Virus record (IMG/VR): IMGVR_UViG_3300050821_000928 | Coordinates: 1 to 48,647 of that record | DNA from: a virus | Direction: 5' to 3' (one strand) | Length of the DNA stretch: 48,647 nt | Part shown: one piece after another, positions 1 through 48,647 of the stretch | How positions within the stretch are numbered: the stretch's first letter is position 1 | Layout of the letters: each line of letters opens with the position of its first letter | Notes under the pieces: generated by a model | The model's input: the letters and a program-made list of their open reading frames with translations, nothing else | Databases searched by the model: none | Told to the model about the DNA's origin: nothing | Made by a program: the position numbers and the translations under genes

Positions 1-33
1 TGGATGGGTTCTTGGGGTTCTAACGGCCCGTAG
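1..33 (+). CDS. Major capsid protein, C-terminal fragment
   Basis: Encodes WMGSWGSNGP followed by TAG, identical in amino acids to the end of the complete capsid gene at 47505-48458. It is the tail of the same gene cut by the arbitrary start of the linear sequence, not a second capsid gene. Confidence 0.9.
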   Translation, partial: WMGSWGSNGP

Positions 34-224
34 TCTAAAAGGAGACTTGTCATGCCTAGACAGTCCCATTCAGGACGCGGAATCGCACCTTGGCATCGTT
101 GTGATAGGTGTGGGTTCGATTTCCGCGTCACTGAACTCCGTCGTCAACTAGGCTTAATCGTTTGTACAGCATGTACAGATAATACGATTGCATGGCTCCG
201 TCCAAACTTAATACAGGATAAGCT
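1..224. repeat. Left copy of imperfect terminal redundancy
   Basis: Aligns end to end with 48426-48647, covering the last 11 codons of the capsid gene, the intergenic spacer and the first 57 codons of the following gene. Coding differences are third-position or otherwise synonymous changes, including a Ser TCT to AGT switch; the spacer also has a 2-nt indel. This fits a circular genome closed by the assembler across two strains, rather than an exact packaged terminal repeat. Confidence 0.9.
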
Positions 225-306
225 TAATGCTTCCGTAGAACAGGAACTACGCGTAGCGGATATTCTGAAAGAAACTGGAAGTGATGATGTAGATTCATTG
301 TCATGA
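52..306 (+). CDS. Small zinc-ribbon protein downstream of capsid gene
   Basis: An 84-residue protein with two CxxC pairs (RCDRCGF near residue 17 and VCTACTD near residue 38), the usual layout of a small zinc ribbon, followed by a helical acidic tail. AAAAGGAG lies upstream of the ATG. It follows the capsid gene by 18 bases, so it is a late gene and may be a minor virion or head-completion protein; the function is not recognised. A near-identical partial copy lies at 48475-48647. Confidence 0.8.
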   Translation: MPRQSHSGRGIAPWHRCDRCGFDFRVTELRRQLGLIVCTACTDNTIAWLRPNLIQDKLNASVEQELRVADILKETGSDDVDSLS

Positions 307-316
307 TAGGTAGTTA

Positions 317-336
317 GTTGTGCGAAAGCACACAAC
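317..336 (+). other. GAAA-tetraloop hairpin between genes
   Basis: GTGC-GAAA-GCAC with partial extension on both sides lies between the stop at 306 and the Shine-Dalgarno AAAGGAGGG of the next gene. No T-run follows, so it is more likely an RNA-processing or stability element than an intrinsic terminator. Confidence 0.4.
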
Positions 337-357
337 CCTAAAGGAGGGTTATACCAA

Positions 358-1032
358 ATGCCACATACAGCCTCAAGATACCAACAAGACCTCGGATTCA
401 CAGACGGCTATTTCTATATCTCTGCTGCTACGTTTATTGCTTCGGCATCCGCAGTTCTAACTAGAAATGCAGCGTCAGACTTCTCATATAATCTAGGTTC
501 GTCCCTCGGTCCAATAACCCTAAGCGCCCCCCTTTCCGAAGGAACACTTGTAAGAACTGGATTCGGAGAAGATATTCAAGAACAATTCGGGGGTACTGGG
601 ATTCCAGGTTCGGCACAACCTCAAGTATACCGACCTGATGTTATTCCGGCTATGTCTGCTATCCAGCAGATAACTCCTAGAACGGCTCTAAAAGTTAAAG
701 GCTTCAAGCCAATCTCCATAGAGGTTATTTATCAAATCACTGTAGCAAACCTAACCACCCATAACGTTCGAGTTGACAAGATTAATCACGGCAACCAAGC
801 TACCGACACTATAACCTCTATGATTGCCGACGGCGCGAACGGCCTCTCCAAGACCTTCGGTACTGCTGCAACATCGAAATATGTGACACTTGTTCCCTTT
901 CCAGCAGGTCAACAGATATATCAAATAACTGACTTAGCAAATATATGGGCTGAGATTACCGTTACTACTCCGGCCTCTTCGTTGTATAGATTGTATGCTA
1001 TAGTGGTTGATGTCGAATTTAATTATAATTAG
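358..1032 (+). CDS. Putative virion structural protein
   Basis: A 224-residue protein, beta-rich and Ser/Thr-rich with no catalytic motif that I recognise. A strong AAAGGAGGG lies 9 bases before the ATG. It sits between the capsid region and the zinc-site proteins in the late operon, so a head or neck component is likely. It ends TAG TAA, a double stop. Confidence 0.75.
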   Translation: MPHTASRYQQDLGFTDGYFYISAATFIASASAVLTRNAASDFSYNLGSSLGPITLSAPLSEGTLVRTGFGEDIQEQFGGTGIPGSAQPQVYRPDVIPAMSAIQQITPRTALKVKGFKPISIEVIYQITVANLTTHNVRVDKINHGNQATDTITSMIADGANGLSKTFGTAATSKYVTLVPFPAGQQIYQITDLANIWAEITVTTPASSLYRLYAIVVDVEFNYN

Positions 1033-1048
1033 TAAATGGAGTGACTAA

Positions 1049-1270
1049 ATGGCCGTCCAATTTTGTGTTGTTTGTGGAAGAGTTTCTCAAAGAGCATCTT
1101 GGCCCCGTTCCGGAACCGTCAACGGAGTTGCGTATGTATCATGTGATTTCCACTCCAGAGCCGCTATATTAATGTCTGTGCTTGATACCGGAGGTATTCC
1201 CTCTACAACTCAAGTATATCAATCACAGCACGGTAAAGTCAGAAAAACAGTACCAGAGGCTAATGGTTAG
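1049..1270 (+). CDS. Small CxxC/CxxH zinc-site protein, paralogue 1
   Basis: A 73-residue protein with CVVCGR near residue 6 and CDFH near residue 34, giving a likely four-ligand zinc site (Cys3-His) in a small beta-rich domain; the C-terminus is polar. The next gene encodes a clear paralogue with the same spacing (CVVCGR, SSW, VACDFH). The pair probably arose by tandem duplication. Function unknown; the late-operon position suggests a virion or assembly role. Confidence 0.75.
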   Translation: MAVQFCVVCGRVSQRASWPRSGTVNGVAYVSCDFHSRAAILMSVLDTGGIPSTTQVYQSQHGKVRKTVPEANG

Positions 1271-1281
1271 CAGGTGATTAA

Positions 1282-1503
1282 ATGGCTAGCTATAATACAA
1301 TATGTGTGGTTTGTGGTAGATATTCGACTCGTTCATCTTGGAACAATACTATAACTGTTAGTGGAAATACGTATGTAGCTTGTGATTTTCATAGTCTTCC
1401 AGAAATTCAAATCGCCGCTTTAGCAGCAAATACTGGTTCAGTAGTTCCAGAACCTAGTCTGGTAGGTTCTAATATACCACTAACTGAATCTGTTGAGGAG
1501 TAG
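1282..1503 (+). CDS. Small CxxC/CxxH zinc-site protein, paralogue 2
   Basis: A 73-residue paralogue of the preceding protein, with CVVCGR and ACDFH at matching positions and a diverged tail. It ends in TAG at 1501-1503. The next open stretch (1516-1800) is in the same reading frame and lacks ATG, GTG or TTG, so either that gene uses a near-cognate start or some ribosomes read through this TAG. Confidence 0.75.
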   Translation: MASYNTICVVCGRYSTRSSWNNTITVSGNTYVACDFHSLPEIQIAALAANTGSVVPEPSLVGSNIPLTESVEE

Positions 1504-1515
1504 GAGAGGTGCCTT

Positions 1516-1800
1516 ATCGCTAATGACTTAACAGCAAGACCATGGTTTGTAGATACCGCATCTGGTACTGTTATATGGCAGCCGCAGGTATTTATCAAGT
1601 TTATTGAATGGAATGATGGAGCCTCTGCTTCCGCTGCCGGTACTGATAATATCGAGATTCAGGATAGGAATGGAAAATCTATAATCAAATCCACCAACCA
1701 AGCCGCACATGATATACAAACATTCAATCTCGAAAATTGGTTTGAGGGTCTTAAAGTACCTACTCTAAGTGCTGGTGATTTAAGAATTCATATTAAATAG
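1516..1800 (+). CDS. Small beta-rich virion protein with apparent ATC start
   Basis: The frame is open from the TAG at 1501-1503 to TAG at 1798-1800. The first likely codon is ATC, giving (M)ANDLTARPW, then WQPQVFIKFIEW, a central NGKSI and WFEGLKVPTL. This layout is typical of small phage beta-sandwich proteins that start MAND. AGGAG lies 9 bases upstream of ATC. No canonical start codon is present in frame. Options are initiation at ATC, an ATG-to-ATC change or error, or readthrough of the upstream TAG. The coding character is convincing; the start is not settled. Confidence 0.65.
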   Translation: MANDLTARPWFVDTASGTVIWQPQVFIKFIEWNDGASASAAGTDNIEIQDRNGKSIIKSTNQAAHDIQTFNLENWFEGLKVPTLSAGDLRIHIK

Positions 1801-1809
1801 GCGGAGCCC

Positions 1810-2199
1810 TTGGGAAAATCTCTCGATGAACTAGCAAGCTATTTCTTGCCGTTAGCTCAGGAACTATTGACTAATTGTGAGGGGATGGGAATCCCTTGCC
1901 GCGTCATTGATACAGGACGTACCTTAACTGAACAAACCGAGAAATTGAATCAAGGTGTTTCTTGGACCAACAACTCAAAGCACTTATCCCAACCTCCCGA
2001 AGGGAAGAGCGAAGCTATAGATATATGTCCGATAGCTATTCTCGAAGAGAATAAACGTGATTGGGACCCTTCAAGTCCGTTGTGGGGAAAGATTGGTGGT
2101 ATTGGCGAAGCTCTTGGATTGAGATGGGGCGGCCGTTTTCAACATCATCCGGACCCTAGTCATTTCGAATATATACATCCAGTTTCTACTACCGTATGA
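1810..2199 (+). CDS. Endolysin, M15-type peptidase
   Basis: A 129-residue protein with TTG start. SKH (H58), AIDI (D71) and DPSHFE (H118) form the zinc-ligand pattern of M15/VanY-like peptidases, with TGRT near residue 35 and LRWGGRF before the last motif as in phage L-Ala-D-Glu or D-Ala endopeptidases. It would cut peptidoglycan cross-links at lysis. There is no signal peptide, so it would need a holin; membrane proteins at 41340-42514 are candidates. The stop overlaps the ATG of the next gene (ATGA). Confidence 0.85.
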   Translation: MGKSLDELASYFLPLAQELLTNCEGMGIPCRVIDTGRTLTEQTEKLNQGVSWTNNSKHLSQPPEGKSEAIDICPIAILEENKRDWDPSSPLWGKIGGIGEALGLRWGGRFQHHPDPSHFEYIHPVSTTV

Positions 2200-3482
2200 G
2201 CGATTCGGAGAATATGGGCTTTCTATTGATTAGTGAAGGCGGGGACGGACTAGGTCTAGCCTTGCGGCTAAAGGCCGAAGGCCATAAGACCTCTATGTGG
2301 ATTCGTGACCCCATGCTTGAAGGGCGTGGAGAAGGTCTCGTAGAGAAAGGAAACGCCCCAGACTTCACTCCTGTTGTAATAGCAGATTGTACTGGCTCCG
2401 GAGCGTTGCTAGATACCTACCGTGACGCTGACGCCCTAACCTTCGGTGGTAGTCAAATAGCCGATAAGCTTGAAAGTGACCGTAAATACGCTTCCTCTAT
2501 AATGAAAGAGTGCGGTATTAAACAGCCGCAGGCTAAGAGCTTTAACTCTTGGGAAGATGCCTCACACTTCGTGGAGAGTCAGGATGATTCTACTAGACTC
2601 GTATTTAAGCCCGAAGGCCATCATAGCGGTAATCTACCTTCTTATGTCTCTTACGACCGTACTGATATGCTCCATATGCTGGAGCATTATAAAACTATCA
2701 TTGGCGAAGCCGAAGCCGAGTTCATCCTCCAAGAATTCATCAGTGGTACTTGTATCTCATCCGAAGGATGGTTCTCCAAAGACCATTTTATTAAGCCCTT
2801 CAATCATACCTTCGAGAGAAAGCAATTCCTTAACGATGACCTTGGCCCGTCCGGAGGATGCACCGGAAACGTTGTCTGGGCTTGCCTTGAAGATGAGTGC
2901 CCACTTTGCGAGAATCTACTCCGGCTCGAAGACTTCCTAACAGAAGTATCATACAACGGACCAATCGACATAAACTCCGTTGTCTCTAAGGTAGGCGAAG
3001 CCTATGCCCTTGAATTTACACCACGATTTGGCTATGACGCCTTTCCTACATTTCTATATGGGCTGTTCGACGGTTCATTTGGAGAGTTCGTCTGGGATTG
3101 TGCTCGCGGTGCTGCCGGAGATACCATGCCACTCCGTAAGGGCTACGCTGCGGGAGTTCGGATTTCTACCCCGCCTTGGCCTAGCGAGGACTTTGAGTCT
3201 AAGAAAGGTCTTCCAATCGGAAATCTTCGATTTAAGGACCTTGAAAGATTCTACCCCTATGAAGTATCTCTACAAGAGGATAACTTCATTACCTCCGGTG
3301 GCGTTGGAATAATAGGAGTAGCCGTTGGCTATTCGGAGAATTCGATTGATGAAGCCTTCGAAGAGGCATATAAACTCTGTAAGAAGATTCGATTACCTGA
3401 TATGCAGTATAGAACAGACCTTGCGGAACAATTCAAGTCTGATTTACGGCGAGTGTCAAGATACTTGACATTAAATGTATGA
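2196..3482 (+). CDS. PurD-like ATP-grasp ligase
   Basis: A 428-residue protein resembling phosphoribosylamine-glycine ligase (PurD): an N-terminal nucleotide-fold start, FGGSQIADKLESDRKYA where PurD has its FGPS..A..E.SK segment, KPEGHHSGN in the ATP-grasp core, then DDLGPSGGCTGNV matching the PurD D.GPNTGGMG loop, and LEFTPRFGYDA matching the metal-binding EFN.RFGDPE. Two positions differ (T for N, YDA for DPE), so substrate or metal use may have changed. The family activates a carboxylate with ATP and joins it to an amine. The gene overlaps the endolysin by four bases, an odd place for a purine enzyme. One palindromic site lies in its last codons. Confidence 0.75.
   Translation: MSDSENMGFLLISEGGDGLGLALRLKAEGHKTSMWIRDPMLEGRGEGLVEKGNAPDFTPVVIADCTGSGALLDTYRDADALTFGGSQIADKLESDRKYASSIMKECGIKQPQAKSFNSWEDASHFVESQDDSTRLVFKPEGHHSGNLPSYVSYDRTDMLHMLEHYKTIIGEAEAEFILQEFISGTCISSEGWFSKDHFIKPFNHTFERKQFLNDDLGPSGGCTGNVVWACLEDECPLCENLLRLEDFLTEVSYNGPIDINSVVSKVGEAYALEFTPRFGYDAFPTFLYGLFDGSFGEFVWDCARGAAGDTMPLRKGYAAGVRISTPPWPSEDFESKKGLPIGNLRFKDLERFYPYEVSLQEDNFITSGGVGIIGVAVGYSENSIDEAFEEAYKLCKKIRLPDMQYRTDLAEQFKSDLRRVSRYLTLNV
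3454..3470. repeat. Dispersed palindrome, copy 1
   Basis: TGTCAA-GATAC-TTGACA followed by TTAAAT, inside the 3' end of the ATP-grasp gene and just before the next start codon. One of seven dispersed copies. Confidence 0.8.
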
Positions 3483-3709
3483 GTATCCTACTCGAAGTTA
3501 CAACTCGTAAGAGTTCTTCCAATGGAGTCTTAGTTGACTTTACGCTGAACGCCAACGGCGAGATAGCTTCGCTTACTCTTAGCGAAGCTAACTTCGTTGA
3601 ATTACTTGGTCTGGTTGGCGGAGATAAGACCTCTTATGTAAATAGTCAAATGACCTCTTTAACTACGTTATCAACGGCTATAGGAACTAAGACCTTGGTG
3701 ACTCCGTAA
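3479..3709 (+). CDS. Small phage protein, unknown
   Basis: A 76-residue beta-then-helix protein with no recognised motif. It overlaps the upstream gene (ATGA) and the downstream ATG (TAATG), which indicates translational coupling within the tail-gene run. Confidence 0.65.
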   Translation: MSILLEVTTRKSSSNGVLVDFTLNANGEIASLTLSEANFVELLGLVGGDKTSYVNSQMTSLTTLSTAIGTKTLVTP

Positions 3710-4323
3710 TGGCATATCCTCCGACATTCGACCATCCGTGGGATATTACCGCTCCTGCGGATACGCAGTTGGCGAATCTTTTGGGTCAGGATATTCGTAA
3801 CCTAAAAGATGACGTTATGCAAAGGTTCACGTCATTAGCCGGGACTATTGCTAATAGACCAGCCCCCGAGACGGTTAATGCTACTTGGGGAGGTTCAGGT
3901 TATGGACTTCTCTATTTCTCGACTGATGAGAATAAAGTTTATCAATGGAATGGAGCGGCTTGGATTGATGTAAGTGGAAAGATAGGACTTTCTAGAATTC
4001 CTACAGTAGGTGGGATTGTTTTACTTCCTACTGGGGCTATTACTATTCCTGTTTGGAAAGCTCCGTATGCTTGTACAGCGACTTTTGTTCATGGTTGTTC
4101 TGGTGCTAGTGATGGTTCTGGAATAACAGTTAATGCTGGGAAGCTTTTTATTGGTGATTTTTTAGCGGCTAATCTATCTGTGCCATCTGATGGTGATTTT
4201 CACGATGCTACCGTTACTCAGAACTCCTCTTTTGCTATTGGGGAGAAGGTTTATATTAAATTGTCAGGTTTTAGTGGTGCTCCCAGTCAAGTAACTATTC
4301 AGGTAGATTTTACTCGACCATAA
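3709..4323 (+). CDS. Putative tail or fibre protein
   Basis: A 204-residue protein. The N-terminal half carries a pattern common in phage fibre-associated proteins (DIRNLKDDV, then YFSTDENKVYQWNGAAW). The C-terminal half is a glycine- and serine-rich beta domain that could be a receptor-binding or trimerisation fold. Coupled to both neighbours by overlapping stop and start codons. Confidence 0.65.
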   Translation: MAYPPTFDHPWDITAPADTQLANLLGQDIRNLKDDVMQRFTSLAGTIANRPAPETVNATWGGSGYGLLYFSTDENKVYQWNGAAWIDVSGKIGLSRIPTVGGIVLLPTGAITIPVWKAPYACTATFVHGCSGASDGSGITVNAGKLFIGDFLAANLSVPSDGDFHDATVTQNSSFAIGEKVYIKLSGFSGAPSQVTIQVDFTRP

Positions 4324-4877
4324 TGAGTCAACAAGGACCAAATTTTCCGACTGTAGGTGTAGACGCTGGAGGAGGAACTGGAGGAGATACTTGGAGTACT
4401 CCGTCGGCTATCGAGGTAGATGATGGAAGTTTTTCTGCTTATTCAATTACCGCTGGAAGCAGTCTAACAACTAATATACTTCGGGGGACTGGGTTTGGCT
4501 TTTCAATTCCTACTTTTTCTACTATAAATGGAATTTTGCTTGAAATTAAAAGAGCGAGTCAGTTTAGTTTTCCTCCTCAGATTACGGATAATCTCGTCCT
4601 CCTGCTAAAAGCGGGTGTTGAGGTTGGGAATAATGAAGCTAATGCCACTCCGTGGCCAGTGACGACTTTAACCTATATTTCGTATGGTGGTTCTAGTAAC
4701 CTTTGGGGAACAAGTTGGACTCCAGCAGATATTAACAATGCAAATTTTGGAGCTGATTTGCAAGGAATCTGTGATAACTCAGCTGGACAAACTGGTCGTG
4801 TAGATGCATATAGAATAACAGTTTATTATACTTTACCAGGTACAAGTTTTAGTGGTGTTATAGTAACGGACTCTTAA
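4323..4877 (+). CDS. Putative virion beta-sandwich protein
   Basis: A 184-residue protein with a Gly-rich N-terminus and alternating hydrophobic beta strands (GILLEIKRAS, LVLLLKAGVEVG, AYRITVYYTLP). This resembles the small jelly-roll or lectin-like domains found on phage tails. No catalytic residues are evident. Inferred to be a surface or tail component from composition and position. Confidence 0.6.
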   Translation: MSQQGPNFPTVGVDAGGGTGGDTWSTPSAIEVDDGSFSAYSITAGSSLTTNILRGTGFGFSIPTFSTINGILLEIKRASQFSFPPQITDNLVLLLKAGVEVGNNEANATPWPVTTLTYISYGGSSNLWGTSWTPADINNANFGADLQGICDNSAGQTGRVDAYRITVYYTLPGTSFSGVIVTDS

Positions 4878-4878
4878 A

Positions 4879-6495
4879 ATGCCTCAACTTCAAGATAGAA
4901 AACAAACTCGCTCGGAAGAACTCCTTGAGTTCCCTATGACCGGTCCCTTTGGGGGGACTCAAAGCGAGCTTCCTTCTACCGAAATAGAAGGGCTTGGATT
5001 CGTAGATTGTCGTAATGTAATTTTACGTCGTGGCACAGCAACAGTCCGTCCCGGATATAATGCTTTAACAGCTTTGCCGGATGGGTTTCCCGCTCTTGGA
5101 ATAGCTGATTTCTTTACGTCATCAGGTGCTCATGTTCAAGCGGCTATAACAAAATCAAACTTATATAAATGGACCGGTTCCGGATGGACTGTTATTACTG
5201 GAGCAGGTTTTACTGGCTCAGCCTCACAGATTTGGTCTTGGGATGTTATAGCTCAAAAGCTTGTTTTTTCTCAAGGCGCGGACAAGATTTGGTCATGGGA
5301 CGGGGTAGCCGCAGGTTATGTACAGACTAGTGCTAACGCACCGGCTTCTGCAAGCATAGCTGAGATAGGACTTCATCTTGTAGCCTTGAATACTCTTGAA
5401 GGTGGAACACAGTTCCCTCAAAGGTACCGATGGTCTGGACTGGCTGACCCTACCGATTGGACCTCTATAAACGCTGGCGTTAATGACAATTTGAATAATC
5501 TCGGTCCTGGTCAGAGCCTTAAGAAACTTGGTCAGTATGGTTATGGGTGGCATTTTAACGGTATTATTCAACTCCAACCAACTGGTATCGGGACTAATCC
5601 TTTTGCATTCTATCCAATAGTTAATGCCTCTCTTGGACTGCTTGCAAGGTCTTCGATGGACCATTTCAGTCGAGATGGAATTGAGCAAGCTGTTTACTTG
5701 TCATCGGATAATGTGTATGTATTTAACCAATCGTCTTTGACTCCTATTGGGGATGCTCCTCTAGATGGACGTAGGCGTGTTGGGGCAAGGTCAAGAATTT
5801 TAGCGGATGTATTTTCACACGGAACATTAACCGATGTTTTTGGTTTTGTTACGAATACTATTGCTGGACAGCCTTTTAATGCCTATTGGTTGGTAATCCC
5901 TGGAACTTCATGTTGGGTTTATAACTTCGACGAATCGAATTGGACAAACTTCGTTTTTGATAAAACTGGAGTCGTTCTTGGAAACTTTCTCAAAGCCGCC
6001 GTTCCACGGATTATGGACTTGGTTGGACAAATCCTCGCTCAGGGTTGGACCCCACAGAATCTTGTAAATACAAGTCCTTTTCCAGGACTGGCAATCTCTT
6101 TCTCGGATGGAACATTTGGATATATCGACTTTACAAATTATTCGGAGACAGCCTGGTCAATTACTGGACCAACGCATGTTTTTCAAGATGTTAGACATGG
6201 TAAAACCTTGAAAAAGTTTCGACTTCGTGTTGTCGACCTCGGTCAGGTCACATATACCTTAACAGCTACTAGCAATACTGGACAGACCGATACACGAACT
6301 TTAACTATCGGGAATGGCTCAGGTGACGTTCTTTCCGCAGTTGTGGAACTGAAAGTTTCTGGAATGAGAATAAATTGGAAGATTTCAGGTTCAGCCGGCT
6401 CGCCTGGCTCAATTGTAGAATTCTGTCCTATTTATAGTATCTCTGGAGAACAACGTGGCGGTTCGTCGGACGAAGCGTCGGTGGTGATTTCGTGA
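4879..6495 (+). CDS. Tail hub or DNA-stabilisation protein (podovirus-type)
   Basis: A 538-residue protein opening with DCRNVILRRGTATVRPGY, the style of opening found in podovirus tail proteins that plug or extend the portal. Repeated tryptophan-containing blades (LYKWTGSGW, QIWSWD, KIWSWDGVAAGY) suggest a beta-propeller-like body, and the C-terminus is a beta-sandwich. A tail hub or stopper role is inferred; no tape measure or tube gene is present, which fits a short tail. Confidence 0.65.
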   Translation: MPQLQDRKQTRSEELLEFPMTGPFGGTQSELPSTEIEGLGFVDCRNVILRRGTATVRPGYNALTALPDGFPALGIADFFTSSGAHVQAAITKSNLYKWTGSGWTVITGAGFTGSASQIWSWDVIAQKLVFSQGADKIWSWDGVAAGYVQTSANAPASASIAEIGLHLVALNTLEGGTQFPQRYRWSGLADPTDWTSINAGVNDNLNNLGPGQSLKKLGQYGYGWHFNGIIQLQPTGIGTNPFAFYPIVNASLGLLARSSMDHFSRDGIEQAVYLSSDNVYVFNQSSLTPIGDAPLDGRRRVGARSRILADVFSHGTLTDVFGFVTNTIAGQPFNAYWLVIPGTSCWVYNFDESNWTNFVFDKTGVVLGNFLKAAVPRIMDLVGQILAQGWTPQNLVNTSPFPGLAISFSDGTFGYIDFTNYSETAWSITGPTHVFQDVRHGKTLKKFRLRVVDLGQVTYTLTATSNTGQTDTRTLTIGNGSGDVLSAVVELKVSGMRINWKISGSAGSPGSIVEFCPIYSISGEQRGGSSDEASVVIS

Positions 6496-6971
6496 TTAAT
6501 ACTATCCCACCAAGTCTTGACTTCGTTCCTGAGGATAATAGTTCTTTGAAGACTTTCGGAACGATGTTGAATAAATTATGGCAGAAGCTTTCTTTAACTT
6601 TGGCCCCTGTATTTACTGCCTCTCAAGTTTATGTTCCTGTAGTAACTGCTGGAGCAGGGACTTTTACTACCGTATCAGCGGTTGGAAGATATATACAATT
6701 TGGAAGGTTAATCTTTGTTCAAGTTGTAGTGACTATAACAAATAAAGGAACAGCAACAAACGCTTCCGTGACCTTACCAGTACAGGCTCAAGGCTCTAAT
6801 CGTCAAATGCTTCCTGGAGTAGATATTGGTGTTACAGGGGACGCTCTTACAGGTGACATTGGTTTCGGTGGCGATTTTACGAAGTTTTTGATTCGTGATT
6901 ATATTGGTGGGGCGGCTTATATTGCAAATGGTGCTATTTTGGCTTTAACTGGAGTTTATGAATCAGCTTAA
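6492..6971 (+). CDS. Putative tail fibre-associated protein
   Basis: A 159-residue protein with a short helical start (MLNKLWQKL) and then a beta-rich domain with the phrase VGRYIQFGRLIFVQVVV, typical of trimeric fibre or knob domains. It overlaps the hub gene by four bases. Likely a fibre or receptor-contact protein; no enzymatic signature. Confidence 0.65.
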   Translation: MINTIPPSLDFVPEDNSSLKTFGTMLNKLWQKLSLTLAPVFTASQVYVPVVTAGAGTFTTVSAVGRYIQFGRLIFVQVVVTITNKGTATNASVTLPVQAQGSNRQMLPGVDIGVTGDALTGDIGFGGDFTKFLIRDYIGGAAYIANGAILALTGVYESA

Positions 6972-6981
6972 GGAGATATAA

Positions 6982-7446
6982 ATGGCCCGTCAATTTTGGA
7001 TGCATTTAGCACAATCGAAAATCGCACTAGTAACGGCTACGACAAAGACCATAGCTTCGCTAACGACTCCATCTACAGGGTGTAGAATAGCCATTCAAGC
7101 TATTACTATGTCTTTTGATGGCACATCAAATACCGCCCAGCCGGTAGAATGCCATTTACAGAGAATTACTACTGATGGGACTGGGACTACTCAGAATCCG
7201 GTAAAGAAAGATTCTGATATTGCCTCCGGTATCTTGACTACTGCTAAAGTCAATTATACTATAGAACCTACTACGTATACGGCTAATGCTATTTTAGCTT
7301 CGCTGTTGATACATCCGCAGGCAGGCGTTCAATATCCGTTCCCGTTGCCAGGCGAGATAATTATACCAGCTAATGCTATAGTCGGACTTTGGGTTAATGC
7401 GCCGGCATCAGTAAATTGCCTTTTCATGATGGAAGGTGAGGAGTAA
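6982..7446 (+). CDS. Putative virion surface protein
   Basis: A 154-residue beta-rich protein starting MARQFW behind AAGGAGATATAA. It resembles in size and opening the later gene at 8949-9536, which starts MARQYF. It may form a minor fibre or decoration subunit; the function is not recognised. Confidence 0.6.
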   Translation: MARQFWMHLAQSKIALVTATTKTIASLTTPSTGCRIAIQAITMSFDGTSNTAQPVECHLQRITTDGTGTTQNPVKKDSDIASGILTTAKVNYTIEPTTYTANAILASLLIHPQAGVQYPFPLPGEIIIPANAIVGLWVNAPASVNCLFMMEGEE

Positions 7447-7448
7447 AA

Positions 7449-7610
7449 GTGAAAAGGATACTTGCTTGGATTAAGCAACGGTTCCACGGTCATGATTTCA
7501 GTAAATCGTATTGTAAATTTATCCATCTCACAGGGCCGATATGGCCTTTCAAGGACCCTCTCTTGAAGATATGTTCTTGCGGAGCAACTAGGATAGTGGA
7601 GAATAAATGA
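7449..7610 (+). CDS. 53-residue cysteine-containing protein
   Basis: A GTG-started frame behind GGTGAGGAGT, encoding a basic N-terminus and then SYCKF and KICSCGATR, which could form a small zinc site. Its TGA overlaps the next ATG (ATGA). This supports a real, translationally coupled gene. Function unknown. Confidence 0.6.
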   Translation: MKRILAWIKQRFHGHDFSKSYCKFIHLTGPIWPFKDPLLKICSCGATRIVENK

Positions 7611-7816
7611 AATCTAGTCGTTATGTTAATTCAGATGAGCCTTTAGCAAAAGCGGTAGAACTTGCACAAATACTCTGTAGACCGGAGATACAACGTGAAC
7701 AAGAATATCTTGAAAGGAAGTCTTATTTTGTTGCTGGTCGCGTGTGTCGTAGGTGTAAGACCGTGGCGCGTGTTCGCTCAGGCCGACGCGGGGTACACGA
7801 AGGTCGGAACAGTTAA
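7607..7816 (+). CDS. Small basic protein overlapping a secreted protein gene
   Basis: A 69-residue protein, polar, with VCRRCKTV near residue 47 and an Arg-rich tail. It is coupled to the gene before it. Its 3' half shares DNA with the signal-peptide gene starting at 7695 in another frame. Either both are translated or this frame is partly accidental; the ATGA coupling argues for it. Confidence 0.5.
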   Translation: MKSSRYVNSDEPLAKAVELAQILCRPEIQREQEYLERKSYFVAGRVCRRCKTVARVRSGRRGVHEGRNS

Positions 7817-8084
7817 TAGCCCAATCACGTCGTTCACCGATACGACTGTAGTTGATGGGTTGTTCTATCAATATCAAATAACCGCCTTTAATGCCGTGCT
7901 AGAAACGAAGCCTACAAGTGATGGAGTAGTAACAATTCCAGTCACTGGGACCCACTCTACAATCACGTCATGGACTGCTTCACTTGTTGACCCGACGCAT
8001 ACAGCTCCAACTGGCTATAATATCTATCGTCAGCAGGTTACAGCCCCAAACCCTCCGGGTGCCGTTAGTACGACGGTGAACTAG
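7695..8084 (+). CDS. Exported FN3-like protein with signal peptide
   Basis: Read from GTG at 7695 this encodes MNKNILKGSLILLLVAC, a textbook export signal with a lipobox-like LVAC; an alternative signal peptidase I cut lies after RVFA. The mature part resembles fibronectin type III sequence in an unexpected order. First come strands typical of the C-terminal half (GYTKVGTV, FTDTTVVDGLFYQYQITAF), then the N-terminal half (SWTASLVDPTHTAPTGYNIY). A longer ATG-started version begins at 7662, but the GTG start gives the clean signal. It could be a lipoprotein acting in the host envelope or a displayed adhesion domain. Confidence 0.6.
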   Translation: MNKNILKGSLILLLVACVVGVRPWRVFAQADAGYTKVGTVNSPITSFTDTTVVDGLFYQYQITAFNAVLETKPTSDGVVTIPVTGTHSTITSWTASLVDPTHTAPTGYNIYRQQVTAPNPPGAVSTTVN

Positions 8085-8089
8085 CGGCT

Positions 8090-8257
8090 ATGAGGGCAGA
8101 GTCCATCCGAATCCGCTCAGATACGATAGAAATTTATCGTGCATGGTCGGAGAACACAGGTAGGACTCTTGTGGGTCTTATCGAGATGGTACTAATGGAA
8201 GCGGCACAGCATTATCTGGATGGACTGAATCCGAAGTTACATCAGGACAAGAAATGA
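8090..8257 (+). CDS. Ribbon-helix-helix-like small protein
   Basis: A 55-residue frame: a short beta strand (SIRIRSD), a helix (IEIYRAWSENTG) and a second helix (LVGLIEMVLMEAAQHYL). This is the order of CopG/Arc ribbon-helix-helix DNA-binding proteins. The stop overlaps the next ATG (ATGA). It sits inside the tail operon and may regulate late genes; the fold call comes from pattern only. Confidence 0.6.
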   Translation: MRAESIRIRSDTIEIYRAWSENTGRTLVGLIEMVLMEAAQHYLDGLNPKLHQDKK

Positions 8258-8934
8258 GTATTAGTCGTATAGGTACATTTGTTCATTCATATAATCCTAT
8301 GGGCACTTTTGCGCTTACTGGCATCAATGCCCACGATTTGCTTCTGATTGGAATCTCCGGCAATGACAGTACACAGCCCACTCCGGGTATATCAGATACT
8401 AACTCGAATACATGGAATCCTCTGACCATTCTATTCGATTCACCCACTGGTACGTCCTGCCAAATATGGTGGGCAGATGCCAAGGCCGGAAATATGACGG
8501 CTACTGTAACAGGAATGACGAGCGACCCTGGCGGGACATTAGTCCAGTATCGAAGCACGACCGGCCTTGCATTCACACATGATGTAGACAATCAGGTAAA
8601 GGCTGGAGCTTCCAGCGCCACTCCAAGTGGTGCTCAGATTACCACGACCGGGACTGGATTAGTCTGGGGCTATTATGCTAACGAACTTAGCACTAGTACT
8701 ATTACAGCCGGTACAGGTTATACGCTGATTCAGGCCGATGGCACCCACATTGATGCGCAAGAGGAACAGTTGAACACCGCTGCCGGGAACTATACGGTGG
8801 TTTTCAACTCTAGTCCTGGTGTAGCCAACTGGAGCATCTATACGACATCGTTCAAAGAGGGAGTAGCGGCTGGCGGGATTATAACACCTCCCTGGTATAA
8901 ACTACCAACGGTAGGTCCGTCTTACGCTATTTAG
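8254..8934 (+). CDS. Putative virion protein, beta-sandwich
   Basis: A 226-residue protein with phrases (ISDTNSNTW, CQIWWADA, then repeated Thr/Ser/Gly strands) that recur in secreted or structural beta-sandwich domains of phages and bacteria. Probably a tail accessory or adhesin. GC content appears higher than in the flanking tail genes. Confidence 0.55.
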   Translation: MSISRIGTFVHSYNPMGTFALTGINAHDLLLIGISGNDSTQPTPGISDTNSNTWNPLTILFDSPTGTSCQIWWADAKAGNMTATVTGMTSDPGGTLVQYRSTTGLAFTHDVDNQVKAGASSATPSGAQITTTGTGLVWGYYANELSTSTITAGTGYTLIQADGTHIDAQEEQLNTAAGNYTVVFNSSPGVANWSIYTTSFKEGVAAGGIITPPWYKLPTVGPSYAI

Positions 8935-8948
8935 TTAAGGAGAATTAA

Positions 8949-9536
8949 ATGGCTCGTCAGTATTTTAATAGTCAGTTAGCGGATTCTAGTATTGTTGCAG
9001 CATCTATTACGCCAACAACTACTAAGACATTTATATTTACTAATGCTCAAGCTAGTCAGTTTTTTCCTATTGGATACGGTCTTGCAGCCCCATTTGCAGG
9101 ACAGGTTTATAGGTTTGCGTGTGGTGGTTTGATAACTACACCTGCTACAGGAACTCTTGTTATAGACCCAGTTCATGGTAATGGGGCTACATCCACGACT
9201 GGCGGAACAGATATGGGTGCTTCCGCCGCACAGACAGTTACGGCTAGTTTAGCTAGTCAGCCGTGGATCATGGACGGATACTTAGTATATCGTACTATAT
9301 CGACCGTATTAACCACTTCGACAGCGTGGCTTACTGGAGTATTTCATAGTCAAGGAACTTTAGCTACCGCTGGTGGTGGCTGGACAATTCCGTTTGGAAG
9401 TACGGCAGCGGTTTCAGTGGACACGACCGGAACCGCAGCCGCTGGATTATTTGGGGCATTAAATTTCTATGTTACCTTCTCCGTGACTGGCGCAACTATT
9501 AGTGCTCAGTGGACCTCAATGCAATCCTTAAACTGA
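8949..9536 (+). CDS. Putative virion surface protein
   Basis: A 195-residue, Thr/Ala/Gly-rich beta protein behind TAAGGAGAATTAA, starting MARQYF like the 154-residue protein upstream. No motif for function; the late-operon setting suggests a fibre or decoration component. Confidence 0.6.
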   Translation: MARQYFNSQLADSSIVAASITPTTTKTFIFTNAQASQFFPIGYGLAAPFAGQVYRFACGGLITTPATGTLVIDPVHGNGATSTTGGTDMGASAAQTVTASLASQPWIMDGYLVYRTISTVLTTSTAWLTGVFHSQGTLATAGGGWTIPFGSTAAVSVDTTGTAAAGLFGALNFYVTFSVTGATISAQWTSMQSLN

Positions 9537-9543
9537 GGTATAT

Positions 9544-9903
9544 ATGATAGGGAGCTACCCATACGGACTTATTCAAGTTTCTTATAGTGCTACACCAGTA
9601 TTTGACTGTTTTCAGGGTAATGTATTTACAATGACACTAACTGGTAATATCCAGTCTATGTCTATTATAAACGCGATGCCCGGTCATTTATATACGTTTA
9701 TATTTACACAGGATTCTCTCGGTCTTCATACGATTAATTGGCCTACCGGATTTAATGGAGTTGTTAATATCCCAGCTTTAGCTGCTCCAAACTCCGTTTG
9801 TGTACAATCCGCTATCTTCGATGGAACTAGTTTTTATGGCGTAGCCATGGGACAAGTTAATTTACAGAACGTAGCCGTAGCCGTAGTCAATCCTCAAATA
9901 TAA
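9544..9903 (+). CDS. Small beta-rich virion protein
   Basis: A 119-residue protein with a hydrophobic beta pattern (VFTMTLTGNIQSMSI, YTFIFTQD, HTINWPTGF). Such short domains are common as phage fibre tips or as conserved C-terminal domains of fibres. Function not recognised. Confidence 0.55.
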   Translation: MIGSYPYGLIQVSYSATPVFDCFQGNVFTMTLTGNIQSMSIINAMPGHLYTFIFTQDSLGLHTINWPTGFNGVVNIPALAAPNSVCVQSAIFDGTSFYGVAMGQVNLQNVAVAVVNPQI

Positions 9904-9904
9904 T

Positions 9905-10720
9905 ATGCCCTTCACTGGACAGCCAGGAAATAATCCGTCTCTTATAGGGTCGAGTAAGTTTAATATCCCTATTCAACAAGGGACTATTCCTTCGTCCTCA
10001 AATGGTCCTCGACCGAATCTTGTTACAAGAGTTATAAAGAAGCTTAAGCAGAAAATTAAGAAATATGCCCATTTCACAGTATTTCATACCGGACTTCAAC
10101 CTTCGGTTCAAGTTGTACGGCTAGTAACTCGGAGAGTTTATAGAAAGAAATCTTCCTTTCAACTACGCAAGATTGCTAGATTCTTTAATTGGCATTCTGG
10201 CTTACAACGTGTTGTAGAAAGTCAGATAAAGTTTCAGACACGTATTCGTAAGACACTTAAAAAAGCAAGTTTTCCGCTACGAAAGCTTGCTCGCTTCACG
10301 TATTGGCATACAGGCTTACAGCCTTCGGTTCAGGTCATTAAGTTTCAGACTAGAGTCCGTAAGACTCTTAAGAAAGCTAACTTTCAGTTTCGTAAGATTG
10401 CATTATTTACGAAGTGGCATGTTACATTCGTACAGCCGGACATAAACCATAATGTATTGAAACTTGCTGCTCGGCGCAGTCTTAGAGATAAGAGACGCAA
10501 AGGAAAGAATGCTAGATTCTTTCCTCTCTACGAGACGGGCTTACAGCCGGTTAGTTTATTCCTTCGGATGCGTACTCGAAGGTCAATACGTAGTAAGTCA
10601 GCCTATCAATATCGTAAGATAGCCCACGTAGTGGTATGGCATTTTACGCCTGCCGCAGGCGGAGGTACTCGTAGAGAGTGGGTCAGTCCGAGGACTGGTC
10701 ATAGTAGAGGGGACCAATAA
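9905..10720 (+). CDS. Highly basic tandem-repeat protein
   Basis: A 271-residue, extremely Lys/Arg-rich protein. From about residue 35 it carries roughly six degenerate repeats of 35-38 residues with a core like R-K-I-A-R-F-x-x-W-H-T-G-L-Q-P, then a hydrophobic strand, then T-R-x-R-K-T-L-K-K. The WH.GLQ element is clear at least three times. It sits between fibre-like genes and the adaptor, so it is probably carried in the virion. Binding to packaged DNA or passage through membranes is plausible from charge alone. I know no family with this repeat. Confidence 0.7.
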   Translation: MPFTGQPGNNPSLIGSSKFNIPIQQGTIPSSSNGPRPNLVTRVIKKLKQKIKKYAHFTVFHTGLQPSVQVVRLVTRRVYRKKSSFQLRKIARFFNWHSGLQRVVESQIKFQTRIRKTLKKASFPLRKLARFTYWHTGLQPSVQVIKFQTRVRKTLKKANFQFRKIALFTKWHVTFVQPDINHNVLKLAARRSLRDKRRKGKNARFFPLYETGLQPVSLFLRMRTRRSIRSKSAYQYRKIAHVVVWHFTPAAGGGTRREWVSPRTGHSRGDQ

Positions 10721-11437
10721 ATGCCTCCACCATTCATAATAAATGACCTTGTTAATGAAGTTATTTTACGGTGTGAGAACCGGACGACTGACACCGCGAG
10801 GGCAGCGATATGGATTAGGGATGCTCTTTTGGAGATTGCCTCGAATCCTGATTATCGAGATGATTTCCAAGAACTCGAAGAGTGGGGTCCAGCGTATAAC
10901 CTAACTGCTAACATAGCAGAATATACTGAAAGTTTGATTCTTCCTGTCGGAGATATAAGTAACGCCCTACTTGACATTTTAATATGGGTAGATTACCCGG
11001 CGAATCTAAATCGTCGTAAATTAGATATCAGTCATTATCAGAAGACGGATAGATTCCAACCGACATACTCGATACCGACAGAATGGTATCGTTTCGGAGG
11101 TCTGATTGGATTTAATCCAGTCCCTAATCTTGCATATAAAGTACAAGCTAGGCTTTGTAAACAGCATCCTATAAATGATGCAACTCTTAATCAGACAACT
11201 ATATTACTTCCTAGAGATTGGAACGAAATACTTGTAATGGCCGCGGTTCAAAGAGGATTTATTGAGTTGATGGAATATGAGAAAGCAACTATGATTCATC
11301 AGCAATTATATGGGGACCCTGACAACAAAGGACAACCAGGGCTCATATACCATGCGAAGCGTAAACGAAGGAAAGAGTCGTGGCGGATGGAATCTCGACT
11401 AACTATGGTACGTCGTCCGTATGGATGGGGGACATAA
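10721..11437 (+). CDS. Head-tail adaptor protein (podovirus-type)
   Basis: A 238-residue, mostly helical protein. The start (NDLVNEVILRCENR, RAAIWIRDALLEIA), a central beta segment and a late helix bearing RDWNEILVMAAVQRG follow the layout of portal-bound adaptors such as P22 gp4-like and T7 gp11-like proteins. The basic C-terminal tail could insert between portal subunits. The assignment rests on pattern and position. Confidence 0.6.
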   Translation: MPPPFIINDLVNEVILRCENRTTDTARAAIWIRDALLEIASNPDYRDDFQELEEWGPAYNLTANIAEYTESLILPVGDISNALLDILIWVDYPANLNRRKLDISHYQKTDRFQPTYSIPTEWYRFGGLIGFNPVPNLAYKVQARLCKQHPINDATLNQTTILLPRDWNEILVMAAVQRGFIELMEYEKATMIHQQLYGDPDNKGQPGLIYHAKRKRRKESWRMESRLTMVRRPYGWGT

Positions 11438-11438
11438 A

Positions 11439-12338
11439 ATGCCAGTTGACCCACAATTTGCGAATGCATGGCTTACTCCGCAGGGTGGTTCCTCTGGAAC
11501 TGGCGGAGGCTCGAATCAATACATGAGTTATCCGAACATCAATCCTACACAGGGTGTGTTCCAGCCGACTGCGAATAACGCACAATATGCGTTTGGTCAA
11601 GGTATCGGTGGTGGTCGTGTCGTAACTCCGACTATAGACCCTAATTTTACACAGCAATTTTATGGCTTGTTACAAGGGCTTACTCCGGATAAATTATCTG
11701 CTCCGCAGAATCCATTACTTCAATTACTACAGCAATACTTCTCTCAAGGACCTTCGGCGTTGCCTGGAACGCAAGCGTTGACTACTCAGGCCGGAGGCGA
11801 CCCTAATCTATCTGCGATAGTCGCATCCGGAGGGGATCCTATCTCCGCTATGCCTGCATGGCAATCTATGATAGATGCACAGCAACAGAATATCGGAAGG
11901 AATCAAGCCAATCTAAAAGAACAATTCGCCTTTGGAGGCGACCTTAAGAGTAGTCCCTTTGGGGATGCGATGCAGAACTTTCAGTCCCAAACTACTCTTG
12001 ACCAGAATAGTTTACTGGCCCAAATGATGCAACAATCTATGGAATCTGCGATGGGTAGGAAACTAACTGCGGCGGAGACTTTAAGCGGAAATGAACTAGC
12101 CGCAGGTCAGACATTAGACAGTTCGGCGCTTGGATTTACTGGGCAGGCCCAGCAATCCGGAGAGTTTCAACAAACTCAGATGCAGAATGCTATTAATATG
12201 CTAATGCAAATGCTCCAGCAGGGAGCTTATGCGACACCAAATGTCATGCAGGGACAAACTGCCTCACAGACCTTTGGTAATATAATGGCCGGTCTGGGTG
12301 ACGTATTTAAGGGCAGTGTATCTAAGACTTCTCCATAA
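11439..12338 (+). CDS. Gln-rich internal virion or ejection protein
   Basis: Read from MPVDPQ (ATG 11439); an ATG 18 bases earlier overlaps the adaptor gene. The 299 residues are rich in Gln, Gly and Met with amphipathic helices (QTQMQNAINMLMQMLQQ) and low-complexity N-terminal Gly/Ser. This composition is typical of podovirus proteins ejected with the DNA. Two larger proteins of similar style follow. Confidence 0.6.
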   Translation: MPVDPQFANAWLTPQGGSSGTGGGSNQYMSYPNINPTQGVFQPTANNAQYAFGQGIGGGRVVTPTIDPNFTQQFYGLLQGLTPDKLSAPQNPLLQLLQQYFSQGPSALPGTQALTTQAGGDPNLSAIVASGGDPISAMPAWQSMIDAQQQNIGRNQANLKEQFAFGGDLKSSPFGDAMQNFQSQTTLDQNSLLAQMMQQSMESAMGRKLTAAETLSGNELAAGQTLDSSALGFTGQAQQSGEFQQTQMQNAINMLMQMLQQGAYATPNVMQGQTASQTFGNIMAGLGDVFKGSVSKTSP

Positions 12339-12349
12339 GGTGAATATAA

Positions 12350-13720
12350 ATGGCTAATGGACAAGGTCCGTTATCAAATGCGCCAGGATATTCTCCTGGA
12401 CAGAATCCGTTGATTCCACAAGGTCAGCCTTCGGCTCAATCTGGGGGACAGGTTCAGCCTGACCAGGACGCGGTTAAGAAGCTTCTAGCTATGCTTGCAC
12501 AACAAATGTCTCAATCTCAGGCCGGTGGACAAACTAACGTACCGTTACCGAAGGCCCCTCAACAGAAGTCCCAAACCAACGTAGAATATGGTGGTATAGC
12601 CGGTGGGATAATGGGTCTTATAGAAGGTCATAAGGCTAAGAAAGAGGCTTTGGAAACCCAGAAAGCGGAGAGTTATTATAATCAATTACAACAATTCTTG
12701 ACTCCGACCGGCGACCCAAACGTAGATGCCCAGAATAAACAGAAGGCGGAGATGTTCCTCGGAGATGACAAGATTAGAAAGACTTTGGAAAAGGGACTTG
12801 GATACTTCCAGTTAATGGAACCTGAGAAACCTCCTCCGGAAGCCGTAGGCGTTCATCAAGCCATGAATAAAGGTAAGCAGAAGCCTACGGCTCAGGCTCA
12901 GCCTCAAAGACCGTCATTACCTCAAGGCGGCCCGATGGGGAATATGCAGGCTTTATTGAGTATGTTGAAGCCGTTGACTGAGGCGCAAGGTAACGTAGCT
13001 AGTACGACCGAGACTATATCTAGAACCAGTCAAATAAACCAGCAAATCGACCTAGGTAGTAAGACAACCGAAGCGAATATAAAGAACTTGAATGCTTCTA
13101 CCGAAGCCACGAAGTGGAAGCTGGAGAATGACAAGAATCTTTCTCCTTTAGAAAAGGAGAATCTTGAGAAAGACCTAAAAACTAAGGATGCTCAGTTATC
13201 CGAATTCAATAAACGAGCAGAGTTATATTCTGCTGAGGCATCTTACTATCGGAGTGGAAAGATAACACCTCAATTTATCCTATCAAGTTATAGAACCGCT
13301 CTAGCAGGATTAGACAAATCTGCTAGTGATGCTTCTACTTTAATGAAACAGGCTCAGTCCGAGAGGGATAAATATCAGAACTGGCAGAATCAATATGCGA
13401 AGCAGGGAGTAATCTCCGATGACATTTTATCCAAACTCGGATTTACTAACATGGGAGATTTTACCTCTAAACTTCAACAAGCAGATTTAATTCTTAATGC
13501 TCAAAAGGCTGCTTATCAAAAAGCCGTCCAAGGAAGACAAAATCTAGCTCAAGTACAAACACAGGTTGTTAATGGAAGTATGCCTTTATCTAAGGCTATT
13601 GTAGACGCTTATAAGGCTGCTGGAGTTTCTATTCCAAGTGATGTAGTTAATGGAATTACCGCGGATGCTCCCCCTGACGCTACTGCACTTGATGATGAAA
13701 TTATGAATCTGGTGAAATAA
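12350..13720 (+). CDS. Internal virion or ejection protein, coiled-coil
   Basis: A 456-residue protein with a disordered Gln/Pro/Gly-rich first 70 residues, a short Gly-rich hydrophobic stretch (GGIAGGIMGLIEG near 83) and long charged helices thereafter. The ATGs of this gene and of the next large gene mark a compact ejection-protein cassette (TAATGG junction). No enzymatic motif is visible. Confidence 0.6.
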   Translation: MANGQGPLSNAPGYSPGQNPLIPQGQPSAQSGGQVQPDQDAVKKLLAMLAQQMSQSQAGGQTNVPLPKAPQQKSQTNVEYGGIAGGIMGLIEGHKAKKEALETQKAESYYNQLQQFLTPTGDPNVDAQNKQKAEMFLGDDKIRKTLEKGLGYFQLMEPEKPPPEAVGVHQAMNKGKQKPTAQAQPQRPSLPQGGPMGNMQALLSMLKPLTEAQGNVASTTETISRTSQINQQIDLGSKTTEANIKNLNASTEATKWKLENDKNLSPLEKENLEKDLKTKDAQLSEFNKRAELYSAEASYYRSGKITPQFILSSYRTALAGLDKSASDASTLMKQAQSERDKYQNWQNQYAKQGVISDDILSKLGFTNMGDFTSKLQQADLILNAQKAAYQKAVQGRQNLAQVQTQVVNGSMPLSKAIVDAYKAAGVSIPSDVVNGITADAPPDATALDDEIMNLVK

Positions 13721-16032
13721 TGGCTGCTCCACAAACAGGTCAACAGAGTATCTCTGATGATACTGTGAAAGCATTCTTGTCAGTTCCGGATGACAAGAAG
13801 CGCGAAGCTCTTGGAAAGATGAGTCCGGAAGCGAAGACGGCATTACTTGGGGGATTGAAGACTTATAAAGCTAAGAATCCGACTCAGACTCCGACGGCTA
13901 CCACGCAAGTACCTCCGGTAGGACAGCCTACGACTCCTAAGGCTCCGCCTTCGTTCTTGCCGACTCAACCTCCAGTTCCCGCGGGTGAACAGATTAAGAC
14001 GGGGATTAAGGGAATTGGGCATAATCTTGGTGCTATGGCTTCTACGTTCTTTGGTCATCCGGCCATCAGCCTACCGGCTGGAGCTATTAGTAAAACAAGT
14101 CCAGAAGTTAATATACCTGCTCGTGGTAATAGTATGACCGCCCATGACGTTTATGCATCTATGGACGCGATGAATAAGAACGTAACCGAAGCTTGGAAGT
14201 CAGGTCGAGTCGTAGAGGCTACGGCAAAGACAGCCTTAATGGCTGTTCCAGTTCTATCGGCTATAGGAAGTGGAGGAGACCCTCTAGCCGTGGCTGCTTC
14301 AATGGCTTTCGTGTCACCATGGTTGACCGACAAGTTTGACCAAGCCAAGAATGGACAGCCAATCGCTGCGGCCATAGAAGTGGCTGGAACTCTAGGAATA
14401 CCTCATCTAGCTGGTAAAGCAATACCGAAGGTCAAATCCTATGGAGAAGCCGCAGTTAAATGGAATGATACGGTTGATAAGGCTGCTAAAGTTCGGAGTG
14501 ATTCGTTCGATACGAGTAAAGCTGCGCTTATAAAGATAACGGCGGACATTAATAGAACTAAAGTCGGGAGTCTTGTTAAGTCTATTTCTGATGAGGACAT
14601 GGTTCAGTCCGCGAATAAAGGGCTGCCAGGTTCCTTTGACCCTGCTTCGCTAAGTCAGAGACTTAATAAATTTAAGAACGAAGTTCTAGGCGGTAAGGCT
14701 TCGAAGGTTGAAACCCCCGCCGTAGAAAAAGCCACGAAAATGATTAACGCCCGTGGCAAAGCTATGTCATGGAATGATTTGAAACAATTAAGAACTTCGT
14801 TATTTGAGATTGATAAGTCTCCGAGAGAGACGGCAATTTTTGCCAAACTGGATGAGTCAATAGAATCGGAACTCTCCAAGAGAGCAAAAGACATTGGTCG
14901 GGAGGCTCAGGATAAGGCTTATAATACTATAACAAAAGCTATGTCCGAGCATAAGAACGGATTGCTTGGAGATTTAATTCACGCAGAAAATGACCAAGAC
15001 TTCTTTGACACTTTGAAGAAGGCTAATAAATCAGTTGAATTAAAGAACTTAGATAGTGACCTAGCGCAGTTAGGTCTTCCTGATAATTACCTAAAGAACT
15101 TATATGATTCTCATACTAATATACATAGAGTGGTAAGCAACGCTTCCGCTGGATATTCTGGAGGAAAGATTTCATCTTTGAAACAACATCCATTTGTTGC
15201 GGGGACTGCGGGTGCTGTCGCATACGGGACTGTTCCAGGATTCGGTCAGAAACTAGTAGCAAGCTTAATGGCTACTATGTATGCTGCGGATTTGGCGAAT
15301 CGTGCTGGCGCCATAGAGGAAATGAAGAAGCTTCCTTATACAGGGCCCCCGAAGGGATTACTTGGTAATGCTTTACAAGTCAAACCGGTAGGGCCGTCGC
15401 CTTTGAATCCGCCTTCTGCTCCGCAGGGAGGAACTCCGTTAGGAATGTCTCCTAGTCCAACACCGACTTCAAGCTCCGGTCCTCCCTCTGCTCCGACCGG
15501 AGGTCCGGCTACCGGAGGTGTGTCCCCTGCGCCCGCATCGCCACCTAGCGCACCTCCGGTAGTTCAACCTTCGGTTCCGCAGGTTAAAACAGTTCCATTA
15601 AGTGAGCACATAATCCAAGAAGGCGTCAGAGAAATTCAAGAAATTAAACGTGCGGAGCAGGCTAAAGTAACTAAGGTTCCTGAAGGTCAGCACGGGACCG
15701 GACCAGAAGCCGAGAAAATAAAAGGTGCTGAACGGAAGGCTAAAGAGCGAGCCAAGTCACTCTCCGAGCAACCTCGTGCCCCGAAACAAGGTGGCAAGCC
15801 AATGGTTAGTGAGTCTTCAACGGAGTTGACTACCGTTAAAGAATTAGAAGAACATATCGGAGAGCGTTCAAATGGTAAACTTATGTTGAGTGCTTTACGT
15901 AAGTATGCGAAGCAAGAAGGTATCGGATTAGATAGTGATATTTATAAAGAGTTTCTGAAAGAAGCCGTTCAGAAAATGGGTCCTTCGGAGAGAAAGACTT
16001 TAGGGACTAATATCCCGAAGGAGGTACCCTAA
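13720..16032 (+). CDS. Large ejection-type virion protein, probably frameshift-extended
   Basis: A 770-residue protein. Residues 1-90 are Pro/Thr-rich. A hydrophobic block follows near 165-205 (TALMAVPVLSAIG, PLAVAASMAFVSPWL) and could enter the membrane. Helical segments fill 250-500, a Pro/Ser/Gly linker lies near 550-625, and a charged helical end follows. The zero frame stops at TAA 16030-16032, immediately after CCC with AGGAGG two bases upstream. The +1 frame stays open for 121 more codons with an ADP-ribosyltransferase-like sequence and no start codon. An 891-residue fusion by +1 frameshifting is the simplest reading. Confidence 0.75.
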   Translation: MAAPQTGQQSISDDTVKAFLSVPDDKKREALGKMSPEAKTALLGGLKTYKAKNPTQTPTATTQVPPVGQPTTPKAPPSFLPTQPPVPAGEQIKTGIKGIGHNLGAMASTFFGHPAISLPAGAISKTSPEVNIPARGNSMTAHDVYASMDAMNKNVTEAWKSGRVVEATAKTALMAVPVLSAIGSGGDPLAVAASMAFVSPWLTDKFDQAKNGQPIAAAIEVAGTLGIPHLAGKAIPKVKSYGEAAVKWNDTVDKAAKVRSDSFDTSKAALIKITADINRTKVGSLVKSISDEDMVQSANKGLPGSFDPASLSQRLNKFKNEVLGGKASKVETPAVEKATKMINARGKAMSWNDLKQLRTSLFEIDKSPRETAIFAKLDESIESELSKRAKDIGREAQDKAYNTITKAMSEHKNGLLGDLIHAENDQDFFDTLKKANKSVELKNLDSDLAQLGLPDNYLKNLYDSHTNIHRVVSNASAGYSGGKISSLKQHPFVAGTAGAVAYGTVPGFGQKLVASLMATMYAADLANRAGAIEEMKKLPYTGPPKGLLGNALQVKPVGPSPLNPPSAPQGGTPLGMSPSPTPTSSSGPPSAPTGGPATGGVSPAPASPPSAPPVVQPSVPQVKTVPLSEHIIQEGVREIQEIKRAEQAKVTKVPEGQHGTGPEAEKIKGAERKAKERAKSLSEQPRAPKQGGKPMVSESSTELTTVKELEEHIGERSNGKLMLSALRKYAKQEGIGLDSDIYKEFLKEAVQKMGPSERKTLGTNIPKEVP

Positions 16033-16036
16033 AGGA
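16021..16036 (+). other. Candidate programmed +1 frameshift site
   Basis: In the zero frame: AAG GAG GTA CCC TAA. A Shine-Dalgarno-like AGGAGG lies two bases before CCC, and the next base T makes CCCT, so a prolyl-tRNA can re-pair one base forward while the stop codon is decoded slowly. The order (internal SD, slippery codon, stop) is that of the RF2 gene site AGGGGG-TAT-CTT-TGA, where the spacer is three bases. Inferred, not shown. Confidence 0.55.
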
Positions 16037-16396
16037 GAAATATTTTATCATAATACACCATTTGAGACAGCTCAAAAAATTATTGATGAGGGTTTAAAGA
16101 CTACTGAACTAAATGAGAGAGATGAATGGACTGTACCTGTAGCTAAAGATATTAAAGTTGCAAAAGGAATAAAAACATCACAAGGAGTAGTCTTTGTAGG
16201 TAAAACTACAAACCCTTTATTTGACAAGTCGATAGATTATGGTGATGGTCTTAAGGGAGAGTATCAACATACTGGGCCAATATCACCTGATAATTTTACC
16301 GGGGTGATTATATCCTCAACACTCAAAGATAAGCCAGGTTTTGCAGAATTCGTAAGGAAGGCAAAGGCGAAAGGTTTGAAGATTGTATTTGATTAA
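16031..16396 (+). CDS. ADP-ribosyltransferase-like domain in +1 frame
   Basis: 121 codons directly continuing the 770-residue protein after a +1 shift. The start KGEIFYHNTPFETAQKIIDE places a strand with Tyr-His, then a helix ending in EGL. Later GVVFVGKT and GEYQHTGPI give further strands. This order (YH.T, I..EGL, GV.F) recalls small ADP-ribosyltransferase-fold toxins and polyvalent virion domains; catalytic residues cannot be assigned securely. There is no ATG, GTG or TTG near the start, so independent initiation would need ATA or ATC behind AAAGGAG. The DNA is more AT-rich than the upstream gene. A sequencing error is the competing explanation. Confidence 0.55.
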   Translation, partial: KGEIFYHNTPFETAQKIIDEGLKTTELNERDEWTVPVAKDIKVAKGIKTSQGVVFVGKTTNPLFDKSIDYGDGLKGEYQHTGPISPDNFTGVIISSTLKDKPGFAEFVRKAKAKGLKIVFD

Positions 16397-16403
16397 ATGA
16401 GAT

Positions 16404-16427
16404 TAGGTTGTTTCTAGAGACAGCCTA
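16404..16427 (+). other. Stem-loop after the ejection-protein genes
   Basis: TAGGTTGT pairs with ACAGCCTA (eight pairs, one G-T) around an 8-base loop, just after the +1-frame stop at 16396 and just before a palindromic site. No T-run follows, so it may be a 3' stabiliser or a weak terminator. Confidence 0.4.
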
Positions 16428-16431
16428 GTAA

Positions 16432-16448
16432 TGTCAACTAGCTTGACA
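16432..16448. repeat. Dispersed palindrome, copy 2
   Basis: TGTCAA-CTAGC-TTGACA followed by TTAATATA, in the 89-base spacer before the gene at 16486. Its right half also reads as a -35 box, with TATAGG 18 bases downstream. Confidence 0.8.
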
Positions 16449-16485
16449 TTAATATACGAAGTAACCTATAGGAGATAAAAATAAA

Positions 16486-16707
16486 ATGGCCAACACAAAC
16501 GTAAGTCATGGCGAAGCCAAGAGTATTTGTGATGGATTGGAAATCTCTCCGAGCCAGCATCAACCGACAAGTCCTATCTATTCTCGCGGAGCGGAGCCCA
16601 CGGCCTCTAAGAAAGCAGGCCGTAAGGCGTCCGCAGATAAGGGAGCAGAGAAGGACTTTGGGACGGCACGGAATAGAGCCGCGAAGAACGTCCCGAGGGG
16701 CTCTTAG
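16486..16707 (+). CDS. Small basic disordered protein at the end of the late operon
   Basis: A 73-residue protein behind ATAGGAGATAAAAATAAA, rich in Lys, Ala, Ser and Arg (EPTASKKAGRKASADKG) with no predicted fold. Its composition resembles the disordered protein at 39269-39580 near the terminase genes. Last rightward gene before the convergent early operon. Function unknown; nucleic-acid contact is possible from charge. Confidence 0.65.
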   Translation: MANTNVSHGEAKSICDGLEISPSQHQPTSPIYSRGAEPTASKKAGRKASADKGAEKDFGTARNRAAKNVPRGS

Positions 16708-16714
16708 CCTCCGA

Positions 16715-17014
16715 CTACTGAACTGGTTCATCTAGAACCCGACCAACTATATTTTCGGATTCTGGATTAACTACACGAATCAGGTCAGCGATTTGAGTCG
16801 AACCCGGCACGAGCGAGAGAGTTATATCGAATACAATTCTCAATCGTGCCGGGATTCCTCTATCTTTAGCTACCAGTATCCCACCTTGATTGTATTCTAA
16901 TATCTTTCCGACCCAAGTATGACCTTGAGGGGGCCGGAAATGAACAAGACTTCCTAGATGTAGTGTGTTACCAAGTAGGTCTTTTATTGGAATTACTTCT
17001 CCTTCTTTAGTCAT
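16715..17014 (-). CDS. Hypothetical beta-rich protein
   Basis: A 99-residue protein with strands (GSLVHFRPPQGHTWVGKIL, ARLRIVFDITLSLVPG) that suggest a small beta-barrel, possibly SH3- or PUA-like. Its ATG overlaps the end of the acidic gene upstream by eight bases. It is the last gene of the leftward operon and follows GroES by one small gene. Not recognised. Confidence 0.65.
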   Translation of the reverse strand: MTKEGEVIPIKDLLGNTLHLGSLVHFRPPQGHTWVGKILEYNQGGILVAKDRGIPARLRIVFDITLSLVPGSTQIADLIRVVNPESENIVGRVLDEPVQ

Positions 17015-17147
17015 CTTCGTCTTCTCCTAGTTCGTTGTCATAGTTAGGAACATCTCCGACTTCTTCTTGAATATCTCCATCATCGTCATCATCTATTGTA
17101 TCCGGGCCATCTTCGATATTTTGTTCGTTTTCTGATTCGGGCATCAT
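17007..17147 (-). CDS. Short acidic protein
   Basis: A 46-residue frame, MMPESENEQNIEDG followed by runs of Asp and Glu to the end, with almost no hydrophobic residues, so probably disordered. The start overlaps the GroES stop (TAATG), and its end overlaps the next ATG. It could act as a charge mimic or chaperone-associated tail; this is a guess. Confidence 0.65.
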   Translation of the reverse strand: MMPESENEQNIEDGPDTIDDDDDGDIQEEVGDVPNYDNELGEDEDD

Positions 17148-17467
17148 TAGGTTCCACTCCCTTCCAATTCAGGTTCTCCCTCTACTATGGCTAGTATTTC
17201 ATCCTGATTCAATACACGGAATGCGGGCTGTCCTTTGAAACTGAGAACTGTTCCAGAATATAGTCCGTAGACCACTTTATCTCCGACCTTAAATCTAGAA
17301 GGCTCTATATCCTCTCCAACCGCCATTATCGTTCCGGTTGTTGGGCGGCGCTTCGCGGTCTCCGGTATTAATATCTGGCCCCCGTACTTAAATCCATCTT
17401 CCTGTACAACTATTCTACCCAACGTCGGATAGAGAAAGAACTGTTTCAAAACTGTTTCTTTTGTCAT
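17147..17467 (-). CDS. groES: GroES-like co-chaperonin
   Basis: A 106-residue protein. LGRIVVQ, GGQILIPETAKRRPTTG, IMAVGED, KVGDKVVYG and a terminal DEILAIVEG line up in order with bacterial GroES (DRVIVK, GGIVL, TRGEVLAVG, KVGDIVIF, SDILAIVE). The mobile-loop region EDGFKYGG is shorter and has no obvious IVL motif until after GG (ILI). It would cap the host GroEL chamber, as T4 gp31 does for capsid folding. It directly follows the helicase gene and overlaps it by four bases. Confidence 0.9.
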   Translation of the reverse strand: MTKETVLKQFFLYPTLGRIVVQEDGFKYGGQILIPETAKRRPTTGTIMAVGEDIEPSRFKVGDKVVYGLYSGTVLSFKGQPAFRVLNQDEILAIVEGEPELEGSGT

Positions 17468-18684
17468 GGTATTGTTCCTCCTGGCGGAACGGCTCCTTGT
17501 TTAACGGATTTCGTACTGGCGTACATCGTCTTACGACCTTGTTGGTAATCGAATATAATCTTTGCTTCTTTGAAGGTAGCAAGAATCCTATCTAAGTCAT
17601 CTGAGGTTACGTCCCTCCAATGAGCTTTTAAGATTTCCTCACGCGAAGCGAAACCTTTGGTTTCTATAAAAGCTAGAACTTTATTACTAGCTGCGACTAA
17701 TTCCGATTCCCCTACCCCTCGAAAGACCCTCGGGATATTACTCGCAACCGATTCGACCGCGTCGTATCCTTTCTGGAAATCCTCCTTTGAGATGATAAGG
17801 TCATTCCCTCTAGATAAACTAAAACACATAGCCAGTTTAGAAACTTGAGCCCATTTAGAAGTCTTATACGAAGTAGTTGCCTCGTCATCGTAAAGGTCAG
17901 GTTCAGATTGTTTATATACATACTCGAAGAGAGGGACGGCTCCTTTGTCGAATTTGAATTCTCCTACTTGAAGGGACATATCTCTTAGGTCTTCGATGAG
18001 GTTAGATTTAATTGGAGAGTGATTTGGTATAACTGGCCAGGGGATGAACTGTTCTCTATCCTGAGCCACAACGAAGTTAACACGTCGCGTAAAGCCGCCT
18101 CCAATCGCGGTTGGAGGGATTGCTGAAATAAGCCATTCTTGAGTTGAGCCTCCGAGAAGTGATACGCAAGGAGAATCGATTTTATATTCTCCTTTGTGTC
18201 TGGTTCCATATATGAAGCTCCCTTCGTTAGAGTCCCATAGGTCGGTTAGAATGGGGATGGTAAATTGAGACGCCGTAACAAAAACTGAAAGTTCCCTGGA
18301 TATAATGAAACAAGTATGGTCCATGTTGACGTTGACGGTTCCTGGCTTGGCCCCAGGGCCGATACCGGACCAGCCGTTGGAGAGCTTTTCAAGTATGTAC
18401 TCAATGGTAATTCTATCTGATAATATGTTTGTGACATCTGCCTCCTGTAATATACGAAGCGCCGGATTTATAGCGGAGCCCTTTCCAAGTCCGGGGCGCC
18501 CGACTAGAACTGTGAACAAGTTAGGATAGAGATGAAAGTGTCCCCGTCCTATAAATACCTTACGCTTCATCGTCGCGGCAATAACCGTCAGACCAGACCA
18601 GAGGTGATAGTCTAACGGTGATTCTGATGCCGGCGCAATGTATCCCAGATATGTTGTAATCCAGTCTCGGAGGTGTCGAGGCAT
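17464..18684 (-). CDS. Replicative helicase or primase-helicase, DUF3987-like
   Basis: A 406-residue protein. The N-terminus (LRDWITTYLGY, SPLDYHLWSGL) followed by VGRPGLGKGSAINPA (Walker A, K68) is the DUF3987 pattern found in phage and plasmid primase-helicase C-terminal domains. FIISRE near residue 129 is a plausible Walker B, and GGSTQEWL and GGGFTRRVNFV (arginine finger region) follow. No primase catalytic domain is present, so it is probably the helicase part. The start overlaps the polymerase gene by 73 bases. Confidence 0.75.
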   Translation of the reverse strand: MPRHLRDWITTYLGYIAPASESPLDYHLWSGLTVIAATMKRKVFIGRGHFHLYPNLFTVLVGRPGLGKGSAINPALRILQEADVTNILSDRITIEYILEKLSNGWSGIGPGAKPGTVNVNMDHTCFIISRELSVFVTASQFTIPILTDLWDSNEGSFIYGTRHKGEYKIDSPCVSLLGGSTQEWLISAIPPTAIGGGFTRRVNFVVAQDREQFIPWPVIPNHSPIKSNLIEDLRDMSLQVGEFKFDKGAVPLFEYVYKQSEPDLYDDEATTSYKTSKWAQVSKLAMCFSLSRGNDLIISKEDFQKGYDAVESVASNIPRVFRGVGESELVAASNKVLAFIETKGFASREEILKAHWRDVTSDDLDRILATFKEAKIIFDYQQGRKTMYASTKSVKQGAVPPGGTIP

Positions 18685-20054
18685 TTTGGATTAATCTCAA
18701 TTTCGTTCCGAAGGTCATAGCCGATACCGAATTCTAAGGGAATTTTAATCTTTAACCCGTTGGGAAATTCTATTTCTCTATCGAAGGACTCTTCAAGTAA
18801 CTTGATGGCTTTGGTAATCTCCGAGATGGAATCTTCCACTTCAAGAACAACTGCGTCGTGGCCGTCCATGAGGACCCAACCAGGTCGAACCGTTTCACAG
18901 TGCAATATAGCCAATCCTGTGTTATCTCCGACAGTGGATTGGGGGATTTGGGCGTATGCTTCTTTAAAGATTTTAGAATTATCTGCGCCAGGTCGAAGGC
19001 CAAAGAAGTAACGGCTTCGTCCAAATGGGGTGACCAAGGTTCTTGAGTCTCGAAGCTGCTGTTCGACCCAGTATTGAAATGTAGCTCGTACCTGAGGCTC
19101 AAGTTCGTGGAACCTCCTTAACATAAGCTCACAATAATCTTTGGTAATACTAAAGCCTTCTTTAGCTAGAGTGACGGCCATTGTAGGGGCTTTCATTCCA
19201 TAATTAGCGGCATGACGTGTCTTCTTGCCCATATACCGAAAGATAGTACCGCAGGTTTTAGTGCATTGTTCTGGAGGCTTATTAAATAATTGACTGGCTA
19301 GGCGTTTATGACGGTCAATTCCAGCTTTTAGCTCATCTAGTCCGAATGAACCGCCTCCATTATCTGCTATAATCGAAGATACTATCCAATCTTCCGCTTG
19401 GCTTTGGTCGCAGTGGACAAATATCTTTCCTGGCCTCGACACGATGCATTCATAGAATCGTTTACCGAGTTCAGTTTTGTTAGGGAGGTTTTGAGCGTTC
19501 GAGCCAATTTTATGTCCGGATTCGGCAGTGAAAGGTGTCTCTGTTGAAGAACGACGTCCAGTTTTTGTGCCTCCAACATGATAGATTGAGTATAATACTG
19601 AATCAACAAGAGTTGCCTCCGCATACGTACCTTTAATCTTATTGAGTTCTCGTACCGAGAGTATTTCTTTGAGGACTTGATTTCCCGTCTGCGCAAAGGC
19701 TTCATTTAGGGCTTCCTCTCCAGTAGATTCTTCTCCAGAGTCTCTATCTTTTTTAAGCTTAATATGTAAGCTTCCAGTGATAACTTTTCTGAGTTGCTGA
19801 ACGCTAGAAAGATTAAGGGTTCCTTGAGGAGTTTTGACACCCTTTGGTTGTCTAGGTACCACTTTGAGTTTGACTTCTTTTTCGATTTTTTGACAACTTT
19901 CTTCCAGCTTGGCATCAAGATACTCCTTAAACTTCGTTAACTTCGTTTGGTCAACTAGAACCCCTCTTTGTTCAATGTTATAGAATGCGTGAGCAAGAGG
20001 GAGTTCATATTCATAATAAAACTCACGGAGTGACTTGAATAACGGGAATGACAT
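18612..20054 (-). CDS. DNA polymerase I-family polymerase core, without exonuclease
   Basis: A 480-residue protein covering thumb, palm and fingers only. GVLVD at 31-35, TGRRSS and GSNAQNLP before the palm, motif A HCDQSQAED (D216), motif B with K277, His281 and Tyr285 (K-x3-H-x3-YG), motif C DGHDAVVLE (H399, D400). The residue after the motif C Asp is Ala where most family members have Glu, and motif B has His where E. coli Pol I has Phe762. The 3'-5' exonuclease is encoded separately two genes upstream, fused to a UDG-like domain, so the holoenzyme is probably a two-subunit complex. Confidence 0.9.
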   Translation of the reverse strand: MSFPLFKSLREFYYEYELPLAHAFYNIEQRGVLVDQTKLTKFKEYLDAKLEESCQKIEKEVKLKVVPRQPKGVKTPQGTLNLSSVQQLRKVITGSLHIKLKKDRDSGEESTGEEALNEAFAQTGNQVLKEILSVRELNKIKGTYAEATLVDSVLYSIYHVGGTKTGRRSSTETPFTAESGHKIGSNAQNLPNKTELGKRFYECIVSRPGKIFVHCDQSQAEDWIVSSIIADNGGGSFGLDELKAGIDRHKRLASQLFNKPPEQCTKTCGTIFRYMGKKTRHAANYGMKAPTMAVTLAKEGFSITKDYCELMLRRFHELEPQVRATFQYWVEQQLRDSRTLVTPFGRSRYFFGLRPGADNSKIFKEAYAQIPQSTVGDNTGLAILHCETVRPGWVLMDGHDAVVLEVEDSISEITKAIKLLEESFDREIEFPNGLKIKIPLEFGIGYDLRNEIEINPKCLDTSETGLQHIWDTLRRHQNHR

Positions 20055-20060
20055 TTATTC

Positions 20061-20396
20061 CTATTTCTCAATCATTCTGTGAGGAATCTCTAGTCTGAAC
20101 TCTACGACCGTAAACATACTATCCAGCGTAGCTCCTGGATAAACTTCGTTTAGACTTTTTAACATATTCTCTACGTTATCCCATCCTTCATCCCAGAATA
20201 TGGAGAAGGGAATCCTTCGGAGCGGGGCTACGTATTGTAGATTTACAATGGCATGATAACCTTCTACTTCGATACTTTTGGCGAAGCGTCGGGCGCCGAG
20301 CCGTAGGCTTATACGTTTGGTTCCTGCAAGGATACCTTGTTTGAAACGGCCATGGAATTCTAGTCTAGTTTCTAGGGGACAACTATTTCCGTTCAT
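20061..20396 (-). CDS. ASCH/PUA-like domain protein
   Basis: A 111-residue protein: LEFHGRFKQGILAGTKRISL near 12-31, a basic strand-loop, FWDEGWDNVEN near 70 and a closing strand MFTVVEFRLE. This follows the ASCH layout (substrate-groove G.K..T.R segment, EGW helix, final strand). ASCH domains bind RNA or nucleosides. It is inserted between the UDG-exonuclease and the polymerase core, overlapping the former by 14 bases, so it probably acts with them. Confidence 0.6.
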   Translation of the reverse strand: MNGNSCPLETRLEFHGRFKQGILAGTKRISLRLGARRFAKSIEVEGYHAIVNLQYVAPLRRIPFSIFWDEGWDNVENMLKSLNEVYPGATLDSMFTVVEFRLEIPHRMIEK

Positions 20397-21615
20397 TGAA
20401 TTCCTTTTCTTGGGCTAGGTAGATTTCATAAGTACAAGCGGCGTCTAAGGCGTTGTAGCGCATCAGTTTTTCTAGTCCTGATTTCGGGGACCAGCCTTTC
20501 CCTTCTTCTTTCCAGAACGGTTGGCGAGTGTACTGAAGACCAAGAAACTCAAGTCTATGGCGCAGACTAGGCCAAAGAACATGATGACGTAAAAGAGTAT
20601 CATCCACGTTCGAAATATTAACGTTGAAACCAAGACACCGTAACCAATGGGCATCGAAGGATGTGAAGTTCTGGCCTATAATCCTTTTAGTTGAAAGAAT
20701 TTTATTCATCAATCTCCACAATACGCATAGTGAAGTCAGTGGGTAATTCCATAAAGACATTGATACAGCCCTGGTCGGACTTGTAGCAAAAGAGATAGTA
20801 TAAGGGACTTTCCGGCTTAGAAGTTCTATGTCTATGGAAATAGGATTTGGAGAATTTACACAACTCACTAGGAAACTCACAGCATCTTCGTAGGAGGGAT
20901 TTACTATCAAGTCTCTCATAGGGAGCGTATTGATAGTCCCATTCTCGGTGAAATGAGAGTATTCTTCTAATGCTTTCTGGAGAATCAAAACGCATATCTC
21001 ACGCTCCGCATAATTTCGTAGAACAAAGGCAGGATGCGCCATCGGAATTACGTAGTGCGGCCATTGGAGAAGAGGACTTATTAAGAGACTTCCTCTCCAT
21101 GACATGAATCCTTCTTTGTCTTCTTGATTCTTTCCGCGTTTGAATCTAGGTTTAGTTTCAGGACAAAGAAGGTTAGTGACAGTCTTTCCACAAGCGAGAA
21201 TAAAGGCCGGTTTATATAAGATAAGCTCTTCGATAAATTGCTTAATAAAATAATCGATAGGTATACCAAGTTCAGATATACGTTTAATATCATTATCTGG
21301 AGGCCGAGTTTTATATGCGTTAGAGAAATATATCTTATAATAAGGAAGTCCTGACTCCCTAATCATTTCATCTAGTAATTTACCAGAATAACCTATGAAA
21401 GGCTGTCCATATAAGTCTTCGTCTTTACCTGGAGCCTCCCCATAAATGGCTATTCCTCCGGAGGTGTTCCCCTTGACTCCGACGTAACGAAGTCCCTTCG
21501 ATAAGAGTGCCTGACGTAGGATGGAATCGGCGGTTTGTCCCGATTGAGTTGTTGGATTTCTAGGGTTGACATTCGAGGTTTCCATATCATTAGGTAGGAG
21601 CATGTATTTAGGCAT
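20383..21615 (-). CDS. UDG-like domain fused to DnaQ-type 3'-5' exonuclease
   Basis: A 410-residue protein. Residues 55-205: GEAPGKDEDLYGQPF (motif 1 of family 4 uracil-DNA glycosylases), FSNAYKTRPP and MAHPAFVLR (motif 2). The four iron-sulphur cysteines of family 4 are not evident. Residues 245-400: proofreading exonuclease with ISIDIELLS (Exo I D-x-E, 252-254), IGQNFTSFDAHWL (Exo II) and YNALDAA (Exo III, Y-x3-D). SPO1-type phages are known to carry a UDG-like region at the front of a single-chain polymerase; here that chain is cut after the exonuclease. It overlaps the zinc-ribbon gene upstream, and its exact start is uncertain. Confidence 0.85.
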   Translation of the reverse strand: MPKYMLLPNDMETSNVNPRNPTTQSGQTADSILRQALLSKGLRYVGVKGNTSGGIAIYGEAPGKDEDLYGQPFIGYSGKLLDEMIRESGLPYYKIYFSNAYKTRPPDNDIKRISELGIPIDYFIKQFIEELILYKPAFILACGKTVTNLLCPETKPRFKRGKNQEDKEGFMSWRGSLLISPLLQWPHYVIPMAHPAFVLRNYAEREICVLILQKALEEYSHFTENGTINTLPMRDLIVNPSYEDAVSFLVSCVNSPNPISIDIELLSRKVPYTISFATSPTRAVSMSLWNYPLTSLCVLWRLMNKILSTKRIIGQNFTSFDAHWLRCLGFNVNISNVDDTLLRHHVLWPSLRHRLEFLGLQYTRQPFWKEEGKGWSPKSGLEKLMRYNALDAACTYEIYLAQEKEFNERK

Positions 21616-21707
21616 TCGTGCCGAATATAGCCATCTTTGAAGGACTCTTTCAGAGATTTGTTATTGCATTTTGGACATTTGTGTAGACGTATTTTAATCT
21701 CAATCAT
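21450..21707 (-). CDS. Small zinc-ribbon protein overlapping the UDG gene
   Basis: An 85-residue frame from ATG 21707 behind GAGGAAAGGG: HKCPKCNNKSL, then HECLNTCSYLMIW, a four-Cys zinc ribbon in the first 45 residues. The second half shares about 166 bases with the UDG-exonuclease gene in another frame. The ribbon part lies mostly outside the overlap, so the gene is probably real while its C-terminal half may be constrained by the other frame. Confidence 0.6.
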   Translation of the reverse strand: MIEIKIRLHKCPKCNNKSLKESFKDGYIRHECLNTCSYLMIWKPRMSTLEIQQLNRDKPPIPSYVRHSYRRDFVTSESRGTPPEE

Positions 21708-21894
21708 CCCTTTCCTCAACTTCCCAAGAGTACATTTCTACATTGAATGGGTCCCAGGTTTTTATAGTAAGAATCTTATCACCTTCCCTGTAGAAGATTC
21801 GTAATCTACCTGGTCTACCGTCGGTTATGGATAAACCATCAGGAACTATATCCCCTTCTAGCCTTATTTTTGCAGTTCCAGAATTAAGTATCAT
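21700..21894 (-). CDS. Small beta-rich hypothetical protein
   Basis: 64 residues from ATG 21894, which overlaps the preceding stop (ATGA). Alternating strands (KIRLEGDIV, RLRIFYREGDKILTIKTW, VEMYSWEVEE) suggest a compact beta domain. Not recognised. It sits between MazG-associated genes and the polymerase set. Confidence 0.6.
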   Translation of the reverse strand: MILNSGTAKIRLEGDIVPDGLSITDGRPGRLRIFYREGDKILTIKTWDPFNVEMYSWEVEERDD

Positions 21895-22091
21895 AGAACC
21901 CTCTCGTAGATACGACGAAGCCATTCCATTTGGGCATATGAAATATGCGTAGCATCTCCGAATCTGGTAAACTTGTCATCTAGTTCATTTATGAAAGTAC
22001 CTTCACCTTCGGTGAGGGACTCGAATACTTCGGATAGTTCGTCTACTAAACGACGGGCTTCTTGAACTTCGGCGGATTTTATATGTTCCAT
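21891..22091 (-). CDS. Small helical hypothetical protein
   Basis: A 66-residue, acidic, helical protein (VQEARRLVDELSEVFESL, YAQMEWLRRIYERVL). It is coupled to the MazG-like gene through TAATG and to the next gene through ATGA. Function unknown. Confidence 0.6.
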   Translation of the reverse strand: MEHIKSAEVQEARRLVDELSEVFESLTEGEGTFINELDDKFTRFGDATHISYAQMEWLRRIYERVL

Positions 22092-22483
22092 TAGAGGTCG
22101 GCTCCTTGATAAATTAGTAATGTTCTTATATCAGGTGGTTCATAGTTAGGGCCTTTTATAACTTTTCCATCTTCTCGGTAGAGTGGCTTCCCATCCAGTC
22201 CAAGTTTAGATAGGTTAGATTTATGTATCTCGTTTACTACGGTTTCAAGGTCAATTCCGTATTCAATAGCCGCCCCAAATACAACGTATGCAAGGTCTCC
22301 TAAGGCGTCGGCTACCTCAACAAGGTCATTAGATATAGACGCGGAGCGTAACTCTTCTAGTTCCTCTTCGATTAGATTTTCACGAAGTAGCTGGCGTTCT
22401 CTAGAAGGGAAGCTTGGAACATGAGCAGTATTTACCTCGTATTTGTCATGAAATTCTAAAACTTGTTCTTGTATTTTATTCAC
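22091..22483 (-). CDS. MazG-like nucleotide pyrophosphohydrolase
   Basis: A 130-residue protein with GTG start. LIEEELEEL (39-45) and ADALGDLAYVV (58-68) form the E-x-x-E and D-x-x-x-D metal-binding helices of all-alpha NTP pyrophosphohydrolases (MazG / PRA-PH superfamily). Such enzymes cut NTPs or dNTPs to monophosphates; phage versions are thought to clear non-canonical nucleotides or tune ppGpp-linked signalling. Located next to an ABC-GNAT fusion and upstream of the UDG-exonuclease, consistent with nucleotide-pool control. Confidence 0.85.
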   Translation of the reverse strand: MNKIQEQVLEFHDKYEVNTAHVPSFPSRERQLLRENLIEEELEELRSASISNDLVEVADALGDLAYVVFGAAIEYGIDLETVVNEIHKSNLSKLGLDGKPLYREDGKVIKGPNYEPPDIRTLLIYQGADL

Positions 22484-23588
22484 CTTTTATCAACCTTTCC
22501 GCATCGGAACGATTCATCGAAGGTCCGATATACATAAATACGGCACACCTACGCCCTCCAAAGCCTCCAACAGTTGAAGTTTCACCTCTTTTGGGACTGA
22601 ACTCACCTGAATTCTTAACTTGGATCCAATCCTTACTTCTCTGATATGAACGTATCCAGGCAGGATGGTTCGGATAAGAATGAAGTCGGTATCCCACAGC
22701 TTTATGGGCGCTAGCCACTGTTCCGGCGAGTACCATAGCGAGTCCCAACCCCTGATAATCAGGAAGCGTGACCATGCGTGTGAATCCACGAATGTCGTTA
22801 ACTCTTGGGTGAGGTCTATGCAGAACTCCGCACATAGAAGCAATTCTATCTCCGACGTAAAGTCCATAGCACCGAGCCGCCTTATTGAGGTCTTGACTCA
22901 TATAGTGAAATTCACGGAAAAGGTTCCAAGTTTCGTATTTGACTCTTGATATTGAGACATTAATTGGTGGCCGGCTGCGCCGAAGGGACCTCCAGGTAAG
23001 TCGGATAGGATTACCTGGTTCGAGGATCCAATCTGGGTCGAGCCATTCAATTATGTCGTAATGACAAGAGGCTGCTACAAATTTCCTACCTGTTCCTGAC
23101 TCTCGAATATACTTTTGAACAGCATAGCTGGTTGTTTGAGCTACTTGTCTGTCAACAACCGAAGTAAACTCGTCAATGGAAACCAAATTATTAACGCTAA
23201 GAAGACGCCTAGCAATATCGCAGCGAAATCGCTCACCGTTAGAGAGGACATTATATGGGCGTAGCCAAGCAGGAATCGTATTAAAACCCACAGACTGACA
23301 AGCGCGAGCAATATCTTCCATGGATATGTCCGGAAAGTCATCAATAACACTTTTGGATACCCAGTCAAGTTGTTCAGGTTCACCGAATAGTCCTTTCAAG
23401 GTTAGGGTCTTACCACAGCCTGAGGGCCCCACTATCAATCCGACTGACCAAGGTTGTGAATCAAGATTTATATCACCTTCCAAATTTACGGAAAGTTTAT
23501 CTTCGATAGGTACCTCAAACATGGAACCTAGCATTTCCACCCTATGGGTGCGTTCTATAAATGAGTCTTTTATAATTGATATTTTCAT
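22476..23588 (-). CDS. ABC-type ATPase fused to GNAT acyltransferase (COG2401-like)
   Basis: A 370-residue protein from ATG 23588, which overlaps the ParB-like stop (ATGA). N-terminal ABC ATPase: GPSGCGKT (54-61), signature LSNGE (115-119), Walker B SIDE (137-140), H-loop His166. C-terminal GNAT domain (about 190-350): FHYMSQDLNKAARC, LYVGDRIASMCGVL and the acyl-CoA loop LPDYQGLGLAMVL. This architecture is known as a phage and bacterial family of unproven role. The GNAT part recalls the Mom-like group that modifies adenine in phage Mu DNA; that link is inference. No transmembrane segments, so not a transporter. Confidence 0.85.
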   Translation of the reverse strand: MKISIIKDSFIERTHRVEMLGSMFEVPIEDKLSVNLEGDINLDSQPWSVGLIVGPSGCGKTLTLKGLFGEPEQLDWVSKSVIDDFPDISMEDIARACQSVGFNTIPAWLRPYNVLSNGERFRCDIARRLLSVNNLVSIDEFTSVVDRQVAQTTSYAVQKYIRESGTGRKFVAASCHYDIIEWLDPDWILEPGNPIRLTWRSLRRSRPPINVSISRVKYETWNLFREFHYMSQDLNKAARCYGLYVGDRIASMCGVLHRPHPRVNDIRGFTRMVTLPDYQGLGLAMVLAGTVASAHKAVGYRLHSYPNHPAWIRSYQRSKDWIQVKNSGEFSPKRGETSTVGGFGGRRCAVFMYIGPSMNRSDAERLIKGE

Positions 23589-24310
23589 GCCACCACCGGT
23601 ATACACTTTAGTCCCGCACTTCGTAATTGTGCTAGTAAGGTTTTCTGTTGAGCCTCGTCATCGCAGGTTATGACTATCTTATATACGTATACTGTAGCTA
23701 CTCGCGGTGCGGCCTTCCCTGAAGCCGTAGCGATAGCAAGCTCCAGCCGCCTTTTGGCTGCTTCTCTGGAAGGTTCCTTAGCCAAGATTGGTAACTTGTT
23801 TATTAACGCTGCCATGTCAAGGTCATTAGAAGTATTTTCTGGTGACTCTCCTATCATAGCCGCTAGGCTACGGACACCAAACCCTCTAGGCTGTCCAGCT
23901 TGCGGGGCGCCTGGAATTGGGGGGCCGTGAAGAGACTGCATTAACTCTAAGAGCTTCGCTTTACCTTTAACTTGTTCTACCCAGGAGAGTTCCTTCCTAC
24001 GGATGTTCTCTTCCATTTCAATAGCTACGCTTAGGAGTTTAATCTTGGGGTCGTCCGACCGAAGGTCTTCGCGCCATATGTAATGCTTCGCATGTTCAAG
24101 GTCGGTCAAGCCCATTTGTTTCATAGCGGTGAGACGACGTTCCCCAGCCACCAATTCAATATGAGTTAAATCGTTTTCTTGAGTTTGTTTCAAGACTATC
24201 GGCTCAATTAATCCGTGTTCCTTTATGGAATTGACTAGACCTTGAATGTCTCCGAGGTCTTTGCGGATACGATTGGAGATTATGATTTCGTCTATTTTGA
24301 TTGATTCCAT
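23585..24310 (-). CDS. ParB-like nuclease/CTPase-domain protein
   Basis: A 241-residue protein with an N-terminal ParB fold: IDEIIISNRIRKDLGDI, LVNSIKEHGLIEPIVL, and VAGERRLTAMKQMG (GERR 56-59, the CTP/phosphate-binding box). A helical middle (LAAMIGESPENTSNDLDMA) may be an HTH, and the C-terminus is a short beta domain. Chromosomal ParB proteins bind parS and slide on DNA using CTP; phage homologues have varied roles. No ParA partner is visible. The four-base overlap with the ABC-GNAT gene suggests they work together. Confidence 0.85.
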   Translation of the reverse strand: MESIKIDEIIISNRIRKDLGDIQGLVNSIKEHGLIEPIVLKQTQENDLTHIELVAGERRLTAMKQMGLTDLEHAKHYIWREDLRSDDPKIKLLSVAIEMEENIRRKELSWVEQVKGKAKLLELMQSLHGPPIPGAPQAGQPRGFGVRSLAAMIGESPENTSNDLDMAALINKLPILAKEPSREAAKRRLELAIATASGKAAPRVATVYVYKIVITCDDEAQQKTLLAQLRSAGLKCIPVVA

Positions 24311-24313
24311 TAC

Positions 24314-24748
24314 TCACCTTTGTGGAATTACAATAACACTACCAGGTTTTCCCATTTTAATAGCTTGTTTAACTGTCCAACATCCGCCAGATTTTACGTG
24401 CTTATCTGTTTTACAGTGATAACAAAGCTTAAATTTCATCCCCGTATACGAATCTGGTAGCTTGTCTACCGTAATACAGTATATAATATCACTATGTGAT
24501 GCTATTTGCAGATTACGTTTTTTATACCCTTCCCAAGAAAGAGTTTCTGGTATAAACTCTGTCACTTTCAAGTGTAATTTTCTACCTAACTCTGCTGCCC
24601 ATATGTCAATACCACCTAAATGACAGCCGCCACTAACCACCTCAGTAACATTAGGCATCATAATAAGCCTATTAATCATTTCTTGAGCATCTATTTTTGT
24701 AAGTTCATTGAATTTAATAGCCTCGCTACCTACTATTCCAATCTTCAT
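24314..24748 (-). CDS. SLOG/DUF2493-like Rossmann-fold protein
   Basis: A 144-residue protein. The start MKIGIVGSE, then VVSGGCHLGGIDIWAAELG and TEFIPETLSWEGYKKRN, IASHSDIIYCIT follow the nucleotide-binding SLOG pattern (GGa.GaD..a, later hydrophobic strand with D). A Cys pair (CYHC) and KSGGCWTVKQAIKMG close the fold. These domains bind or cleave nucleotide-derived ligands. The start is preceded by GGAG and a hairpin at 24764-24796. Confidence 0.7.
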   Translation of the reverse strand: MKIGIVGSEAIKFNELTKIDAQEMINRLIMMPNVTEVVSGGCHLGGIDIWAAELGRKLHLKVTEFIPETLSWEGYKKRNLQIASHSDIIYCITVDKLPDSYTGMKFKLCYHCKTDKHVKSGGCWTVKQAIKMGKPGSVIVIPQR

Positions 24749-24763
24749 AATTCTCCGAAGGAG

Positions 24764-24796
24764 AGAGGGCAGTCTTTACCGACCTGCCCTCTTTTA
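24764..24796 (+). terminator. Terminator-like hairpin, T-run on the + strand
   Basis: AGAGGGCAG and CTGCCCTCT form a perfect 9-bp stem with an 11-base loop, followed on the + strand by TTTTAT. Both flanking genes are read leftward, so on their transcript the hairpin has no U-run. It may stop rightward (antisense) transcription, or serve as an RNA structure in the leader of the SLOG-like gene. Confidence 0.5.
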
Positions 24797-24813
24797 TGTC
24801 AACTATCTTGACA
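24797..24813. repeat. Dispersed palindrome, copy 3
   Basis: TGTCAA-CTATC-TTGACA followed by TTAATAT, in the spacer between the SSB-like gene and the SLOG-like gene and directly abutting the terminator-like hairpin. Confidence 0.8.
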
Positions 24814-24833
24814 TTAATATCAAGACAGCGAAT

Positions 24834-25298
24834 CTACTTAGCCAACCCGGAGGGGTGCTTCTGAGTACACCCGGGAACGGAACAGATATACATATCGACT
24901 TTGGAGTTGGTCTTGCCGTTGTATTCGGTCTGTTTGAGGAACATCTTTCCTACGGAACCAGACAAAGGACCGACGTAATTCCACTTTGTGGGGTCATCAT
25001 CGGGGCCGAGGAACTCTCCAGCCAGACTAGACCCCCCATTTCCGTCTGGAACCAGTGGAAGTCCGAAGGAATGAGTGAAAGCTTCTAGAATCCACGCCGC
25101 GCCAGTGTTCAAATTATCAAAGATTTGACGGCCGGCGTGTTGGGGGTGATTTACAATCTTGATTATTGGACGAAGATTAACGGAGTTCTTATCTTTGGAG
25201 TATTTAGGCTCAAATCCCTCCAAGCGTAGCTCGTAAAGTCCGTCCGGAACGGCTGGAGGGCCCTCAAGACTTTCCTTACTCATGGTGATTTTCGGCAT
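24834..25298 (-). CDS. Putative single-stranded DNA-binding protein
   Basis: A 154-residue protein with strands (GLYELRLEGFEPKYS, VNLRPIIKIV), a Gly/Asp-rich centre and a late KMFLKQTEYNGK segment. This resembles the OB-fold SSB-like proteins that accompany phage Sak4-type recombinases. It follows that gene directly. The C-terminus has a Cys pair (ICSVPGCTQ) instead of the acidic SSB tail, so the assignment is tentative. Confidence 0.55.
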   Translation of the reverse strand: MPKITMSKESLEGPPAVPDGLYELRLEGFEPKYSKDKNSVNLRPIIKIVNHPQHAGRQIFDNLNTGAAWILEAFTHSFGLPLVPDGNGGSSLAGEFLGPDDDPTKWNYVGPLSGSVGKMFLKQTEYNGKTNSKVDMYICSVPGCTQKHPSGLAK

Positions 25299-25319
25299 CT
25301 GTTTCTCCTTTTGGCATGG

Positions 25320-26222
25320 CTATTTAGATACACCAGCTATTACGGTCGTGACTGCTTGGGTCCCACTGGTGGGTAATGCCTTCGTTTGACCAGAACGAAT
25401 CTTGTGCTTCGCAATCATGGCTTCGATATTAGGTTCCTCAACAGGATCAAGAAGCATTGTTGTGGCTGCGTCCATGGAATAGTCTGGAAGGGGATATACT
25501 CTCGGTAGGTATCGTACCCCTTTTGAATCGGGTACTGCGGTAAGGCGGACCCTCCAAACCTCGTTAAAATACTTGAGAAGAGACTTATACCTAACTGGAT
25601 AGATTGAGACTCGACCGGTATATTTAGGCTTCTCCTGAGTAGAGTCAACGGCCTCCTCCGCGGCTTCGTGGAAAGTGCAGAATACATTGATTGGTAAAGC
25701 GAACGCTCTCATTACTACTTGACTGACTCCTTGCATTTCAGCGTTCCATGCGTCAAAGTTCTTCGCTACTCGAACCTCTGCGGTAGGACCAATCTTAATC
25801 TTCCGGCAGAGGTCTGGATTATTATATGTTTCGTAATCCATCATGCATTTAGCGAAGCTAGACATAGAATCAAATGAAAGACCAGTAATCATAGTTTCTA
25901 CAGGAACACTAGGGAATAACTTTATTCCTGTTTTAGAGTTAGCCAATTTGGATAAATCTAGCGAAGCTTCCAAGCCGGACATTATATCTAATACATCTTC
26001 TACTACTTCTGGAAGTTTGGGGAATTGAGGGTCTTTTAATGTTATGGCATAAACTCCTTTCCGCCCAGCGACGGCTTCGGCTCGTTGGTCGAAATCTAGA
26101 ATTAGAGTATTACCTCCGGTAGTGGCCGTAAGGCAAGACTTGCCGTTCTTCTCTGGACCGATTACAGCGACACGTAACCGACCCGTAGGGGATTCCTTTT
26201 CCATTTCACGGGCTTCAATCAT
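25320..26222 (-). CDS. Sak4-like RecA-family recombinase ATPase
   Basis: A 300-residue protein. AVIGPEKNGKSCL (Walker A, 22-31), LILDFDQRAEA (strand with Asp after nucleotide site, near 40-50), an internal GLSFDSMSSF (Walker B region) and CTFHEAAEE (sensor strand) match the AAA_24/Sak4 group. These promote single-strand annealing in phage recombination and usually cooperate with the SSB encoded beside them. The ATG follows the previous stop as TAAATG. A PD-(D/E)XK nuclease lies one gene upstream. Confidence 0.75.
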   Translation of the reverse strand: MIEAREMEKESPTGRLRVAVIGPEKNGKSCLTATTGGNTLILDFDQRAEAVAGRKGVYAITLKDPQFPKLPEVVEDVLDIMSGLEASLDLSKLANSKTGIKLFPSVPVETMITGLSFDSMSSFAKCMMDYETYNNPDLCRKIKIGPTAEVRVAKNFDAWNAEMQGVSQVVMRAFALPINVFCTFHEAAEEAVDSTQEKPKYTGRVSIYPVRYKSLLKYFNEVWRVRLTAVPDSKGVRYLPRVYPLPDYSMDAATTMLLDPVEEPNIEAMIAKHKIRSGQTKALPTSGTQAVTTVIAGVSK

Positions 26223-26408
26223 TTATTCTACTTCCTTTAACTCAAAGGATACGGCATCATCCATTTCAAGAGTTTGATTCTGAACTTGTTTTATACGAAC
26301 ATCTTGATACATTGTATCAGCATCTACGAATCGAATGGTGACTCTGGAGATTCCATCAATGAACTTATAGCCTGATTCTAGACAGACTACCTTACCTTTA
26401 AGAATCAA
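26223..26408 (-). CDS. Small hypothetical protein in the recombination operon
   Basis: A 61-residue beta-rich protein (KVVCLESGYKFIDGISRVTIRFVD). It is wedged between the nuclease, which it overlaps, and the Sak4-like ATPase (TAAATG). It may be a small OB- or SH3-like accessory; not recognised. Confidence 0.6.
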   Translation of the reverse strand: MILKGKVVCLESGYKFIDGISRVTIRFVDADTMYQDVRIKQVQNQTLEMDDAVSFELKEVE

Positions 26409-27423
26409 CTTTAACCTCCTCTTCTTTCTTGGTACGTCCGGGAATCCACGCTGCGCGTTTCATAAAATTAGCCTGGAGAACTATTTCTCTAGTTTCTGGA
26501 GTCTTGTCATCCACTTGTTGGAAGGGACACGGACGACCCCATTGATTGCCGCAGGCATACTCATTCCAAGGCCATCTTCCAGATTCGAAATATTCACGTA
26601 AGCGGGACGCTTGGTCGATACGACGAACTTTCCACTCTTCAAGCTCGGCTTGTGTGTAACCTATCATGAAGCGTTTGAAACGGGGACGTTTCTGTTCTCC
26701 GGTCTTCTTGTCGGTTGAGTCAGTTCTGGCACATGCATTTACTACTACTCTATCTACCGGAAGGTCGTATCCCATGTTCTTTAGAATAATTTGTGCAGCA
26801 ATAATATAACCAGGCAACTGAATGTGAGGCTTATACTTAAGATGGGTAAAGTTGTCAATTTTGGAAATAGACTTATGGTCAACAGGGTGGACCCGGCTAT
26901 TATTGGCAATGACGAATAAATCAGGTTGACCCATCCAATAGAGAATAATCTTATTAGTTTCACCAATCTTAACCTCTCTATTTCTTCCGAAGGAAGCTTC
27001 GGCAGCGAGAATCTTCCAATTGACGTAGTCAATAGGGAGCTGACGCTCGGCATACTCCGCTATCATAGTGACCGCGCCAGCCTTGCCTCCGAATTCTTTA
27101 TACATTTTGGGGTGGATTTTATCTAGTTCTTCCATGTTTAATTCGTTCCATATTCGCAACGCGAGACTAACGAGTTCTTCTCCGGTCAGTCTCTTACCTT
27201 GGAACATAGCCCCATAGGTGTGTTCCATTACCACTGACCACCAAGAACCTAGGTCTCTAGCCCAGGGCCGGTCTCCTTTCGGAGTCAGGTTCCGTACGTA
27301 TTGGTATTGGAACAGTTGGGGACACACCCCGAAGGTCCCTGTCATGGAAGCGTCCATGTACATGGCCCAACGACCGTCGGGGAGGACTTCGTATATTTGG
27401 CCTGGTTGGACTGGTTCAACCAT
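26398..27423 (-). CDS. PD-(D/E)XK exonuclease, Cas4/RecB-like
   Basis: A 341-residue protein with AEASF (E142), MGQPDLFVI (D168), VHPVDHKSIS (D182-x-K184) and HIQLPGY (Q202), the full motif series of RecB/Cas4-family nucleases. FGVCPQLFQYQYVRNL near the N-terminus matches their substrate-gripping helix. The C-terminus has CGNQWGRPC with two cysteines, fewer than the iron-sulphur cluster of Cas4 needs. Upstream of the Sak4-like ATPase and SSB-like protein, it likely makes the single-stranded DNA for recombination. Confidence 0.8.
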   Translation of the reverse strand: MVEPVQPGQIYEVLPDGRWAMYMDASMTGTFGVCPQLFQYQYVRNLTPKGDRPWARDLGSWWSVVMEHTYGAMFQGKRLTGEELVSLALRIWNELNMEELDKIHPKMYKEFGGKAGAVTMIAEYAERQLPIDYVNWKILAAEASFGRNREVKIGETNKIILYWMGQPDLFVIANNSRVHPVDHKSISKIDNFTHLKYKPHIQLPGYIIAAQIILKNMGYDLPVDRVVVNACARTDSTDKKTGEQKRPRFKRFMIGYTQAELEEWKVRRIDQASRLREYFESGRWPWNEYACGNQWGRPCPFQQVDDKTPETREIVLQANFMKRAAWIPGRTKKEEEVKVDS

Positions 27424-27619
27424 TATATTCAGCCTGTACTTTCACGAATCTACCATATTTGATGGAGTTGTTATGTTCGTCGGTGAAGAACATGGTAAAA
27501 CTAAAAGGAAGATTCTCAGTCGCCTTCATTACTTGATTAAGATGAAGGGACGGTTTTGCTTCTACATGTCTATCTTGACCTCTATTTTCCGCTCTATGAC
27601 GTACTTTATACTTTTTCAT
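27416..27619 (-). CDS. Small basic hypothetical protein
   Basis: A 67-residue protein; the first 30 residues are rich in Lys, Arg and His, followed by short strands (LPFSFTMFFTDEHN, KYGRFVKVQAEY). Overlaps both neighbours by a few bases, a sign of coupling. No recognised domain. Confidence 0.6.
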   Translation of the reverse strand: MKKYKVRHRAENRGQDRHVEAKPSLHLNQVMKATENLPFSFTMFFTDEHNNSIKYGRFVKVQAEYNG

Positions 27620-28260
27620 TTATTCTCCTTATTCTGAGCCAACTTCTGTATTAGTAAGATTAATTTCTCCTTGGATAGACCTAATTTACTCAAAGCTCCC
27701 ATAGCAGACTTTAAGTCATTTCCTTCTCCTACGGATATAGAACGTTTCGCGTGTAGTGGAGAGGCCTCGCCATTGAGCTTGGCCCTTTCGTTGGCTTCGT
27801 TAGTCATTCGGAGAAGTTGAAGCCTAGAAAACTTCGTTGTACGGAGTTCGAGTGAATTTTCTACTTGATTCTTTATTATTCGACGATAATCGAGGATTAC
27901 CTCCGCTTCTCGAACGGCGGCTTGGAAGATTTTCAACTCTTCCCGGAGTTCATCATCGGTCATTTCGGATATAATAACTTTACGGCGCATCCAGGCTTCG
28001 CCGGTGAGAACTATTTGACGGCCTTTATGACGGACTTCGTCTGGGCCAATCAAAGGTTCGTCTTTTATATCATCATGAATCTTCATTGGATTATAACACG
28101 AAGTGCAACTAAGATAATCCTCCGAACGGTGCCTTCGGCAAATTGGTAAGCGACAAGTTTGACAGTGAAGTTCTGGAGAATGAAGTGGTTCTTTACAAAT
28201 ATAACATAAAAGCTCGACCGAGCCAATTATAGGACCGTGGTCTTGTTCTTGGTCTTCCAT
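27616..28260 (-). CDS. Multi-zinc-finger plus helical protein
   Basis: A 214-residue protein. Residues 18-60 hold CYICKEPL, HCQTCRLPICRRH and LSCTSCYNP, a cross-brace-like array of Cys and His pairs (RING or B-box style spacing). The rest is helical and charged, with an AMGALSKLGLSKEKLILLIQ end. The array could bind nucleic acid or protein partners. Family not identified. Immediately downstream of the GC-rich cassette. Confidence 0.65.
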   Translation of the reverse strand: MEDQEQDHGPIIGSVELLCYICKEPLHSPELHCQTCRLPICRRHRSEDYLSCTSCYNPMKIHDDIKDEPLIGPDEVRHKGRQIVLTGEAWMRRKVIISEMTDDELREELKIFQAAVREAEVILDYRRIIKNQVENSLELRTTKFSRLQLLRMTNEANERAKLNGEASPLHAKRSISVGEGNDLKSAMGALSKLGLSKEKLILLIQKLAQNKENK

Positions 28261-28620
28261 TTATTGAGACTCCTTACGGACTTGCTCTAGAATGGCCGCG
28301 ACATTTTCCGGCGAAGAGAGCAAGGTGATGAAGTCAATGATTTCGAGAAGGCCGCATCTCTGACAGTTATCAGGGTCGCGGCCATCCTCAGCATCGGACT
28401 CGTAGCACTCAGCGCCACCGAAATGCTGCATCTCACTCTCAATTTCCAGTAGCGGTTTCTTGGCCCGCTCCACCACCACCTGCACCAGTCGTTGCTCGCT
28501 GGCCTTCATCATTTCGGCTTGTAGCGCCATTCCCTGAGCTATGCCAGCCGCATAAGCATCAGTCTCTAGTTGACTCGGCTCCAGCTTGGCGGAGTCGGCG
28601 GCGAGGTCGGGGTTAGTCAT
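28261..28620 (-). CDS. Hypothetical protein, GC-rich cassette gene 1
   Basis: 119 residues read from ATG 28620 (MTNPDLAADSAK), whose A overlaps the preceding TGA (ATGA). An upstream ATG at 28647 would give a longer form but lacks this coupling. Central ECYESDAEDGRDPDNCQRCG is acidic and has three Cys. Function unknown. Confidence 0.65.
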   Translation of the reverse strand: MTNPDLAADSAKLEPSQLETDAYAAGIAQGMALQAEMMKASEQRLVQVVVERAKKPLLEIESEMQHFGGAECYESDAEDGRDPDNCQRCGLLEIIDFITLLSSPENVAAILEQVRKESQ

Positions 28621-28793
28621 GGTTTCACCCAATCGGGACAGCCACAAGGCTTCTGAGGCGGTCCTGGCCTTTCACAGTCATAGCCGATGCAGCGAAATTT
28701 GCAGTTAGGGTCGGTCGCTGGTACGTTGTCAGCATCATCGTGCCGATGCCAACTCTGAGGATGGCCGCAGCGTTTGCAAAGTGGCTCACTCAT
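28617..28793 (-). CDS. 58-residue Cys-rich protein
   Basis: A frame starting MSEPLCKRCGHPQSWHRHDD, with further Cys in CKFRC, YDCERPG and PCGCPDW: seven cysteines and several histidines, so at least one zinc site. ATGA overlaps at both ends show it is a member of the cassette. This composition is common in small actinophage-type proteins of unknown role. Confidence 0.7.
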   Translation of the reverse strand: MSEPLCKRCGHPQSWHRHDDADNVPATDPNCKFRCIGYDCERPGPPQKPCGCPDWVKP

Positions 28794-29230
28794 TCTGCCT
28801 TCCCCTTTCTGGCCGCATCCATGATGCGATAGCTCAATCCTACGGCGTTCCGTTGTCCTTCGTGTCTCTCATTCGCGTGGGTCTGAGGCTGGAATTGAAA
28901 ATCAATCGGCAGCCCCGTACGCTTCGATAGGTGCTCTGAAATAGAAACCGTCAGCAGTAGCCAACGGCTATCGTGCTCCCAATGCAGTCCAGCTAGAGGG
29001 AACAACTCCGCGAACTTGGCATCTTCCATGATGAAACGAATGTCTACGTCACGCCAGTCGGGGCGCGCCAGTGCAGACCCCACCACGTAGCAGCCGTACC
29101 CATCGAAGGCCGCGCAAATATCTCGACAAGCCATTTCAAGTGCAAAGCAGGCTGGTGCTCCGATGTAACACGGCTTGCTCACGGCTTCCCCTTTCTGGCC
29201 CACGGGGTCGGGGTTAGTCAATGGGCTCAT
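28790..29230 (-). CDS. Minimal nucleotidyltransferase-like protein
   Basis: A 146-residue protein. CYVVGSALARP, RDVDIRFI (D61, D63) and later GLPIDFQFQPQ (D110) fit the polymerase-beta/MNT superfamily: G-S helix, D-x-D strand, third Asp strand. It would transfer a nucleotide to a small molecule, protein or RNA; the substrate is unknown. Two starts are plausible: ATG 29230 behind AGGAG and GTG 29182 behind AAAGGGGAAGCC. The local GC content is very high (41 of 60 bases at 29041-29100). Confidence 0.7.
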   Translation of the reverse strand: MSPLTNPDPVGQKGEAVSKPCYIGAPACFALEMACRDICAAFDGYGCYVVGSALARPDWRDVDIRFIMEDAKFAELFPLAGLHWEHDSRWLLLTVSISEHLSKRTGLPIDFQFQPQTHANERHEGQRNAVGLSYRIMDAARKGKAE

Positions 29231-29762
29231 AATGCTCCTGTGGGTCTGTTTGGCCTTCGGTGCTAACTGCCAGTGCAGCGGCGTAACGACAGTCGGGTTG
29301 GTGAATTACTTTATTATTTGCTCCGATTGATACCCTACAGCTACAGCATTTCCATCCAGCTTGTGTCTGATAACCTGAACCAAATGATAGCGGCTGTACA
29401 CCTGGACAGAATCCTAGTGCCCATCTCAAATCTCTCTTCAATTCTTCGATGCGTACCTTTAATGGGTTCGTGACTCCATCTAGCGCGTCCTGAATTACTT
29501 TGACCCCAACCTGTGTGGAAAGTTCTCCACCAGCCGTCCTCTGCATCGTGATGAACTGGAAAAATAACCTCTCTGCTGCTGTGTCTTGGCTCACGGCTTC
29601 CCCCTTTCTGTTTCCATCGCTGCGCGATAACAACCCACCTTGACACTTTGGACACGGTACATATTCGGCAAGGTCATCGGAGTGACCCGCACCAGCGGGC
29701 CTTGATAGGACTACTCCTGTTCCAGCGCAGGTTGGACATCCGACAATTAATTGCTTGCTCAT
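29214..29762 (-). CDS. CxxCxGxG zinc protein, possibly two fused genes
   Basis: A 182-residue protein. N-terminal CPTCAGTG and CPKCQGG form a DnaJ-type zinc ribbon, then helices, then a second Cys group (WKCCSCRV, CRYAA). At GTG 29594 an internal start behind AAGGGGGAAGCC shares a 21-22 base sequence with the boundary of the next gene. The reading frame may therefore be a fusion of a ribbon protein and a formerly separate protein. Confidence 0.65.
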   Translation of the reverse strand: MSKQLIVGCPTCAGTGVVLSRPAGAGHSDDLAEYVPCPKCQGGLLSRSDGNRKGEAVSQDTAAERLFFQFITMQRTAGGELSTQVGVKVIQDALDGVTNPLKVRIEELKRDLRWALGFCPGVQPLSFGSGYQTQAGWKCCSCRVSIGANNKVIHQPDCRYAAALAVSTEGQTDPQEHYEPID

Positions 29763-30154
29763 TTGCGCTCCTTGGCCTCACGGACTTGGGACTCCAACTC
29801 GGAGATATAAGCAGCATCCGATTCACACGATGGCGAGTAAGTATTTCCGCGTCCTTCAATCCCAGCAACAACGCGCCAAGAAACAATGGAACTCCATCTA
29901 CGAGCAAACCACTTTTCCGCTTCATCTAGCCGCGCCAGCTTTCGCGCTTCCTCCTTGGCGCGTTCGAGGTCGGCGGCGGTACACGGCGAGAATGTATGTC
30001 CGCACATCGTGCAGAGCCATTGCGAGGTCCAACTTCCATCGTCGTTGCGTCTCGGGTCATGCCTGACTGATAAATGGGCGCAGCATGGCCCTTGTATCTC
30101 AATCTCACCGTGGGCCAATCCTGGCGGATTCTTGCCATACTTTGATTCACTCAT
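29759..30154 (-). CDS. Cysteine-containing hypothetical protein
   Basis: 131 residues from ATG 30154 (MSESKYGK), which overlaps the end of the upstream gene. HGEIEIQGPCCAH and WLCTMCGHTF give a likely zinc site, and the C-terminal half is a helix ending ELESQVREAKERK. An ATG 45 bases earlier lies deeper in the upstream gene. Function unknown. Confidence 0.6.
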   Translation of the reverse strand: MSESKYGKNPPGLAHGEIEIQGPCCAHLSVRHDPRRNDDGSWTSQWLCTMCGHTFSPCTAADLERAKEEARKLARLDEAEKWFARRWSSIVSWRVVAGIEGRGNTYSPSCESDAAYISELESQVREAKERK

Positions 30155-30872
30155 CGAGAAACCTCCGAATGTCGGCGCAGAGCTTTTGCGCGGCCTCATT
30201 GTCTGCTGTGTTGCGACTGAGAAACGATTCGGTCAAAGATGCCGCAACGTAAAATCCTGACTGCCGCAGCAACTCCCGCGCCTTCTCCAGCTTCCCTTTG
30301 TAGGCTTCTGCTAAATTTTGGGCAGCTTCAAGTCTCAGCCAAGCATGATGCGCCGTGGTAACTCCATCTCCGAATAGTCGCTCCAGTTCTTCACATTGAG
30401 TATAGAAATTATCAAAGCCAATTTCAAACTCGTCCCGCTCATGTTCGACCCGCTGTATCTCCTTGCGCATTTCGGAAACTACACGCATCCGTTCCTTCTC
30501 GTCGGTTCTAAGTGGGTCTACACAGGCTGGATGCTCCACTTCATACTCGTCCGCTCCGAAATGTTCCTTCGCTTCGGCTTCTTCGGTGAACACGGCGTTG
30601 CAGTGAAAGCATCGCCAATGATGTTCCAGCTTCCCTTGCAACGCGCGAGCCTCGGAGAGTTCGCGGCTGAGTAAATCTGCCAGTGGGACAAAGGCGTGAA
30701 AATCGCCGTGTCCAGCCCATCGTTCTGCTCGCAGGCAGAATAAGCGGCGTTCTGGCTCGTAGTGAAAGCATGGCGGTCCTTGGTTCAAGACAACCTGCAT
30801 CCAGTCTGCATTTTTGGCGGCTTCGATAATGGCCCCGAACGTCTTTGGCTCACCCGCTGGTTGGTCAGTCAT
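30147..30872 (-). CDS. Hypothetical helical protein with C2H2-like finger
   Basis: A 241-residue protein: N-terminal mixed domain (GPPCFHYEPERRLFCLRAE), a finger-like HWRCFHCNAVFTEEAEAKEHF near 87-107 and long charged helices with a coiled-coil look afterwards. It opens the GC-rich cassette and overlaps the FtsK-like gene by four bases. No confident family. Confidence 0.6.
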   Translation of the reverse strand: MTDQPAGEPKTFGAIIEAAKNADWMQVVLNQGPPCFHYEPERRLFCLRAERWAGHGDFHAFVPLADLLSRELSEARALQGKLEHHWRCFHCNAVFTEEAEAKEHFGADEYEVEHPACVDPLRTDEKERMRVVSEMRKEIQRVEHERDEFEIGFDNFYTQCEELERLFGDGVTTAHHAWLRLEAAQNLAEAYKGKLEKARELLRQSGFYVAASLTESFLSRNTADNEAAQKLCADIRRFLDE

Positions 30873-31972
30873 TTATTAACCTCACTCATTTCAATAGCCA
30901 TTTTAATATCTTCTATTTTTGCGAGAGGGGCGTGGATTCGTCTTATTGCTGGATTATTCGGAGAAATATAGAGTGCATCTCCTTGACTGAGCAGTTGTTC
31001 CGCTCCACCTGTATTAAGTATTGTTCGTGAGTCTGTTTCAGAAGTTAATCTGAAAGAGAGACGTGCTGGGAAGTTGGCTTTAATATTACCTTCAACGACT
31101 TTGACAGACGGCCGCTGGGTCGCGGCAATAATATGTATCCCTGTTGCTCTAGCTTTTTCGGCAATTTTGCCGAGTGAGTATTCCGTACGTTTGCCATAGC
31201 TTCGCTTGTCCCCTTCTTCGTCTTTAGTTATGTCTTGAAGAGGGCTTGCAAGTTCATCTATTACCACTACGATATACGGCATCTGACGTTGAGGAAATCT
31301 TTCGTTATATTGACTGATATTCTGACAGGAACTACGTGATAGCGTTCCAAGTCTAGTGTCAATATCATTGACAATAATATCAAGATACTTTAGTATATCT
31401 ATTGTGGAATAAGCCACTGGGAATAGGAGATGTTTAGCGTTAGCGAAATGGTTGAATTCGACTTGTTTTGGGTCGCATAGAACGAAGCGGAGCTCCGTTG
31501 GTGACTTGACATAAATCAAGGAGGCTAGTATGGAATTCAACAAGGTTGATTTTCCACCGCCAGTAGAGCCAGCAATCAGGAGATGCGGTAAACCAATAAG
31601 GTCTTCGATAACGAAGTTTCCCATATGGTCTATTCCGAGGCACAAAGGGATTTTGAAAGAATCCTTTACTTTCCATAATTCTGTTACAGCATCCCTAAAT
31701 AATAGCGGATGCTTCTCCTTGTTGGGGACATAAATTCCTATCGAAGACTCGCCAGGGAGTCTCCGTACTTGAACGGCTTCGGCGCTTAGGCATATAGCCA
31801 AGTCTGGAGCCAGTCTTTCTACCGAACCTACGCGAGTAGCGTTCTTAGGGACGAATTTATATAATGTGACTATGGGACCTTCATGTACGTCTGGAAGGAA
31901 TTCTCCATCTATTCCCAGAGAGGTTAGTTTAAGTTGTAATTTCGCTAACGTAGCCAAATGATTTGGGTTCAT
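30869..31972 (-). CDS. FtsK/SpoIIIE-like DNA translocase ATPase
   Basis: A 367-residue protein holding only the motor domain. LPHLLIAGSTGGGKSTLLNS (Walker A 134-142), VLCDPKQVEF, VVVIDE (Walker B 225-230), and IAATQRPS match FtsK in order. There are no N-terminal membrane segments and no DNA-orienting gamma domain. Small soluble FtsK-type motors act in conjugation, plasmid transfer and some phages. TerL is present elsewhere, so this is a second DNA pump with another job. A palindromic site lies inside the gene. Confidence 0.9.
   Translation of the reverse strand: MNPNHLATLAKLQLKLTSLGIDGEFLPDVHEGPIVTLYKFVPKNATRVGSVERLAPDLAICLSAEAVQVRRLPGESSIGIYVPNKEKHPLLFRDAVTELWKVKDSFKIPLCLGIDHMGNFVIEDLIGLPHLLIAGSTGGGKSTLLNSILASLIYVKSPTELRFVLCDPKQVEFNHFANAKHLLFPVAYSTIDILKYLDIIVNDIDTRLGTLSRSSCQNISQYNERFPQRQMPYIVVVIDELASPLQDITKDEEGDKRSYGKRTEYSLGKIAEKARATGIHIIAATQRPSVKVVEGNIKANFPARLSFRLTSETDSRTILNTGGAEQLLSQGDALYISPNNPAIRRIHAPLAKIEDIKMAIEMSEVNK
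31357..31373. repeat. Dispersed palindrome, copy 4
   Basis: TGTCAA-TATCA-TTGACA followed by ATAATATC, within the FtsK-like coding sequence (translated as part of IIVNDIDTR). Confidence 0.75.
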
Positions 31973-32154
31973 AGATTCTTCACGTATTGATTAAGTGCTT
32001 CGATGGCTTTCTTCTCTGTTTCATACGGGCCGTTAAGCTGCTCTGCTTCATCACAGAAATACCAACCAGCCCCGCTACATTGGCCCCGTAAATCCATTTT
32101 ATCCAAATCCTCTTTTAGAACTTCATAGATATAGCGTTGTGACCCAGTTCTCAT
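31969..32154 (-). CDS. Small hypothetical protein
   Basis: A 61-residue protein (YEVLKEDLDKMDLRGQC, WYFCDEAEQLNGPYETEKKA) with a compact alpha/beta pattern. ATGA overlaps on both sides bind it to the vWA-FtsK operon. Not recognised. Confidence 0.6.
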   Translation of the reverse strand: MRTGSQRYIYEVLKEDLDKMDLRGQCSGAGWYFCDEAEQLNGPYETEKKAIEALNQYVKNL

Positions 32155-32396
32155 GAAGCCCTCTTCGAAGAATCCTCAATACATTCTAGGACGGCGATAA
32201 CCATCGCAGATGCGCCTATGAATTGCTGTTCGTCTCTTACATGTAAGGCGACTACACGTAGAAGGTCGTTATATTTCTCGTAGACTAATTTACCGTGTTT
32301 TTCAAAGGCTTTGTAGTCTCTACGAGAAAGTTCACATTTTGATTCTAACCACTGATGGAGGGCCTCTGGCTCTACGAGAGCCAAGTATTTCTTCAT
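32151..32396 (-). CDS. Small helical hypothetical protein
   Basis: An 81-residue, helix-rich protein (ALHQWLESKCELSRRDYKAF, QFIGASAMVIAVLECIED). Translationally coupled to the vWA gene upstream and the 61-residue gene downstream. Unknown function. Confidence 0.6.
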   Translation of the reverse strand: MKKYLALVEPEALHQWLESKCELSRRDYKAFEKHGKLVYEKYNDLLRVVALHVRDEQQFIGASAMVIAVLECIEDSSKRAS

Positions 32397-33082
32397 GACT
32401 TAACCTCATTCGCTCCTGCGGTTAGGAACAGCTTCGCTGCCTCACTTCGTGTTTCAGGTAATAGAAAATGCATCGCTTGGGCGAAGGAACTTGTATCCTT
32501 GAATTTGACGAATAAACCTCCGGTTATCTCGGAGAGAGATTTGAGTAGTTCTTCCCCACTCGAAGAGTCTCCGATATGGATACAATCTAGAGGGATTTCT
32601 TTCTCCTTGAAGGAGCGGGCCCAATTTTTACATCTTTCGGAACTATCTGGCTGGCCGTCAGATATGATAATGCCTCTGGTCATTTTACAATTCTGGAAGG
32701 AATATTCCATCGCCTCCGACATTGGAGTTCCTCCGGAGGCTTCGAATGACATACAATGGAGCCATAGAGCAGTTTTGTCAGTCATTAGAGGAAGGCGAAG
32801 TCCGTTCGGAAACGTTTCAATCGCTATCGCGGTGTTGGAGAAATCTGCCTTTTGGACGAAGTCCTGGACAGCGGAGCTTAGGTTACTAATTCTTTCTCCA
32901 CACATGGAACCAGAACAGTCTAACATGAGGCAAAGCCTATGTTCCATTTTTAATGGGTCAAGACCTTCGGTAGAACCGTCAGTAGAACCAATCTCCTTAT
33001 GGAGCTCCGCTTGTGCGATTCTTGCTGACAAGCCTCCGGAGGAAATGACATTAATCTTACGCTTATTTACTAAATCTGCCAT
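32393..33082 (-). CDS. von Willebrand factor A (vWA) domain protein
   Basis: A 229-residue protein. LCLMLDCSGSMCGER carries the MIDAS D-x-S-x-S (D55, S57, S59); EASGGTPMSEAM supplies the Thr ligand; GIIISDGQPD supplies the second Asp; CIHIGDSSS closes the fold. It binds metal and probably partner proteins, and is cytoplasmic (no signal peptide). In an operon with the FtsK-like motor, it may form or regulate an ATPase complex, as vWA proteins do with MoxR-type ATPases. Confidence 0.85.
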   Translation of the reverse strand: MADLVNKRKINVISSGGLSARIAQAELHKEIGSTDGSTEGLDPLKMEHRLCLMLDCSGSMCGERISNLSSAVQDFVQKADFSNTAIAIETFPNGLRLPLMTDKTALWLHCMSFEASGGTPMSEAMEYSFQNCKMTRGIIISDGQPDSSERCKNWARSFKEKEIPLDCIHIGDSSSGEELLKSLSEITGGLFVKFKDTSSFAQAMHFLLPETRSEAAKLFLTAGANEVKS

Positions 33083-33115
33083 AGCGAATCCTTTCGGATA
33101 TCCTTTCGGATATCT

Positions 33116-33235
33116 TTATGCAAAGTCCTCGTTCCAAGTTACAAGAATGAATAATGCCAGTATGGCCAGAGGCCACATCCCGAAAATCAAGAATACAACT
33201 AGATTAAGTAACCAGAGTATCTTGTTTTTGTTCAT
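33116..33235 (-). CDS. Small membrane protein
   Basis: A 39-residue frame from ATG 33235: MNKNKILWLLNLVVFLIF then GMWPLAILALFILVTW, two short or one long transmembrane segment with a charged tail. Its start overlaps the end of the upstream gene by 32 bases. Function unknown. Confidence 0.55.
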   Translation of the reverse strand: MNKNKILWLLNLVVFLIFGMWPLAILALFILVTWNEDFA

Positions 33236-33515
33236 TTTGTTCTTTCGGCTTTTCCCAGAGACTCTTGAACTTTCTACGAATAGCAACAAAGGCTTGTGGA
33301 GTCCCAATTAAAATATTACCCATTGAATCTGATGAAAGACCTTTTTTCCTTATTTCCTCAACGAGTTGTTTGTGTTCATTGAGTATACAATCTCTATATT
33401 GATAGAGACCGTTATTATGCTGAGTAATACAAAGACCGCACGAAGGTATATGGTCGTAGGGATATTTCCCAATGTTCCAGTTTGTGTAATTTGCTTTTTG
33501 TGGCTTTTTTGACAT
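33204..33515 (-). CDS. Hypothetical protein
   Basis: 103 residues from ATG 33515 (MSKKPQKANYTN), which follows the J-domain gene stop as TAACATG. HIPSCGLCITQHN could be part of a metal site; the rest is charged helix. A longer frame from 33632 would lie mostly inside the J-domain gene and is not supported. Confidence 0.6.
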   Translation of the reverse strand: MSKKPQKANYTNWNIGKYPYDHIPSCGLCITQHNNGLYQYRDCILNEHKQLVEEIRKKGLSSDSMGNILIGTPQAFVAIRRKFKSLWEKPKEQNEQKQDTLVT

Positions 33516-33516
33516 G

Positions 33517-34080
33517 TTATACTCCGTATACTTCTTTTTGTATCTTTTCCCATATTGCATTAAGTCTGGACATTTTCTCCATATTGCCGCCGTGGTCCGG
33601 ATGAAGTGTGAGACTTGCCTTTCGATAGGCACTTTGTGCCGCGTCGAATGGAATCAAGCGCATAAACTCCGATAGGAGACTATCCGTTGTGTCAAGTTTC
33701 TTGACATTAATGGATGAGTTAGTCTGCTGGTAGGCAGCTTCTACTTGTTGTTTGGAAAGGACGACTACGTTCTGGACTCCGTATACAAGTTCGCAGAGTT
33801 TAACAGTGCCATTAAGATACTTTTCGGTAAATGTCCATATCTTCGTATTAGGGTCGAAGGTACGTTCGGAGACTGGAATGTTCTTCTTCAAGAATGTTAT
33901 TAACTCAGGCTTGAAATCCGCCGATAGCCGATAGGCTTGAATGGACTTGTCCCAATAGATTTTAGCTTTTGCCATAGCGTTTGGAGTTCTTCTTCCTTTC
34001 TTCGGCATACAACTATAACAAGTAAATCTCCTGCTACCCGTGAACTGTCCAAAACATATATTACATACTTTCATATTCAA
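33517..34080 (-). CDS. Zinc finger, HARP-like and J-domain protein
   Basis: A 187-residue protein with three parts: a zinc ribbon (C6, C9, C21, C24); a middle segment, about 41-105, with IPVSERTFDPNTKIWTF that resembles the HARP domain of annealing helicases; and a C-terminal J domain with SAYRKASLTLHPDHGGN (HPD at 160-162). The J domain should stimulate host DnaK, while the other parts may bind DNA. Upstream is a 129-base leader with three hairpins. One palindromic site lies inside the gene. Confidence 0.8.
   Translation of the reverse strand: MNMKVCNICFGQFTGSRRFTCYSCMPKKGRRTPNAMAKAKIYWDKSIQAYRLSADFKPELITFLKKNIPVSERTFDPNTKIWTFTEKYLNGTVKLCELVYGVQNVVVLSKQQVEAAYQQTNSSINVKKLDTTDSLLSEFMRLIPFDAAQSAYRKASLTLHPDHGGNMEKMSRLNAIWEKIQKEVYGV
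33690..33706. repeat. Dispersed palindrome, copy 5
   Basis: TGTCAA-GTTTC-TTGACA followed by TTAATGG, inside the J-domain gene (translated as INVKKLDTT on the minus strand). Confidence 0.8.
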
Positions 34081-34092
34081 CTAAAAAGTCGA

Positions 34093-34195
34093 AGGTCGGT
34101 CACCAAAAGGGCTGATTACTTCGTATAACCTTTCGATGACCGACCTGGACCCTTCGCTATGGCAAGCGAATCCTTCGGATAAGACTTCTATCCGA
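34093..34195 (-). ncRNA. Cluster of three hairpins in a leader region
   Basis: Three stems lie one after another between the 157-residue gene and the J-domain gene: AGGTCGGTCA (34093-34102) with TGACCGACCT (34137-34146), 10 bp; TTCGCT (34153) with AGCGAA (34165), 6 bp; TCGGATA (34175) with TATCCGA (34189), 7 bp. There is no open frame here. It may be a structured 5' leader, an attenuator or a small RNA; strand assigned from the flanking genes. Confidence 0.45.
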
Positions 34196-34209
34196 GATTG
34201 TATCGAAGA

Positions 34210-34683
34210 TTAGGCGGTAGCTCCCAATCCTTCGAGAATCGAAGCCAGTTCGTCCACCGACACGGAACGCTTGAGCAGCTTGGAAAGAGCATTGGCTGCC
34301 TTTTCCTCTGGAGAAGCCGACTTGCGTTCGGTGACGATATTGTAAATATCATGGAGGTCGTAAGAACCCTCCGTAGGAGTGAAATCTTTTGCCAACATTG
34401 TCTTTCGGATGAAGCCCTGAGCCTTGAGATCAAGGGCGGTGTTAATCAAATCGGCACGTTCCTGCGGATTAGGGACAAGTTCTTCGAAGTCCGTAGAACT
34501 GGACTCGACTGAGACGTTATGGTAGGTATAGGTCTGCGAAGCCTCAACCGAGGCGGTTTCATTATCCGCGGTGAGTTCCTCAATCCATCCTTGTGCCCGC
34601 TCCTCTTCGAGGACAGTTGATTTGGTCTTTCCCTTTTCGGTATATGACAAACGTACCCTTGTTTCCTGACGTGTTGAAGGCAT
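34210..34683 (-). CDS. Hypothetical acidic protein
   Basis: 157 residues from ATG 34683 (MPSTRQETRVRLSY) behind AAAGGAGAAAC; an ATG 51 bases earlier has no ribosome site. An N-terminal beta region is followed by Thr/Glu-rich sequence and a helical end (EEKAANALSKLLKRSVSVDE). No family recognised. The strong ribosome site suggests high expression. Confidence 0.65.
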   Translation of the reverse strand: MPSTRQETRVRLSYTEKGKTKSTVLEEERAQGWIEELTADNETASVEASQTYTYHNVSVESSSTDFEELVPNPQERADLINTALDLKAQGFIRKTMLAKDFTPTEGSYDLHDIYNIVTERKSASPEEKAANALSKLLKRSVSVDELASILEGLGATA

Positions 34684-34750
34684 TTGGTTTTGTTTCTCCT
34701 TTGTGATTTGACTACTAGATTCGATGCCCCGCATCGAAGATGATTAAAAT

Positions 34751-34918
34751 TTAGCGCGTTTCGCGCTGATTGTCAAATTGATGTTCTTTTAACTCATCAA
34801 TAAGACTACTAGTTTCAAGAGGTTGAGAGCGTAGCTTACGCTTTGATTTTCTTGTTTCTCTCTTACGCTCCGCGTCTTGGATAGCGGATATGTCATACTT
34901 ATCAAGTTCTTTGGTCAT
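34751..34918 (-). CDS. 55-residue charged protein
   Basis: A frame starting MTKELDKYDISAIQDAERKR, Lys/Arg-rich in the middle and ending QRETR-stop. ATG overlaps the preceding TGA (ATGA). Its last codons form an AGCGCG-AAA-CGCGCT hairpin followed by AAATTTT, so the stop codon lies inside a weak terminator-like structure. Confidence 0.6.
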   Translation of the reverse strand: MTKELDKYDISAIQDAERKRETRKSKRKLRSQPLETSSLIDELKEHQFDNQRETR

Positions 34919-35163
34919 TTGGTGAACCTCTCCGGTACTACGAAGTAGATACTAACGTATACCAACCAAAGATAGAAAGATATGCCTAACGCGGCTAGGA
35001 ATCCGATTATCAGGCTACGAATTCTCATTGGATATTTCGGCCCGACGTAGTCGTAGTCAGGAATATAATCTCTATTGATGTATTGCCTTCCCGACATAGC
35101 GCACTCGGAACAGCCGGAGCCGTGACAGAAAAAACAGGAGATGGATTTGTGTTGTCGGGTCAT
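34915..35163 (-). CDS. Zinc-site membrane protein
   Basis: An 82-residue protein: ISCFFCHGSGCSECAMSG at 8-25 (CxxC, CxxC, DnaJ-like CxxGxG flavour), a linker, then one transmembrane helix (SLIIGFLAALGISFYLWLVY). The zinc site would face the cytoplasm if the positive-inside rule holds. Coupled to both neighbours. Unknown role. Confidence 0.65.
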   Translation of the reverse strand: MTRQHKSISCFFCHGSGCSECAMSGRQYINRDYIPDYDYVGPKYPMRIRSLIIGFLAALGISFYLWLVYVSIYFVVPERFTK

Positions 35164-35453
35164 TTCGGTAACTCTGCTATTTTGTGGAGCAGCTTTTGGA
35201 TCTCAATCACAGTTAGATATCCGATAACATCCGAGGTAATCGGAGTTTTGTAATCCAGATTGAAATGGGCGAACACACCTTTTCCATTAGTAAATTTGAT
35301 TACCGCTAGTTCAGCCAATTCTGGGCCTCCATAACTATGTCTGTGTTGAATTATGGAGGCTCCGTAGTTATTTGGGAACCTAAACTTGCGTTGGGTGCTG
35401 TTATAGAAATCGAGGTTAACGACTGTTGATTGGGTTCCCTTGATATTTGACAT
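35160..35453 (-). CDS. Hypothetical protein
   Basis: A 97-residue alpha/beta protein (STVVNLDFYNSTQRKFRF, ELAVIKFTNGKGVFAHF, a terminal helix). Overlaps its neighbours by one to four bases. Nothing diagnostic. Confidence 0.6.
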   Translation of the reverse strand: MSNIKGTQSTVVNLDFYNSTQRKFRFPNNYGASIIQHRHSYGGPELAELAVIKFTNGKGVFAHFNLDYKTPITSDVIGYLTVIEIQKLLHKIAELPK

Positions 35454-35707
35454 TAGAAATGGTCTTCCTCTCTAGCGTAGTTCATATAACCATGTTCGAG
35501 AATACGTTCGTTTCGTAGTGTATTCTTGACACAATCTCTTGGTATGAGCATGGTTAATTGAACCGCGCTTGGATTATCCATTTGATTCTGACTATCGAAA
35601 CAACGCTTACATAAATTCTTATGTTTCCGTGCATATTGATTTGTGGTTGTCTCGCCGCACGATTTACACGGAGTTTGATATTTTCCATAGCGATATGGAG
35701 ATTTCAT
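35453..35707 (-). CDS. Small zinc-ribbon protein
   Basis: An 84-residue protein with TPCKSCGETTTNQYARKHKN and LCKRCFDS, a four-Cys ribbon in the first 38 residues, and a polar tail. Zinc ribbons of this size in phage early operons often bind DNA or host RNA polymerase; no specific target can be named. Confidence 0.65.
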   Translation of the reverse strand: MKSPYRYGKYQTPCKSCGETTTNQYARKHKNLCKRCFDSQNQMDNPSAVQLTMLIPRDCVKNTLRNERILEHGYMNYAREEDHF

Positions 35708-35710
35708 AGT

Positions 35711-35905
35711 TTAATATCTCCAGGAATTGTCAAAAGACTCCTCAAAACTCAAAAGAGTGATTTCGTAATCTCGTATCGGAACGTCAAATCCCTTTTTACT
35801 ATTCAATTTCCATTTGCGTAATTCTGCGGCGGTTATTACTTGAACTAGTTTCTTGGTATGTTTGTTGATTACTTTGTACATAACGTATTTACTTTTTACC
35901 TCCAT
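35711..35905 (-). CDS. Small hypothetical protein, start uncertain
   Basis: Residues MEVKSKYVMYKVINKH with alternating strands and helix. Starts at 35923, 35905 or 35881 are all in frame; none has a well-spaced ribosome site except GGAGG 17 bases before 35881. It overlaps the upstream gene. Function unknown. Confidence 0.5.
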   Translation of the reverse strand: MEVKSKYVMYKVINKHTKKLVQVITAAELRKWKLNSKKGFDVPIRDYEITLLSFEESFDNSWRY

Positions 35906-36353
35906 TTCCTTTAAGAATTTCATCTATCGAAATTGTTTCCGGAGGAGAAATCTTTCCATCAGAATCTCTGGTCCATCCTTCGGGTAATTCTTTGCTATTA
36001 GCAGCTGATTCCTCTACCTGTTTATTCGGTGGAGGGGCTACTATATATCCTGCCTCAGTCAATGCAATAATCACATCTGTTTGTGACCCACCAGCGTCAT
36101 TAAATCGTTTGGCTATCTCCTCAGGAGTTTCTTTTCTTGTTGAAACGAAGGAAGACATTTTAACTGGGAGAGTGCATTCCATTGTGGTATCAAATTCAAA
36201 TCCACATGACTTACACTTAAATGAGGTTATCGGTTTCTTTAACCTATCCGATAACCATTCCGACTCACGCGACCGGACGTACACGCCTTTAGTAGCGCAG
36301 TTATAACAATGCGCGTAGTTACGCCCGCATTTACAGGTGGGAATCGGAATCAT
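35889..36353 (-). CDS. Double zinc-ribbon protein
   Basis: A 154-residue protein. TCKCGRNYAHCYNCATKG at the N-terminus and FKCKSCGFEFD near 45, with another Cys at EC, give one or two zinc ribbons. A helical middle and a Pro/Glu-rich tail follow (ISIDEILKGNGGKK). Coupled (ATGA) to the next zinc-ribbon gene. Unknown target. Confidence 0.65.
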   Translation of the reverse strand: MIPIPTCKCGRNYAHCYNCATKGVYVRSRESEWLSDRLKKPITSFKCKSCGFEFDTTMECTLPVKMSSFVSTRKETPEEIAKRFNDAGGSQTDVIIALTEAGYIVAPPPNKQVEESAANSKELPEGWTRDSDGKISPPETISIDEILKGNGGKK

Positions 36354-36622
36354 TTAAGTATGCCTTTTTGCTTAAACAAATCTGTTATAAGAGCCTTTCG
36401 TTCCTCTGGAGAGAGATTGGATATATTCGGCGCGTCGTCCGCTGCCTGTTTACGTGTATTATTATCAAAATCCTCCCCACAATGTCTACAATGAAAAGCC
36501 ATTAATACCTCTTCCATCTTTTCATTGGTTACTGGGTCTATTACGATGTAGGTCTTTGACCGAGACTTGACGGCGTAGGTGAAACCCGAACCGCAGTGTG
36601 GACAACTGATTCGTCGGCGCAT
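36350..36622 (-). CDS. Zinc-ribbon protein with leaderless start
   Basis: A 90-residue protein: ISCPHCGSGF and FHCRHCGEDF, a classic two-knuckle ribbon, then an acidic helical tail. The ATG sits 6 bases after a -10 box (TAGACT) with no Shine-Dalgarno (CTCTCC), so the transcript appears to start at or next to the ATG. First gene of a long leftward transcription unit. Confidence 0.7.
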   Translation of the reverse strand: MRRRISCPHCGSGFTYAVKSRSKTYIVIDPVTNEKMEEVLMAFHCRHCGEDFDNNTRKQAADDAPNISNLSPEERKALITDLFKQKGILK

Positions 36623-36881
36623 GGAGAGAGTCTAGCGCGTTCGCACTAAGTTGTCAAGTACTTTCTAAGTCGTTCAGAATCAAGCGCATAGCGACGTTCG
36701 CGCAACGTGTTGTGTGTTGTGTCTGACTTGTCGTGCTAAGTCGTGTCGAGTCAACGAGTTAGCGACTGTGACTTATCTGTACACTCTCTCTCTCTGTATA
36801 TACACTACTACTACGTAGGAAGTTAACACTCTCACTCGAATTGTGAGAGAAGATTGAGAGAGAACCAAAACCAAACCAATT
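36623..36881. other. Intergenic region with repeats and promoter
   Basis: About 260 bases without a gene. Contains the promoter at 36629-36657, then a stretch with repeated GTCGTG and TTGTG-type words and a CTCTCTCTCT run followed by TATATACACTACTACTACG. The repeat-rich part could be an origin or a binding array, but I see no clear iteron set. Confidence 0.4.
36629..36657 (-). promoter_or_regulatory. Sigma70-type early promoter
   Basis: On the minus strand TTGACA (36657-36652), a 17-base spacer, TAGACT (36634-36629). The predicted start lies at about 36622, on the ATG of the first zinc-ribbon gene. The -35 box coincides with a half-site of the dispersed palindrome (TGTCAA), which suggests control by the same factor. 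Confidence 0.65.
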
Positions 36882-37145
36882 TCACTGTTCGGTAATTCCA
36901 AAATGCCTCATTAGGCGCTGGAGCGCCATGACACCAGATTCCTTGGAACGATTGCATTTAATACAAGGACTGAACAACGGTATATTATGGAAACAATATA
37001 CCGAGCGGTGTTCCGCGGAGACATAGATAGCTTCGCGTTCGATAGAGGATTGAACTCTCCGAGTGCTGGGCGTAGGAAGGGGCGCGCTATCACTAGCGGC
37101 TTTCCTCTCATAATGTCTCCGGATAATACGGCTAATAGATGCCAT
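36882..37145 (-). CDS. Hypothetical protein with CxxC site
   Basis: An 87-residue protein: a basic N-terminus (SRIIRRHYERKAA), then VYCFHNIPLFSPCIKCNRSKE giving three Cys and a His for a zinc site, and a helical end. GGAGG precedes the ATG by five bases. A palindromic site lies 24 bases upstream, next to a TATAAA box, so this gene is probably directly regulated through it. Confidence 0.6.
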   Translation of the reverse strand: MASISRIIRRHYERKAASDSAPLPTPSTRRVQSSIEREAIYVSAEHRSVYCFHNIPLFSPCIKCNRSKESGVMALQRLMRHFGITEQ

Positions 37146-37168
37146 TGTATCCTCCGGTTTTATATTAG

Positions 37169-37185
37169 TGTCAAGAGTGTTGACA
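37169..37185. repeat. Dispersed palindrome, copy 6
   Basis: TGTCAA-GAGTG-TTGACA followed by TTAACC, in the spacer upstream of the leftward gene at 37145. On the minus strand TATAAA lies a few bases downstream, so the palindrome covers the -35/spacer part of a likely promoter. Confidence 0.8.
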
Positions 37186-37205
37186 TTAACCTAATCACCC
37201 ACCTA

Positions 37206-37227
37206 GCGCGACCCTTTAGCGTCGCGC
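37206..37227 (-). terminator. GC-rich stem-loop after the 137-residue gene
   Basis: GCGCGAC pairs with GTCGCGC (7 bp, loop 8), starting seven bases downstream of the stop of the leftward gene at 37235. There is no U-run on either strand, so it would be at most a factor-dependent or leaky terminator. Confidence 0.4.
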
Positions 37228-37234
37228 ATCTCTA

Positions 37235-37648
37235 TTACCGAGTCTTACGAGACTTGCGGATCTCCGCAAGCTTGTACGTGTGGTCAATTGCGGCTTGGGC
37301 AATCATGGCGTTACGTTCCTCCTTGGACAGGCCCTCGCCTGCCTGAAGGACTTCCACGATTGTGTTATTGAGGGTAATGCCGGCAGTCTTGGTTTCGCGG
37401 TAAATCTCTTTATTCTTCCAATCCTGCCGCTTCGAATCTACTCCACGACCGAAAAGGTCGCGCAGCGTCCCGTCCAAAGTGAACGGCTCACCGTGTGCGG
37501 TGTAGTCCTCTTGCATCCGATACAACGTGGTCAAGAGAACGTATGGAAAGTCCACCGCTTCCATGATGATTGTCTTACCCTCACGGGTGACAAAGTTCAT
37601 CGCACCGTTGGGAAGGCTTGCTACTAGTTCCTCTGTCTTAGTTGCCAT
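37235..37648 (-). CDS. Hypothetical early protein
   Basis: 137 residues from ATG 37648 (MATKTEELV) behind GAGGAG with good spacing; an ATG 57 bases earlier lacks one. Mostly helical with MEAVDFPYVLLTTLYRMQED in the middle and a Lys/Arg-rich C-terminus (AEIRKSRKTR). One of the first genes of the leftward region. No family recognised. Confidence 0.7.
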   Translation of the reverse strand: MATKTEELVASLPNGAMNFVTREGKTIIMEAVDFPYVLLTTLYRMQEDYTAHGEPFTLDGTLRDLFGRGVDSKRQDWKNKEIYRETKTAGITLNNTIVEVLQAGEGLSKEERNAMIAQAAIDHTYKLAEIRKSRKTR

Positions 37649-37744
37649 AGCGATTCTCCTCTGGGCTTCCGCCCATGATGCTTTCGCATCGTAGATTGAG
37701 ACCAAAGGGCCTCGCTAGATGGGTGATTTGATAGACTGTGACTG

Positions 37745-37763
37745 GCGCAGGTACTACCTGCGC
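37745..37763. promoter_or_regulatory. Perfect 9-1-9 inverted repeat
   Basis: GCGCAGGTA-C-TACCTGCGC lies immediately after the stop of the 49-residue gene. As RNA it forms a 7-bp hairpin with loop TACTA; as DNA it is a nearly continuous palindrome that suits a dimeric regulator. No U-run follows. Confidence 0.5.
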
Positions 37764-37764
37764 A

Positions 37765-37914
37765 TCAAAGGCGTCCTGACTTCTGAAGGAAGACAACCAG
37801 TTGATTGACTACCTCTTCTGAAGTAAAGGCTCCGTCAAGATAACCCATGACCAATCGGATGAGTTCCTTGACAATACCCTGATTTACTTGTACTTCGATT
37901 ATGTCCTGTGCCAT
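37765..37914 (-). CDS. 49-residue early protein
   Basis: A frame starting MAQDIIEVQVNQG with GCGGAGG upstream of the ATG at good spacing. Amphipathic helices (IVKELIRLVMGYLDG, EEVVNQLVVFLQKSG) suggest a small dimerising protein. First leftward gene next to the divergent control region, a usual place for a regulator or host-takeover protein; the function is not shown. Confidence 0.65.
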   Translation of the reverse strand: MAQDIIEVQVNQGIVKELIRLVMGYLDGAFTSEEVVNQLVVFLQKSGRL

Positions 37915-38215
37915 AGCGTAGTACCTCCGCTAGTCACAGTCTACGAGTCTATTGACTCTCATTAGTTCTAAGGACATTCCTGCCCTTTATGAGTGCGCTA
38001 CTTTCTGTCTCTCACTCACTCTCAGCTACAGTTTACTTAGCGTAGCTTACATATATAGTGTCCGAATATGAGAATCGTGCGAAGCACGTAGGCTCAAAAT
38101 TTAGAAATAGGAGTAGATGTATATTAGCTGCTCAAATAATTTTTTCCATTTCCAATTTTCTTCGGTTCCATGTTCCACGGAAATAATTTTTCTGGAGTAG
38201 AATTTTTAGTTATTT

Positions 38216-38238
38216 AAGTCATTGAAAGTCAATGACTT
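38216..38238. promoter_or_regulatory. Perfect inverted repeat upstream of late promoter
   Basis: AAGTCATTGA-AAG-TCAATGACTT, 10-bp arms, ends 15 bases before the -35 box of the terminase promoter. Position and symmetry suggest an operator for an activator or repressor of the late genes. Confidence 0.55.
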
Positions 38239-38252
38239 GCAGACTCTTCGAG

Positions 38253-38281
38253 TTGACAGCTTCGCTAAAGTATGATACACT
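38253..38281 (+). promoter_or_regulatory. Late promoter, sigma70-type
   Basis: TTGACA (38253-38258), 17-base spacer, TACACT (38276-38281). The start would fall near 38288, giving a leader of about 17 bases before the small terminase ATG, without a Shine-Dalgarno sequence. Confidence 0.6.
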
Positions 38282-38304
38282 TCGTGAACGTACAACTATA
38301 ACTA

Positions 38305-38844
38305 ATGGCCTCACAATCAAATACGATTAATGTCGGGCCCGGTCCCTTAACGGGGACGCTTCATGCCCAAACTAAAATTAGGATAGAACAAATAGCCAGA
38401 ATGAGGATTTCGGGCATTAGAGACCAGAAAATATGTGACTTACTTGGAATTAATCCGCCCGTCCTCAAGTTTATATGTCAGAAGCCCGAATATAAAGAAA
38501 CAGAAGAAGCGTTGCTTCTAGGTCACTTAACTCAGATGGATGAGGCGATAGCCGGTAAGGTTGATGAGCTTCGCCAAGGAATTAGATGTGCTGTGCCGGC
38601 TGCGCTAAGGTGTCTTGTGGATGCTGTTAATCAAAGACGTGACTTACCTACTGCTCTCCGAGCCGCAGGAGAAATCCTCGACAGAGACCCGGACAAGTCT
38701 CTTTCCAAGAAGACTGGCCTTCCTGGAGAGGACGCCATCAACGTCTTGCCAGCGAGTGTATTTGAAGAGACTGCGAAGCAATCCGACGTAGTCGCGCAGC
38801 AACTAGGTTCGAGTCACGTCAACACTAACGAAGTTACGAAGTAG
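38305..38844 (+). CDS. Small terminase subunit, putative
   Basis: A 179-residue protein directly after the late promoter. An N-terminal HTH-like region (QIARMRISGIRDQKICDLLG) and central helices (HLTQMDEAIAGKVDELRQGI) resemble the DNA-recognition and oligomerisation parts of small terminase proteins. First gene of the late operon, three genes before TerL. No sequence signature is unique, so the call rests on fold pattern and position. Confidence 0.65.
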   Translation: MASQSNTINVGPGPLTGTLHAQTKIRIEQIARMRISGIRDQKICDLLGINPPVLKFICQKPEYKETEEALLLGHLTQMDEAIAGKVDELRQGIRCAVPAALRCLVDAVNQRRDLPTALRAAGEILDRDPDKSLSKKTGLPGEDAINVLPASVFEETAKQSDVVAQQLGSSHVNTNEVTK

Positions 38845-38849
38845 CTCCT

Positions 38850-39266
38850 ATGAGCTTATTTAGTATATTCAAAAAGAAGGTTACTTCTATGACCGGCTCC
38901 GAAGGAGAACCAAATGTTCAAGAAGTCGAAAACGAATCCGAAGGACAAGTTCAAGAAGAAGAAATCCCCAAAAGGGAAGATGAAATCCCATTCGTGGGAG
39001 AACCCTCGATTCTCAATGAAGAACAAGTAGCTCCTTCGGAGCAATCGGTTCTAATCCGTAAGACTCCCGAAGGTCATCCTTACGATGAGTATCCGGGATG
39101 TCGGTCTAATACAGTTATCAAACTTGTAGACAGGTCCATGTTCCCAGGCCAAATGTATTCATATTTAGTAGATTGTTCCTGTGGATTTCAGGCTAGGGTC
39201 TTTACGAAGAACGAAGGCTTCGCCGTCGGAGAACGTCATCTTGGTCGTAGAATGAATGAGGTCTAA
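38850..39266 (+). CDS. Acidic hypothetical protein with C-terminal Cys pair
   Basis: A 138-residue protein. The first 70 residues are highly Glu-rich and likely disordered; the C-terminal half is compact, with GHPYDEYPGC and VDCSCGFQARV (three cysteines) and GERHLGRR. Two bases separate it from the next ATG. Possibly a packaging accessory. Confidence 0.6.
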   Translation: MSLFSIFKKKVTSMTGSEGEPNVQEVENESEGQVQEEEIPKREDEIPFVGEPSILNEEQVAPSEQSVLIRKTPEGHPYDEYPGCRSNTVIKLVDRSMFPGQMYSYLVDCSCGFQARVFTKNEGFAVGERHLGRRMNEV

Positions 39267-39268
39267 AT

Positions 39269-39580
39269 ATGGCATCAGGTTCCGCTAAGCCAACGGCCAG
39301 TTCCAAATATCACGGCTCCGCCAAGTCAGTTCCGAAGGACCCTTCCCCTTCGAGGAGTGGAGCGGAGCCTCCGGTTTGTTATCCGCCCACTATCGACTTT
39401 GCTTCGCAGCCAGAACAGACTAATAATCTTGTGGAACAAGGAATGAAATCCCGACGCCCAGGTGGAGTCCGACGAGGCAAAGGCCCATGGTCAACTGACC
39501 CAGAAGGATTCAGTAAGACTAATGGAGAGTTTAGGTCTCCTGCTAAAAGTGACAGGCGAAGCCCGCATACGAGTCCGTAA
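39269..39580 (+). CDS. Disordered basic Pro/Ser-rich protein
   Basis: A 103-residue protein of low complexity (KSVPKDPSPSRSG, RRPGGVRRGKGPWS), without hydrophobic core, so probably unfolded alone. Located between two packaging genes. Composition resembles the last late gene at 16486-16707. It may contact DNA or a partner protein. Confidence 0.55.
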   Translation: MASGSAKPTASSKYHGSAKSVPKDPSPSRSGAEPPVCYPPTIDFASQPEQTNNLVEQGMKSRRPGGVRRGKGPWSTDPEGFSKTNGEFRSPAKSDRRSPHTSP

Positions 39581-39602
39581 AGGATAGATAAACTTTGATT
39601 TA

Positions 39603-41339
39603 ATGTCCGTCTCCAGCCTACCTGTTCAATCTCTAAATTCTCCGCCGCCTTCGGAACGTGAAACTTTTATTCCCCTTCCAGTTTCGGGATGTAGCCAGGT
39701 CGAGTCACGCAAGCGTTGGAGATTAAACTGTTTAGGTTCATTATATTACTTTATTAAAGTTGGTCTGAAACGTAAGAAACTAACTGACCGACTCCATAAA
39801 CCTATCTGTCTCGGTCTCGAATCCGACCACATAAAAGATGTATTCGAAATTCCCCGCGACCATTATAAGTCTACGATGGGAAGTGAAGGCTTGCCTATGT
39901 GGCGAGTTCTTCCTCTAAATGATGATGACCGGAATGAGTTTACTAAACTCGGCTATTCTAAAGAATTCGTAGAATGGCAAGACCGAATGCACCGCCCTGC
40001 TGCGCGTAATATGTTAGTCAGCGAGAACATAACCAACTCTGCAAAGCTCGGTCATCGAATCTCCATTCATTACGAGTCGAATACAATCTTCCGTTACCTA
40101 TTCCCAGAAATCCTCCCCAGCTCCGCTGAGATATGGTCTTCCTTTTCTATGCACCACAAAATCCCCTCCGTTGCTAAGGCGGCTTCGGGCGGGCATGGCG
40201 AGGGCACTTTCGATTTCCTCGGAGTCGGAGGTGCCCTTCAGTCTCGTCATTATGACGGCTTGTTAGTACAGGACGACCTTGTCGGTCGTAAAGCTATAGA
40301 GTCTCCCTCCATTATGGAGAAGACCATCGAGTATCACAAACTCGTTGCCGGCGCGTTCGAATCCGAAGACGACAAACACGAATGCGACGAATTAGTCATC
40401 GGCAATCGCTGGTCCTATACCGACTTGAATAGTCATATCCGTGAACATGAACCTTGGTTCCAATTTCATACTCACTCCGCCCTTGGCGGCTGTTGTAATA
40501 TTCACCCTCCGGATACTCCGATAATGCCAGAGGTTTTTAGTCTAGAGAAGTTAGAAAGGCTCCGAGAGCGTTTCGGCTCCTATCTGTTCTCTTGTCAGTT
40601 TCTAAATAACCCCTCCGCCCCGGAGAACGCCGACTTCCACGAGGAAGACCTTCGGTATTTCAGTCTTGAGAAAGACCAAGATAACTCCTGGATTATAAAA
40701 CATGAAGTCATTAATGGAATCGTTAAGAAAGATATTCCAGTATCTCAGCTTAGTCTCTGCCTTGTTACTGACCCTAATCATTCTGGAAATGCTGGTTATG
40801 GTCGTTGCCGTCATGCTATCAACGTAGTGGGCCTGTCGGCCCAAGGAGACTTCTACCTTATCGACTCTTGGGCACAAGGTGTTAACTACGATGCATACTA
40901 TGCCAAGATATACGAGCTATCCGACAAATGGAACGTCCGAAAGATTGGCGTTGAGTCCATTGCCGCTCAGAGATATATAGTTCATCATATTGGGTTCGTC
41001 AATCGCCTTGAGGGCCGTACTCTCAAGATAGTCGAACTAAAAGGCGAAGTTGAATCTCCTGACGGTAGCCTAACCACTAAGAAAGAATTTCGTATCCGGA
41101 ATGTTCTCGCTCCGATATTTGAGTCTCACCGATTCTACACTCAGCGGAAGCAGATGGACTTCCTTGGAGAGTTCAGTACCTTCCCGAAGGGCCGCTACAA
41201 AGATATACTTGATGCCTTGGCATATGCTCCGCAAATGCTCCGTCTTCCAATGTCTTACATGAAGGAACTTGCTTGGCGTGCCGCGAACGCCGCAGGCGCT
41301 AGGCGAGTAAATCTCCCATACAGCGTGGGGGTTCGTTAA
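39603..41339 (+). CDS. terL: Terminase large subunit
   Basis: A 578-residue protein. FEIPRDHYKST is the phage-type Walker A (R85, K89, S90, T91), DGLLVQDDLVG is Walker B with the Asp-Asp pair, and the nuclease domain shows LVTDPNHSG, IGVES and YKDILDALAYA as the metal-binding Asp/Glu series. It hydrolyses ATP to pump DNA into the prohead through the portal and cuts the concatemer. Length is normal for the family. The stop adjoins the next ATG (TAAATG). Confidence 0.92.
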   Translation: MSVSSLPVQSLNSPPPSERETFIPLPVSGCSQVESRKRWRLNCLGSLYYFIKVGLKRKKLTDRLHKPICLGLESDHIKDVFEIPRDHYKSTMGSEGLPMWRVLPLNDDDRNEFTKLGYSKEFVEWQDRMHRPAARNMLVSENITNSAKLGHRISIHYESNTIFRYLFPEILPSSAEIWSSFSMHHKIPSVAKAASGGHGEGTFDFLGVGGALQSRHYDGLLVQDDLVGRKAIESPSIMEKTIEYHKLVAGAFESEDDKHECDELVIGNRWSYTDLNSHIREHEPWFQFHTHSALGGCCNIHPPDTPIMPEVFSLEKLERLRERFGSYLFSCQFLNNPSAPENADFHEEDLRYFSLEKDQDNSWIIKHEVINGIVKKDIPVSQLSLCLVTDPNHSGNAGYGRCRHAINVVGLSAQGDFYLIDSWAQGVNYDAYYAKIYELSDKWNVRKIGVESIAAQRYIVHHIGFVNRLEGRTLKIVELKGEVESPDGSLTTKKEFRIRNVLAPIFESHRFYTQRKQMDFLGEFSTFPKGRYKDILDALAYAPQMLRLPMSYMKELAWRAANAAGARRVNLPYSVGVR

Positions 41340-41744
41340 ATGGACGCGAATATAGTCTTAACTCAAGTAACCGCAGGTGCTAGTGCTGTATGGATTCTAC
41401 AAGTTCTTAAGAATTGGAAAGCATTTCCACTACTCCAATCCGGTCAGAAATACGCCTCACGTACTGCAAGTGTTATTGCCGCATTCTTTATTCATGGTGG
41501 CGTTAGTTATACCTGGGACCCACAACTAGATGTTAATGGGAATCGTCATCTAGTTCTTGCTATTCCGACATTTCTTGTATTCATCACATATATATGGCAT
41601 TGGTTTGGTCAATACACTCTACAAGAGTTGATGTATCAAGGAACTATTAACAAGTCAGGTATTACTACTGACGCTACTGGAGCAACTCCTGCAAGAGTAT
41701 CTCCTTCAGGTGATGTAGTAGTTTCAGCTTCTTCGAAGGCATAA
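41340..41744 (+). CDS. Putative holin or small membrane protein
   Basis: A 134-residue protein with three likely membrane segments: VTAGASAVWILQVL, SVIAAFFIHGGVSY and LVLAIPTFLVFITYIWHW, then a polar tail. It directly follows TerL and begins a run of four small membrane proteins. A holin role is plausible; one of these must let the M15 endolysin out. Confidence 0.6.
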   Translation: MDANIVLTQVTAGASAVWILQVLKNWKAFPLLQSGQKYASRTASVIAAFFIHGGVSYTWDPQLDVNGNRHLVLAIPTFLVFITYIWHWFGQYTLQELMYQGTINKSGITTDATGATPARVSPSGDVVVSASSKA

Positions 41745-41748
41745 AGGG

Positions 41749-42198
41749 ATGGCCGACTCGAATGGCAGAACTCATATTCCAGATATTAAAGAATTAACTG
41801 CCGACCTAGATGGTCTACGAGAATTGGTAGCGTCTAAGTTCGAGTCTTTTAGAGCGATTATAGATGAACGTGATAGGCGGTATGAAGACCGTTTCACCGC
41901 AATGGATGAAAAGACCGGTCTTGCTCTCACTTCCAGTGAGAAGGCAGTTGTCAAAGCCGAAACGGCTACAGAGAAACGATTCGATTCCGTTAACGAATTC
42001 CGTGGTAGTTTGAAAGACCAAGCAGCTACGCTAATTTCTAGAGTTGAAGTAGAGTCAAAATGGAAAGCCTACGATGACAAAATCGATGACATTAAACGGG
42101 ATAGTCGAGGCCAGAAGAATTGGGCCGTCGCGTTAATGATAACCGTCGCAGTAGGCGTGATGAGTATCATTATCACTTTAGTGATTCATAAACCTTGA
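41749..42198 (+). CDS. Coiled-coil protein with C-terminal membrane anchor
   Basis: A 149-residue protein: a long charged coiled coil (LDGLRELVASKFESFRAII, VEVESKWKAYDDKIDDI) ending in one membrane helix (NWAVALMITVAVGVMSIIIT) and a short tail. This shape is shared by XhlA-like haemolysins and other lysis accessories. It probably works with the membrane protein encoded just upstream. Confidence 0.65.
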   Translation: MADSNGRTHIPDIKELTADLDGLRELVASKFESFRAIIDERDRRYEDRFTAMDEKTGLALTSSEKAVVKAETATEKRFDSVNEFRGSLKDQAATLISRVEVESKWKAYDDKIDDIKRDSRGQKNWAVALMITVAVGVMSIIITLVIHKP

Positions 42199-42205
42199 GG
42201 AAAAT

Positions 42206-42349
42206 ATGCTTCTTATCATTATACTTCTAATCTTACTTATTTTTGGTGGCGGATATGGATATCATAGTTGGGGCGCTCCAGGCAGTCTAGGTCTTGTATT
42301 AACGATTATATTAATCTTTGTTCTTCTTAGACTTTTAGGAGTTGTCTAA
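42206..42349 (+). CDS. 47-residue DUF3309-like membrane protein
   Basis: A frame starting MLLIIILLILLIFGGGYG, then HSWGAPGSLGLVLTIILIF: two hydrophobic helices around a Gly/Trp-rich turn, as in the small bacterial DUF3309 proteins. GAGG precedes the ATG by 6 bases, and the stop adjoins the next ATG. Possible holin component. Confidence 0.65.
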   Translation: MLLIIILLILLIFGGGYGYHSWGAPGSLGLVLTIILIFVLLRLLGVV

Positions 42350-42514
42350 ATGGTTCTAACTATAAGTGCTTTGATATGTTTAATTGGTCTTATAATCTAT
42401 CTAGCCTCCGATGGCAAAGCTAGCGAGGTTGGAAGGATAATGTTCGGTATCGGACTTCTCTGCGTCCTATGGAATGTTGGAGGAGTTGTTAATATACTTC
42501 CGTATCGAAAATAG
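42350..42514 (+). CDS. 54-residue membrane protein
   Basis: A frame starting MVLTISALICLIGLIIYLAS with a second helix IMFGIGLLCVLWNVGGVV: a two-segment membrane protein. Its ATG is immediately after the preceding TAA. Candidate antiholin or second holin subunit. Confidence 0.65.
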   Translation: MVLTISALICLIGLIIYLASDGKASEVGRIMFGIGLLCVLWNVGGVVNILPYRK

Positions 42515-42525
42515 AATGACTTTAA

Positions 42526-42714
42526 ATGCGCTACATGACCAAAAGATTCGACCACCAACAGAATCCTTGTAAGGGATGTTCCGAGTGTGATTGGATATTC
42601 AAAGGGACGTTACCAGTCGGTAACACATTAGATGAAATTAAAACAAAGTTCGCAGAACGATGTAAAAAAGAATTCCTAGAACATGATTGTCAACAACATA
42701 AAAGGAGACCCTAA
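42526..42714 (+). CDS. Small Cys-rich protein
   Basis: A 62-residue protein with NPCKGCSECDWIF near 12, then helices with ERCKKEFLEHDCQQH: five Cys and two His, so one zinc site is likely. Its stop codon ends at the A of the next ATG. No clear ribosome site. Function unknown. Confidence 0.55.
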   Translation: MRYMTKRFDHQQNPCKGCSECDWIFKGTLPVGNTLDEIKTKFAERCKKEFLEHDCQQHKRRP

Positions 42715-43118
42715 TGGCTAGTTTCACAAGCGTTCTTAAAAAGATTGGTCAAGTCATCCTGACAGGTAGCGGCATCGCCACTGAGGTTATGCAATTTCCT
42801 TTCGTCTCGTCTATCTTTACTGGACTTGCTAATAAACTTGGAGGCTCCTCTGCTGCTACAACAATTCAGACCGTATACGGTGACTTAAACTCCGTTGCAA
42901 GTATTATCTCGATGATGGAGGTTGCGTTCCCTACCTCCGGTAGTGGCGCACAGAAACTTGCTGCGGCTTCGCCATTGGTTCAACAGGTCGTTCTACAATG
43001 GGCCCAGTCAAGTCTTCCTGGTCATAATAGTATTAAAGTTGACCCAGCTACCTTCGCCGCTCATTGCAGTCAGTTTACTTCCGACTTCGTAAATATAATG
43101 AATGACTTCGGAGCCTAA
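42714..43118 (+). CDS. Hypothetical late protein
   Basis: A 134-residue protein behind AAAAGGAGACC; it begins with an amphipathic helix (VLKKIGQVILTGSGIATEVM) and continues as a helical Ala/Ser-rich protein. Located directly before the portal gene. It may touch membranes, or assist portal assembly; nothing specific is recognised. Confidence 0.6.
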   Translation: MASFTSVLKKIGQVILTGSGIATEVMQFPFVSSIFTGLANKLGGSSAATTIQTVYGDLNSVASIISMMEVAFPTSGSGAQKLAAASPLVQQVVLQWAQSSLPGHNSIKVDPATFAAHCSQFTSDFVNIMNDFGA

Positions 43119-43133
43119 TTAATAGCGAAGCTA

Positions 43134-45047
43134 ATGCCTGATTTCATCAAAGTCAATCTCTCTCCTGATGCCGAAGAAAAACTAAAACGGCATTTGAAGA
43201 ATCGTATTCTTGCTCTCGAAGAGGGATTGAAACAACTCCATGAAGATAAGATTAACAAATGGCGCAAAGCCTATGAGGCGACTCCTAGAGAGGCTACTAG
43301 AGATTTTCCTTTTGCTAACGCCTCGAATTTAGTCGTTCCAATCATAGGAATCTTTAGTGACACACTCCTGGCAAGAGTTATGTCAGCGGTTCTGAAAACT
43401 AGACCTCCTTGGATAGCTAAGATATTCGGTTCTCACCAAGATATAACTGACGAGCATCGAACGGCTATCGAAGATTTGATGGAATTTACAGGTATAGAGC
43501 CAGAGTTCCTAGACTTATACCGTGTATATCACGAATTCTTTGGCGAGACTATCAAGTACGGCACTTCTATGATTCTCTGTCCTCACGAAGTCCGCTACCG
43601 CTTCGATATGGAAGAATCCGCCGGCGATGGTAGTATGGGGTCTAAGAACTATAAACCTACTTTCACTAAGAACGTAGAGTATAAAGGGCCGCGTCCAGAG
43701 AAACTAGCGTTTGAGCATTTCCTAATCCCTCCCAATGCCAAGACTGTCAAGAGTGCTGACATTAAAATACACAAACGCCCCATGACGCGGAGCGAATTAG
43801 AGGAACGAAAGTTCTTCCAGATATACGAACCTAGCCGTGTAGACAGTATTCTTACGAAGCCTGATAGGACTGGTCCAGACTATACTACAACTGTTAAACA
43901 GGAATCTAGCGGAGCTAAGACTTCCAGTTCTTATGGCTACGCCGAGTGGGACCTCTATGAGTGTTGGCTAGAATGGACCACTCCGGATGGGAAGGCCCGT
44001 CCTAGAATCATCGCTACATACCACAAGAACTCCGACACCTTGATGCGTGGTATCTACGATACTCATACTCTTGACCCATGGATTCTAGGTCGTCTATTCT
44101 ATCGAGACGACATGATTTATGGTTATGGCTATGCCGAGACTATGTGGGGCTTCCAGGAGGAAGCTAGTGAATCACACAACTCCAGATTGGATAATAGGCT
44201 TATTGCGAATACGCGAGTATGGAGAGTTGACCCTGATTCGAAACTTCATGCCGGTTATCGTATCTATCCTACAGCTACCGTTCCCGCAGCCAAAGACGAA
44301 ATTGAAGCTCTTGCGGCCGGAGACATATCTCCTCAATCTATAGATGACGAGCGTTTCACATTAGAGTTGGCCGAAAGGCGAGCGGGTATCTCTCCTCCGA
44401 TGCAGGGCGCTGGTACTGGAAGTCAAGGAAAGCGCGGAATCTATTCCGCTATGGGTACTCTAGCCGTAATGCAAGATGGTAATCGTCGTACCGATTTGAA
44501 TATCTCCGACATGAGATACGCTCATACCAGACTCGGTCGCGTTATCCTCGCTGACTACGCCAAGTATGGAATCTCCGATGATATTCTAAACGTATTCGGA
44601 GATAAACGTGATGTAGTCATGGAGTCTATTAGAGCCGTGAAGGACGGAAAGATTGGTCTTCCTGTTTATTCGTCTACTTCTTCTGTTAATAGAGAAGTTG
44701 AAAAACAAAATGATTTAATCCTCGTCAATGTAATGCGTCAGCACTACCTTGGAATCGCTCAGCTAATCGCTCAAGTAAACTCTCCAATGACCCCGCCTCC
44801 AGTAGTTTCGTATTTGAAAGAGGTCATAAAAGCCTCCAACGTAGTTATGAAGTCTATTCTACGAAGCTTCGACAAGGAAGATGTTGATATTCTGATTCCT
44901 GAACCTGAGGACTCTAATGCCCAACAACAAACTGGACAAGTTCCTGGAGCACCCGGTGCAGTTCCTCCAGTGGTACCAATCAACCGCGGGGGAGATGTAC
45001 AGAGTTTACTTGCAGGATTACCGCCAGGAGGTAGTAGACAAGCTTAG
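43134..45047 (+). CDS. Portal protein
   Basis: A 637-residue protein: helical start (LKRHLKNRILALEEGLKQL), FPFANASNLVVPIIG near 60, an alpha/beta wing with LYECWLEW and the segment GYGYAETMWGFQEEAS typical of P22-type portal stems, then a long Pro/Gln-rich tail. It forms the dodecameric ring for DNA passage. A palindromic site lies in the coding region. The last 131 bases overlap another gene. Confidence 0.85.
   Translation: MPDFIKVNLSPDAEEKLKRHLKNRILALEEGLKQLHEDKINKWRKAYEATPREATRDFPFANASNLVVPIIGIFSDTLLARVMSAVLKTRPPWIAKIFGSHQDITDEHRTAIEDLMEFTGIEPEFLDLYRVYHEFFGETIKYGTSMILCPHEVRYRFDMEESAGDGSMGSKNYKPTFTKNVEYKGPRPEKLAFEHFLIPPNAKTVKSADIKIHKRPMTRSELEERKFFQIYEPSRVDSILTKPDRTGPDYTTTVKQESSGAKTSSSYGYAEWDLYECWLEWTTPDGKARPRIIATYHKNSDTLMRGIYDTHTLDPWILGRLFYRDDMIYGYGYAETMWGFQEEASESHNSRLDNRLIANTRVWRVDPDSKLHAGYRIYPTATVPAAKDEIEALAAGDISPQSIDDERFTLELAERRAGISPPMQGAGTGSQGKRGIYSAMGTLAVMQDGNRRTDLNISDMRYAHTRLGRVILADYAKYGISDDILNVFGDKRDVVMESIRAVKDGKIGLPVYSSTSSVNREVEKQNDLILVNVMRQHYLGIAQLIAQVNSPMTPPPVVSYLKEVIKASNVVMKSILRSFDKEDVDILIPEPEDSNAQQQTGQVPGAPGAVPPVVPINRGGDVQSLLAGLPPGGSRQA
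43745..43761. repeat. Dispersed palindrome, copy 7 (one mismatch)
   Basis: TGTCAA-GAGTG-CTGACA followed by TTAAAA, inside the portal gene (translated TVKSADIK). One mismatch in the right arm. Confidence 0.65.
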
Positions 45048-45222
45048 CTCCGCTAGGGACCAGGTAGACTTGTATAGACTACAAGGTAGACTAGAAGTTT
45101 TAAATGAACTACAAGAACTTGTCGGTATAGCTAAGAATTATGTTAGTGGACTTGCAAGCGGAACTATGAAGAAGATTCCAAGCTCCGCTATTCCAGATGA
45201 GTTAAAGAATATCAGACACTAA
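44917..45222 (+). CDS. Small helical protein overlapping the portal gene
   Basis: A 101-residue protein (LDKFLEHPVQFLQWYQSTAG, YRQEVVDKLSSARDQVDLY), with GAGG 6 bases before the ATG. The first 131 bases lie within the portal gene in another frame, where the portal codes a Pro/Gly/Gln-rich tail. The helical character continues across the overlap, so the long form is likely real. Perhaps a portal or scaffold assistant. Confidence 0.65.
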   Translation: MPNNKLDKFLEHPVQFLQWYQSTAGEMYRVYLQDYRQEVVDKLSSARDQVDLYRLQGRLEVLNELQELVGIAKNYVSGLASGTMKKIPSSAIPDELKNIRH

Positions 45223-45232
45223 GGAGAATTAA

Positions 45233-45982
45233 ATGTTCGGTCAAAAAACAGAACTACCCGATGAGTTGAAGGCATTAAATCTATCCCCAGCCCAAATTCT
45301 TGAAGCTGTTAATAATGGTAAGGCTGCTACAGATAAGGTTAAGGCCCTTGAGGGAGAAGTCGGAACCTTAAGACAAACTCTAGAAACGAATACCGGAGAG
45401 TTCCGTTCTCTTAAAGAGAAGCTCGATAATATCGAGGCTAATCCTACTAGAGTAGATAATAACAATAATAATGAACCGACTAAAACTTCGTTCTTGACCG
45501 ACGAAGATAAAGCTTTTGATGAAAGGTTTATCAAGAGTGCCGGCCCATTGGCAATGGCTGCTGCGCAAGCGAATGCTAAGGCCGCGAAGCTCCTAGCCAA
45601 GTCCACTCTCCAAGGCCAGACAATTACTACTTCTAACGGAGTTATCTCGCTTGCGAAGCTCTGGGACAAGTGGTCCGCTGATATAGATAAAGAAGCCAAA
45701 GGCGTTCAGCTCCCTTATCTTGGAGATGAAAATACTTGGCTTCGTATCTTTAACCTCGTTAAAGCCAACCATCTAGAGGAACTTATGACAAAACCAGAAA
45801 CTTTCATTGAACCAGTCGGTACCGGCGTTAATGTACGTGTCGGTGACGCTCCTGCTCCAGATAAGCTAAATGACGAACAAACTTCTATCATGAATAAAAT
45901 GGCCCGTTATGGTAAAGGCGTAACCGTTGAGAGTGTTTTGGCTCAGAGAAAGAAGATGAACTTTGTAGGAGATAACGTATAA
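45233..45982 (+). CDS. Scaffolding-like protein
   Basis: A 249-residue, charged, helical protein with an early coiled coil (KVKALEGEVGTLRQTLETN, SLKEKLDNIEA), an Asn-rich linker and a helical C-terminal part. Position between portal and capsid genes and composition fit an internal scaffold. No protease motif is visible. Confidence 0.65.
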   Translation: MFGQKTELPDELKALNLSPAQILEAVNNGKAATDKVKALEGEVGTLRQTLETNTGEFRSLKEKLDNIEANPTRVDNNNNNEPTKTSFLTDEDKAFDERFIKSAGPLAMAAAQANAKAAKLLAKSTLQGQTITTSNGVISLAKLWDKWSADIDKEAKGVQLPYLGDENTWLRIFNLVKANHLEELMTKPETFIEPVGTGVNVRVGDAPAPDKLNDEQTSIMNKMARYGKGVTVESVLAQRKKMNFVGDNV

Positions 45983-46530
45983 TGGCTATCACAAGTGATA
46001 ATGTTAACAAGGCAACTGTAACCGTTGACAAGAATGACCCTTATCCAGGGATAACTGCACGTCCCTTGAACCAACCAGACTTCGTTAATATACGACCGAA
46101 GAACCCTTCTCTATCGTTTCGATGGGTTAATAGGTCGGTTGGTCCGCAGGAGTCTACTCTCCGACTCGACCAGATGAGCTATGCTGGATTCGTGCCGGCT
46201 CTTCCAGAGGATTGTGCCAATCTCCTCCCTGCACTTGTAAAGAATGGGAAGATTGTTCATGGCGATTTGATGCTTATGAAGATTGATAAGAAGATTCTTC
46301 TAAGCGCGGAGAAATATAATTGGCAGCGCGCCGTTAATCGCCTTCATCCTAAAGCGCAGCTTCAAAATGGACAAGCCGCACTTCGTCAATCGGTAAGTGA
46401 AGTCCCTCAACGAGTTCCTGACTTGAATAGAAAGCTTGGTGTTTTTCGCCCTAACGAAGCAGAACTAGCGAAGCTAGAAAGTCAGGAAGATGGAACTCCG
46501 TTAGATTTAGGTGTCAAGTCCAAAGAGTGA
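45982..46530 (+). CDS. Putative head-associated protein
   Basis: A 182-residue protein coupled to the scaffold gene by TAATG. A beta-rich first half (FVNIRPKNPSLSFRWVNR) and a helical second half (LMKIDKKILLSAEKYNW) with a Pro-rich tail. It may be a head completion or minor capsid protein. Not recognised. Confidence 0.6.
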   Translation: MAITSDNVNKATVTVDKNDPYPGITARPLNQPDFVNIRPKNPSLSFRWVNRSVGPQESTLRLDQMSYAGFVPALPEDCANLLPALVKNGKIVHGDLMLMKIDKKILLSAEKYNWQRAVNRLHPKAQLQNGQAALRQSVSEVPQRVPDLNRKLGVFRPNEAELAKLESQEDGTPLDLGVKSKE

Positions 46531-46545
46531 AGGGAGGAATAGAAA

Positions 46546-47127
46546 TTGGCTTCTTCAACTGGAGTATCAGCAGAGATTCATAGCATCCAATCCATAAGTG
46601 GTAATCAACCTCGCATCCGAAGACTTCCAGAGGCCGCAACTCAGACCTGGCTTCCTGGAACACCTTTAGCTCTTAATGCTTCTGGATTTGTTATTCCAGT
46701 AGCATCTCCGATAGCTACATTTACTAACACTCAAGGTGCTATTATCGGCCTTGCTAAAGAGGCCAGCGCAAGCTTGGCTACCGCTGGCGTTCCTCTACAA
46801 CAGACCTTCGGTTCCGTTCCTAACGAAGCGTCAGCCGTTAATATCTCTCGCCCATATTTTAATGACGGCCTAACCGGTGTTGAAGTGGCCGACCAGGATA
46901 CTATTTTTCTAGCACAGGTTGGTACCACGGTAACTCAAGCTAATGTTGGTCTTGCTTATGGTATGACCAAAGATACAGACAACCACTGGTATGTTGATTT
47001 AGCGAAGAGTACCTTCGGAACTAACACTGTTTGTATAATTGTTAAAATTGACCCGAATGACCAGTCAGCATCGCCTCGTGGGGTTTACATTCGATTTGTT
47101 GCTGGTCAGGTTCAGACTGTAGCATAG
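46546..47127 (+). CDS. Putative capsid decoration protein
   Basis: A 193-residue protein with TTG start behind GGGAGGAATAGAAA. Ala/Thr/Val-rich beta segments (RIRRLPEAATQTWLPGTPLAL, GAIIGLAKEASAS) resemble small capsid-stabilising or decoration proteins that sit next to capsid genes. No catalytic motif. Confidence 0.6.
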   Translation: MASSTGVSAEIHSIQSISGNQPRIRRLPEAATQTWLPGTPLALNASGFVIPVASPIATFTNTQGAIIGLAKEASASLATAGVPLQQTFGSVPNEASAVNISRPYFNDGLTGVEVADQDTIFLAQVGTTVTQANVGLAYGMTKDTDNHWYVDLAKSTFGTNTVCIIVKIDPNDQSASPRGVYIRFVAGQVQTVA

Positions 47128-47139
47128 GAGATAGTAATT

Positions 47140-47490
47140 ATGAAATGTTGTCCACAAATAGTAGCGTCACAAGACTTTACTGGTCAGACTGGAGCTTTAG
47201 CTGCTACAACCATATATACACCAACTAGTGACGGTACGTTTCTTATACTTGTTGCTAATAGTACACAGGCTAATGGTCCTGCCACATTAGGTATAGCAAC
47301 TCTTACAACTACAGATGAATATGGTAATGCTATATCTAAGTCTGCAACAGCAGCAGGTAATAGTTTTACTCTTCAAATACAAGAAGTTCTTAGGGTCGGT
47401 TCAGGGCAGCCTATTCAAATTAGTGCTGCTCTAGGCGGTTCTCCCCCTGTTCTATATGATGTATTCGTAGTTATTCTTCAGCTTGAGTAA
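47140..47490 (+). CDS. Small virion protein before the capsid gene
   Basis: A 116-residue beta-rich protein (TFLILVANSTQANGP, FTLQIQEVLRVGSGQP, LYDVFVVILQ), AT-richer than its neighbours. Directly precedes the capsid gene; a second decoration protein is a fair guess. Confidence 0.6.
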   Translation: MKCCPQIVASQDFTGQTGALAATTIYTPTSDGTFLILVANSTQANGPATLGIATLTTTDEYGNAISKSATAAGNSFTLQIQEVLRVGSGQPIQISAALGGSPPVLYDVFVVILQLE

Positions 47491-47504
47491 AGGAGCCTTA
47501 AAAC

Positions 47505-48458
47505 ATGACGATGGTAAGAGGTCAATTCTCTCAGCTACAGGCTCCGGGCCTTCATGCTGAGTTTGTACATTGGGTCGATACCTTACAGAGAGAGGAGGAA
47601 TTCTCCCACATTCTCCACGTTGAACCCTCTGACAAGGCGTTCGAAGACGAAGTAGAGTTCTCCGGTCTTCCCCCAATGCCTTTGAAACCAGAAGCCGAAT
47701 CCACAATCTACCAAGACGCCATTCAAGGCGGCACAAAGCGTTATATCAACTTCACATACGCTCTTGGAGTACGGTCATCTTTTGAACTGTATGATGATGA
47801 CCAATACGGAATTATCATGCAGGTTCCTAAAGCGATAGCTCGTTCCGCCCATTTCACTAAAGAGCAGAACGCTTGGAACTTGTTTAACCTTGGTTTCACC
47901 ACTCAGACTACAACTGATGGCTTGTCCATCTTCCACAATCAACACCCTCTCCTTGGCGGTAGCGCCGCTACTACATATGGGCCGGGCTTGACAAATATCA
48001 TCAGCGCCGCTGGCACGTATCCGAATCGGCCTGCCACTGACGTGGATTTGTCATTCACAGCAATTCAACTAATGATTAATCAATTCGAGCGTCTAGTTGA
48101 CTCTCAAGGCTTGCCTATCTCGATTAAGCCTCGATACTTGGTTATTCCTCCAGAACTCAAATGGATTGCGCGTGAAATCCTTGGCAGCCCCCACAAGCCA
48201 TACACCGCAGATAACGAAATTAACTCCTTGATTAAAGAAGACTTGCAATACTTCATTAGTCATTACCTAACATCTGCATCAGCATGGTTTGCTATCACCG
48301 AGAAGGAAGGGCACTGGTTCAAGTTCCTTGTTCGTAGGGAACTTGATGAGGACTTCTCGGATGATTTTGACACTTTTTCCATTAAGCAACTTTCTCGAAT
48401 GAGATTCTCCGTGGGTGCAACCACGTGGATGGGAAGTTGGGGTTCAAATGGCCCATAG
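47505..48458 (+). CDS. Major capsid protein
   Basis: A 317-residue protein, right size for an HK97-fold capsid. An N-terminal helical arm is followed by a spine-helix region (GIIMQVPKAIARSAHFTKEQ), a P-domain with IFHNQHPLL and a late domain with KPRYLVIPPELKWIAREILG. That last phrase is common in capsid proteins of tailed phages. The best-encoded protein of the head cluster (GGAGCC ribosome site, codon-biased). The C-terminus repeats at bases 1-33. Confidence 0.85.
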   Translation: MTMVRGQFSQLQAPGLHAEFVHWVDTLQREEEFSHILHVEPSDKAFEDEVEFSGLPPMPLKPEAESTIYQDAIQGGTKRYINFTYALGVRSSFELYDDDQYGIIMQVPKAIARSAHFTKEQNAWNLFNLGFTTQTTTDGLSIFHNQHPLLGGSAATTYGPGLTNIISAAGTYPNRPATDVDLSFTAIQLMINQFERLVDSQGLPISIKPRYLVIPPELKWIAREILGSPHKPYTADNEINSLIKEDLQYFISHYLTSASAWFAITEKEGHWFKFLVRRELDEDFSDDFDTFSIKQLSRMRFSVGATTWMGSWGSNGP

Positions 48459-48647
48459 ATAAAGGAGATTTGTCATGCCTAGGCAATCTCATTCGGGGCG
48501 CGGAATCGCACCTTGGCATCGTTGTGATAGGTGTGGGTTCGATTTCCGCGTCACTGAACTCCGTCGTCAGTTAGGCTTAATCGTCTGTACAGCATGTACA
48601 GATAATACGATTGCATGGCTCCGTCCAAACTTAATACAGGATAAGCT
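48426..48647. repeat. Right copy of imperfect terminal redundancy
   Basis: Matches bases 1-224 with about 15-20 substitutions and a 2-nt spacer indel; every coding difference is synonymous. It marks the circular junction. Confidence 0.9.
48475..48647 (+). CDS. Zinc-ribbon protein, 5' partial copy
   Basis: The first 57 codons of the same gene as 52-306, cut by the window end. The encoded residues are identical (MPRQSHSGRG, RCDRCGF, VCTACTD), while at least eight codons differ silently. It is the strain variant of the same locus. Confidence 0.85.
   Translation, partial: MPRQSHSGRGIAPWHRCDRCGFDFRVTELRRQLGLIVCTACTDNTIAWLRPNLIQDK

Follow-up and report, generated by a model that had tools for sequence, protein, structure and literature searches.

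What reads a palindrome that is repeated seven times around a phage genome, within genes as well as between them? The question is raised by a 48,647-nucleotide viral DNA, analysed over its whole length and referred to here as the window, in which a preliminary description had seen copies of TGTCAA-N5-TTGACA and proposed either operators or stoperators of a phage regulator or centromere-like sites for a ParB-like protein. The DNA is that of a soil phage. Comparing related viruses, we conclude that the palindromes are quite likely dispersed loading sites of the ParB-like protein that the window itself encodes (Table 1).

All seven copies were recovered, six of them exact and the one at 43745 with a single mismatch. 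The window's base composition predicts 0.004 exact copies against the 6 present, and the excess over chance also held when up to two mismatches were allowed (12 matches, compared with a mean of 1.84 and a maximum of 6 in 100 dinucleotide shuffles). The TTAA extension accompanies six of the seven copies, that at 31357 having ATAA instead, and the division into four copies in genes and three in spacers stands; the coding copies occupy two reading frames only (phases 1, 2, 2 and 2), not the different frames that had been described. A common orientation of the sites found little support: scored by comparing flanks with the symmetrised motif, the window copies gave five rightward calls, one leftward and one undecided (P = 0.22), a degraded mirror of TTAA was often present on the left flank, and consistent orientation reached P = 0.05 in none of 29 genomes (lowest value 0.062). 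The window record is a circularised genome, with an end repeat of ~222 bases carrying ~16 mismatches and two one-base gaps by alignment, and its sites are more evenly spaced than random (P = 0.042). Refinement with a PWM suggested extra centres at 14320 and 26501, which were set aside as probable false positives. A megablast search of window positions 1–24000 against named phages returned no match.

Table 1 Palindromic sites of the window and the two genes most relevant to them.
Feature	Position	Strand	Remarks
Palindromic site TGTCAAGATACTTGACA	3454..3470	.	Last codons of ATP-grasp gene; next start codon 8 bases on
Palindromic site TGTCAACTAGCTTGACA	16432..16448	.	Convergent spacer
ABC-ATPase + GNAT protein, predicted base-modifying acyltransferase	22476..23606	-	Overlaps end of ParB-like gene; Pfam ABC_tran 1e-6
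ParB-like protein, 241 aa, ParB_N (CTPase-type) fold + helix-turn-helix; predicted site binder	23585..24310	-	Pfam ParB_N 3.7e-10
Palindromic site TGTCAACTATCTTGACA	24797..24813	.	Spacer, ~490 bases upstream of ParB-like gene, one gene intervening
Palindromic site TGTCAATATCATTGACA	31357..31373	.	Within FtsK-like gene
Palindromic site TGTCAAGTTTCTTGACA	33690..33706	.	Within gene 33517-34080
Palindromic site TGTCAAGAGTGTTGACA	37169..37185	.	Spacer
Palindromic site TGTCAAGAGTGCTGACA	43745..43761	.	One mismatch; within portal gene

Searching all viral contigs for the exact TGTCAA-N5-TTGACATTAA returned 75 stretches. When 47 records were rescanned for the shorter word, it occurred three times in the window's kin G002, once in each of 45 others and not at all in G001; for this reason we do not regard the TGTCAA word as widely common to viruses. 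Syntenic relatives carry palindromes built on other words. We describe the family by a blind scan of all 6-mer arms with gaps of 0–12 in 69 records, 50 with and 19 without a ParB-like gene in the sequence analysed (initially with one Markov null per record; highest null score 7). Among the ParB-bearing records, an odd-gap palindrome scored at least 10 in 21 and an even-gap palindrome in none; at scores of at least 7, the best odd-gap family qualified in 31 records, leaving 19 with none, and the best even-gap family in one. The odd-gap score was ahead in 36 of these 50 records, tied in 8 and behind in 6. No ParB-less record reached 10 with an odd gap, and it is at scores of at least 10 that the contrast with these controls holds. 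The arm word varies from TGTCAA in the window to TGTTAA, TGTTCA, TGTTTA, TGTTGC and CTATGG elsewhere. Across 226 sites in 30 records, 136 lay in non-coding DNA versus 21.9 expected by a crude longest-ORF tiling, and the sites were spaced more regularly than chance would give (combined z = −6.4, with fragments treated as circles, sites less than 150 bases apart merged, and G096, G103 and G066 kept with their top-ranked words).

ParB is the one of 15 labelled window genes whose presence tracks the sites. Three relatives (G070, G071 and G085) that keep PolA, UDG-exo, DUF3987, TerL, portal and MCP have no ParB match, and no TGT-type word appears among their four top-ranked palindromes; in G070 and G071, palindromes on different words score 7. 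Conversely, six records (G098, G106, G109, G112, G120 and G121) have palindromes of their own and share with the labelled set only ParB and three replication genes, while G117, also with its own palindrome, matches ParB and TerL only. This distribution disfavours TerL, PolA, UDG-exo and DUF3987 as the binder. Polar sites oriented for FtsK, suggested by the FtsK-like gene of the window, were also set aside: the distant site-bearing phages have no FtsK among their labelled matches, and G070 and G071 do have it.

The site word also appears to change together with the DNA-binding helices of ParB, a relation partly confounded by descent. In 29 genomes, and partial on total identity, the three ParB columns that followed the motif most closely, out of 180 compared, were 161, 153 and 158, all in the helix-turn-helix. 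Among 300 label permutations, the observed maximum was reached 3 times for ParB, 70 times for PolA and 122 times for DUF3987; these tests left aside the low-information motifs of G096 and G103 and entered G066 with its second-ranked TGTTAA, not AAGCTC. Motifs borrowed by helix similarity located sites in 12 of 21 records lacking a usable motif, one of them (G105) unspecific, and gave no convincing sites in the other nine, success being defined, after the output had been seen, as at least three hits of the nearest-helix motif, the best of them exceeding the highest null score by more than 3. Gene and site co-occurrence, joint absence in three relatives and helix-turn-helix covariation thus give good sequence-level support to the assignment of the sites to the ParB-like protein, one half of the earlier proposal.

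The protein itself resembles Noc most closely. NCBIfam nucleoid_noc matched it at 4.1e-13, below the model's own cut-off, and its AlphaFold2 model (pLDDT 85, pTM 0.56) gave Noc 7nfu as the best PDB match in Foldseek (1.9e-8), with further matches to the ParB-parS-type structure 6t1f, KorB 8qa9 and the Noc-site complex 7ol9. GxRR and EEN..R motifs, conserved across the ParB-like alignment, indicate the nucleotide-binding fold of the ParB/Noc family; nucleotide preference is described as not reliably predictable from ParB-like sequence (PMC12704722). A helix-turn-helix is indicated by AlphaFold2 helices 146–153 and 157–172 together with the matches to 7ol9 and 6t1f; Pfam HTH models gave no match at 0.001, and the canonical ParB C-terminal dimerisation domain had no Pfam match in the window protein, whose C-terminal stretch is short. 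Pfam scans of 51 window proteins (small ORFs in part) found no ParA, and no repressor or integrase; the RHH-like candidate at 8090–8257 had no Pfam match.

ParB is associated with an enzyme in either of two ways. A methyltransferase-like half, called by BLAST to that of G001 and checked with Pfam N6_N4_Mtase in G001, G056 and L469, is fused to ParB in 40 of 50 records, and in nine, the window among them, a stand-alone ParB adjoins an ABC-ATPase+GNAT homologue; one (G122) was assigned to neither class. In the window's ABC-ATPase protein, Pfam Acetyltransf_1 is weak (0.0021, below cut-off), the profile matches GNAT structure 3ec4 (1.3e-6), and GNAT structures were also matched from a low-confidence model (pLDDT 51, poor). 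For a GNAT and ABC-ATPase pair, acyl modification of a base has been predicted in print (PMC7824862).

Named phages gave a mixed picture. OP947158 encodes ParB_N and N6_N4_Mtase and has nine sites if as many as two mismatches are allowed. Nothing clear emerged from the remaining three named ParB-methyltransferase phages (L470, odd-gap 7, equalled by a null; L471, even-gap 8; L472, none) or from the ParB-like phages Staphylococcus 85 (odd-gap 7, nulls 4–6) and Arthrobacter Maja (none). Among seven controls without this ParB, two had strong even-length families (L474, score 21; L477, score 18); with odd gaps, control L478 reached 7 and L479 reached 9 (nulls 7–8). Repeated palindromes alone therefore do not imply ParB.

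Several known systems share parts of this arrangement. Noc, a ParB paralogue with palindromic sites (NBS) scattered over the chromosome, gives the window protein its best NCBIfam and PDB matches; unlike the phage protein it is cellular. Noc binds the membrane and controls division. KorB of plasmid RK2, also among the structural matches, is a ParB-family clamp that slides from its OB sites (PMC11790492) and, with KorA, represses transcription. Cluster O mycobacteriophages (Corndog, Firecracker) likewise pair dispersed palindromes with an encoded ParB-like protein: they have more than 30 copies of the 17-bp TGTTCGG-N3-CCGAACA, about one-third in coding regions, and the protein is named as one of three DNA-binding proteins, its function left open by the authors (PMC4351075). 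In Firecracker we found 23 exact copies in 25 kb, and its ParB-like protein is distant, 502 aa long and has no methyltransferase match; modification therefore cannot be a universal task. The domain pair of most homologues occurs in ParB-CTPase/N6N4-methyltransferase fusions, described as commoner in phages, with a role left open and perhaps anti-defence; the passages on them mention no DNA sites, and "palindrom" is absent from the main text (PMC12704722). The domain pair predicted at 22476–23606 recurs in a GNAT + ABC-ATPase base-modification system of a small subset of jumbo phages, described in a main text without "parb" (PMC7824862).

From these patterns we infer binding, clamp closure, sliding and modification by the ParB-like system. 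Each helix-turn-helix of a ParB-like dimer would recognise one half-site; if the protein behaves like ParB, Noc and KorB, binding of a nucleotide, probably CTP, would then close the ring, and the clamp would slide off the site. With 5–20 sites round a 40–50 kb genome, clamps could reach much of it. Their task would probably be to bring an enzyme that modifies DNA along the phage genome, by carrying or recruiting it: in most relatives the fused methyltransferase, and in the clade of the window the ABC-ATPase+GNAT protein encoded alongside. We put forward only tentatively the full scheme, in which a ParB-type NTP clamp loads at evenly dispersed palindromes and spreads the enzyme by sliding, the loading sites marking self DNA for modification and protecting it from host defence.

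The same clamp might instead act on transcription, as a KorB-like long-range repressor or a VirB-like genome-wide anti-silencer. KorB reaches promoters at distances of up to 1.5 kb by sliding (PMC11790492), the anti-silencer VirB is related to ParB (PMC10770331), and both the non-coding majority of the 226 family sites and the Firecracker protein would suit such a role; we consider it rather unlikely given the even genome-wide spread, at least three window sites in mid-gene and base-modifying enzymes associated in 49 of 50 records.

That the sites serve a separate phage repressor as operators or stoperators, the other half of the earlier proposal, is improbable: Cluster A phages do have many repressor-binding sites over the genome, bound by a monomeric repressor (PMC9283540), and the even-length families of two controls show that strong palindromes occur elsewhere, but Cluster A stoperators are asymmetric and oriented with transcription (PMC4351075), whereas the window's sites are symmetric and inconsistently oriented, no repressor or integrase was seen among the scanned proteins, and it is ParB that follows the sites. 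"Centromere-like" in the partition sense is not well supported. The plasmid-like phage N15 has a dispersed centromere, and the likeness to it and the ParB fold would favour such a role; the lack of a ParA among the scanned window proteins and the methyltransferase fusions of relatives make it highly improbable. For Cluster O phages, which have similar repeats, the absence of a parAB system and a failure to recover stable lysogens have been described (PMC4351075). We give scarcely any credence to host-protein sites or sigma-70 promoter-like words, arising by chance or through host regulation: the right arm does contain TTGACA, but relatives' words are without it, the expected number of exact copies is far below that present, and the word covaries with a phage protein.

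Reading the palindromes as ParB loading sites supplies a proposed DNA target for a phage ParB-like class whose role was left open (PMC12704722). It also makes the ParB-like protein of Corndog-like mycobacteriophages a candidate to bind their 17-bp repeats, for which no explanation was given in 2015 (PMC4351075). By sequence comparison, the word and the ParB protein each exist in particular versions in many related viruses, which together would amount to a natural collection of ParB/site pairs differing in specificity. Should the clamps indeed deliver base modification, a few loading sites in each genome would suffice to distinguish self from non-self DNA.

The preliminary description of seven dispersed palindromes in the window was borne out: TGTCAA-N5-TTGACA occurs six times exactly and once more with a single mismatch, against 0.004 exact copies expected from composition. 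The window is a circularised phage genome of ~48.4 kb with gene content of the tailed phage type, including a PolA/UDG-exonuclease/DUF3987 replication set, a Sak4-like ATPase, an FtsK-like motor, a ParB-like protein (ParB) and a virion module. Pfam scans of 51 proteins, a set that takes in part of the small ORFs, detected no ParA, repressor or integrase. Its mismatched end repeat points to a circular assembly with strain differences.

Coordinates of features in the window and of palindrome families in three other phages
Sequence	Position	Feature	Remarks
Window	23585-24310	ParB-like protein	minus strand
Window	22476-23606	ABC-ATPase plus GNAT protein	overlaps end of ParB-like gene
Window	42075-42095	TGACAAAATCGATGACATTAA	weak additional candidate site; two mismatches, TTAA flank complete
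Window	1-224 and 48426-48647	end repeat	~222-base overlap, ~16 mismatches
L474 (Alcaligenes phage QDWS535)	25208-47629	TCCTAA-N2-TTAGGA, 13 copies (≤1 mismatch)	even length; confined to ~half of genome
L477 (Klebsiella phage PCCM_KpPS2)	4844-48516	TTGACG-N4-CGTCAA, 13 copies (≤1 mismatch)	genome-wide; control without this ParB
L471 (Vibrio phage VS-ABTNL-3)	174, 6569, 23360, 38801	CAATCG-N6-CGATTG, four exact copies	encodes protein of ParB-methyltransferase type

Counting the motif in related genomes, as had been suggested, showed that dispersed palindromes recur but that the word itself varies. The sites of the window are also present as copies in G002, a near-identical fragment, whereas G001, a distant syntenic relative (identity 48% for PolA, 73% for MCP, 61% for terminase), has no exact TGTCAA copy; it instead contains four exact copies of TGTTAA-N5-TTAACA, its sole 6+5+6 palindrome with at least three copies. 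Two of these fall in the ATP-grasp and FtsK genes, as window sites do, at other positions within them, while the others lie within its ParB gene and in a spacer. Shared genes with shifted positions suggest that individual sites come and go within a dispersed set that is retained overall.

We then scanned blindly for repeated palindromes in the longer records among relatives found by capsid and terminase, and by ParB. Strong odd-length words were TGTTCA, TGTTTA, TGTTGC and TGTTAA in relatives and CTATGG-, CTATGT-, TGTAAC-, TTTCGAT- and TTCAAT-type palindromes in distant phages. Among 50 ParB-bearing records, odd-gap families scored at least 7 in 31 and at least 10 in 21, compared with one and none for even-gap families. 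In 19 records without a ParB-like gene in the examined sequence, five odd and one even family reached 7 and none reached 9; four of the five odd cases (G002, G048, G050, G081) are kin fragments bearing kin-type words, and the fifth is G070.

Only ParB, among 15 labelled window genes, tracks site presence across genomes. G070, G071 and G085 have most labelled window genes but not ParB, and their top palindromes include weaker other words and no TGT-type word; distant phages with sites share little of this gene set beyond ParB and replication genes. After correction for overall identity, the three best motif-tracking columns of 180 in ParB fall in the helix-turn-helix (permutation test: ParB 3/300, versus PolA 70/300 and DUF3987 122/300). 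By eye, K at column 162 pairs with TTAA or TTTA (6/6) and H at column 157 with TGG (4/4). For 21 records lacking a usable motif, one was borrowed from whichever genome had the closest helix; this located sites in 12 of them and failed in nine. The success criterion was chosen after the results were seen, and one success (G105) is unspecific. The window protein gives a good structure model matching structures of Noc, ParB and KorB. Sequence comparison supports ParB as a protein that would load at these sites.

Named phages gave a mixed picture. Desulfofustis phage OP947158 encodes ParB_N plus N6_N4_Mtase and has nine dispersed TGTCCCA-N3-TGGGACA copies (up to two mismatches). For Cluster O mycobacteriophages, PMC4351075 describes >30 copies of TGTTCGG-N3-CCGAACA, without known function, and a ParB-like protein; we found 23 copies in the searched 25 kb of Firecracker, whose gp94 has ParB_N. 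Counting against this pattern, L470-L472, the three further named phages with a ParB-methyltransferase protein, have no clear odd-length family, and neither do Staphylococcus phage 85 and Maja. Seven phages without this ParB served as controls: strong even-length families occurred in two of them, scoring 21 and 18, while two others had odd-length families scoring 7 and 9, of which the 9 barely differs from its null.

Across 30 records, sites were over-dispersed (combined z −6.4). Non-coding DNA held 136 of the 226 sites, versus 21.9 expected. Operators would likewise show such a non-coding bias, and a transcriptional role of the ParB clamp, KorB- or VirB-like, is a serious alternative; sites spread so evenly are more in keeping with action across the genome than with regulation at a handful of promoters. 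Of 50 records, 40 have ParB fused to a methyltransferase-like half; in nine, the window and eight others, it is unfused and directly upstream of an ABC-ATPase+GNAT homologue, and one was assigned neither. In PMC7824862, DNA base modification is given as the predicted role of a GNAT protein that is paired with an ABC ATPase.

ParB-methyltransferase fusions and Corndog repeats are each already in print, separately, and dispersed sites of the ParB family are known; the literature searched yielded no paper joining the three. Because of the even spread and the methyltransferase or ABC-ATPase+GNAT association, we propose clamp-delivered base modification: ParB clamps would load at the sites, would slide along the DNA and would thereby bring putative base-modifying enzymes over the phage genome.

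Follow-up and report, generated by a model that had tools for sequence, protein, structure and literature searches.

A ParB-fused or free microdomain paired with an ABC-GNAT protein: a predicted DNA-acylation module of tailed phages

The window analysed here is the whole of a 48,647-base tailed-phage record from IMG/VR (IMGVR_UViG_3300050821_000928, positions 1 to 48,647), in which no tRNA genes were found and consensus promoter matches were no more frequent than in shuffled sequence. Four consecutive minus-strand ORFs at 22091-24748 encode a SLOG-like, a ParB-like, an ABC-GNAT and a MazG-like protein (Table 1). A previous reading of these genes, made from the sequence only, had described them as one coupled operon, with an ATGA overlap between the ParB-like and ABC-GNAT genes and an overlap of the MazG-like gene with the GNAT end. 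Both overlaps were borne out, the second being 8 nt long (22476-22483), and the SLOG-like ORF is separated from the ParB-like gene by 3 nt. The ATGA overlap places the start of the ABC-GNAT protein at ATG 23588 rather than at an upstream GTG. The tight packing of the four ORFs is thus real; however, it is general in the one-strand array of about 12 kb (28647 to 17147) that holds them, where about 12 of the 18 junctions overlap and most either overlap or sit within a few bases. As overlaps are routine across this array, overlap alone is no evidence for a four-gene module.

Table 1. Features of the ParB/ABC-GNAT locus in the window
Feature	Coordinates	Strand	Evidence
SLOG-like ORF, weak assignment, accessory neighbour	24314..24748	-	phrog_289 0.0011 only
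ParB/Noc-like protein with C-terminal adaptor microdomain (putative), 241 aa	23585..24310	-	ParB_N PF02195 3.7e-10
C-terminal microdomain of ParB, residues 208-241, ~34 aa	23588..23689	-	HMM 3.5e-14 in window
ATGA stop/start overlap, ParB to ABC-GNAT	23585..23588	-	sequence
ABC-ATPase + GNAT acyltransferase fusion, 370 aa, PHROG_11143	22476..23588	-	PHROG_11143 2.6e-89; ABC_tran 1e-6; Acetyltransf_1 0.002
ABC ATPase domain, residues 1-200	22989..23588	-	conserved motifs; ABC NBD folds in PDB
GNAT domain, residues 206-332	22593..22973	-	Acetyltransf_1; acyl-CoA motif Q279-G-x-G282; H228-Y229 conserved
PRA-PH/MazG-type nucleotide pyrophosphohydrolase, DR2231-like, accessory neighbour	22091..22483	-	PF01503 1.1e-16

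The GNAT half of the ABC-GNAT protein scores just under the Pfam cut-off for Acetyltransf_1 (18.7 against 20.7 bits). An alignment of 42 sequences was used to analyse conservation (annotated-record loci were excluded from this and from the ParB alignment), and in it the Walker A, LSxGE, Walker B DE, H-loop ('SCHYD'), QGxG and HY motifs were invariant or nearly so, the invariant residues of the ABC domain being G50..K60, L115-S116-x-G118-E119, D139-E140 and H176. As the ABC motifs, including the Walker B catalytic glutamate, and the acyl-CoA motif are kept, both halves are expected to be active. The AlphaFold (AF2) model was confident per residue (pLDDT 89.5) and not confident for the packing of the domains (pTM 0.58). 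A fold search of the whole protein against the PDB returned ABC domains only, among the matches listed, and is uninformative for the GNAT domain, for which the best viral structural match was itself a GNAT protein. A direct homologue is encoded by the Tenacibaculum phage pT24 (33% identity, 5e-51, 89% of the query) and is annotated as two ORFs in that record. Four close relatives (L019, L020, L021 and L023) carry a fast-diverging, Ser/Asp/Gly-rich in-frame insert of 109-145 residues in the same GNAT beta-hairpin, at about residue 251 of the window protein, which has no insert.

The ParB_N match of the upstream gene product lies over the curated Pfam cut-off (40.1 against 26.3 bits), and NCBIfam Noc/ParB families also match it. 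The protein has the CTP-binding motifs GERR and ENxxR and a helical DNA-binding region, and its model fold resembles the CTPase ParB 6t1f (CTP-bound) and Noc 7nfu; from these motifs and the model it is predicted to be a ParB/Noc-type CTP-dependent clamp. No ParA partner was seen. A ParB-like gene stands upstream of ABC-GNAT in all 29 of the IMG/VR loci nearest to the window (group 1). The GERR/ENxxR motifs and the helical region are limited to the window's clade, the other ParB partners being of a GH-R type, and the N-terminal part of these partners is very variable, while nearly all of them share an end of about 34 residues.

This end constitutes a microdomain with the consensus Y-[KR]-[VI]-[IL]-[VI]-x-C-x-[DS]-E-x-x-Q-...-G-[LY]-K-C-..., of which C216, E219, Q222, G233 and C236 (ParB numbering) are conserved across distant loci. 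It is found upstream of ABC-GNAT in two forms, either fused to ParB or as a free microprotein of 36–57 aa (phrog_28816 in Mu-like phages). An HMM was built from 24 seeds, chosen beside ABC-GNAT, and searched against every ORF of at least 25 aa. Counted over loci that are mutually related, and hence not as independent events, the microdomain was present in 29/29 viral group-1 loci, in 0/51 marine group-2 loci and in all of the best 80 of 430 bacterial-genome loci, one of them (L292) weakly; the same scan gave no match in Mom loci. Held-out free microproteins of 41 and 49 aa were recovered in two phages, and a microprotein spotted by eye in a Porphyromonas phage (L093) was also matched by phrog_28816. 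Over all loci there were 256 matches, 243 of which have their end no further than 300 nt from the start of ABC-GNAT, usually at or beside it and often as ATGA; among the remaining 13, the 12 listed all belong to ABC-GNAT loci, at 0.3-2.6 kb upstream. Such gaps separate the ParB-microdomain gene from ABC-GNAT in L014 and L030 (6330-8000), in L010 and in several bacterial loci, and immediate overlap is thus not obligatory.

In a tree of 93 ABC-GNAT proteins, the ParB-fused and free microdomains alternate inside the Mu-type clade, and well-supported branches require that the free state changed at least twice. This alternation, together with the variable ParB part, indicates that the ParB domain is exchangeable while the microdomain is kept. 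By this comparison of sequences, the constant partner of ABC-GNAT is the microdomain and not the ParB domain. The 51 group-2 loci (L031-L081), often inside replication modules, encode an ABC-GNAT protein without microdomain, ParB or Com, and the presumed adaptor is therefore not strictly required.

The Mu-like phages offered a second context, in which the gene order is Com, microprotein, ABC-GNAT and formyltransferase, and in which ABC-GNAT lies at the right end, after the tail/tail-fibre genes, where Mu has com and mom. These loci mostly lack ParB. The ORF preceding the microprotein encodes a zinc ribbon, and PF10122 ('Mu-like prophage protein Com') matched over its cut-off in 5/5 of the ORFs tested, with Mu Com as control. 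A Com HMM built from ten of these zinc-ribbon ORFs, all from ABC-GNAT loci, matched no more than 400 nt upstream of ABC-GNAT, and on its strand, in 69 of the 80 Mu-type loci, and had no match elsewhere in the ABC-GNAT loci, the window and its group-1 relatives included. It also recovered Com in Mu and in other Mu com-mom loci (32 loci without ABC-GNAT). Com activates the translation of mom (PMC6483171); its presence in front of ABC-GNAT thus puts ABC-GNAT in the place of Mu's DNA-modification gene, and a role like that of Mom is the natural interpretation. The formyltransferase (PF00551) directly follows ABC-GNAT in 52/58 and 36/65 Mu-type loci, and was absent from beside ABC-GNAT in the group-1, group-2 and bacterial-genome loci. 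Two further candidates were rejected: the free microprotein is not Com, being a separate family (phrog_28816) downstream of it, and a Mu-type Dam/GATC switch upstream of com was not enriched (0.88 observed against 1.49 expected per 300 nt).

The sequence-only reading had counted four families as working parts and had named their co-occurrence elsewhere as a check. Its assignment of a MazG-like nucleotide hydrolase stands, as the PRA-PH match is well over the cut-off (61.4 against 21.3 bits) and DR2231 is the closest solved structure (1e-13). The SLOG identity is weaker, the match to phrog_289 being accompanied by no Pfam match at E<=1; this ORF has one relative in IMG/VR and no match in phages. 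Co-occurrence was assessed in 80 IMG/VR ABC-GNAT loci and in the best 80 of the 430 bacterial-genome loci (mostly prophage), and the SLOG and MazG profiles of the window matched in none of either set. The PRA-PH gene was likewise absent from 20 whole relative records, with control genomes all positive. In one close relative (L023) ParB and ABC-GNAT are separated by a different gene of MazG type (PF12643), and another relative (L004) has a nucleoside-deoxyribosyltransferase-like gene downstream of ABC-GNAT, indicating that nucleotide-handling genes can lodge beside the pair and that none is fixed. The four-gene module was therefore rejected for want of co-occurrence, one of the two findings that the sequence-only reading had said would speak against it, and the SLOG-like and MazG-like genes look like local passengers outside the conserved module.

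The MazG-like gene could belong with a uracil-handling set at 18612-21615, DR2231 being of the dUTPase type. There the polymerase is split into a uracil-DNA-glycosylase and 3'-5' exonuclease fusion (20383-21615) and a separate PolA-type polymerase (18612-20054), and an ASCH-domain gene (20061-20396), kept in close relatives, lies between them. ASCH-domain genes were also seen near ABC-GNAT in L072 (5276-5491), L083 (9108-9476) and the L025 contig (10333-10551), and their products might read or erase acylated bases; a general ASCH linkage was rejected, as they are scattered (8/48 records, 0 Mu-like). In L018, ABC-GNAT is followed directly by a gene for a MaoC-like acyl-CoA dehydratase (4207-4704), which may serve to supply acyl groups or may belong to flanking host DNA. 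Elsewhere in the window, the stretch 28000-31000, with genes lacking PHROG matches, has a G+C content of about 52% against 43-45% around it, and is adjoined by an FtsK/SpoIIIE-like gene (30869-31972).

The neighbours of the bacterial ABC-GNAT copies that had a PHROG or Pfam match were for the most part phage genes, terminase and portal among them, indicating that these copies are mainly prophage genes. In several cultured phages ABC-GNAT lies shortly before terminase, a position in keeping with an enzyme that modifies DNA shortly before it is packaged. A defence role with a restriction partner was rejected on the terminase and portal neighbours, a single GmrSD_C match among 74 neighbours and the lack of a recurrent nuclease.

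Taken together, we favour, with a probability of roughly 0.6, the reading that the ParB-borne microdomain and ABC-GNAT form a phage DNA-base acyltransferase acting in the role of Mu Mom, which protects phage DNA from restriction. In this mechanism the ParB/Noc-type clamp would load on phage DNA in a CTP-dependent manner, its C-terminal microdomain would dock the ABC-GNAT protein, the ATP-driven ABC dimer would engage or distort the DNA, and the GNAT domain, with acyl-CoA as donor, would acylate a base amine, so that acyl groups added before packaging would block host restriction enzymes. In Mu-like phages the microdomain would act as a free microprotein and Com would control translation, while the formyltransferase may finish the modification. 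The sequence-only reading had left the choice between DNA modification and nucleotide signalling; modification is the part that survives, narrowed to ParB and ABC-GNAT, through the upstream Com, the terminase and portal neighbours and a prior prediction, whereas signalling and the four-gene scope found no support. Counting against acyltransfer to DNA are the confinement of Com to Mu-type loci, the group-2 proteins without an adaptor, the lack of a sequence link to Mom, the absence of the Dam-site switch of Mu and the restriction of typical ParB CTPase motifs to the window's clade. We tentatively extend the proposal, as a possibility well short of even odds, to a widespread phage DNA-acylation machine centred on the adaptor, which would work either alone under Com at the mom locus of Mu-like phages, with a two-step acyl-plus-formyl modification, or on a DNA-sliding ParB clamp that guides the enzyme. 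Guidance of a base-modifying enzyme by such a sliding clamp would be a previously unknown way of modifying DNA.

Proteins and RNA are further substrates of GNAT enzymes, which also counts against the main reading. The GNAT domain might acylate a host protein or RNA during host takeover, with the ABC and ParB parts serving only to regulate or localise it, and this is the strongest of the competing explanations, though an unlikely one. Acetylation of host RNA polymerase by phage GNATs is on record (Rac, as cited in PMC7824862), and the group-2 phages carry the gene in a replication module without adaptor, but a host target sits poorly with Com control at the mom position, the fusion to a ParB DNA clamp and the packaging-gene neighbours. 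The same ParB/Noc fold, and the fact that ABC ATPases organise DNA elsewhere, would suit a partition or DNA-organising module, in which a ParB clamp and an SMC-like ABC ATPase act on phage DNA and the GNAT is regulatory. We regard this as improbable, given an ABC part without a coiled coil, invariant GNAT motifs, the absence of a visible ParA and Mu-type loci that mostly do without ParB.

Slightly less improbable is that the microORF or microdomain is a translational-coupling leader only and not a protein adaptor, for which its usual end at or near the ABC-GNAT start, often as ATGA, could be taken as a sign. A leader, however, would not account for amino acids conserved across distant loci, for fusion to the ParB C-terminus, or for retention where the genes stand 0.3-2.6 kb apart. 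An operon of all four genes, serving nucleotide signalling or modification and with SLOG and MazG contributing to its function, is the least credible of all: the tight packing in the window and the nucleotide-handling neighbours in L023 and L004 speak for it, but such packing is general here, members of this MazG family are frequent in phages (630 records), and neither the PRA-PH gene in the 20 relatives' records nor the SLOG/MazG profiles at other loci could be matched.

Modification of DNA by an ABC-GNAT is in itself already predicted, as PMC7824862 describes a prediction by Iyer and Aravind that an ABC-ATPase-coupled GNAT, with phage pT24 as example, acyl-modifies DNA bases. The window protein has the same combination of ABC and GNAT and is homologous to that of pT24; ParB, the microdomain, Com and the formyltransferase are not mentioned in the passage of that article dealing with the prediction. 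A limited literature search, which did not take in the 2013 ABC-GNAT prediction, likewise found no description of the microdomain, its free form, or the links to Com and the formyltransferase. These links turn phrog_11143 and phrog_28816, both listed as 'unknown function', into a testable DNA-modification system, for which their tie to com-mom is an independent genetic link and cultured phages with ABC-GNAT are available in which to look for the modification, among them Leptospira biflexa phage LE4, the Gordonia phages Sisko and Jace, Arthrobacter phage EastWest and Nonlabens phage P12024S.

The 'Mom-like' features claimed earlier for the enzyme hold for role and locus (Com, and the right end of Mu-like genomes) and not for the sequence family, since membership of the Mom family was rejected: ABC-GNAT gave no PF25680 match at E<=1, while Mu Mom itself scored 2.4e-75, and a comparison of the Mom profile, which is shallow, with that of the GNAT domain gave an hhalign probability of 0.2%. 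The Mu-type relatives share with Mu com-mom an upstream Com, the right genome end and an enzyme of the GNAT superfamily, but add an ABC ATPase and a microprotein between Com and the enzyme and have no GATC cluster; the window, in contrast to Mu, has no Com. Compared with DR2231-type MazG/dUTPases, the MazG-like protein of the window is a probable relative by its match, but its gene is a neighbour and not a conserved partner. The window ParB has in common with chromosomal ParB/Noc CTPases the ParB_N domain, the GERR/ENxxR motifs, the helical DNA-binding region and the 6t1f/7nfu fold, but has no ParA in sight, ends in the 34-aa microdomain and is partnered with ABC-GNAT, and its guidance of a base-modifying enzyme would, if true, put the ParB CTP switch to a new use.
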